Below, one piece after another: positions 1-32,799 of a stretch of DNA of 32,799 nt. This DNA comes from Muribaculaceae bacterium (GTDB lineage Bacteria > Bacteroidota > Bacteroidia > Bacteroidales > Muribaculaceae), in assembly GCA_017619355.1 (NCBI GenBank), contig JAFZSO010000072.1:1-32799 (forward strand). Direction: 5' to 3'. The stretch's first letter is position 1. Every line of letters starts with the position of its first letter. Both the position numbers and the translations under genes were made by a program. The notes beneath the pieces were generated by a model, which saw only the letters and a program-made list of their open reading frames with translations, was not told the origin of the DNA and ran no database searches.

Positions 1-1
1 C

Positions 2-379
2 TTCCTGGTTGCCAACCCAGGTCTGAACAGCGGATTCATGATCACGCAATACACCGCTGCCAGCGTGGTGAGCCTCAACAAGTCGCTTGCCGCTCCCTCG
101 AGTCTCGACAGCATCCCGTCGTGCCAGGACCAGGAAGACCATGTGAGCATGGGCGCCAATGCAGCCATCAAGCTCTACAAGGTGGTGCTCAACACCGAGC
201 GCGTGCTTGCCATCGAGCTGTTCAACGCCGCACAGGCGCTGGAGTTCCGCTTCCCCAAGAAGTCTTCACCCGTCATTATGAAGATGCACGAGGATTTCCG
301 CAAGCAAGTGCCGTTCATTGGCGATGATGTGATTATGTATCCCCTGATTGAGAAAGCCATCCAATTCCTGCGCAAATAA
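2..379 (+). CDS. hutH: Histidine ammonia-lyase, C-terminal part (5' end outside the window)
   Basis: The reading frame is open from base 2 to a TAA at 377-379 and gives the last 125 residues of a histidine ammonia-lyase, which deaminates L-histidine to urocanate in the cytoplasm. The family signature NSGFMITQYTAA lies near the left edge, followed by SIPSCQDQEDHVSMG, a conserved active-site stretch of the HAL/PAL superfamily. The Ala-Ser-Gly triad that forms the MIO cofactor lies upstream, outside the window. The gene ends 2 bp before hutI, so the two are almost certainly co-transcribed. The internal ATG at 38 is part of the conserved core and is not a real start. The other hut genes are not in the window. 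Confidence 0.95.
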   Translation, partial: FLVANPGLNSGFMITQYTAASVVSLNKSLAAPSSLDSIPSCQDQEDHVSMGANAAIKLYKVVLNTERVLAIELFNAAQALEFRFPKKSSPVIMKMHEDFRKQVPFIGDDVIMYPLIEKAIQFLRK

Positions 380-381
380 TC

Positions 382-1626
382 ATGAAACTGCTCGTTATCA
401 ATATAGGAATCCTTGCCGGCATTGACCGGCAAGGTCTTTTATGCCGCAAAGGAGCCGAAATGGCGCAGTTCGAGACCCTCGAGAATGCCTATCTGCTGTG
501 TGAGAACGGCAAGTTCCTTGACTTTGGCCCTATGGACCAGCTGCCCATGTGCGACGATGCCACCATCTTTGATGCACAAGGCGGTGCCGTGCTGCCCAGT
601 TTCTGCGACTCGCACACGCACATCGTGTATGCCGGCAGCCGAGAACAGGAGTTTGTCGACAAAATCAACGGCCTGAGTTATGCCGAGATTGCCCGCCGTG
701 GCGGCGGTATCCTGAACAGTGCCGACCGATTGCACGAACTCAGCGAAGACGAACTCTATGAGCAAGCCATGACGCGCGTGCGTGAGGTGATGTGGAAAGG
801 CACCGGCGCCATCGAAATCAAGAGCGGCTACGGCCTGAACACTGCCGACGAACTGAAGATGCTGCGCGTCATTCGCCGCATCAAGCAGACTGCACCGCTC
901 AAGGTGATGGCCAACTTCTTAGGTGCTCATGCTGTGGGTCGCGAATATGCCGGCCGACAGGCTGAGTATGTTGACCTCGTGGTCAACGAGATGATTCCCG
1001 CCGTGGCCAAGGAAGGCCTCGCCGACTTTGTGGATGTGTTCTGCGACGAGGGCTTCTTTACTCCCGAAGAGACTGCCCGCATTCTCAAGGCTGGTCTCGA
1101 GCATGGAATGCGCGGCAAGATTCACGGGCAGGAACTCGCTGACTCGGGTGGCGTAAAAGTGGCTGTAGAGCACAATGCGCTCTCGGTGGACCACCTGGAG
1201 AGCATGACCGATGCCGACATAGAGATGATGCGCGACAGCAACACCACACCCACAGCGCTGCCTGGCACCTCGTTCTTCCTGAACATGCCCTTTGCTCCGG
1301 CTCGCAAGATGATTCAGGCAGGATTGCCCATGGCCATCGCCAGCGACTACAACCCAGGCTCCACACCCAGTGGCGACATGAAGTTTGCCGTATCGCTCGC
1401 CTGCATCAAGATGCGGCTGCAACCCGCTGAGGCACTCAATGCCGCCACCATCAACGGTGCCGCAGCCATGGGATTGAGCAAGGACTACGGGTCGATAGCC
1501 CCGGGAAAGGTTGCCAACTTCTTTGTCTCGCAACCCATCCCCTCCATCGACTTCATCCCCTACGCCTACACCACGCCCATCATCCGCCACATCTTCCTCA
1601 AGGGCCAACAAATCGCCAGAGAGTAA
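382..1626 (+). CDS. hutI: Imidazolonepropionase
   Basis: A 414-residue amidohydrolase that hydrolyses 4-imidazolone-5-propionate to N-formimino-L-glutamate, the third step of histidine degradation, in the cytoplasm. The metal-site pattern of the family is intact: His78-Thr-His80, His183 (GAHAVG), His248 and Glu251 (IHGQELADSGG), and Asp322 in SDYNPGS. Length is normal for the family (about 400-420). The start at 382 follows the hutH stop by 2 bp and gives the usual N-terminal beta-strand (MKLLVINIG). A strong hairpin follows the stop, so hutI is probably the last gene of this hut transcript. Nothing is truncated. Confidence 0.96.
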   Translation: MKLLVINIGILAGIDRQGLLCRKGAEMAQFETLENAYLLCENGKFLDFGPMDQLPMCDDATIFDAQGGAVLPSFCDSHTHIVYAGSREQEFVDKINGLSYAEIARRGGGILNSADRLHELSEDELYEQAMTRVREVMWKGTGAIEIKSGYGLNTADELKMLRVIRRIKQTAPLKVMANFLGAHAVGREYAGRQAEYVDLVVNEMIPAVAKEGLADFVDVFCDEGFFTPEETARILKAGLEHGMRGKIHGQELADSGGVKVAVEHNALSVDHLESMTDADIEMMRDSNTTPTALPGTSFFLNMPFAPARKMIQAGLPMAIASDYNPGSTPSGDMKFAVSLACIKMRLQPAEALNAATINGAAAMGLSKDYGSIAPGKVANFFVSQPIPSIDFIPYAYTTPIIRHIFLKGQQIARE

Positions 1627-1656
1627 CGAGTCAAGCATTCTACTTAATATAATAGT

Positions 1657-1681
1657 GGGCATTGAAACGAATTCAGTGCCC
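1657..1681 (+). terminator. Hairpin terminator after hutI
   Basis: A 10-bp stem with one T-G wobble (GGGCATTGAA at 1657-1666, TTCAGTGCCC at 1672-1681) closes a 5-base loop, 31 bases after the hutI stop. A mixed T-rich stretch follows rather than a clean T run. It separates the hut and trk transcripts. Confidence 0.6.
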
Positions 1682-1710
1682 CTTTGTTATGTGTTTTTTG
1701 GTAGCAATGC

Positions 1711-1742
1711 TTGCACTTTTTTGCAAAAATTATATATCTTTG
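1711..1742 (+). promoter_or_regulatory. Candidate Bacteroidota promoter of trkA-trkH
   Basis: TATCTTTG at 1735-1742 matches the -7 element TAnnTTTG. A TTG at 1711-1713 lies 21 bp upstream, in the place of the -33 element. Transcription would begin near 1749, about 30 bases before the trkA ATG at 1780. The -33 match is weaker than the -7 match. Confidence 0.5.
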
Positions 1743-1779
1743 CGACCGAAACGGTTTAACTTCATTAAATGCAAATGCA

Positions 1780-3114
1780 ATGAATATTACCATTATTGGA
1801 GCCGGAACCCTGGGGTCACACCTGGCAAGGTATCTTTCAGAAGAGCACCTCGACATCTATATCGTGGACCGAGACACCACCAAACTCTCGATGCTCGACT
1901 CAGAGAACAACCTGATGACCATAGCTGGCGACGCCATCGACCTGGATGTACTCAGGCAAGCGAAGGCCGGAACCTGCGACCTGTTTATCGCAGTGACCGA
2001 AGTGGCTGAACGCAACTTTGTGGCGTGTGGACTGGCAAAATCAATCGGTGCCAAGATGACGGTAGCGCGCGTGGACCGCAGCGACTACCTGTTGCCGCAG
2101 AACCGAGAGGTCATCATGCGCATGGGCGTGGACAATGTCATCTTTCCCGAATATCTGCTCTCGCAGAGCATCATCGAGTCATTACGGCATTCCTGGGCCA
2201 GCAACTGGTATGAGTTCAACAAGGGTGAAATTGTGCTGCTGGGTGTCAGGCTTGAGCCCGATGCACCACTGGCAGGCAAGCACCTGCGAGAACTCCCGGC
2301 CAGCGAGCGAAACTTCCATGTGGCAGCCATTCGCAGGGCTCAGACCACACTCATCCCGAAAGGCAACCACCAGATGCTGCCCAACGATATCCTCTACATA
2401 GCCACCACACCGGCCTACCTTGACGATGTGGCCCGGCTCACGGGAAAAACAGAGCACAACATCTCTCGCGTGGTGATTGCAGGAGGTGGCAACACTACCG
2501 CACTCACCGTTACAAGCGCTGCCAACGAATTCGACTTCACGGTGATTGAGGGTGATAAAAACAAATGCCAGAAACTAATCGGCCAGACTCACAAATGCAC
2601 CGTGATTCATGGAGAGCCCACTGAAATTGAAGCACTCATAGAAGCTGGTACCGAGAATGTAGATGCATTTGTAGCCCTTGCCAAAACCGCTTCTGAAAAT
2701 GTGCTCACCTGCCTGCTGGCAAGAGACCTCGGAGCACACAAGATTATGGCCGAAGTCGACCGCAAGCAATTCGTGAACATGGCGGAATCGTTCCAGATCG
2801 ACACCATACTCAACCGCCAGATGCTGGTGGCGAATGCTGTGTTCCAGCTCCTCATCGACGCTGGAGCAGCCTCGACCAAATGCCTTGCCCTGCCCGATGC
2901 CGAAGTGGTGAAACTCGAAATCAAAAACAACTCACGGCTGAACGGTGTCATGGTCAAGGATCTCAAGCTGCCCGAAGAACTCACCTTTGCCGGCATCATC
3001 CGCAACGGCAAGGGAATGCTGGTGACGGGCAAGACGCAATTATGCAGTGGCGACTCGGTGCTCGTGGTGTGCTTTGCCGGAGCACTGCACAGGGCAAGAA
3101 AACTCTTCAACTGA
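1780..3114 (+). CDS. trkA: Trk potassium-uptake regulatory subunit TrkA
   Basis: A 444-residue cytosolic protein with two RCK modules (NAD-binding plus TrkA_C) that gates the TrkH potassium channel. The first Rossmann motif is GAGTLG at residues 7-12, with an acidic residue (IVDRD) at the end of strand 2. The second module begins near residue 228 with AGGGNTT, where the last glycine of GxGxxG is replaced by threonine. That site may bind nucleotide poorly. I chose ATG 1780 because homologs begin MxIxIIGAG; the longer frame from TTG 1711 runs through the promoter. trkH begins 1 bp after the stop, so the pair is translated from one message. Confidence 0.93.
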   Translation: MNITIIGAGTLGSHLARYLSEEHLDIYIVDRDTTKLSMLDSENNLMTIAGDAIDLDVLRQAKAGTCDLFIAVTEVAERNFVACGLAKSIGAKMTVARVDRSDYLLPQNREVIMRMGVDNVIFPEYLLSQSIIESLRHSWASNWYEFNKGEIVLLGVRLEPDAPLAGKHLRELPASERNFHVAAIRRAQTTLIPKGNHQMLPNDILYIATTPAYLDDVARLTGKTEHNISRVVIAGGGNTTALTVTSAANEFDFTVIEGDKNKCQKLIGQTHKCTVIHGEPTEIEALIEAGTENVDAFVALAKTASENVLTCLLARDLGAHKIMAEVDRKQFVNMAESFQIDTILNRQMLVANAVFQLLIDAGAASTKCLALPDAEVVKLEIKNNSRLNGVMVKDLKLPEELTFAGIIRNGKGMLVTGKTQLCSGDSVLVVCFAGALHRARKLFN

Positions 3115-3115
3115 C

Positions 3116-4606
3116 ATGAAACGGCAGAAAAATAGCACCTATGCGAGTGGCGGCATCAACTACGCGATGATTGCACGCATTCTGGGCCAACTCATGATGG
3201 TGGAAGCAGCCTTCATGGTGCTGCCACTGCTCACCTGCCTCTTCAAACACGAGAGCGACTGGCAAGCCTTTGCCATTACCATAGCGCTGACTGCCGCTGC
3301 AGGTGTTGCGCTCAATTTCCTCATCAGGCCCCAGAGCAAGAAACTGCACCGCCGCGACGGTCTGCTGCTGGCCTCGGTGGCATGGATTGTGTTCTCGCTG
3401 TTCGGCATGCTGCCCATGATGCTTTGCGCCACACCGCTGGATGCAAGCGAAGGCTTTTTCGAGGCCATGTCGGGGTTCACCACCACCGGTGCTACCGTGA
3501 TTCGCGATGTGGAAAGCTGCAGTCACGGCATATTGCTATGGAGGGCCCTGACGCAATGGGTGGGCGGTCTGGGCATCATCATTTTCACCCTCACCTTTAT
3601 TCCAGCGCTGAACAACAGCGGCAGCATCATCATGTTTCATGCCGAGGCAACTGGCATCACACACGATAAATTGGGTGCACGCATCTCGCGCACGGCTAAA
3701 ATCCTGTGGGCGCTCTACACCATCATCACCCTTGTTCTGATTGTGATGCTCTGGCTCGGCCCCATGAACCTCTTCGAGAGCATCTGCCAGAGTTTCACCG
3801 CCATCTCTACCGGTGGGTTCTCGACGCGCAACGACAGCATCGCGGCCTTCAACTCGCCCTATATAAAACTGGTGCTCACCTTTTTCATGTTCCTGGGCGG
3901 TATCAGTTTCAGCCTCATTCTCGCCACCATCAAGAAGCGTGGCCGTGGTTTCTGGAAGAACGATGTGCTCAGGGCCTATGTTTTCATCATCGTGGGACTC
4001 TATGCATGCGTGGTGACTGCCATTGTGGCCAAGGGGCACTTCACCGGTTGGCAGAGCGTCACCGTCGACCCCATCTTCCACATCGTCTCGGCCATCACCT
4101 CCACCGGCTACAGTGCCGGCGACTGGGAGGGCTGGGGCCTGTTTGTGCTCACGCTCACTTTCCTGATGATGTGCATTGGCGCCTGCGCAGGTTCTACTAC
4201 GGGTGGTCTGAAAGTCGACAGGGTGCTCTACCTCTTCAAGAATTTCACGCTTGTGGTGCGGCGCTACATCAGGCCTCGCCTCATGCGCTCCATCAGCGTC
4301 AACGACCAGATTATCGACAATGAGCGAGGCAGCGAGATTTCGGCCTTCATCGCCATCTTCTTCCTGCTCATTATTGTGGGCGGACTGGTGCTGGTGGCAC
4401 AAGGTTTCCCCATTGTCGATGCCTTCTTCTCCTCCTTCTCGTGCGTGTCGAACAATGGTCTGGGCGCTGGCGTGACCGGCATCACCGGCTCCTACGATTT
4501 CATCTCGCCCTCGGGCATGTGGGTGATGTCGTTCCTCATGCTGGCGGGCCGTCTCGAAATCATCACCATCATCGCCCTGTTCGTCCCCTCGTTCTGGCGC
4601 CACTAA
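3116..4606 (+). CDS. trkH: Trk potassium-uptake channel subunit TrkH
   Basis: A 496-residue inner-membrane protein that carries potassium inward. Four pore loops can be read in order: TTTGAT near residue 123, STGGFST near 230, TSTGYSAGDW near 335, and SNNGLGAG near 450. These are the four quasi-repeats of the Trk/Ktr/HKT selectivity filter. The hydrophobic segments between them and the length fit TrkH (about 480-500). The start is ATG 3116, giving MKRQKNSTYASGGINY; the longer frame from 3047 overlaps trkA and is not needed. It forms an operon with trkA and faces the convergent M6 protease gene across 741 bp. Confidence 0.95.
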   Translation: MKRQKNSTYASGGINYAMIARILGQLMMVEAAFMVLPLLTCLFKHESDWQAFAITIALTAAAGVALNFLIRPQSKKLHRRDGLLLASVAWIVFSLFGMLPMMLCATPLDASEGFFEAMSGFTTTGATVIRDVESCSHGILLWRALTQWVGGLGIIIFTLTFIPALNNSGSIIMFHAEATGITHDKLGARISRTAKILWALYTIITLVLIVMLWLGPMNLFESICQSFTAISTGGFSTRNDSIAAFNSPYIKLVLTFFMFLGGISFSLILATIKKRGRGFWKNDVLRAYVFIIVGLYACVVTAIVAKGHFTGWQSVTVDPIFHIVSAITSTGYSAGDWEGWGLFVLTLTFLMMCIGACAGSTTGGLKVDRVLYLFKNFTLVVRRYIRPRLMRSISVNDQIIDNERGSEISAFIAIFFLLIIVGGLVLVAQGFPIVDAFFSSFSCVSNNGLGAGVTGITGSYDFISPSGMWVMSFLMLAGRLEIITIIALFVPSFWRH

Positions 4607-4698
4607 TCGTCTTTTATCAGACTATTGATGACAATTGTTGACTATTATTTTCATTGATGACAATTGCTATTATCTCACAAAGCAGGTGCACGCAACCA

Positions 4699-4717
4699 TT
4701 TTAAAGCAAGCAGAGCA
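4699..4717 (+). repeat. 19-bp direct repeat, copy 1 (partner at 5265-5283)
   Basis: The 19 bases TTTTAAAGCAAGCAGAGCA occur here and again, identical, at 5265-5283. In both places the right end of the repeat runs into the left arm of an inverted repeat: CACGCTAAG here (4716-4724, partner CTTAGCGTG at 4762-4770), and AGAGCAGG at the second copy. Confidence 0.75.
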
Positions 4718-4776
4718 CGCTAAGGAGTTGAGGAGTTTGGGAGGAAGAAGCGGATTAATCGCTTAGCGTGTATGGG

Positions 4777-4810
4777 AACTGCACTTCGGAGATGTGCAGT
4801 TGTGGTTTTT
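4777..4810 (+). terminator. Hairpin terminator downstream of trkH
   Basis: AACTGCAC (4777-4784) pairs perfectly with GTGCAGTT (4794-4801) over a 9-base loop and is followed by GTGGTTTTT. It lies 170 bp after trkH and is the first terminator-like structure on that strand. Confidence 0.55.
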
Positions 4811-4945
4811 GGATGAGGTTGGGAAGTATGTGGGAGTGGATTTTGGGAAATTTCATAGTACCTTCGTGGGGTATTGAGCATTAGAAAAATGTGTAACTTA
4901 CTGATAGCCAGATGAAGCAACAAAAAAGTTATCGTAATTGGCGTT

Positions 4946-5071
4946 GTGTACTTTCGTGGATTCATTGTGTACTTCCGAGGTCGGTTTGTGTGCTTTCGAG
5001 ACTAGTTTATGTACTTCCGTAGCAGTTTTGTGTACTTTTGTGATGTTATTGTGTACTTTCGTGGTGTTTTC
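4946..5071 (+). repeat. Six tandem 21-bp units with core GTGTACTTTCGTGG
   Basis: Units begin at 4946, 4967, 4988, 5009, 5030 and 5051, exactly 21 bp apart. The first 14 bases are conserved (GTGTACTTTCGTGG with one to a few changes) and the last 7 vary. A possible stray relative (GTACCTTCGTGG) lies near 4857. Each core contains TACTTTCG or a variant, close to the Bacteroidota -7 element; unit 5 has an exact TAnnTTTG (TACTTTTG). Read on the minus strand it encodes a 7-residue TKVHxxx repeat, which I take to be a by-product of the 21-bp period. Confidence 0.85.
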
Positions 5072-5168
5072 ATGATAATAAATACTTAATAAGGTTTCAT
5101 GTGTGCACAAAGATAAGGAACAGGTGAATGGATGGAAATAGTGAATGCACACAATGTGAGGGGGCCCT

Positions 5169-5188
5169 CCGGCGAAAGCCGGCTTTTT
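5169..5188 (+). terminator. Hairpin with GAAA loop and T run
   Basis: CCGGC (5169-5173), loop GAAA, GCCGG (5178-5182), then CTTTTT. This is a compact intrinsic-terminator shape with a GNRA tetraloop. It is 560 bp from trkH, so it could be a second trkH stop or end an unseen transcript starting in the 21-bp array. Confidence 0.5.
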
Positions 5189-5190
5189 GA

Positions 5191-5210
5191 CGCCGATAGG
5201 CGCAACTTTT
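5191..5210 (+). terminator. Second small hairpin directly after the first
   Basis: CGCC (5191-5194), loop GATA, GGCG (5199-5202), then CAACTTTT. It begins 2 bases after the T run of the previous hairpin, so two hairpin-plus-T units stand in tandem. The stem is short and could be fortuitous. Confidence 0.35.
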
Positions 5211-5264
5211 TGAATGAATTACCCTCGCGTAATTAGTGAAATTCGCGTTTAAAATGAAGCCGGC

Positions 5265-5283
5265 TTTTAAAGCAAGCAGAGCA
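5265..5283 (+). repeat. 19-bp direct repeat, copy 2 (partner at 4699-4717)
   Basis: Identical to the copy at 4699-4717. It is preceded by AGCCGGCTTTT, which also occurs at 5177-5187, and overlaps the left arm of the hairpin at 5278-5306. Confidence 0.75.
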
Positions 5284-5306
5284 GGCGCTGCCATCGCACC
5301 TGCTCT
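5278..5306 (-). terminator. Hairpin downstream of the M6 protease gene
   Basis: AGAGCAGG (5278-5285) pairs perfectly with CCTGCTCT (5299-5306). On the minus strand it lies 41 bases past the stop codon and is followed by GCTTGCTTTAAAAG, a weak T-containing tail. It is the likely transcript end of the minus-strand locus. Confidence 0.45.
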
Positions 5307-5310
5307 ACTA

Positions 5311-5350
5311 TTTTACTTGTTTACTGGTTTACTAGTCTACTCGTTTACTA
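5311..5350 (-). repeat. Five tandem 8-bp units covering the stop codon of the M6 protease gene
   Basis: On the plus strand the units are TTTTACTT, GTTTACTG, GTTTACTA, GTCTACTC and GTTTACTA, in perfect 8-bp register. On the minus strand the array begins with the gene's own TAG, directly followed by TAA, and carries stop codons in all three frames. Confidence 0.75.
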
Positions 5351-7537
5351 GATACCGAGGATGAGGTTGATGAGGGCGGTGACGTCGGAGACGTTCACCT
5401 TGCCGTCGCCATTTATGTCGGCACGCTCTTCATCCTTGGGAATGACGCCCAGAATCATGTTGACGAGAGCCGTCACATCGCTCACATTCACTTTTCCGTC
5501 ACCGTTCACATCACCAGAAACAGCTTCTTCTCCAAGGTAATAAAGAGTTATGTCGTCGATGATGAGATTCGAATTCTTGGCTCCTGAAATGCGGTTGACC
5601 TTGAAGCGTATGGGCTGTTTTTCGAGATTGAGATGCCAGCACAGAACCTCTTCGGAATTTGCAGGCACCGACTCGGTGCCAACCGAGGTCCAAGTTTCGC
5701 CTTCATCGGTAGAGTAGAAGAGTTGCAGTTTAGATGCAGAGCCCGATGTGTTTATGGCGTTTAACGTGATTTTGATTGCCTGCAGGTCGACATCGCTGTT
5801 CATGACTAAGCTAGCAGGCAACTGCATTGAAACGGCATGACTGCCATTATAATCCACCACATCGGCTTTGGTGAAGTTCCAAGTGGCGAAATTGCCCTGC
5901 ACACTCTCGGCGTTGGTCGGAAGCCCTGTTTGCATTTGCTCAAAGTCTTCGATCATTGTTAATGGCGGCATATCTTTGACAACATTGAAAGTGATGATTT
6001 TGTTGTCCTCTCTGATGTTGTTTAATCCCAAGGGACAAGATTCTCCCGTCCATGTGATGAGCTCCGGGTAGCTGGAAGAGTTGATATAAGTCACATTTCT
6101 TGAACCTGGGAAGGGAACCTCTCCCGATCCAGGACCCGAAGAGCGAATCAGCTCATAGTAGTTGTGAGCGGGGTCGCAGTTCACTTCGTTGCTCCACCAC
6201 ACTTCTTCGTTGCTGTAGTCAACACGGGTAATCACAAGACCATGTCCTGGCAGAGCAGCATCCCACTTGTTGGGCTGACGATTCTCGAAGAGGAAGAACT
6301 CGTATTCATTGGGCGACTGCATCATGTAGCCCATGTTGCTCTCGTTCAAAGCCTCAAGAATCTTGCTGCCCAACGACAATTCTTCTGGAGTGTCAGTGAA
6401 TCCCAGTTCCACACGCTCCCACAGGCTGTATCCCACTGGTGTGCGTCCGAAGTTAGCGTAACTGCCGCCAGCCATCACGTCCCAATCACCGGGATGGTTG
6501 CTTTCGCCTCCGCTGCTGCTATAGTCGGTGTCGTAAAGGTCGGGAAGCCCAAGCACATGACTAAATTCATGACAAATGGTGCCAATGGCGTTAGGCATAG
6601 TTGCCCCTTGAGATTCCCAGCCATAAATCTCGCACGACGATGCGTAGGTTCCCATTCTTTTGCCGTCATAGATATAGGGTTGTGGCGGCCACCCTGACCA
6701 CCAATCGATCAAGTAGCTCATGTGGGGCCACAGATAACCGCTGTTGTTGCCGCTGTAACTTGATGCATAACCAGCCACCAAGAAGAATACCATGTCGATT
6801 TCGCCATCGTTGTCGGCATCATATTTTGTAAAATCTACTTGAGCATCGATCGAGTCGAGGGCAGCCTTGAAAATATCTCTTGCCTTGTCGTTCCCTTCAA
6901 GGCAGGAGTAGTCGAGATTCACGGGTCCTGCGATATCAAATTCAGGGTCAAACTGCCCCATTGAGTTATCGTAGTAGTAGTCGCGCACACTGCCTGTGCA
7001 CCTCTGAAATTGTCCATTATGGTAAAAACCGGTGTAGTTCGAGGTGTTGCACAGCTGGCTGTAGAAATCGTTGGGGTCTTCCATCAGGAACTGCCTATCG
7101 TTGAAGTTGATAAGAACTATAAGACCGCGGAACAGGCCGTAATCGACGGTTGGCTCCCGATTCTCGCGAATCTTCTCGTCGCGGGTGGCTCGATTCAGTC
7201 GTGCCTGTGTGGTAGCGGCCTTGTCGACAAGGCGCTTCTCGAGCGAAGCCACCATTTGCATCTCATGGGCATCGCGGGCGGCCGGGTCATGCGCCATCAC
7301 TCCAGAGGCCACCAATCCCCCTCTGCCCTTTACGGCATATTCCCATGTGCCCTTGACATTGATGATGGTGTAGCCATCGATGGTGGTATTAAAGTGATAG
7401 AATTCGTCACCAGCCAACTTGAGCTGCAGAGTGGAGCCATCGGGTTGCGTCACATTGACAGGCATGGGATTGGCTGGCTCTGCGTTAGCCACGATGGCAA
7501 TGAGAAATGCCATCAATAAAAAAGTTATTTTTTTCAT
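5348..7537 (-). CDS. Secreted M6-family metalloprotease with dockerin-like tail
   Basis: A 729-residue exported protein with an N-terminal signal peptide (MKKITFLLMAFLIAIVANA). The zinc-protease motif HEFSHVLGLPD is at about residues 323-333, and GDWDVMAGGSY about 25 residues later fits the Met-turn region; both are typical of the M6 (immune inhibitor A-like) family. A DADNDGEID stretch near residue 242 looks like a calcium loop. A beta-rich region follows, then two dockerin-like repeats in the last 55 residues (GDVNGDGKVNVSDVTALVN and ADINGDGKVNVSDVTALIN). Start 7537 is preferred over 7558 because the signal peptide then begins at once. It is the last gene of the GHL10/SusCD locus, 79 bp after a GHL10 gene. 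Function is inferred from family; the natural substrate is unknown. Confidence 0.88.
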   Translation of the reverse strand: MKKITFLLMAFLIAIVANAEPANPMPVNVTQPDGSTLQLKLAGDEFYHFNTTIDGYTIINVKGTWEYAVKGRGGLVASGVMAHDPAARDAHEMQMVASLEKRLVDKAATTQARLNRATRDEKIRENREPTVDYGLFRGLIVLINFNDRQFLMEDPNDFYSQLCNTSNYTGFYHNGQFQRCTGSVRDYYYDNSMGQFDPEFDIAGPVNLDYSCLEGNDKARDIFKAALDSIDAQVDFTKYDADNDGEIDMVFFLVAGYASSYSGNNSGYLWPHMSYLIDWWSGWPPQPYIYDGKRMGTYASSCEIYGWESQGATMPNAIGTICHEFSHVLGLPDLYDTDYSSSGGESNHPGDWDVMAGGSYANFGRTPVGYSLWERVELGFTDTPEELSLGSKILEALNESNMGYMMQSPNEYEFFLFENRQPNKWDAALPGHGLVITRVDYSNEEVWWSNEVNCDPAHNYYELIRSSGPGSGEVPFPGSRNVTYINSSSYPELITWTGESCPLGLNNIREDNKIITFNVVKDMPPLTMIEDFEQMQTGLPTNAESVQGNFATWNFTKADVVDYNGSHAVSMQLPASLVMNSDVDLQAIKITLNAINTSGSASKLQLFYSTDEGETWTSVGTESVPANSEEVLCWHLNLEKQPIRFKVNRISGAKNSNLIIDDITLYYLGEEAVSGDVNGDGKVNVSDVTALVNMILGVIPKDEERADINGDGKVNVSDVTALINLILGI

Positions 7538-7616
7538 GTAATATAGCATTAATGCCACTTAAAAAACAAAATAGTTCTTTGAAACAATTGTATCACTTGC
7601 CTGCATCAAGTCATTC

Positions 7617-10211
7617 TCAAATGACGCCGAGAATGATGTTGATGAGGGCGGTGACGTCGGAGACGTTCACCTTGCCGTTGCCATCAACGTCGGCACGCTC
7701 TTCGTCCTTGGGAATGACGCCCAGAATCATGTTGATGAGGGCGGTGACATCGCTCACGTTCACACGGTCGTTGTTATCGACATCGCCCGTCAACAGCACC
7801 TTGTAGACAAACTGGCGCACGGGCGAATACTCGGTGTACTGCAATGTGCCACCTGTGGCGATGGTGTAGTAAGCAAAACGGCCACGCACATAGTAGGTAC
7901 CGCCATCGGTGAGCCTACCCGTACCGGTTATGTCGCCCAGACGCGGAGAGGCAAAAGTGCCGTCGTCGATGGTACCGCGATAGGAGGTGCGCACTGGGAA
8001 CGACGGACTGCTGCTGATCTCGATGCGCAGCGACTGTGGTCCTTCCTGAGGCTCGAAACTCACCTTGGAGCGATTGGTGAGTGTTAAGCCTTCGGCATCA
8101 GGCACAATATACTCGGGCACGGGGGGAATCACATCGGCCGTCTGCATCTTGATGGCAGGGCTCAGCACCTCGGCTTCGCCCAGACGTGCACGCACACGCA
8201 CATAATAGGTGGCACCACCCGCCAGGCGGTACTGCGGTATCTCGAAGACGGGTTCATTGCTGGTGGCGGTATAGGCCAGGCCAGCAAAGTTCGACACCAG
8301 CGACATCTCTAACTGATATTGGGTGCCAGCTGACGCCTGTGTGCAAGTGATGGTGGGGGTGAGCGACATGCCCGTGGCATTGTCACTGGGCGAGGTGATG
8401 CGCATCACGCCATAGGTGAACTGGCCCACATCGCTCGTGTTCTCATACTGGTTGAGACCACAAGCCGACACTTGCCAATAGTAGGTTCCCTCTTCAAGCC
8501 CCGGCACGCGCGCAATCACATAGCGCGCCGAGTCGAGCTGCACATTGGCCACCAAATCGGTGAGTTCAGCATCACGGAACACACGCAGGGTGTAGTTCAT
8601 GTTACCGGCATCTTCACCGCAAGTCCACTCCAGGTAATTGAGCTCGGTAGTGGCCTCTCCATTTGTGGGGAATACCAGCACAGGCTTAGGAGCCTGCGTG
8701 GCTGTTGCACCCACCTGCAAGGGAGCATACTCGTTCTCCCAACGGTCGAGAATGGTCACGGCGAACTCATGTCCCGACGCATAGCTTTCGGGAATGGTGA
8801 ATGAGGGCGAATAACGCACTCCGAGAATGTATTGGGGCTGACACTTGAAGGAGGCAAGGTCAATCGAATCGGGAATGGCATAGATCACATAACGCACATT
8901 GGGAATGGAATCCCACACGAGTTCATTGCCATTGCGTTCCAGACTGGTAACGGTGCCATAGGTCTGGTCGGGTTGCATCCAAGCCACAGCCGGACTGAGC
9001 GAAGGCGTGGTATAGACATTCTCCTTCAGGTAATGACGCAGCTGCTTGGTCTTGCCATCGAGCTTGCCCGAGAGGTTTCGCCAAGTGCTGTACTTGAAAT
9101 AGACCATGCCATAGATGCCGCTCTTCATGGCATCGCGCATGATGTGCACCTGGTTCACATACTCGTCGAGGTTCCAGTTCGAGCCCTCGGTCATGCGTTC
9201 GACGCAATAGCCACTGATATAGACATGGCGGTTGAACTTCTGCCCTATCTTGCCCCACCACTGGGTCACGCCCGTGTAGGTCTGTGATGTGTTCCAATAG
9301 ACCTGCGGCGCCATGAAGTCGATGGTGCCACGCGATATCCACGCCATGGGGTCGCTGAAAATCTGGTTATACTGCCAGTCACTGCCCGGACTCGGGTCCA
9401 CGCCATACTGTGCAGCCACCGACGGGCTTGAGCAAGCCACACCAGCCGGACCAATGCCGAAACGCACCCAGGGCTTGGTGTTCTTGACCATCTCGTTCAC
9501 GTCGTGAACCATCATGTTCACGTTTTCACGGCGCCAGTCGCCCTGCGACATGGTACCGCCCTCGCGACGATAGGCATTGTAGAGCGCCGAGTCGAGGTCC
9601 ATCGAGGCACCGTCCTGGTTATAGAAGTAGTCGTCGAACACCAGACCGTCGCAGTCATACTTCGTGATAATGTCCTGACACACGTCGACAATGCGCTGAC
9701 GCACCTCGGGCAAGCCAGGGTTGAGCACGGTCTCGTAGTCGTCCTGCATGAGCCACTCGGGGTGGGTATAGACGTAGTCGAGTTCGCTCTGGCCCCAGAG
9801 TCCAGCCGACTTGGAGGCATAGCGATAGGGATTGACCCAGGCATAAATCTCGATGCCACGCTTGTGTCCCTCCTCGATGAGATAGGCAAAGGGGTCGAAG
9901 TAAGGAGCCCTTCCACGCTCGCCGCTCACCAGGTTTGACCAGGGCTCGTAGGCCGAGTCATAATAGGCGTCGCACATGGCACGCACATGAAAGTAGATGG
10001 CATTCATGTTGTTGACCATGAGGGTGTCGAGCAGCTTCTGGCAAGCCAGCCTCATGGTGGGAGCATTGCGCTCGGTGATGGCGCCTGAAGGCCAGTCGCT
10101 CACATAGGCACTCATCCACACACCGCGCTGCTCACGCTTGACCTGCGTTTGCGCAGGCATCAGCAGCACCGACATGATTGCCAAGATTATAAAGGTAGTG
10201 AATTTCTTCAT
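7617..10211 (-). CDS. Secreted GHL10-family glycosidase-like protein with dockerin-like tail
   Basis: An 864-residue protein with a signal peptide (MKKFTTFIILAIMSVLLMPAQTQ) and a GHL10 (PF02638-type) TIM-barrel over about residues 25-390. Family blocks seen: RGVWMSAYVSDWPSG, HVRAMCDAYYDSAYEPWS, YAWVNPYRY, CDGLVFDDYFY, FGIGPAGVA, SDWQYNQIFSDP and FMAPQVYW. The Asp pair in FDDYF is a good candidate for active-site acids. Fibronectin-like segments follow (three or so, to about residue 800), then two dockerin-like repeats. E. coli DigH, a GHL10 member, cleaves peptidoglycan glycan strands; other members are uncharacterised, so the substrate here is open. It lies 97 bp after the PKD lipoprotein gene, with a hairpin in the gap. 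Confidence 0.88.
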   Translation of the reverse strand: MKKFTTFIILAIMSVLLMPAQTQVKREQRGVWMSAYVSDWPSGAITERNAPTMRLACQKLLDTLMVNNMNAIYFHVRAMCDAYYDSAYEPWSNLVSGERGRAPYFDPFAYLIEEGHKRGIEIYAWVNPYRYASKSAGLWGQSELDYVYTHPEWLMQDDYETVLNPGLPEVRQRIVDVCQDIITKYDCDGLVFDDYFYNQDGASMDLDSALYNAYRREGGTMSQGDWRRENVNMMVHDVNEMVKNTKPWVRFGIGPAGVACSSPSVAAQYGVDPSPGSDWQYNQIFSDPMAWISRGTIDFMAPQVYWNTSQTYTGVTQWWGKIGQKFNRHVYISGYCVERMTEGSNWNLDEYVNQVHIMRDAMKSGIYGMVYFKYSTWRNLSGKLDGKTKQLRHYLKENVYTTPSLSPAVAWMQPDQTYGTVTSLERNGNELVWDSIPNVRYVIYAIPDSIDLASFKCQPQYILGVRYSPSFTIPESYASGHEFAVTILDRWENEYAPLQVGATATQAPKPVLVFPTNGEATTELNYLEWTCGEDAGNMNYTLRVFRDAELTDLVANVQLDSARYVIARVPGLEEGTYYWQVSACGLNQYENTSDVGQFTYGVMRITSPSDNATGMSLTPTITCTQASAGTQYQLEMSLVSNFAGLAYTATSNEPVFEIPQYRLAGGATYYVRVRARLGEAEVLSPAIKMQTADVIPPVPEYIVPDAEGLTLTNRSKVSFEPQEGPQSLRIEISSSPSFPVRTSYRGTIDDGTFASPRLGDITGTGRLTDGGTYYVRGRFAYYTIATGGTLQYTEYSPVRQFVYKVLLTGDVDNNDRVNVSDVTALINMILGVIPKDEERADVDGNGKVNVSDVTALINIILGVI

Positions 10212-10231
10212 CTCTTCTTTTAGTTTTTCAA

Positions 10232-10265
10232 GAAAGCCACGACCTATTGCTACGCCGTGGCTTTC
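10232..10265 (-). terminator. Strong hairpin between the PKD lipoprotein gene and the GHL10 gene
   Basis: GAAAGCCACG (10232-10241) pairs perfectly with CGTGGCTTTC (10256-10265) over 14 bases. It lies 43 bases after the stop of the upstream gene. On the minus strand no T run follows, so it may be an attenuating or mRNA-stabilising hairpin rather than a full terminator. Confidence 0.5.
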
Positions 10266-10308
10266 AGTGAGTTATCATGTTGCGACAATCAAGTTGCCGC
10301 CACAGTTA

Positions 10309-12042
10309 TCAGAACAGGTTCGTGAGGCGGGGATTGATGGTCACGCCCAGAATCTTGGCGTTGGTCGCACCCGTGTTCACGACTGTCATAGTCTCGGGGT
10401 TGTAGTAATACAGACCCGAGGTGTAGTTCTTCTCATCCTTGGCGGCACGGAAACCGAAGTACACAAAGTGTGTCTGCTTGTCAACAACCATCTGCGTGGT
10501 GTAAACACCCTCAGCATCGGTGGTGTTGATGGGATCGGCCTCCATGTGGATGAACTTCGTGTATTTGTCATAGGTCACAGTAGCGTCGTATGACGGCAGC
10601 GGATAATGACCGAAGCCCACATCGGGGGTAGTGCCCTTGGTCATCCACACATAGAGGTTGCCCAGTTCCTCATCGAGGGTGAAGCCACGCGGCTGTGTGG
10701 TTTCGAGCACAATGGGGTGCGGAATGGGAATACCTGCGCCCGTCTTGCCAATGTCGCCCGAATTGAAGCGATAAATGCCATAGCCCGAGTAGTTCTTGCC
10801 CCACCAGAACATATTGTTCTTGTCGATGTAGATACCGGTGTGGATCGCACCGTAAGAGAGGCCATTACCATAGTATGACAGCTGGTTGTTGATGACGAAG
10901 TAGCCAGCCGAGCTGTTGAAGTTGGTCGATTCCTTCTCGCCACGAGTGTCGAGCGGCAAGCGGCGGATACCTGTGTTACGGTCGGTGTAATAGAGATAAT
11001 CGCCATTAGCACAGCCCTGGAACGGGTCGTTGAAGGCCTGCTGTCCCACATTGGTGACCATGATGTCGACATTTGCACCGTCGGCACTCATCACGGTAAT
11101 CTTGCCGTCGCCCAGGGTGCTGGTCTCGTCGTTCACATAGTAATACTGCTTGCCACAGTCAAGAATGTAGATGTTATCCTGCTCAAGTGTGGTAGAGTCG
11201 GTCTTTGTAGCCTGCACAGCAAACACAAGCTGTGTGGGCATGTTGCCCGAGTTCACGCCCATGTCGAAGGGCATGTTCTTGGTGCCAGCCGGCAACTTCG
11301 ACATATCCACCAGCTTGTAGGCCTTGATGTTGCCGCCATACTCGGCATAATAGAGCGTGGGAGCGGGTACTGAACTACCCACCTGCACATTCACATAAGA
11401 GTCTTCCAGACGACGGTTCTCGCCATTGATGTCGAACCAGGTCTGCAACTCAATCTTCTGCGAACCGATGTTCTTGAACGTGAGTTCGCCGGGGTTATCG
11501 ATAGTGCCATCGGCGTGCGAGAAGCCTTCAAAGGTGGTAATCTCGGTGCCATTAGCAGTCTTGGTTCCCTCGGGGAACTTCCACACATACTTGCAAATGA
11601 GGTTCTCGGGGTTAGGCAACTCGATGTCGAGAAGCACCGTCACATCGTTGATGACAATGATGGGAGCCGATTGTTCAGCAACACTGAGCACAGGTGCAAT
11701 GTCGTAGATGAGCAGCGGATAGGTGCGGCTGCCCACGCCATCGACATTCAGCGTAACCTGGTAGATGCCTGCCTTGTCGAACTTGTGCTTGGGGTTGGCA
11801 TCGGTGGAAGTGGTTCCATCGCCAAAGTCCCAAGTCACAGCACCCGACTTGGCCGACGTGTTATTGAACTGAATGGTCGACACCACATAGAAGTCTAACT
11901 GATACTGGTCACCATCAACATTATAGGTGAAGTCAACATCCTTGGTCGGGAAATTGCCATACGCAGGATCCTTGTCGGTGCAAGCCACCAGCGCGAGCAA
12001 AGCCACAGCCAGCATACTGAATTTATGAATCATCTTCTTCAT
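10309..12042 (-). CDS. Surface lipoprotein with PKD domain (SusE/F position)
   Basis: A 577-residue lipoprotein: signal peptide MKKMIHKFSMLAVALLALVAC with the lipid cysteine at residue 21. A PKD domain follows at about residues 30-110, marked by VTWDFGDGTTS and HKFDKAGIYQVTLNVDG. The remaining 450 residues are rich in beta-strand-like text with repeated Tyr/Gly/Asp motifs (DYLYYTDRNTGIRRL, TQPRGFTLDEELGNLYVWM) that suggest a beta-propeller. No catalytic motif is seen. Start 12042 drops three residues that precede the signal peptide. It is the fourth gene after susC and likely binds substrate at the cell surface beside SusD. The function is inferred from position and domains. Confidence 0.75.
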   Translation of the reverse strand: MKKMIHKFSMLAVALLALVACTDKDPAYGNFPTKDVDFTYNVDGDQYQLDFYVVSTIQFNNTSAKSGAVTWDFGDGTTSTDANPKHKFDKAGIYQVTLNVDGVGSRTYPLLIYDIAPVLSVAEQSAPIIVINDVTVLLDIELPNPENLICKYVWKFPEGTKTANGTEITTFEGFSHADGTIDNPGELTFKNIGSQKIELQTWFDINGENRRLEDSYVNVQVGSSVPAPTLYYAEYGGNIKAYKLVDMSKLPAGTKNMPFDMGVNSGNMPTQLVFAVQATKTDSTTLEQDNIYILDCGKQYYYVNDETSTLGDGKITVMSADGANVDIMVTNVGQQAFNDPFQGCANGDYLYYTDRNTGIRRLPLDTRGEKESTNFNSSAGYFVINNQLSYYGNGLSYGAIHTGIYIDKNNMFWWGKNYSGYGIYRFNSGDIGKTGAGIPIPHPIVLETTQPRGFTLDEELGNLYVWMTKGTTPDVGFGHYPLPSYDATVTYDKYTKFIHMEADPINTTDAEGVYTTQMVVDKQTHFVYFGFRAAKDEKNYTSGLYYYNPETMTVVNTGATNAKILGVTINPRLTNLF

Positions 12043-12054
12043 AGTCGTCAATGT

Positions 12055-13101
12055 TTAGTTGAGGGTAATTTCTTTGTTATCGGTAGTCACACCCATCTTC
12101 CCTGCCGAGTCATAAACACGGAATTCAGGACGCAGGAAGTAGGTTCGAGAGAACGAAACAGCATAGTTCTTATTGGCCGAGTCATAAATCCAGCTCGTGA
12201 AAGGAATGAGGCTGATGAGATCTTTCCAATAAGGCATATACTCACGGCGCACCGTGGTGATGCGGCCGCCAATGTCGTCGCTGTAACGGCTGAAGAGCCA
12301 CTGGCTTGATCCATACACCGGATACACGTTCACACCCTGAGGTGCGTCGGCTTCGGTAGCAATCTCGTGATAGATGGCAGTGCCCGACTCAGAGACCGTG
12401 GTGTAGTAATAATGGTCAATCTCATCGGTAGTGAACCAAGCATTCGACTTATCGGCAGTCTCGGTCACAGTGGGGAACGAGACATTGTGCTTGGCGTTCA
12501 TCTGCTGGAACTGCTCCTCGGTAAACGCATAGTTGATATACACGTTACGCAAGTCGTTATAGTACAAGCTGTCTTTTGTGAGCGCATTGATCAGGTAGCT
12601 CACAAACTGCTCCTGGAAGGTCGAGGGATAGTAGGAATCAAATTTCTCCTGATCCCATTCGGCAGGGGTAACCCAAATCACAGGCGAAAGCGTGCGCGAG
12701 GTGGCAAAAGAGTCGGTCAGCACAAATTCATAGCCATCCCACACGGCATCGCTATGCTTGTACTCGGCCATCTTCTGCATGCTGCGAACGGTGTCGGTCA
12801 CAGAAACCGTCTTGGTGTAAGACAGAGCCGTGGTGAGCTTGCTGGTGGCGGCAGCACTCTGCTGACGCTTGACCAGGGCCCACACTTCGCTGCGGTCGAT
12901 GGTATTTTCGCCCGAGGTGTAATACTTTCCTTTAAAGGTTGCATAAGCACCGGCCTTGACCACGGTAGAGTTCTGCTCCCAGTCGACGGTGGGCAGCACC
13001 TGTCCTATCTCCATGTGATCGGCAAAGAGGTCATGATTGGCACAAGAAGTCATCAAGCCCAAAGTGAGTGCCAAAGCACCTAATATTTTATAAATCTTCA
13101 T
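12055..13101 (-). CDS. Lipoprotein of unknown fold, third gene after SusC (SusE/F position)
   Basis: A 348-residue protein with a lipoprotein signal (MKIYKILGALALTLGLMTSC, cysteine 20). I do not recognise a family in the mature part. It is rich in Trp, Tyr, Ser and Thr, with no evident catalytic motif or repeats. The start at 13101 is chosen because the signal peptide begins there and because it clears the upstream susD-like stop by 29 bp; the longer frame overlaps susD. It ends 12 bp before the PKD lipoprotein. By position it is an accessory substrate-binding lipoprotein of the SusC/SusD complex. Confidence 0.7.
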   Translation of the reverse strand: MKIYKILGALALTLGLMTSCANHDLFADHMEIGQVLPTVDWEQNSTVVKAGAYATFKGKYYTSGENTIDRSEVWALVKRQQSAAATSKLTTALSYTKTVSVTDTVRSMQKMAEYKHSDAVWDGYEFVLTDSFATSRTLSPVIWVTPAEWDQEKFDSYYPSTFQEQFVSYLINALTKDSLYYNDLRNVYINYAFTEEQFQQMNAKHNVSFPTVTETADKSNAWFTTDEIDHYYYTTVSESGTAIYHEIATEADAPQGVNVYPVYGSSQWLFSRYSDDIGGRITTVRREYMPYWKDLISLIPFTSWIYDSANKNYAVSFSRTYFLRPEFRVYDSAGKMGVTTDNKEITLN

Positions 13102-13130
13102 AGTCTTATCTTGTATATAGGATTTAACAA

Positions 13131-15050
13131 TCATTGCTCTTCAGTGAGAGAAGTCACTTCGCCATAGGCATGAGCCCAAATCATGGGTTCCTGCAGCCAC
13201 TTGTAGTTCTTGTAAGCACCCAAGCGCTGCAGCTCGGCACGGTTATACTTCTCCTCGGTCTCAGTGTCGTAGTTCAGACGCTGTATCCAGGTATTCTCCT
13301 TCTCGGCCTCGGTCAGACCATCAATCCAATAGGCTGAATAGAGGTTGTAGGGACGACGCAGCGTGGGATAGATAATCTCGTTCTGGTCACCGATACCATA
13401 ATTGTTGCGATTGTTGCTGTAGTGGTAGCGGCGCATATCGGTCCACTGCTCGGGTTGGAGATACATGGCAATGTACTTCTGCTCCATGAGGTCGCTCAAA
13501 GTGAATTCGCTGGGGTTGAAGAACCAGTGCTTGTTACCGCGCACCGAAACCTTATAGACCTTGGGAGTGGCACCTGTGCCTGAATAGTAATCTTCGTTGT
13601 TCAGGAAGGCATCGACCTGAGCCTGCCAGTAATCGCCCTGCACCCAACCGGGTTTGGTGCCCTGCGACTTGCCAGGATACTTGTTGTCGCTCTTCTCGTT
13701 ATAGTTGGGGTTAGGATACTTCTCCAGGAAGAAGTCGAGATGACGCTGAATGTTGTGTTCAGCAGCTTCCTTGGCCAGTTCACAGGCTTTCACCTTGTTG
13801 CCCAGCCAGTATTCAGCCTCAGCCTTGATGAAGTAGAGTTCCTCCATCGTGAAGATGGGATTGTAGCAAGTCACATCGCCAGCGTAGGCGCCCATATACA
13901 GGTCGGGATAGTTCACCACCTTGTAGGTGCTACCCATGCCAATGTTGTTCTCCAGGCAACGAATCTTGTTCACGGTGCTGGGGTTAGAGGCTGTTTCCGG
14001 GCCATCGCGTGCAATCATGAGCAATGCCAGACGCGGGTCGTTGCCATAGCCGTTAGTACATGCCTTGCCATCAGGACGCTCGGCACTGTACTTGCCCATA
14101 TCCTTCTCGTTGTCGGGTGAGCCGAGGCCCAGCAGGTCGACCACGAAGAACTTGGAGGGAATGGCACTCGACAGCAGGTTACCGCGCGACTCCCATGAGT
14201 TGATGATGGGCTGAGCAATGCTCCACACGGCATTCTGGGTGACGGTACCGCCATCCCACTTGTAACGGGGCTCGTTGCCGAACCATTCGCCATGCAGCAG
14301 TTCGCCCTTGCGCCACTGGTTGATGGCAGCATCGGCAGCTGCTATAATCTTGTTGCAGGTAGCGGCACTGCGGTCCACATTAGGAAGGTTGCGCAACAGG
14401 ATGCGGGCCTTCACGGCATAGACGAGACCTTTCCAGCGCTCGAGGTCACCACCATAGACGCGGTCCTCGGCAAAGGTGATTTCCTGGTTGTCGGGACTCT
14501 GAGCAATAGAGGGATCTTCATACATGGCAATCAGCTCGTCGGCTTCCTGCAACATCCAGGCATAGATAGAGGCCTGCGTGTCGTACTGCGGCGTATTGGA
14601 CTGATAGGCCTGAGAGCGCGGAATGTCGCCAAAGGCATCGGTAGTGAGCTGCGTCGACATCAGCTTGATGGTGCGGGCAATCAGCTCATAGTTGGGTGAA
14701 TTGATCATGCGGGAATTCTCGATAAGCGTGTTGCCATTCTTACCGATATCATAGAAGTGACGACGCCACATGGGGTGACGGTTCATGGTGAGCATCTCCC
14801 ACTCGCACTTATAGGAATAAGCACCCACCGAGCTTTTGCCGGCTGTGGTGAGCATCTGCGAGAAATAGGCATAATACTCGGAGTGGTCATAGACGACCTG
14901 CTGTGCATAATAAATGAGCACCGGCAAGCCAGCCTTGGCATCAATATAGTGAGCCCTATCGGGATTTACGTTGTCATCGAGGATATCAGTACAACTCACC
15001 GACACTAAACCCATCAACAACGTTGCTACGATATATTTTATCTTTTTCAT
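13131..15050 (-). CDS. SusD/RagB-family surface lipoprotein
   Basis: A 639-residue lipoprotein (MKKIKYIVATLLMGLVSVSC, cysteine 20) that would form the lid of the SusC transporter and bind the nutrient. The mature start TDILDDNVNPD, the helical pattern typical of the TPR-like core, and the C-terminal YIAMYLQPEQWTDMRRYHY segment (compare the common SusD WxDxRRW block) support SusD. It is longer than average (about 500-600). Start 15050 is used because it opens the signal peptide and lies 14 bp after the susC stop. Ligand type cannot be read from the sequence. Confidence 0.9.
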   Translation of the reverse strand: MKKIKYIVATLLMGLVSVSCTDILDDNVNPDRAHYIDAKAGLPVLIYYAQQVVYDHSEYYAYFSQMLTTAGKSSVGAYSYKCEWEMLTMNRHPMWRRHFYDIGKNGNTLIENSRMINSPNYELIARTIKLMSTQLTTDAFGDIPRSQAYQSNTPQYDTQASIYAWMLQEADELIAMYEDPSIAQSPDNQEITFAEDRVYGGDLERWKGLVYAVKARILLRNLPNVDRSAATCNKIIAAADAAINQWRKGELLHGEWFGNEPRYKWDGGTVTQNAVWSIAQPIINSWESRGNLLSSAIPSKFFVVDLLGLGSPDNEKDMGKYSAERPDGKACTNGYGNDPRLALLMIARDGPETASNPSTVNKIRCLENNIGMGSTYKVVNYPDLYMGAYAGDVTCYNPIFTMEELYFIKAEAEYWLGNKVKACELAKEAAEHNIQRHLDFFLEKYPNPNYNEKSDNKYPGKSQGTKPGWVQGDYWQAQVDAFLNNEDYYSGTGATPKVYKVSVRGNKHWFFNPSEFTLSDLMEQKYIAMYLQPEQWTDMRRYHYSNNRNNYGIGDQNEIIYPTLRRPYNLYSAYWIDGLTEAEKENTWIQRLNYDTETEEKYNRAELQRLGAYKNYKWLQEPMIWAHAYGEVTSLTEEQ

Positions 15051-15064
15051 AGTTTTACTCATTT

Positions 15065-18000
15065 TTAGAACGTTGCTTTAAGTGTGAAATTGAAACTGCG
15101 CGAAACGGGCACGTTGTAGTTATCGATACCCATGCCGCCGGTACCACCGCTCACTGCAGCCAGAATGGCGGGATCGTTGCCCGAATACTTGGTGAGCAGG
15201 AAGAGGTTGCGACCCGTGAAAGTGGCGCTCAGACCCTTCACAGCCCAAGTCTTCTTGAAGAAGTGTGAGAAGTCGTAACCCAGGGTCACATAGCTCAAGC
15301 GGATGTAAGAGCCATCTTCGATGAAGTTCGACGAAACGGTGCTGAAGTAGGTGGCGATGAAGTTCTGGTCGAGAATGATGGGAGTGGTGTTCTTCACATA
15401 GGTCATCTCACCATCGGGGCCGGGAACTTCCTGCACACCGTTGAAGATCACTTCGCGGTTGCGATAGCGGTCATACCAGCGGGCCATGCCGTTAGTGATG
15501 AGGCTGCGGCCTGTCACATTCACGACATCACCGCCACAGCGGCCATCGAACAGGAACGAGAGTGTTGCATGCTTGTAACGGAAGGTTGAGCCGAGACCCA
15601 TGAGGAAGTCGGGCTCACGGTTACCGATGTAAATACCCTTGGCAGGGTCGATTACGGGATAACCGTTCTCGTCACAAATCACATTACCGTTAGGATCGCG
15701 GCGATAGTCCTTACCCGAGATACCGGTAGAAGAACCGTTGAGTCGGGCCACGGGGAAGATATCGCCATATTGCGTACCTTGAATTTCAATAATATCATCA
15801 GGCAGTTTCTTCACGCGACCGCGGTTGAACGAGGTGTTGAGCGTGATGGTCCAGTCGAAGTCGGCAGTCTTGAAGATGTCCTGTGCCAGAGTGGCCTCAA
15901 CACCATAGTTCTCGATGGTACCCTCGTTACGGGTCTGGAGAATGGTACCTGAAGCCGGCGACACGCGCACCGACACAATCTGGTTGTCGACGGTGGTCGA
16001 GTAGTAGGCAACATCAAGACGGGTGCGCTGGTTGAAGAAGCGCAGGTCGGCACCGATCTCCCACGAACTTGTCATCTCAGGCTCCAGCACAATGGCGCGG
16101 GAGATGGTGGGGTCAATACCATAACCGCCGTCGGGGAACAGTGTCCACTGCTTGTAGGTGTCGGTAAACAGGTAGGCGGGACTGTCCTTACCCACCTTTG
16201 CCCAGTTACCACGCAACTTACCATAGGAGAACCAGCTATTCGACAGGTTGAAGAGTTCACTGAAGATCACACCTGCGGTCACTGAAGGATAGAAGTAGGT
16301 GGGGTCGACCTGTTTGAAGCGTGACGAGCCATCGTAACGGCCGGTCACTGACAATTGTGCCATGCCCTTATAGTCGAAGCGGAGTTCGCCAAAGTAACCA
16401 TACTTGTTCCACTTGCTGTGGTAGAGGCTGGGGTGATTGGCAATGAGCAGGTCACCATTAGTGAAGTCGGTGTTCATGAAGCTGTAGAAGTCGCCGCTGA
16501 GCTGGAAGTGCTCACCATAGATCGATGCCTCATAACTGTTGCTCTCCTTATATTCAATACCAAACAGGGCATTGAAACCATAATCTTTTGCAAATGTTTT
16601 CTTGTAGGTGGCGAGGAACTGAGCCGTGAACTGCTCGCCGCGCGACGGCTGGAAGCTATACCAGCCGAAGAGGCTCTGGCTGTCGCTCAAAGCCTGCTGC
16701 AGATCGGGATCGGTCGGATCGTGGAAGTCCTCGTCATAGAAGCGGGGCACGCCATAAGCCTCATAGGTGCTGTGACCCTTGTCATAACCCACCTTGCCGG
16801 TGAAGACGAGGTCGGTGATGGGCTCGTAAGAGATCTGGCCATTGAGCATCACACGGCTGCTCTTGGTCTCGCTCTTGTCGTGGTAGCGACCATAATAGGG
16901 CGAAACGCCGGCATTGATGCGCTCACGGTCGGTCATGATGTCCCAGTTCTCATAGCGGGCACGCCAGTTGACGTGACCTTCAAGGGTTTCATAGTCGCTC
17001 ATGTTCTTGTTGATGCCCCAGTTGTAGATGGTCGACATCGAATTACCGAAGCCGCGCGACTTAGAGTCGACATAGTTCATCGAGAACTGAATGTTCACCT
17101 GCTTGGAGGGGTTGAATGCGCTCTTGAGGAAGACGGTGAGCTGTTTCTTGTAGTCCTTGGGTACCACACCTTCGTTATCCATATAGGCTACTGAAGCGTA
17201 GGCATTGAACTTCTCGGTACCACCGCTCACGCTCATGTCATACTTCTGAAGCAGACCGGTGCCCAGGAAGTCGCCAATGTTGTCGTAACGAGTGTCGGTA
17301 GCACTCAACAGTGGGCCCCAACCGCCACTGGAACTGTTCTCCTTGTACATACCCTTGGTACCGGGAATGAACTTAGACTGAATCTTAGGCACACGCATGG
17401 GTGTGTTGATTTCGACCGTAGCCGAACCGGTAACCCTGATGCTGCCATCCTTGCTACCGCTCTTGGTGGTAATCATGATCACACCGTTAGCAGCCTCCTG
17501 GCCATAGAGTGCCGATGCGGCTGCACCTTTCAGAACGGTCATGTTCTCGATGTCGTTAGCGTTGATGTCGGCAAGTGTAGAACCCTTACCGCGAATGGGC
17601 ACACCATCCACAATCATCAACGGCTCATTACTCTGCGAGTTGTTCACCGAAGAAATGGCACGGATAATCACCTGAGTGGATGAGTTGGGCGAGCCACCAC
17701 CCGTTGCCACTTGCAGACCAGCCACCTTACCTTGCAGCGAATTGGCAAAGTTGGTGGTGCTACCGGCCGTCACCTCATCGGCATTAAGAGATTGCACTGC
17801 AAAGTTCAGTTTCTTCTTTTCTTGAGTCTGACCCATTGCGGTGACAACAACTTCGCCGAGCACTTGGGAATTGTCGGTGAGTTCGACGTTGATAACCGAG
17901 CGGTTACCCACCTTCACCGAAACAGGATTCATTCCCACATACGAAATGTCAAGCACGTCATTGTCGTTGACATTGATTGAGTAGCTTCCATCTATGTCGG

Positions 18001-18151
18001 TCGTGGTACCCTTATTGGTGCCATGGATTCTCACCGAGGCGCCAATGATGGGTTCCTTGTCGGTGGCTGATGTGACAACACCGGTCACCGTCCGGGCATA
18101 GCCCAGAACCGAACAGATAGAAACTAACAGAAGCAATAGCTGTTTTCTCAT
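15065..18151 (-). CDS. SusC/RagA-family TonB-dependent outer-membrane transporter
   Basis: A 1028-residue outer-membrane importer. After a signal peptide (MRKQLLLLLVSICSVLGYA) comes a CarboxypepD-regulatory-like domain (about 22-105: VTGVVTSATDKEPIIGAS to DISYVGM), the plug (about 110-235: PLMIVDGVPIRG, VLKGAAASALYGQEAANG, IMITTKSG), then the beta-barrel ending in phenylalanine (FNFTLKATF). There is no N-terminal STN domain, so signalling through an anti-sigma factor is not expected; this agrees with the lack of a FecR-like gene. It is the first gene of the susCD block, with a 214-bp gap upstream. Related RagA/SusC proteins import peptides as well as glycans. Confidence 0.95.
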   Translation of the reverse strand: MRKQLLLLLVSICSVLGYARTVTGVVTSATDKEPIIGASVRIHGTNKGTTTDIDGSYSINVNDNDVLDISYVGMNPVSVKVGNRSVINVELTDNSQVLGEVVVTAMGQTQEKKKLNFAVQSLNADEVTAGSTTNFANSLQGKVAGLQVATGGGSPNSSTQVIIRAISSVNNSQSNEPLMIVDGVPIRGKGSTLADINANDIENMTVLKGAAASALYGQEAANGVIMITTKSGSKDGSIRVTGSATVEINTPMRVPKIQSKFIPGTKGMYKENSSSGGWGPLLSATDTRYDNIGDFLGTGLLQKYDMSVSGGTEKFNAYASVAYMDNEGVVPKDYKKQLTVFLKSAFNPSKQVNIQFSMNYVDSKSRGFGNSMSTIYNWGINKNMSDYETLEGHVNWRARYENWDIMTDRERINAGVSPYYGRYHDKSETKSSRVMLNGQISYEPITDLVFTGKVGYDKGHSTYEAYGVPRFYDEDFHDPTDPDLQQALSDSQSLFGWYSFQPSRGEQFTAQFLATYKKTFAKDYGFNALFGIEYKESNSYEASIYGEHFQLSGDFYSFMNTDFTNGDLLIANHPSLYHSKWNKYGYFGELRFDYKGMAQLSVTGRYDGSSRFKQVDPTYFYPSVTAGVIFSELFNLSNSWFSYGKLRGNWAKVGKDSPAYLFTDTYKQWTLFPDGGYGIDPTISRAIVLEPEMTSSWEIGADLRFFNQRTRLDVAYYSTTVDNQIVSVRVSPASGTILQTRNEGTIENYGVEATLAQDIFKTADFDWTITLNTSFNRGRVKKLPDDIIEIQGTQYGDIFPVARLNGSSTGISGKDYRRDPNGNVICDENGYPVIDPAKGIYIGNREPDFLMGLGSTFRYKHATLSFLFDGRCGGDVVNVTGRSLITNGMARWYDRYRNREVIFNGVQEVPGPDGEMTYVKNTTPIILDQNFIATYFSTVSSNFIEDGSYIRLSYVTLGYDFSHFFKKTWAVKGLSATFTGRNLFLLTKYSGNDPAILAAVSGGTGGMGIDNYNVPVSRSFNFTLKATF

Positions 18152-18291
18152 AAGCGTTGTATTTATTATAATATTAATTGTTTAGAATCAATGGATTAAG
18201 GTTTCACGAAAACTTCCAGCCCAGCCCAAGAAAAAGCTGCTCGTTAAAATAGTGTTTTCTAAGGCTATGCCGAAAGATGTGAAATATGTCA

Positions 18292-18319
18292 CAAACTTAC
18301 AATATTTTTTTTATACAAC
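18292..18319 (-). promoter_or_regulatory. Weak candidate promoter of the SusC operon
   Basis: On the minus strand TAAGTTTG (18299-18292) fits the -7 element TAnnTTTG. The nearest -33-like sequence (GTTG, 18319-18316) is only 16 bp away, which is short. If real, it gives a leader of about 130 bases before susC. Confidence 0.3.
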
Positions 18320-18365
18320 ATATAAAATAATGTGAATTTTTTTATAAAACCCATAAAAAATGTCA

Positions 18366-21300
18366 TCACAAAATTCCCAGAATTATGTTGATGAGCGATG
18401 TGACATCATTCACATTTACATCATCATCATCATTAATGTCGCCACGGAACTGATCGACAGGCAGCACGCCCAGAATCATGTTGATGAGTGCAGTGACATC
18501 AGAAACATTGACTTGGCCATCGCCGTTCACATCACCCTTCAGCGACTTCAGCTCATAGGCTGCCATACCGTTGCCGGGCACATAGAGGTAGAGGTTCTTG
18601 GTAAACTTGTCGCTGCCGGGAGTGACCAGACAGGGAGCGCCCCAGGTGGCACTGTTCAAATCGCCTAAGCCCTGAGCGGGGAAGAGCCACATCTTGCTGA
18701 AGCCTGAGAACTGCCAGTCATTGGCATTCTCTACCAGCATGAACTGATGACCGAGGGGGGCATTAAAGTCGCCATAGCTGTAGAGCAGATAATTGCGGCC
18801 GCCAAAGTCGAATATGGCAGCGCCATTTGCCTGATTGTTGCTGCTTACCAGTTCGCCGGCACTGAAACTGCCGTCGATGGCACCTGTTGCAAAGTTGTAG
18901 CGGGTGAGATAGGTAGCACCACCATTCACATACACAATGTTGTCGCTCACGGGATAGATGCGTGGAGCAATGCCGAATGAGGTATTGGATGACGGAGCAA
19001 AACCAGCCACCTGTTTCACTTCAGTGGCTGTCACATTGCCGTTAGTGATGGTCCAGCGAATCAGTTCGGTGCCACTGGCTGTGGCAGCAAACACCTTGAA
19101 GTTGCCGCTGCTCACATCGCCCAGCACATTGCAGTGGTCGATGCGCGGCTTTGATGTCACATTATTAGCGGTGAGTCGGGCACGCAAGGTGGCATTGCCC
19201 GTGTTCTCGTCGATCTGGAAAATCATGAGCGGTGTGCTGCCAATGTTGAGCGACAGGTTGGTCACCACCAGATTTCCGGCAGCATCGGTCAGCACATCGT
19301 TAGCGGGATAGTAAGGAACGCTCACTTCGGCCGCAAGCTGCACATCTTGGATGCGCTCGCCGGTAGTGGCATTATACACGCGCAGATAGGTGGCAGCCGT
19401 ACTGCTTCCCTCCACCCTGCCCGCCTGATAAATGCGGTTGCCCTTCACGGCAAAACCGCGATTCATGAGGCCGTCGCTGTCGAAAGTGATATTGTCGTAC
19501 TCGCTTTTCACCGAACGCACCCACAGGTTGTTCAGCTTCAAGCCGTGCTGCATCGTATAGGAGTTGTTGTCGATGTCTTTTTTGATGACATAACCTGGCT
19601 CGGTCTCTCCCACAGGAATCGAAGTGACCGTGAAACTGCGTGAAGATGTGACAGCCTCGGTGCAGTAACGGGCATTGGTTGCCACACGCCAGTAGAAGGT
19701 GCCCTTGCCCAGGATGCCCACCACCATGGTGTGATGCATAGAGCCTCCTGTTTCGCTCACATCGGTGCCGGTATATACAATCGACTGGAAATTGCGGTCG
19801 CTCGCCACCTCCACACGGTAACTGTCGGCATTCACCTTGGTGAACACAAAATCAAAGTTATCAGTGATTTCGGCACCATCAGCAGGCGACACAAGCGTGG
19901 TGAGAGGTGCCGATGTGCGCTCAGGCGAAGTGAATGTGGCAACATCGGAGTAGCAGTCGAGATAGCCGCTCTGCCTTGTAGCCACACGCCAGTAATAGGT
20001 TTTCGATGATTCCAGTGTATCAAGGTCGAGGGACACATTGTTCGTCGTCAGATTTCTTTCTTCCAAGATAATATTGCTGAAGTCGGGGTCCGACGCCACC
20101 TGAATGCGATAAGTGGCAGCATCGGCAGCCGTCCATGTGAACTGCTGGACCCACTGAGCAACCGCTCCGCCCACAGGCGAAAGAAGTGTCACCTTCTGAG
20201 CATAGTCAACCGGTGCGTCGAGATAGGCGGCATCAAACTCGTTGCCCCAACCATCGACCACGCACACGGCATACCAGTAGCCCGAGGTATATTCAGAAGG
20301 CAACTCAAACGAGGGCGAATAGGTCACGCCTATCAGGTAGTCGCTCTTGATGCCGTCGAACTTTTGGCTCTGCACCTCATCGGGCGACATCCCGTCGGGA
20401 ACGGCATAGACCGAATAGCGAATCAGCGGCTGATCGACAGCAGTCCACGACAGCTCTCCATCGTTTAATTCCAGATTTTCAGGTGCATTGAAGTTCAATT
20501 TGGGTTTCCAAGTCATAGGCGGATTCAGCGCCTTGTGGGTAAACAAGGTTGAAGCAAGGTAATCGGCAAGACCCGAACAGGCAGGACCGTCGATGTATTT
20601 AGCCGAGTAGAAGTTCACACCGGGAGCGTTGTCCAGGTTGTAGTCGCGACTATACTGAATCTGCTGGCATATCTCTTGCCAGTCGGCCAGGGTATTGGTA
20701 CTTTCCATGAAATAGATATTATGGCTCGCATAGTGATGACGGCCATAGTGATTAGCAATGTAGCTCCACCATTGCGTGAGCGGACCGAAGGGATTGGTCG
20801 AGTGATTGGTCTTCCAGTAGAGCTGTGGCGAGATATAGTCGATAGTACCCTCTTCGAGCCATGCCAGCGGGTCACTGTAAATCTGGTTATACTGCCAGTC
20901 GCTACCCGTGGGGCAAGGTGTCACGCCATGAGCGCCCGCACTTGTGCTTGCAGTGCCTGCCACACCGGCAGGACCAATACCAAATTTCACATAGGGTTTG
21001 GTTTCCTGCACCATATCATACATATCCTGCACCATCAGGTTCACATTATGCCGGCGCCAGTCGGCTATGGTCATGCTCGTGCCGCTCTCGGCCCACAGGT
21101 CGTAGTCGGGTGCAGTGTTGTTAGTGGGCGTGCCACCTCCAGGATAGAAGTAGTCGTCGAAGATGATGCCGTCGATGTCATAGTTCTGAATCATCTCCTT
21201 GCACACCTTCACCAAGTGGTCACGCGAACCTTTCAAACCAGGATTGAACACCACATATTTATCAACCTGCATGAGCAGTCCTGAACTCTTCATCGCCAAG

Positions 21301-21740
21301 TCTTGAGGGGTGTTACAGTCGTTACCGTAGTTGTTGCTGAAGCGATAGGGATTCACCCAGGCATGGCACTCCAGACCGCGCTTGTGGCACTCCTCAACGG
21401 CAAATTCCAGGGGATCCCATCCGGGGTCCACACCGCGTGTGCCGCTCACATAACTCGAGAATGGCTCGTAACTCGAGTGGTAAAGAGCATCGGCCATGGG
21501 GCGCACTTGCAGGCATATGCCGTTCATATTAGCCTTCACAAAGCCATCGAGCAGGTCGGTCAGCTGCTTCTTCTGATTGGCTATCACAGTGGCCGAGGTT
21601 CCTCGGGTCCGAGGCCAGTCAATGTTCGACACTGTGGCAACCCACACCGTGCGCACTTCACGCTTCTGAGCCTCTTGAGCCCTCAATGAAAGCGGGAAAA
21701 AGAGCGTAGCCAGAACTGCCCAAATAGTTAATTTTCTCAT
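18366..21740 (-). CDS. Large secreted GHL10-family glycosidase-like protein with propeller-like region and dockerin-like tail
   Basis: A 1124-residue protein with a signal peptide (MRKLTIWAVLATLFFPLSLRA). GHL10 barrel at about residues 25-400: REVRTVWVATVSNIDWP, LQVRPMADALYHSSYEP, HAWVNPYRFS, IDGIIFDDYFYPGG, VKFGIGPAGVAG, SDWQYNQIYSDPLAWLEEG and ISPQLYW. Several fibronectin-like segments follow (about 420-720), recognisable by repeated YYWRVAT/FYWRVAT. Then comes a region of about 330 residues resembling a DUF4623-type propeller (RVYNATTGERIQDVQL, LMIFQIDENTGNATL). Two dockerin-like repeats end the protein. It lies 41 bp after the upstream GHL10 gene, so they form an operon. The propeller distinguishes it from the other two GHL10 proteins. 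Confidence 0.88.
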   Translation of the reverse strand: MRKLTIWAVLATLFFPLSLRAQEAQKREVRTVWVATVSNIDWPRTRGTSATVIANQKKQLTDLLDGFVKANMNGICLQVRPMADALYHSSYEPFSSYVSGTRGVDPGWDPLEFAVEECHKRGLECHAWVNPYRFSNNYGNDCNTPQDLAMKSSGLLMQVDKYVVFNPGLKGSRDHLVKVCKEMIQNYDIDGIIFDDYFYPGGGTPTNNTAPDYDLWAESGTSMTIADWRRHNVNLMVQDMYDMVQETKPYVKFGIGPAGVAGTASTSAGAHGVTPCPTGSDWQYNQIYSDPLAWLEEGTIDYISPQLYWKTNHSTNPFGPLTQWWSYIANHYGRHHYASHNIYFMESTNTLADWQEICQQIQYSRDYNLDNAPGVNFYSAKYIDGPACSGLADYLASTLFTHKALNPPMTWKPKLNFNAPENLELNDGELSWTAVDQPLIRYSVYAVPDGMSPDEVQSQKFDGIKSDYLIGVTYSPSFELPSEYTSGYWYAVCVVDGWGNEFDAAYLDAPVDYAQKVTLLSPVGGAVAQWVQQFTWTAADAATYRIQVASDPDFSNIILEERNLTTNNVSLDLDTLESSKTYYWRVATRQSGYLDCYSDVATFTSPERTSAPLTTLVSPADGAEITDNFDFVFTKVNADSYRVEVASDRNFQSIVYTGTDVSETGGSMHHTMVVGILGKGTFYWRVATNARYCTEAVTSSRSFTVTSIPVGETEPGYVIKKDIDNNSYTMQHGLKLNNLWVRSVKSEYDNITFDSDGLMNRGFAVKGNRIYQAGRVEGSSTAATYLRVYNATTGERIQDVQLAAEVSVPYYPANDVLTDAAGNLVVTNLSLNIGSTPLMIFQIDENTGNATLRARLTANNVTSKPRIDHCNVLGDVSSGNFKVFAATASGTELIRWTITNGNVTATEVKQVAGFAPSSNTSFGIAPRIYPVSDNIVYVNGGATYLTRYNFATGAIDGSFSAGELVSSNNQANGAAIFDFGGRNYLLYSYGDFNAPLGHQFMLVENANDWQFSGFSKMWLFPAQGLGDLNSATWGAPCLVTPGSDKFTKNLYLYVPGNGMAAYELKSLKGDVNGDGQVNVSDVTALINMILGVLPVDQFRGDINDDDDVNVNDVTSLINIILGIL

Positions 21741-21781
21741 AGTCTATGTTAATTATTAAGTTATTGGTTCCTAATTAAGCA

Positions 21782-23494
21782 TCAGTCAACCCCAAGAATA
21801 ATGTTGATGATGAGTGTCACGTCCATCACATCTACGTCATTGTCGCCGTTCACATTGGCGTTATTGTAGTTAAACGGGCTGGGATTCTTGCCCAGGATGT
21901 AGTTAATGACTGTGGTCACATCGTTCACATCCACGCTGCCATCACCATTGGCATCGCCTGGATTTTGCAAGGTAGTGGCCACCTCATATTCGATATTGTA
22001 ACCATCGACCACACTCACTGCATACCAGTAGCCCGTCTGATAGTCTTCAGGAATCGTAAATTCGGGAACATAGGTGACATCGAGCAGATAGTCGCTCAGC
22101 AGTCCGCCATAGGTGGCGCTCTGGGCATCCTGCAGTGTAACAGATTCGGGCACTGCATAGACTACATACTTCACCAGCAGGCCATCCTCGGCAGTCCATT
22201 CAAGGTCTGCTCCGTCGACCGTGAGATTCTGGGGAGCGCCATGTGGTGTTGCATCCTTCCAGGTGAGGGCAGGCACCAGTGCCTTGTGCTGGAACACATT
22301 GGCGAGCAGGTAATCGCCCAGGCCACTCACGCCGCCGTTATCGCCGTTGATATTCTTGGCCGAATAGAGCACAACGCCGGGTGCTTTATCCTTGTTGTAC
22401 TGGCGTGAATATTTGATTTGCTTCACCACATCGGCCCAATTGCTGGTGGTATTGTTGCTTGCCAGGAACGAGATGCTGTGACTCGCATAGTGATGGCGGC
22501 CAAAGTGATTGGCAATGGTGCTCCACCACTGCGTGATGGGGCCAAAGGGATTGGTGCTGTGAGTTGTGGTCCAGTAAATCTGGGGCGACATGTAGTCGAC
22601 CGTGCCGGCATTGTACCAAGCCAGCGGGTCGCTGAAGATGCCATCGTACTGCCAGTCGCTACCCCTGGGGCATGGCGACACGCCATACTGCGAAGCCGAC
22701 TTTCCTGCCACACCTGCCGGCGAGATGCCGAAAAGCACCTCGGGTTTCTCTTCCTGCACCATATTGTAGATGTCAGCCACCATCAGGTTCACATTGTTGC
22801 GACGCCAGTCGGCAAAGGTCATGTCCACATTGCTGTCGTTCCACAGGTCATAGTCGGCCGCAGCACTGGTCGTGGGAATGCCTTCAGGATAAAAATAGTC
22901 GTCAAACACCAGGCCGTCGATGTCATAATTACTCACAATCTCACGGCACACCTTCACGATGTGCTGGCGCACCGAGGGAAGACCTGGATTCAGAATGGTT
23001 GTAGTAGTACCGTTGCTGTTGGTATAGGCCAGCAGCATTCCGGCATTGCGCAACGCATTATCCTGAGGTGTGTTCCAGTTTGAGCCGGTGCTGAAACGGT
23101 ATGGGTTTACCCACGCGTGCAGCTGCATGCCACGCTTGTGGCATTCCTCCACTGCGAAAGCCAGCGGATCCCAGCCGGGGTTGGTACCACGATTGCCGGT
23201 CAGATAACTCGACCAGGGCTCATAACTCGACGGATAGAAGGCATCGCACATGGAGCGCACCTGCAAATACACAGCGTTGAAGTTCTGCGCTTTCAGCTTG
23301 TCGAGCATATCGGTCAGCTCCTTCTTTTGTTTTGTAATCACGGTGCTACTGGTTCCTGCAGTACTAGGCCAGTCGAGGCGCCAAACGGTGGCTATCCAAG
23401 CCGAACGTAACTCTCTCTTTTGCGCTTCAGCAGCGCTAACCGACAACTCCCATGTGAGCATGAGAGCCATCAATATCATCATTATTTTTCTCAT
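21782..23494 (-). CDS. Secreted GHL10-family glycosidase-like protein with dockerin-like tail (compact form)
   Basis: A 570-residue protein and the shortest of the three paralogs. After a signal peptide (MRKIMMILMALMLTWELSVSA) the GHL10 barrel covers about 25-400: RELRSAWIATVWRLDWPS, LQVRSMCDAFYPSSYEPWS, HAWVNPYRFS, IDGLVFDDYFYPEG, VLFGISPAGVAG, SDWQYDGIFSDPLAWYNAG and MSPQIYW. One fibronectin-like segment follows, then two diverged dockerin-like repeats (GDANGDGSVDVNDVTTVIN and NVNGDNDVDVMDVTLIIN). Start 23494 opens the signal peptide. It is first in the locus, directly behind a good promoter. The N-terminal half is close to the 18366-21740 product, which suggests tandem duplication. Confidence 0.88.
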   Translation of the reverse strand: MRKIMMILMALMLTWELSVSAAEAQKRELRSAWIATVWRLDWPSTAGTSSTVITKQKKELTDMLDKLKAQNFNAVYLQVRSMCDAFYPSSYEPWSSYLTGNRGTNPGWDPLAFAVEECHKRGMQLHAWVNPYRFSTGSNWNTPQDNALRNAGMLLAYTNSNGTTTTILNPGLPSVRQHIVKVCREIVSNYDIDGLVFDDYFYPEGIPTTSAAADYDLWNDSNVDMTFADWRRNNVNLMVADIYNMVQEEKPEVLFGISPAGVAGKSASQYGVSPCPRGSDWQYDGIFSDPLAWYNAGTVDYMSPQIYWTTTHSTNPFGPITQWWSTIANHFGRHHYASHSISFLASNNTTSNWADVVKQIKYSRQYNKDKAPGVVLYSAKNINGDNGGVSGLGDYLLANVFQHKALVPALTWKDATPHGAPQNLTVDGADLEWTAEDGLLVKYVVYAVPESVTLQDAQSATYGGLLSDYLLDVTYVPEFTIPEDYQTGYWYAVSVVDGYNIEYEVATTLQNPGDANGDGSVDVNDVTTVINYILGKNPSPFNYNNANVNGDNDVDVMDVTLIINIILGVD

Positions 23495-23530
23495 TTTGAG
23501 ATGCATTAATTGGTTTTTATGATTGCGTTA

Positions 23531-23562
23531 CAAATTTACTCCATTTTTCTCTTTTATACAAA
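23531..23562 (-). promoter_or_regulatory. Candidate promoter of the GHL10/SusCD locus
   Basis: On the minus strand TTTG (23562-23559), 20 bp, then TAAATTTG (23538-23531) matches the Bacteroidota TTTG/TAnnTTTG promoter. Transcription would begin near 23524, about 30 bases before the ATG at 23494. The region around it (23507-23712) is AT-rich and has no gene. Confidence 0.6.
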
Positions 23563-23659
23563 AAATATTTCCATTATCTCGCGATAACGGAAATATAATT
23601 ATATTAAACCTCTATAAGAGAGTTATTTAAAAATATTTATAATATATAGCTCACCCCCA

Positions 23660-23685
23660 TCTGGCGTTATGGTTAAGCCGCCAGA
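23660..23685 (-). terminator. Hairpin after the small membrane protein gene
   Basis: TCTGGCG (23660-23666) pairs perfectly with CGCCAGA (23679-23685) across 12 bases, 27 bases past the stop of the 102-residue gene. No T run follows on the minus strand, so termination strength is uncertain. Confidence 0.4.
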
Positions 23686-23712
23686 GAGCACATCGCATGA
23701 CACCAAACGAGG

Positions 23713-24021
23713 TTACTCGCGCACAAGGTCGAGCACCAGCTGGCAACCCATATAGAGGGTAACGGCAATCATCACCACGAAGTAGAGCACATCGCGCACG
23801 GTAACGGCATCTCCGCCATAGCCCATCACATACTTGATGCACAGGATGAGGCAAACCACAAACGCCACTCCATAGATAAGGGGCATCTGCCAGCGGAAAC
23901 TGCGGCGACGTTCAGGCAACTTGTTTAAGACGCGAGGCGTGAACCACTCGTTGGGCTTCACGTCGGGCGCATTTGCCTTGAGCAATTTTGCCAGTCTTTC
24001 ATCATCAGCGTTTCTTTTCAT
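23713..24021 (-). CDS. Small two-helix membrane protein downstream of the sigma factor
   Basis: A 102-residue protein that I do not assign to a family. Residues 1-45 are charged and soluble (KRNADDERLAKLLKANAPD, then VKPNEWFTPRVLNKLPERR), followed by two hydrophobic segments (about 46-66, PLIYGVAFVVCLILCI, and 77-97, DVLYFVVMIAVTLYMGCQL). A cytosolic N-terminus with membrane anchors, placed 38 bp after an ECF sigma gene, is where an anti-sigma factor would be encoded, and the NEWFTPRVLNKLPER block recalls short sigma-operon proteins. The zinc-binding anti-sigma His/Cys motif is absent. Anti-sigma or sigma-accessory function is inference from position. Confidence 0.75.
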   Translation of the reverse strand: MKRNADDERLAKLLKANAPDVKPNEWFTPRVLNKLPERRRSFRWQMPLIYGVAFVVCLILCIKYVMGYGGDAVTVRDVLYFVVMIAVTLYMGCQLVLDLVRE

Positions 24022-24059
24022 GATTATCTTCGTTTTTGCATTGTTATCAATATTCTATT

Positions 24060-24581
24060 TTACACATACTTAGCCATCTTGTCTTTAGCACGATGCAGGT
24101 GCGACTTGATGGTTCCCTGCGGAATCTGCATCACATTAGAAATCTTCTTGATGGGCATATCCTCAATGTAGAACATCACCACCACCGCGCGTTCCACACG
24201 GTTCAAGGCGTTGAGCGCCTTCTGCACGGTGAGCCGGGCATCGGTCTGGTTCACGGCTCCCTGCTCGTCGCCCTCGTCGGGCAACTGGTCGTAGTGCTCT
24301 TCATGACGAGCCCTGACGTAGCTATAGAACTCATTGTAACCTATCCTGAAAAGCCAAGTACTGAAACTTGACAAGCCCTTGAAATTGGCAATGTTAAGAT
24401 AAGCCTTGATGAAGGTTTCTTGCGAAAGATCGTCGGTGAGGTCCTCATCGCCCATGGTGAGGTTCAGGAAGAACCTGCGCACGCGCTGCTGATAGGCCTC
24501 GACGAGCTTGCCGAATGCGTGCTTATCGCCAGTAAGCACGCATTGCGACACAAGTTTGATTTCTTCGATCCGGCTCAACAT
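24060..24581 (-). CDS. ECF-type RNA polymerase sigma factor
   Basis: A 173-residue sigma-70 family factor of the extracytoplasmic-function type. Region 2 is clear at about residues 20-90 (LTDDLSQETFIKAYLNIANF, SFSTWLFRIGYNEFYSYVR), and region 4 at about 115-170 (VERAVVVMFYIEDMPIKKIS, then IPQGTIKSHLHRAKDKM). Regions 1 and 3 are absent, as expected. ATG 24581 is preceded by GGTGAGAAG. The gene sits 18 bp after the DUF6249-like gene and 38 bp before a small membrane protein gene, so the three are probably one operon. A candidate self-type promoter motif lies at 25557-25586. It has no FecR-like partner and is probably not the regulator of the SusC locus. Confidence 0.93.
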   Translation of the reverse strand: MLSRIEEIKLVSQCVLTGDKHAFGKLVEAYQQRVRRFFLNLTMGDEDLTDDLSQETFIKAYLNIANFKGLSSFSTWLFRIGYNEFYSYVRARHEEHYDQLPDEGDEQGAVNQTDARLTVQKALNALNRVERAVVVMFYIEDMPIKKISNVMQIPQGTIKSHLHRAKDKMAKYV

Positions 24582-24599
24582 CTTCTCACCAATTTTCGC

Positions 24600-25502
24600 T
24601 TAGCAATTGGTTGGATTCTCGTTAGTCTGTTCCGGCTGCTGCACAGGAGCTTGAGGCTGCTGCTGACCCATCACCGGAGGTTGGGGCATGTAAGCCTGCT
24701 GCTGTTTCATGGCTGCCATCATCGACCTTTGCTGCTGCCACACGATAAAGGCTTTGAAAGCACCTATCAGGAACACCATCAGGAACACTCCTATCAGTGG
24801 CCAGCCACCTGCGAAGCCGAAGAATACCATGAATCCTATACCCACTGCCATCATGGTGAACGATGAGCTATAAGCATTCCAGTTAATCTGACCTGCCACG
24901 GGCTGCATGGGTGGCTGATTCACCTGATTCATTTGCGGCTGACCGGGCATGGGTTGCTGCACCTGATTCATTGCAGGACCTTGCTGCATGGGGGGACGGG
25001 GAATGAACACGGGAGGCTGTTCCATAGCCTTGTTGTCGAATTCGCCCAGCACTCCCTCGTTCAAGGGATAGTTGTTCTCTATCGCCTTGGAGATGAGTTC
25101 ATATTTCTCTTTGCGGCGTTTGTGCTTGAACCATTCCACGATAAGAATAATCAATATCACGCCCACCACAAGGGTACCCACTATGATCACCACCATCTTC
25201 TGCACGCTGCGCTGCATTTCCTCCATCAGTTTAGCACGCTGTTTTTGAGTGGCAGGGTCGGTCTTCACTGTAGCACCGTGAGGGCTCACATTGTGACCAC
25301 CAGCCAGGGTGTCGTCGAGAATGCTCACTACCTGTTCGGCCAGGCTGCCTTCATTGCCCAAGATGAAAACGGTGTCTTGTCCCTTGACTACGGCCAATGT
25401 GTCGCCTCGGTGAATTACCGTCGAGTTTTCGGCCTGAATCGTTTGAGTGTTGACGATTAACATCATCGTCATGCTCATCAATGCATAAATAATTCTTCTC
25501 AT
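24600..25502 (-). CDS. DUF6249-like membrane protein with Gln/Pro/Met-rich linkers
   Basis: A 300-residue protein with a probable signal segment (MRRIIYALMSMTMMLIVNTQ), an extracytoplasmic part of about 80 residues, a strong membrane helix near 108-125 (VVIIVGTLVVGVILIILIV), then a basic stretch (EWFKHKRRKEKYELISKAIE) typical of DUF6249. A low-complexity linker rich in P, Q, M and N follows (about 165-205), then two more hydrophobic segments and a Gln/Met/Pro-rich tail. It is the first gene of the sigma operon. Such a protein could sense an envelope signal, but I see no direct evidence of function. The family name is my recognition, not a search. Confidence 0.75.
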   Translation of the reverse strand: MRRIIYALMSMTMMLIVNTQTIQAENSTVIHRGDTLAVVKGQDTVFILGNEGSLAEQVVSILDDTLAGGHNVSPHGATVKTDPATQKQRAKLMEEMQRSVQKMVVIIVGTLVVGVILIILIVEWFKHKRRKEKYELISKAIENNYPLNEGVLGEFDNKAMEQPPVFIPRPPMQQGPAMNQVQQPMPGQPQMNQVNQPPMQPVAGQINWNAYSSSFTMMAVGIGFMVFFGFAGGWPLIGVFLMVFLIGAFKAFIVWQQQRSMMAAMKQQQAYMPQPPVMGQQQPQAPVQQPEQTNENPTNC

Positions 25503-25556
25503 ATCTTTCTGTTTTTTTTGGTTTCACTTTTGCCGTTTCAGCGGCGTTTTCATGCA

Positions 25557-25586
25557 TTAGATGCAGCATGGTTGCAAAAAGGTTGC
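25557..25586 (-). promoter_or_regulatory. Candidate ECF-sigma promoter of the sigma operon
   Basis: On the minus strand GCAACC (25586-25581), 16 bp, then GCATCTAA (25564-25557). The spacing and the two-part form suit an ECF promoter, and GCAACC is repeated 11 bp downstream (25575-25570). It lies about 55 bp before the start at 25502. No standard TAnnTTTG box is seen here, so autoregulation by the encoded sigma factor is plausible. Confidence 0.4.
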
Positions 25587-25616
25587 AACAGCATGAAAAA
25601 ATTTTTACTTCCCACT

Positions 25617-25657
25617 AAAATTTCTCCCGCCCAAGCATTATTGCCAAGCAGGAGAAA
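25617..25657 (-). terminator. Terminator after the 375-residue lipoprotein gene
   Basis: GGAGAAA (25651-25657) pairs with TTTCTCC (25621-25627); on the minus strand the stem is followed by TTTT (25620-25617). The loop contains a direct repeat, CCAAGC. It lies 54 bases after the stop codon. Confidence 0.5.
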
Positions 25658-25711
25658 CCTATTATCGGGGTTATGAAACCATTTTATCTAAGTGATGCTT
25701 TCTATTGAAAA

Positions 25712-26839
25712 TCAACCCACTGCATCGGCAGGTCCCCACTGACCAGTGAGTTTCTCCAAGTAGTCTTTATCGGCTCCAGCAGGCATCTTCTGGATTTGCT
25801 GATATAAACTATATTTGTTGATTACACCATCAGAGAACAACGACTCAAACAAGGTGACCACCTGGTTCTTCTTCAGGTCGCGATGCTTTGCTATCCACTT
25901 GAGCAGATCTTGCGGATTCAATTCAAATAAGCGTGCCACTGAACCCTGCAACCGGTAACCAAACTCGTCATCGACACCTCCTGCAGTTTGCTGAACCAAG
26001 GGCCGCATAGCGAGTTCGTTCAGCAAATCATACACATTTTCATCGTATTTGGGCCTCATCGTCAGGTCTTCAATCTCGTCAATCAAAAGGTTCTCGGGGG
26101 TATTGCCCTTCTGCTCCTTCATCTTGGGCTTGTCCGTCTTGATGCGCCCATTCTTGTCGATGGTGTAGGCATATTCTTTCACGATGCTTGACAAATCCTT
26201 CGTCTTCTTAAAGTCGGTCACGCCAAACTCATCGCGGTCTGATGTTGTTGTCTTGAACTCGTAACGGCTCAATGTGCGGTTCACCACAAACTTGTTCTGC
26301 GACACGAAAGTAAGCACATTACATTCGTCGCGCATCTCGCCTTCAGTGCAATCTTCATTCATCATCTCAGGCATCCGGAATTGCCATGGTCCCACCTGCA
26401 CGCAGTCGGTCAACTTGCCGTTTTTGTCATATACACCTACCATGCCGCTACTGCCGTCGCCAAACTCAATGTGATAAGTCACAAGAGTGTAGTCCCCAGG
26501 CAAGGCACGCACACCTATGATATAAAATGCTCCATAGTCGAGCTCATTTTCAGCATTGGCCTCGAGTCCTTCAAACACGCCTTTAAGCAATGCCTTGCGC
26601 TGATTCTCTTCCAGTCCCAGCATCACAATCTTGTCGGGTGCAGTTTCTAAACGCTCATCCATGAGCAAACTGTCGGTAGGGTCGATTCCCAGTTTCTTCA
26701 GGAAGGCAAAATCGCTCTTCACTTTCTCCACCTTGGCCGCCCCGCTGGCATCGGGGGAAGCAGGTTTATTGGCCTTGCACGAGATCGACAGCAGCATGGC
26801 TGCCGTCATCATTGCCGCGAAACAAATCCTTTTTCTCAT
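25712..26839 (-). CDS. Lipoprotein of unknown function
   Basis: A 375-residue protein with a lipoprotein signal (MRKRICFAAMMTAAMLLSISC, cysteine 21). I do not recognise a family. The mature part begins with a short Ala/Ser/Pro linker, then LKKLGIDPTDSLLMDERL, a beta-rich middle part (YTLVTYHIEFGDGSSGMVGVYDKNGKLTDCVQVG) and an alpha-helical C-terminus ending in KLTGQWGPADAVG. No catalytic pattern is visible. Start 26839 is chosen because it opens the signal peptide and follows a very good promoter; the longer frame to 26869 overlaps that promoter. It is probably a single-gene transcript ending at the hairpin at 25617-25657. Confidence 0.75.
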   Translation of the reverse strand: MRKRICFAAMMTAAMLLSISCKANKPASPDASGAAKVEKVKSDFAFLKKLGIDPTDSLLMDERLETAPDKIVMLGLEENQRKALLKGVFEGLEANAENELDYGAFYIIGVRALPGDYTLVTYHIEFGDGSSGMVGVYDKNGKLTDCVQVGPWQFRMPEMMNEDCTEGEMRDECNVLTFVSQNKFVVNRTLSRYEFKTTTSDRDEFGVTDFKKTKDLSSIVKEYAYTIDKNGRIKTDKPKMKEQKGNTPENLLIDEIEDLTMRPKYDENVYDLLNELAMRPLVQQTAGGVDDEFGYRLQGSVARLFELNPQDLLKWIAKHRDLKKNQVVTLFESLFSDGVINKYSLYQQIQKMPAGADKDYLEKLTGQWGPADAVG

Positions 26840-26866
26840 AATCGGTATTTTTTGGTTAGTTTTTTG

Positions 26867-26897
26867 CAAATATAGCTATTTTCAGTCACACGACAAA
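26867..26897 (-). promoter_or_regulatory. Promoter of the 375-residue lipoprotein gene
   Basis: On the minus strand TTTG (26897-26894), 19 bp, then TATATTTG (26874-26867), an exact match to the Bacteroidota consensus with standard spacing. Transcription would begin near 26860, about 20 bases before ATG 26839. Confidence 0.65.
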
Positions 26898-26909
26898 ACT
26901 CTCATCACC

Positions 26910-28058
26910 CTATTTGAACAGCAGCTGCACAAATTTCGAGAGATAAATGCGCCAGTTGCGCCACTCATGACCACCCGTCGACTCATAGTAGGTGTAGCCA
27001 TAGCCCTGCTGGTCGAGCCGCGACCTGAACTGCTGGTTGTCCTTGTAGAGAAAGTCGTCGTTACCTATGCCTATCCAGTAGAGTTTCAGCTTTTGCGCAA
27101 ACTGGCGGGCAAGTTTCGCATCCACATTCTTGTAAATCTCAGAGTCCTTGCCGTTAAAGGGATTGATGGCTGCCGAGAAGAGCCCCACATAACTGAAGTC
27201 ATTTGGCCGGTTGGCACTTATATATAAGGAGTGGTAACCGCCCATCGACAGGCCAGCGATGGCACGATGCGCCTTGTCGGCACGAATGCGGTAATGGGTC
27301 TCCACATATTGCATGATATCGCCAAATGTGCTCTCGAATGTGCCGTCCATCCACTGCTCATGCTGGAATGTGGGAGGCACCTGGCCACGGCTGTCCTCAC
27401 CGGGAGTGGCCTGCTCGTCGACATTTCCGTTAGGCATCACCACAATCATAGGTTCGGCCTTGCCTTCGGCGATAAGATTGTCGAGGATGTGTGCCGTGCG
27501 GCCTTGGACCAGCCACGCCGTCTCGTCGCCGCCTGAACCATGCAGCAGGTAGAAAACAGGATAGCGCTTCTTGCCGTTTTCATAGCCCGGCGGGGTGTAG
27601 ACCATCATGCGGCGGGTCTTGCCCAGCGAGGGCGAGTCATACCACACCGCGCTCACCATGCCGTGAGGCACATCGTGCGGCATGTAGAGACGGCTCTGCT
27701 CACCTTCAATGAAAAACAGGTTCTTCACCGTGGCCACATCGCGCATAGTGAACACATTGTCGACATCGTGAGTAATCACTCCATCTACCACAAAGTCGTA
27801 GCAGTACATCTCGGGGGCAAGCGGTTCGGTGGTCAGGGTCCACCACCCGGCAGTGTCGCGCTGCATCGCCATATCGGCATGAAAGTCAAGACGCAATTTC
27901 ACTTCCTGTGCCTGAGGTGCCCGGATGCGGAAGGTGGCACATCGGTCTTCGCTAATCTTAGGCGAGCCTGTCACAGCGTCCCACCAGTTGCGCTGGGCCT
28001 GCGCACACAGCGCCATTCCTGCCATCAGCAGCAACATCATCACTCTTAATTGTCTCAT
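26910..28058 (-). CDS. Secreted esterase with N-terminal E-set (CBM48-like) domain
   Basis: A 382-residue exported alpha/beta-hydrolase of the esterase D / CE1-like group. Signal peptide: MRQLRVMMLLLMAGMALCAQA. Residues about 30-120 form an E-set domain (RCATFRIRAPQAQEVKLRLD, MYCYDFVVDG), as in many Bacteroidales feruloyl or acetyl esterases. The hydrolase domain has the oxyanion-loop motif HGSGGDETAW (from His173), nucleophile Ser271 in GLSMGG, a likely acid at Asp334 or Asp335, and His364 in TGGHEW, so the triad is intact. It could remove feruloyl or acetyl groups from polysaccharides, but the substrate cannot be told from the sequence. It lies 53 bp after the GYF_2-DUF805 gene. Confidence 0.88.
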   Translation of the reverse strand: MRQLRVMMLLLMAGMALCAQAQRNWWDAVTGSPKISEDRCATFRIRAPQAQEVKLRLDFHADMAMQRDTAGWWTLTTEPLAPEMYCYDFVVDGVITHDVDNVFTMRDVATVKNLFFIEGEQSRLYMPHDVPHGMVSAVWYDSPSLGKTRRMMVYTPPGYENGKKRYPVFYLLHGSGGDETAWLVQGRTAHILDNLIAEGKAEPMIVVMPNGNVDEQATPGEDSRGQVPPTFQHEQWMDGTFESTFGDIMQYVETHYRIRADKAHRAIAGLSMGGYHSLYISANRPNDFSYVGLFSAAINPFNGKDSEIYKNVDAKLARQFAQKLKLYWIGIGNDDFLYKDNQQFRSRLDQQGYGYTYYESTGGHEWRNWRIYLSKFVQLLFK

Positions 28059-28111
28059 GTCAGTCTATTTTATTGTTACAAAATGAATTATCACACAAAA
28101 CCGCCACCGCT

Positions 28112-28774
28112 TCACTGGGCCACATACTTGGGCGAAGGGCCAAAACGGTTGGCATAAGTCTGGCTGTCGGTCACACAAAATACAAAGGCCACAATGAGGA
28201 ACACAAAGTTCACAATGGGTATCAGAAACAGCAAGAGCAGCAAACCCGACTGCCCCACATCGTGGAATCGCCTCACCGTGACACCCAGCGACGGCAGGAA
28301 CAATGCCAGATGGACCAAGAGGGTAAAAATAGCACCAGGGGTCAAATCATGGTTGAAGTTTAGGTAATTTGAATCCGATATCCCCGACAGCAGCAGGTTC
28401 ACCACAAAAACAAAAAGGAAGAACCACCAGTACTCGCTGCGGCGTGCACGGCCCGTGAAGCAGCAATATTTGTCGACCAGGCATGTCTTGATGGCGGTGA
28501 TGATGTCCATCATGGGCATCACCTGCACATTGGTCGGCTGCGACTCGTACTGATACTGCGGCCACGACTGGTACTGCTGAGGCGGCTGTTGCTGCTGAGA
28601 GGGAGGCACCTGGCTCGTGAGCAAGGTGGCCAGCTCGGGAATGAGCCCTGCCGACTTCCATTGAGGCATGGTATTGTTCCACACGAGCGAGTTCATGTCC
28701 AGGCCGTGCTCCAGCAGTTCTTCGGGCTCAAAGGGTCCCACCGGCTGTCCTTTTATGGCGATATAATACTTCAT
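28112..28774 (-). CDS. GYF_2 and DUF805 domain membrane protein
   Basis: A 220-residue inner-membrane protein. Residues 1-50 form a GYF_2 domain (MKYYIAIKGQPVGPFEPEEL, SLVWNNTMPQWKSAG), probably a peptide-binding module. A Gln/Pro-rich linker (about 55-85) leads to DUF805 (about 95-215) with the typical YCCFTGRARRSEYWWFFLF entry, several hydrophobic helices and VTVRRFHDVGQSG. The role of DUF805 proteins is not established. It starts 18 bp after the CapA-like gene and may share its transcript. Confidence 0.9.
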   Translation of the reverse strand: MKYYIAIKGQPVGPFEPEELLEHGLDMNSLVWNNTMPQWKSAGLIPELATLLTSQVPPSQQQQPPQQYQSWPQYQYESQPTNVQVMPMMDIITAIKTCLVDKYCCFTGRARRSEYWWFFLFVFVVNLLLSGISDSNYLNFNHDLTPGAIFTLLVHLALFLPSLGVTVRRFHDVGQSGLLLLLFLIPIVNFVFLIVAFVFCVTDSQTYANRFGPSPKYVAQ

Positions 28775-28792
28775 GCAATAGCCATTGGTTTA

Positions 28793-29932
28793 TTATTGCT
28801 GACGCTTAAGACTGATGTCGCCCGTGTTGCTGATCATGAGCGGCGACTGCGGGAAGTCGGCCTCTGAGAGTCCTTTGATTTCCTGCGCCACGCGATTCGA
28901 GGCATCGGTGCGCGGCCCCACCCCTACTCGCTGAATGAACGAGTTTATCTTGCCTGAACGGAACTTGCCGTCAGGGCCTATCGTGACAGTGATGACCGGA
29001 GCATAGCCCGTGATGCCCGCCACCGAGATGCCCACTGGAGTGGCAAAGTTGCCCAGGCTGTAGGCAATGAAATGGCCCTTATAGAGTTCCACCCCACGCA
29101 CCACATGCGGCCCGTGGCCATACACCACATCGGCGCCGCAGTCGATGCACAGGTGCGAGAAGCGGCGCAGGTTGCCACGATTCTCGCCATACTGCATCTC
29201 CACACCGTTAGGCACATGACGGAAAGCTCCGCCCTCGCCTCCGCCGTGGAACGAGACGATGACCACATCGGCGCTATCGCGCAACTGGGTGATGATGCGC
29301 TTCACCTCGGCCTCATCGGTCATGTGCACGGTCAGGCGGTTGTAGCCAAAGGCGCAATAACCATAGCGCACGCCATCAATCTCTTTTACCATCATCTCAT
29401 GCCCGGGATTGCCGGCATAGCCCACCTGCACGGCATCGAGGGCCTTGCGGGTAGCATTCTGTCCGGCAGTGCCAAAGTCGTAGGAGTGGTTGTTAGCCAT
29501 GCTCACAAAGTCGAAGCCCGCATCTTTAAGGTATTGGGCATAGCGCGTGGGCATCCTGAAGGCAAACACATTGCCAGCACCCGAACGCAGTTTGTTCATT
29601 TTAAATTCGTTGGGCTGACCCTCATCGGCCATCGCACCCTCCAGGTTGCCCACGGCCACATTGGCGCCCGACAAAACCGGGGTAACATCGGCAAAGATGT
29701 CGCGCCCGTCGTTCTGCGCCAGTTTGGTCGAGGGAAAGAGTGTGCCCATCATGATGTCGCCCGTCATGGCGATGGTGAGCGAGTCGTAGCGCTGGGGAGC
29801 CGACTTTTGCTGCTCGGCCTGGCCAGAAACGCCTTGCTTTGCCTGGTTGCTCTGCGCGTCGTTGCCTGAACAACTCATCAGGAGCAGACTGGTAAATATC
29901 AGTTGAAGGAGGGTGTTGCTTAACAATTGCAT
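28793..29932 (-). CDS. CapA-family lipoprotein (metallophosphoesterase-like fold)
   Basis: A 379-residue lipoprotein (MQLLSNTLLQLIFTSLLLMSC, cysteine 21) of the CapA/PgsA group. Family motifs are in order: LTIAMTGDIMMG, VGNLEGAMADEG, FDFVSMANNHSYDFG, VIVSFHGGGEG, and DVVYGHGPHVVRG with YSLGNF. The metal-binding Asp, Asn and His positions appear conserved. CapA proteins are linked to poly-gamma-glutamate capsule export, yet most Bacteroidales members stand alone without capB/capC, as here, so true function is uncertain. Start 29932 opens the signal peptide; the longer frame (29989) runs through the promoter. It shares a transcript with the GYF_2-DUF805 gene. Confidence 0.87.
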   Translation of the reverse strand: MQLLSNTLLQLIFTSLLLMSCSGNDAQSNQAKQGVSGQAEQQKSAPQRYDSLTIAMTGDIMMGTLFPSTKLAQNDGRDIFADVTPVLSGANVAVGNLEGAMADEGQPNEFKMNKLRSGAGNVFAFRMPTRYAQYLKDAGFDFVSMANNHSYDFGTAGQNATRKALDAVQVGYAGNPGHEMMVKEIDGVRYGYCAFGYNRLTVHMTDEAEVKRIITQLRDSADVVIVSFHGGGEGGAFRHVPNGVEMQYGENRGNLRRFSHLCIDCGADVVYGHGPHVVRGVELYKGHFIAYSLGNFATPVGISVAGITGYAPVITVTIGPDGKFRSGKINSFIQRVGVGPRTDASNRVAQEIKGLSEADFPQSPLMISNTGDISLKRQQ

Positions 29933-29976
29933 GATTGCATTATTTAATTTAATGAGAAATAACAAATCAGAAATGA

Positions 29977-30008
29977 CAAAGTTAAGCAATTAATCCGAAC
30001 AAATCAAA
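29977..30008 (-). promoter_or_regulatory. Promoter of the CapA-like gene
   Basis: On the minus strand TTTG (30008-30005), 20 bp, then TAACTTTG (29984-29977), matching the Bacteroidota consensus. The start codon at 29932 lies about 45 bases downstream of the -7 box. Confidence 0.6.
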
Positions 30009-30046
30009 AAACACCAGTTCTTTGACTAAAAACATTCCAAAATTTG

Positions 30047-30613
30047 CTATAGAGTCAAAAGTCTTGGTTTGTGAACGAGCTGACAATAGTCGTCAAGCAC
30101 CGATGCATTGGAGTAGATAATGCCGTTTATCTTAACTGTGCCACAGCAATCATGAGCATGGCCAAAAAGGTGATAACGAGGTTTAATCTCCTCAATGCGT
30201 CGCAACAGAGCCAAATTGCCCCAGTGACGGTCAAAAGTGAAATCAAGGATTTCGTGAGGAGGTTCATGGGTAACAAGAACATCCACATCGTCAGGAATCA
30301 GTTCTTCGCGATGGTTATAACCCAGCCCGAAGAAACTAACACCATCGATGGTCACGCCACGGTCCTGCAGGAAATGCACATTTGGGGGCAAATCCTCAAT
30401 GCCAGTGGCATCCCACAGACATAAGTCATGATTGCCCACCACAAAAAACTTGTGGGCGTGGGGCAATGCAATCAACCAGTTGAGGAAATCGAGCACCTCC
30501 TTCTCGGTGCCTGAATTTGTAAAGTCACCGCTATGCACAAGCACATCGGCCGGGGGCAAATCCCCCAGCCTTCCATGCAACCCGTGCGTGTCACTAATGT
30601 GAAGTATAGTCAT
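30047..30613 (-). CDS. Calcineurin-like metallophosphoesterase
   Basis: A 188-residue cytoplasmic phosphoesterase with all the dinuclear-metal motifs: Asp8-x-His10 (ISDTHG), Asp30 (HSGDF), Asn61-His62 (VGNHD), His116 (VTHEPPH), and His152-x-His154 (FGHAHD). The TH-EPPH and GHAHD blocks resemble the MPPED1/2 (239FB-like) group, which hydrolyses phosphodiesters in vitro. Length is short but complete. Its ATG overlaps the stop of the upstream nuclease-like gene (ATGA at 30610-30613), so translation is probably coupled. That coupling is the main hint that it works with the nuclease-like protein. Confidence 0.9.
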   Translation of the reverse strand: MTILHISDTHGLHGRLGDLPPADVLVHSGDFTNSGTEKEVLDFLNWLIALPHAHKFFVVGNHDLCLWDATGIEDLPPNVHFLQDRGVTIDGVSFFGLGYNHREELIPDDVDVLVTHEPPHEILDFTFDRHWGNLALLRRIEEIKPRYHLFGHAHDCCGTVKINGIIYSNASVLDDYCQLVHKPRLLTL

Positions 30614-31290
30614 TTATCAGGTTTCAAACAATCAATATATACCAGATGAATCATCGCTTTTAGTTCATTCGAGAGTTCTAGTGTGTCAAAATCCTTCTTC
30701 ATGGCAATTTCCCATTTGCCATCATCTGGATCCATATTCTTCTTAATATTGCAACGATAGCCATTGTAAAAACAGATGTAAACCAAATCAGCTTTAATAT
30801 TGTTTTCGTTGCAAAAATGGATGAAAGCCAATCTATTTGCAAGTTGATAACAATTGGAATCTAACCATTTGTTTGCCAAAGTCTTGTTCTTGCACGTTTT
30901 TTCAAAAGCTTTCTTAATGATGATTCTGCTATCAGTTCCTGCTTGGCATTCCTGATGTGCTTCATCTATGTGCGCCTTTGCTTCAACGAAATAGTATTTT
31001 TCCCCAATTGTAAAAATTCCATCCCAGTTTTGCGCCTTCCCTCTTTGGGGCCAGAACTGTTTCCAAGCACTTTTAATCCTCTCATAGTCAGGACGCTTCT
31101 CAAAGCATTCAATACCTTTGTATTCTCCATCCATGGAGTCTCGATTTTCATCTACAGGGTACTCAAACCATTTAATATCACCTTCTATCTTCAAAACCTC
31201 TTGAATTTTTGAATTGAGATAATTGCGATGATGGCCTAAATACCTCAATAATTGGAACTCACTTCCATAGCCAATTGCCATTTCTGCCAT
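30610..31290 (-). CDS. Uncharacterised protein with PD-(D/E)XK nuclease signature
   Basis: A 226-residue protein without a recognised family name. Its layout fits the PD-(D/E)XK fold: a first helix with a conserved-looking Glu (GSEFQLLRYLG, Glu11), then Asp90 (NWDGIF), a beta-turn (TIGEKYYF) and Glu103-Ala-Lys105 (VEAKA), the D...ExK core. Two helices follow, then VYICFYNGYRCN. Many restriction enzymes, Holliday resolvases and phage-defence nucleases share this core, but a housekeeping role is possible. It is the third gene of a four-gene operon, 12 bp after the previous gene, and overlaps the metallophosphoesterase start by 4 bases. DNA here is AT-richer than in the rest of the window. The nuclease assignment rests on pattern only. 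Confidence 0.7.
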   Translation of the reverse strand: MAEMAIGYGSEFQLLRYLGHHRNYLNSKIQEVLKIEGDIKWFEYPVDENRDSMDGEYKGIECFEKRPDYERIKSAWKQFWPQRGKAQNWDGIFTIGEKYYFVEAKAHIDEAHQECQAGTDSRIIIKKAFEKTCKNKTLANKWLDSNCYQLANRLAFIHFCNENNIKADLVYICFYNGYRCNIKKNMDPDDGKWEIAMKKDFDTLELSNELKAMIHLVYIDCLKPDK

Positions 31291-31302
31291 AATTCTTTAA
31301 TT

Positions 31303-31776
31303 TTAAATGTTTATAATTCTGTTTTCTTTCTCTATAATATCGTCGATTTTGTCGCCGATTTCATTGCTTATAAAAGCGATGCGCATGATGATATCGTCGC
31401 TGTCGCTTGTTGTAGTCACAAAATGCTCAAGTGCGAAAGGCTCATGTTTGAACCAGTCTGTCACACTCTGCACGGTAATGGGTTCCAGCGGCATAATGGC
31501 ATGGACAAAGTACGGCATGCCCAACCTGAACTTCTGCTCCACTTCGGGTGAAAGGATATGATTGGTGCGCTCCATGATCTCGGTCAATTCACATTCGCCT
31601 TTAGACCACCTCATTTCCACCAAGTTAGCTTCGGCAAAGTCAAACATGAAATCCATGCTGCTCAAATTACAAGATGCAAACCCAATATGAGAGCGTTCGC
31701 CCTGCGGGGCAAAGATTTGCTCCAGCAGGGTCAGGCGCTCGCTTGTCGTTAAGTCTTTTAGTACTCGTCGTTTCAT
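31303..31776 (-). CDS. Uncharacterised small acidic protein
   Basis: A 157-residue protein (164 if the ATG at 31797 is used) that I do not recognise. It is acidic, without signal peptide or membrane helix. The N-terminus MKRRVLKDLTTSERLTLLEQ looks like a helix; the middle part has AEANLVEMRWSKGECELTEI, the end a charged helix (NEIGDKIDDIIEKENRI). I prefer 31776, though 31797 is only 6 bp after the previous stop and equally usable. It is the second gene of the operon with the nuclease-like protein. Confidence 0.65.
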   Translation of the reverse strand: MKRRVLKDLTTSERLTLLEQIFAPQGERSHIGFASCNLSSMDFMFDFAEANLVEMRWSKGECELTEIMERTNHILSPEVEQKFRLGMPYFVHAIMPLEPITVQSVTDWFKHEPFALEHFVTTTSDSDDIIMRIAFISNEIGDKIDDIIEKENRIINI

Positions 31777-31803
31777 AAATCCATTCTGTTGTGTCAAGGT
31801 CTG

Positions 31804-32124
31804 CTATCCCAAGAGATGAACTTTCTCATCTGTCAATGAGTCGGTTATTTTGTCGCTAATGGTCACTTCGGCACCAAGTTTGACTTTAATCAAATGAGGT
31901 ATTACCGAATCTAAAAGAGGTCTACCGATACCGAACGCTTTGCAAATTTCATCAATCGTGCCGACCTTTAAAATGATGTGCCCTTCACCTGCGTCTAATC
32001 TCGCCACTTTCAAGCCATTCTGGAGTTTGCCATGTTCATCGGCAATACAGGTCAACCGACCACCTTCTTTCTTCATCTCTTCGATTCTCTGACGAATTTC
32101 GTCTTCAGTCATTTTTTTCTTCAT
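31804..32124 (-). CDS. Uncharacterised small soluble protein, first gene of operon
   Basis: A 106-residue protein that I do not assign. It starts with a Lys/Glu-rich helix (MTEDEIRQRIEEMKKEG), followed by strand-like LTCIADEHGKLQNGLKVARL and VGTIDEICKAFGIGRPLLDS, where the second stretch could be a small helical DNA-binding-type unit, though too weakly to call. No signal peptide. It is the first gene of the four-gene minus-strand operon. Confidence 0.65.
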   Translation of the reverse strand: MKKKMTEDEIRQRIEEMKKEGGRLTCIADEHGKLQNGLKVARLDAGEGHIILKVGTIDEICKAFGIGRPLLDSVIPHLIKVKLGAEVTISDKITDSLTDEKVHLLG

Positions 32125-32354
32125 AATCGTAATTTTTTAGTTTTTGTAAAGTGTTGCCTCTATAATACTATATACGAATGAGAAATTTAATGGTGCCTCA
32201 AAATTTAGTAAACGACTGTTAAAATACACTATTTCCAGTAGTATGTCATCATTAAATTGAGTCATAATTACCACCATACATTCTACTAGATCAACCTATT
32301 AGTTTGATTTAATTATTTTTAACTATCACGAGACAAAGTTCAGAGATCTCTTTA

Positions 32355-32385
32355 CAAAGATAACGATTTATTCCGTGATTTCGAA
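32355..32385 (-). promoter_or_regulatory. Candidate promoter of the four-gene operon
   Basis: On the minus strand TATCTTTG (32362-32355) is an exact -7 match; TTCG (32385-32382) lies 19 bp upstream as an imperfect -33 element. It implies an unusually long leader before the start at 32124. Confidence 0.45.
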
Positions 32386-32540
32386 ATCTTTTTACCTGTT
32401 TTCTAAAAAGATTTGCCAATACTACTATAGTCAATAGTGAATAAAAACTTGGCGAAGCCCATTAGACTTTGAAGCAAGGGGGGGCAGTCCATTTTTCTCG
32501 GTCAATGAAGAGAAAATATTTTAAAAATATCAGATTTTTG

Positions 32541-32571
32541 TTGGTCATGTCAAAAAATAGTGCTAATTTTG
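32541..32571 (+). promoter_or_regulatory. Promoter of tRNA-Ser
   Basis: TAATTTTG (32564-32571) matches TAnnTTTG; TTG (32541-32543) stands 20 bp upstream. Transcription would begin near 32578, about 27 bases before the tRNA. The -7 box lies in the left arm of an inverted repeat. Confidence 0.55.
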
Positions 32572-32596
32572 CACTCGCTTAGTGAAAATCAGCACT
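32559..32596 (+). promoter_or_regulatory. Inverted repeat overlapping the tRNA-Ser promoter and leader
   Basis: AGTGCTAATTTTGCAC (32559-32574) is nearly complementary to GTGAAAATCAGCACT (32582-32596): 14 pairs with one mismatch and one bulged base, over a 7-base loop. It covers the -7 box and the start-site region and ends 8 bases before the tRNA. Confidence 0.5.
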
Positions 32597-32604
32597 ACCA
32601 GTAC

Positions 32605-32694
32605 GGAGAGGTGGGTGAGTGGCTGAAACCAGCAGTTTGCTAAACTGCCGTAGGGGTAACCCTACCGCAAGTTCGAATCTTGTCCTCTCCGCCA
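32605..32694 (+). tRNA. tRNA-Ser, anticodon GCT
   Basis: A 90-base type II tRNA. The acceptor stem GGAGAGG (32605-32611) pairs with CCTCTCC (32684-32690), then discriminator G and an encoded CCA. The anticodon stem GCAGT/ACTGC encloses TTGCTAA, giving anticodon GCT (reads AGC and AGT). A long variable arm (CGTAGGGGTAACCCTACCG) identifies serine, and the T loop is TTCGAAT. Confidence 0.97.
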
Positions 32695-32698
32695 AAAC

Positions 32699-32733
32699 AA
32701 GGGTAACGAGTTGCACCGCAACGAGTTACCCTT
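32699..32733 (+). terminator. Two-part hairpin just after tRNA-Ser
   Basis: AAGGGTAAC (32699-32707) and GTTACCCTT (32725-32733) pair perfectly; inside, GTTGC and GCAAC pair around ACC. Only a GA opposite GA interrupts the two stems. It begins 4 bases after the CCA end and has only a weak T tail, so it is a likely processing or termination signal. Confidence 0.55.
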
Positions 32734-32799
32734 GATTGGTAAGAAAATCATAGACGCAGTATAGACGATAATTGTTGAACCATTTGCATTCTTCACGCC

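Follow-up and report, generated by a model that had tools for sequence, protein, structure and literature searches.

A Muribaculaceae SusC/SusD locus with GHL10 proteins as the candidate outer-membrane half of a peptidoglycan (MurNAc) scavenging pathway

Introduction

Tannerella forsythia, a relative of the bacterium studied here, salvages MurNAc from peptidoglycan, and its inner-membrane carriers AmpG and MurT and its cytosolic enzymes have been characterised. The excerpts of PMC5388701 and PMC7670621 give its salvage cluster (Tanf_08345–08385) as xanthan lyase, gtf, gtf, lytB, ampG, ybbC, murT, murK and murQ, and describe no outer-membrane importer, surface lipoproteins or GHL10 enzymes with it. 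In Caulobacter crescentus, CCNA_00455 is a TonB-dependent receptor for GlcNAc, according to the excerpt of PMC13046382. By description, the present locus resembles CCNA_00455 in its proposed TonB-dependent uptake, across the outer membrane, of an amino sugar found in peptidoglycan as well. The substrate described for that receptor is GlcNAc, as opposed to MurNAc or glycan strands, and SusD and GHL10 are unnamed in the excerpt.

The SusCD complex BT_2264/BT_2263 of Bacteroides thetaiotaomicron contains two extra lipoproteins, BT_2261 and BT_2262. The GHL10 domain is found in Cwp19 of Clostridioides difficile and DigH of Escherichia coli, and we know of no SusC/SusD locus to which either of them belongs. 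Cwp19 has been demonstrated to be a peptidoglycan lytic transglycosylase (excerpt of PMC6016235), and GHL10 was a family outside the CAZy classification at the time of PMC5765458, as excerpted. In a search of mainly open-access journal literature, we found neither an outer-membrane importer for MurNAc salvage nor a prior description of a SusC/SusD peptidoglycan locus. No such locus is described in the excerpts of PMC13209645, PMC13046382, PMC11488536 and PMC12419801, and PMC11658791, as excerpted, is unrelated to a SusD–MurNAc locus.

Organization of the locus

The window, the whole stretch of DNA analysed here, comprises 32,799 nucleotides of a contig from a gut bacterium of the Muribaculaceae. 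Eight ORFs, all on the minus strand, lie inside positions 5348–23506; the spaces between them do not exceed 214 bases and contain no further gene. Read along that strand, they encode GHL10a, GHL10b, SusC, SusD, lp4, PKDlp, GHL10c and an M6 protease. The ORFs and their Pfam and NCBIfam matches bear out the account in the earlier note of three GHL10 genes, SusC, SusD, two lipoproteins and a metalloprotease running uninterrupted in one direction. The genes for SusC and SusD are adjacent, the pairing by which a polysaccharide-utilisation locus is recognised. The carbohydrate-active candidates in the window are the three GHL10 domains; GH20, NAGPA and Amidase_3 are encountered only in relatives. 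The statement that there is no standard glycoside hydrolase is true of the window, with GH20 occurring in the loci of some relatives, and no sensor-regulator lies between the genes of the locus, as had also been noted.

SusC (P0006; 15065–18151) is a TonB-dependent outer-membrane transporter that matches TIGR04056 (NCBIfam SusC/RagA) with 645 bits. Its nearest solved chain is BT_2264 (5fq6; E 3.1e-92), from the BT_2264/BT_2263 complex (5fq6–5fq8), in which a SusCD pair is likewise accompanied by two extra lipoproteins. The SusD-like lipoprotein (P0005; 13131–15062; Pfam SusD-like_2, E 7.8e-22) is distant from the SusD of that complex (profile E 5.6e-5). The ORF of lp4 (P0004; 12055–13101), a lipoprotein of unknown family, opens at 13134, with a likely start at ATG 13101. 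It has no Pfam match above cut-off, but an alignment of 28 sequences has an invariant Cys at the lipobox. Its predicted fold (pLDDT 86) has no clear PDB match, and among the solved chains of a library that may omit BT_2261 and BT_2262, its profile matches none. PKDlp (P0003; 10309–12042; PKD_4, E 1e-13) opens at TTG 12051 and likely starts at ATG 12042; its profile matches only PKD domains in the same library. The PKDlp model (pLDDT 83.6) is all beta, with BT1487 (4r5o) as its best PDB match (E 2.9e-8, TM-score only 0.32), and PKDlp probably carries a beta-propeller.

GHL10 proteins

The three GHL10 proteins all end in a dockerin tail. GHL10a (P0008, 574 aa; 21782–23506; Pfam GHL10, E 3.9e-60) has a signal peptide before its GHL10 domain, and GHL10c (P0002, 864 aa; 7617–10211) matches the family with E 1.3e-51. 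In GHL10b (P0007, 1124 aa; 18366–21740; E 3e-53), the GHL10 domain is followed by a middle part with weak Ig-like matches and by a copy of a domain labelled u470 here (residues 723–1065, E 4e-57), for which relatives have stand-alone genes within this gene row. An ECF sigma factor gene (24060–24581, same strand) is located 553 bases upstream of the locus, and is recorded here for its position only. The clustering of GHL10 genes is not due to chance, because three of the five in the 2.63-Mb draft genome sit within this 18 kb.

The best solved relative of GHL10a is Cwp19 (E 1.9e-72). GHL10a and GHL10c share 37–40% identity with Cwp19 and 31–33% with DigH; between GHL10a and GHL10b, identity across the domain is about 64%. 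At the Cwp19 active-site positions given in the excerpt of PMC5765458, 8 of the 13 compared are identical across eleven sequences; Q77, S250, G328, F367 and S368 are variable. Like Cwp19 and DigH, the window proteins keep most of the active-site residues: W36, W127, R132, D195, D196, Y197, Q295 and Y297 (Cwp19 numbering) are present in all three and in DigH. GHL10c keeps the active-site residues of Cwp19 apart from Q77, S250, G328 and S368, which are replaced by H, G, S and K, respectively. Counting against a peptidoglycan substrate, the title of PMC9967864 has one GHL10 enzyme, DogH, acting on starch.

Conservation within Muribaculaceae

The SusD-like protein has matches in 54 of 198 family genomes, the genome of the window included. 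We compared 54 regions, drawn from 52 other locus genomes (all but G048 of 53), with two regions each from G033 and G089; 19 lacked 5.5 kb upstream or 7.5 kb downstream of SusD, leaving 35 with full flanks. A second set of 80 named loci, the best 80 of 135, overlaps with the genomes of the 54 regions, includes short contigs and is thus non-independent. SusC is retained in 52 of the 54 regions, and SusC, SusD, lp4 and PKDlp are all present in 49. Judged by this gene content, SusC-SusD-lp4-PKDlp is the conserved unit. A GHL10 gene on the same strand was found in 33/54 regions and in 27/35 with full flanks, being missing from the other 8; it also accompanies all seven loci outside the family described below. 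Loss of this linkage in relatives had been named in the earlier note as evidence against its reading, and the linkage is not lost, since GHL10 stays beside SusC/SusD. The u470 and NAGPA genes are both absent from 24 of the 35 full-flank regions; the gene row of relatives has NAGPA in many cases and Amidase_3 in some. These gaps, those of GHL10 and the changing gene content upstream of SusC (GH20, alpha-amylase, C25 peptidase) count against a peptidoglycan target.

The GHL10 types are not retained equally. In the sister genome G122, no GHL10 gene lies beyond GHL10b, and a second upstream GHL10 occurs in just one other region of the set (L047 of G060); GHL10a, the outermost, is by this comparison accessory. 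With the window counted in and some genomes present twice, GHL10b is the best match of 20/26 GHL10 genes upstream of SusC in the loci set, and GHL10c that of 77/89 not upstream of it. In these counts, GHL10c is the type most often retained with the locus.

The M6 metalloprotease (P0001; 5348–7558; TIGR03296, 170 bits, E 7.9e-50) lies immediately downstream of GHL10c and retains HEFSHVLGLPD at residue 330, an intact HExxH motif. Its presence is consistent with a locus for glycoproteins or mucin, in which the protease would cut protein and GHL10 the attached glycans, and so is the GH20 gene upstream of SusC in 4/54 regions and in 18 of the 80 named loci (best 80 of 135). However, an M6 gene was found in only one of the 54 other regions, there upstream of SusC, and in 0 of the 80 named loci (again the best 80 of 135), and the neighbours of the locus in other families are MurNAc enzymes (see below). 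By its distribution, the M6 protease is accessory and outside the conserved unit. Its proposed part in the work of the locus finds no support, and a glycoprotein target, the alternative offered in the earlier note, is highly improbable.

Dockerin_1 matches above the Pfam cut-off are present on the three GHL10 proteins and the M6 protein, so the description 'all with dockerin-like tails' holds for these four enzymes and fails for the remaining locus proteins. The tail is no marker of the locus, because at least 140 dockerin matches are spread over the genome (150 of 255 candidates scored). Cohesins were sought in the same genome: a protein of 690 aa combines two cohesin matches with a dockerin (Pfam E 6.9e-18), and a second candidate scores below cut-off.

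Loci outside the family

A PKDlp search of 393 genomes of the order matched 95, of which 86 were excluded as matching the N-terminal PKD region only (E 2e-15 or weaker). Full-length PKDlp is present in at least seven genomes beyond the genome of the window and one same-family match, a lower bound because up to three candidates were scored per genome. All seven loci contain SusC-SusD-lp4-PKDlp together with GHL10 and NAGPA. Amidase_3 is in the row in five (G305, G549, G513, G268 and G432; called by Pfam in four and by our own profile in G549), and the rows of the other two, G237 and G548, were covered only up to PD40 or NAGPA.

All seven genomes encode MurQ, and in five it is on the same contig as SusC, 0.5–41 kb away. 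In G237, MurQ lies about 0.5 kb from SusC, with MurK and on the same strand; in G548 and G432 it is on the opposite strand at about 6 and 28 kb. MurQ is about 38 kb from SusC in G305 and about 41 kb in G549, in both cases at the end of one unidirectional run. The G305 island reads BadF kinase, Golvesin_C protein, metallophosphatase/PQQ, GT2, SpoIID, AmpG, NamZ, FAD oxidase, MurT, MurK and MurQ, and that of G549 has the same order, two of its genes being assigned from their size alone. Across the five same-contig genomes, AmpG and MurK occur in five, SpoIID and MurT in four and NamZ in three. SusC/SusD is thus linked to the MurTKQ genes, within 41 kb, in five of the seven genomes; in the other two, MurQ is on a different contig, which counts against the peptidoglycan reading.

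This linkage supports the earlier suggestion of peptidoglycan as the target and bears on a further alternative, another GlcNAc polymer or exopolysaccharide (poly-GlcNAc, teichoic or capsular), with GHL10 as distant kin of the PgaB hydrolase domain. P0002 has a weak PgaB match (E 0.0011), PgaB is the closest fold of Cwp19 (PMC5765458, as excerpted), and NAGPA frees phosphodiester-linked sugars (excerpt of PMC12419801). On the other hand, MurQ and MurK, found within 41 kb of SusC in five of the seven distant genomes, have MurNAc, a sugar of peptidoglycan, as their substrate, and Amidase_3 is a family of N-acetylmuramoyl-L-alanine amidases, so that we regard this alternative as improbable.

MurNAc genes in the genome and the family

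In the window strain, the parts are split over three contigs: C17 carries the locus, C42 the row u470-u470-NAGPA-NAGPA-NAGPA, and C27, unlinked to C17 in the assembly, the run SpoIID-AmpG-NamZ-FAD oxidase-MurT-MurK-MurQ. The genome therefore contains murT-murK-murQ with ampG and namZ. The domains found on C27 are DUF5009, BadF-type kinase, MurQ (TIGR00274, 306 bits), MFS, NamZ_N and NamZ_C; MurT and MurK have Pfam matches below cut-off and are named from position and strong matches to the G305 genes. Both C27 and the G305 island resemble the T. forsythia cluster, in which lytB is presumably SpoIID and ybbC NamZ. To that cluster as excerpted, the window locus would add GHL10 enzymes together with surface lipoproteins and an importer in the outer membrane.

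With strong matches defined by an E cut-off of 1e-40 (passed by 85 genomes, the following one being at 5e-11), MurQ was found in 51/54 family genomes with the locus versus 34/144 without it (Fisher 9e-21, kinship ignored). Counted by hand per genus, which partly corrects for kinship, the figures are 12/19 versus 0/11 (p 6e-4). A control gene, rhamnose isomerase, is rarer with the locus (4/54 versus 47/144), and NamZ, present in 171/198 genomes, does not discriminate. The exceptions are three locus genomes without strong MurQ and the 34 genomes with MurQ but without the locus. The latter are consistent with self-recycling, in which the locus would recover the cell's own shed peptidoglycan fragments with no role in feeding, and MurQ, AmpG, NamZ and MurT could equally serve turnover of the own wall. 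For that purpose, in our judgement, a SusC/SusD importer, surface lipoproteins, several tailed secreted enzymes and, in many relatives, NAGPA seem excessive, and we consider self-recycling unlikely.

AnmK is present in just 4/198 family genomes, three of them locus carriers. Because it is nearly absent, the fate of anhydroMurNAc is unexplained if GHL10 makes it as Cwp19 does; the excerpt of PMC7670621 reports the same AnmK gap in T. forsythia.

Proposed function

From gene content, conservation, GHL10 active-site residues and linkage to MurNAc genes, we propose, with a probability of roughly 0.8, that the locus performs the outer-membrane part of a pathway that scavenges peptidoglycan (MurNAc), serving uptake and processing of peptidoglycan glycans. 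Of the reading originally suggested, the peptidoglycan target, glycan cutting by GHL10 and import by SusC/SusD are supported, and the protease half and the glycoprotein alternative are not; the peptidoglycan half has strong genomic support.

The GHL10 enzymes would cut peptidoglycan glycan strands at or outside the cell surface. Strands already stripped of peptides are the probable substrate, given that the row includes a gene for an N-acetylmuramoyl-L-alanine amidase in five of the seven distant relatives. SusD, lp4 and PKDlp may bind the glycan pieces, which SusC would import. The steps downstream of SusC are modelled on the characterised T. forsythia genes: SpoIID and NamZ would trim the imported pieces, AmpG and MurT would bring disaccharide and MurNAc into the cytosol, and MurK and MurQ would convert MurNAc into GlcNAc-6-phosphate and lactate. 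Breakdown of MurNAc releases lactate, and we guess that the neighbouring FAD oxidase may oxidise it.

The peptidoglycan may come from the walls of other cells or from the cell's own shed fragments. A possible, tentative extension is a dedicated surface machine that dismantles foreign, mainly Gram-positive walls, in which the NAGPA phosphodiester glycosidases of the gene row (on C42 in this strain) would free strands of wall teichoic acid by cutting its GlcNAc-1-phosphate link to MurNAc, GHL10 would cut the freed strands and SusC/SusD would import large peptidoglycan glycans. If this were true, peptidoglycan would be a true 'polysaccharide' food for Bacteroidales.

The MurNAc salvage pathway is already known in relatives, and the locus would add an outer-membrane step to it. 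A SusC/SusD pair genetically tied to MurQ, MurK and AmpG is a concrete, deletable importer candidate. If the scavenging role is true, the GHL10 enzymes, the NAGPA proteins and two lipoprotein families without a name would share one function. Peptidoglycan abounds in every gut or rumen, and the locus would then single out a group of commensals with a possible effect on the pool of immune-active muropeptides.

Organization of the locus

The window carries a SusC/SusD locus for which the present comparisons establish the parts, the conservation and a genetic tie to N-acetylmuramic acid (MurNAc) catabolism. Its genome, G000, is a draft of 2.63 Mb in 74 contigs, and the window is one stretch of contig C17. 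Among the matches listed, the nearest relatives that bear names are MAGs whose titles read Muribaculaceae, Bacteroidales or Prevotellaceae, including Candidatus Sodaliphilus, and many of them originate from ruminants. All genes of the locus lie on the minus strand, in the transcription order GHL10a (23506-21782), GHL10b (21740-18366), SusC (18151-15065), SusD (15062-13131), lp4 (a lipoprotein of no named family, 13101-12055), PKDlp (a lipoprotein with a PKD domain, 12042-10309), GHL10c (10211-7617) and, last, an M6 protease (7558-5348). The largest intergenic gap, an AT-rich stretch of 214 bases, directly precedes SusC. Read by eye, the N-termini of SusD, lp4 and PKDlp appear to bear lipoprotein-like signal sequences, and those of the four enzymes (GHL10a, GHL10b, GHL10c and the M6 protease) ordinary ones.

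On the same strand, 553 bases separate the locus from an upstream ECF sigma factor gene, itself preceded by a DUF6249 gene (24060-25502, minus). Further upstream are an esterase with a weak CBM48 match (26910-28058, minus) and a PGA_cap family protein (28793-29989, minus).

Conservation within and beyond the family

The SusD protein was matched in 54 of 198 family genomes, including G000 and 14 others of its genus. In 54 regions, drawn from 52 of the 53 other SusD-positive genomes, SusC, SusD, lp4 and PKDlp were all present in 49. A same-strand GHL10 gene was found in 33; when only the 35 regions extending at least 5.5 kb upstream and at least 7.5 kb downstream of SusD are counted, 27 have one. 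The best 80 of 135 named loci, which overlap with these regions, contained all four core genes in 70 cases and GHL10 in 55. An M6 gene occurred in one of the 54 regions, at a different position from that in the window, and in none of the 80. The sister genome G122 retains GHL10b and GHL10c with no GHL10 gene beyond GHL10b, and a second upstream GHL10 gene was observed in one further region (G060). Therefore, the core is SusC-SusD-lp4-PKDlp, usually plus a GHL10 gene, and GHL10a and M6 are additions in few strains.

Many relatives have, 3′ of GHL10c, one or two genes for u470 (a domain without a Pfam family) and a NAGPA-family phosphodiester glycosidase gene; u470 or NAGPA was present in 12/54 regions and 56/80 of the best named loci. 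A CotH gene sometimes precedes them in this genus (same strand in 3/54 and 24/80), and a GH20 gene is found 5′ of SusC in 4/54 and 18/80. In G000, contig C42 groups these missing parts (u470-u470-NAGPA-NAGPA-NAGPA), and contig C64 holds two further NAGPA genes.

Searched against 393 genomes of the order, a PKDlp profile matched over its full length nine times: once in the window, once elsewhere in the same family and seven times in other families. In all seven other-family genomes, GHL10 and NAGPA come after SusC-SusD-lp4-PKDlp, with NAGPA the first of the two in G268 and G432, and five have u470. Next in the row, in G305, G549, G513, G268 and G432, are a PD40 protein and Amidase_3 (N-acetylmuramoyl-L-alanine amidase); in G237 and G548 a shorter stretch was read. 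In G268, NlpC/P60 endopeptidase and enolase-family genes, both compatible with muropeptide catabolism, lie just 5′ of SusC on the same strand.

Link to MurNAc catabolism

In five of these seven genomes, MurNAc salvage genes share a contig with the locus. G237 carries MurK and MurQ 5′ of SusC in the same orientation, about 0.5 kb away, and SpoIID and AmpG a few kb beyond on the opposite strand. In G548, AmpG, a MurK-MurQ fusion and MurT lie on the strand opposite to SusC, at most about 11 kb away; the fusion is a single 560-aa reading frame adjoining AmpG (L230:9778-11457, minus). G432 has, on mixed strands and no more than about 29 kb from SusC, an FAD oxidase, NamZ, MurT, an extra GHL10 gene, AmpG, SpoIID, MurK and MurQ. 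The locus of G305 and G549 continues unidirectionally through PD40, Amidase_3, a BadF-type kinase, a Golvesin_C protein, a metallophosphatase/PQQ protein and GT2 (the Golvesin and metallophosphatase genes of G549 being assigned from size alone) to SpoIID, AmpG, NamZ, FAD oxidase, MurT, MurK and MurQ. MurQ is on a different contig from the locus in G513 and G268, and G000 carries SpoIID-AmpG-NamZ-FAD oxidase-MurT-MurK-MurQ on contig C27. The second half of the G305/G549 run resembles the T. forsythia cluster, given in excerpts of PMC5388701 and PMC7670621 as xanthan lyase, gtf, gtf, lytB, ampG, ybbC, murT, murK and murQ; a related kinase gene lies upstream of that cluster (excerpt of PMC10465942).

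Of the 54 family genomes with the locus, 51 have MurQ (scored present at E below 1e-40), the three exceptions being G029, G048 and G072; of the 144 without the locus, 34 have it. By a hand count of genera, the locus occurs in 12 of 19 with MurQ versus 0 of 11 without. The control, rhamnose isomerase, is rarer with the locus (4/54 versus 47/144). Therefore, on one control, the MurQ association is not general to sugar-catabolic genes, with lineage effects present both ways and kinship handled at the genus level only. NamZ is present in 171 of 198 genomes, and none of the 20 listed without it (seven more are unlisted) carries the locus. AnmK occurs in four of 198, three of them with the locus; T. 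forsythia is likewise reported to lack it (excerpt of PMC7670621).

GHL10 enzymes and lipoproteins

The nearest solved relative of GHL10a is Cwp19 (5oq2, E 1.9e-72), a lytic transglycosylase that converts peptidoglycan into anhydromuropeptides (excerpt of PMC6016235). We aligned 11 sequences to Cwp19 positions taken from an excerpt of PMC5765458: the three window domains, two other G000 GHL10 proteins, four relatives, E. coli DigH and Cwp19 itself. W36, W127, R132, D195, D196, Y197, Q295 and Y297 are identical in all 11. Q77 is replaced by His in GHL10c, S250 by Gly in GHL10b and GHL10c, and G328 by Ser in GHL10a, GHL10b and GHL10c alike; positions F367 and S368 are variable across the alignment. 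GHL10a and GHL10b are probably the younger pair because they share about 64% identity, versus 43-46% between either and GHL10c. GHL10b contains a copy of the u470 domain.

A fourth G000 GHL10 gene accompanies the u470 and NAGPA genes on contig C42. A fifth, in region L207 (G000:C3:19500-39400), has genes for a GH2 enzyme, an M64 peptidase and a dockerin-bearing C10 peptidase in its vicinity, and the 20 kb read there gave no SusC/SusD match.

The nearest solved chain to SusC is BT_2264, although the lp4 and PKDlp profiles, searched against solved chains, did not match the additional lipoproteins of its complex. The lp4 model (pLDDT 86.0) has no clear relative among PDB structures. PKDlp is predicted to be all-beta (pLDDT 83.6), with BT1487 as the best PDB match (E 2.9e-8, TM-score 0.32), and going by its matches would comprise a PKD part and a beta-propeller.

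Dockerin and sorting tails

At least 140 matches to dockerin type I were counted in the G000 genome (2.6 Mb), where 150 out of 255 candidates were scored, and a 690-aa protein (L227:8259-10328) combines two cohesin matches with a dockerin of its own. These sequences possibly represent a cohesin-dockerin system or a general surface tail; we know of neither in this family. The locus enzymes are dockerin-tailed in this genus, and the NAGPA and Amidase_3 proteins of other families carry a T9SS sorting tail (Por_Secre_tail), as compared in L098, L200, L202, L204, L206 and L231. The T9SS protein SprA is nonetheless present in G000 and in 190 of 198 family genomes. Some congeneric relatives have a dockerin-tailed CotH-family protein after GHL10 (L098:14403-16043 and similar genes).

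Proposed mechanism

SusC/SusD loci are an established type, and so is the MurTKQ pathway; in a literature searched mainly among open-access sources, we found no description of a peptidoglycan-directed SusC/SusD locus connected with that pathway. The main rival reading of the window's locus is self-recycling, as against feeding on other cells. For outer-membrane uptake and processing of peptidoglycan glycans, we propose the following route. Where the row contains Amidase_3, an amidase step would likely come ahead of GHL10. NAGPA may cleave a phosphodiester-linked sugar, and we suggest the teichoic-acid linkage unit as its target, based on the chemistry of that bond. Outside the cell, GHL10 would cut glycan strands, which SusD, lp4 and PKDlp would hold and SusC would import. 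SpoIID and NamZ would then trim the imported strands, and AmpG, MurT, MurK and MurQ would complete the final steps.
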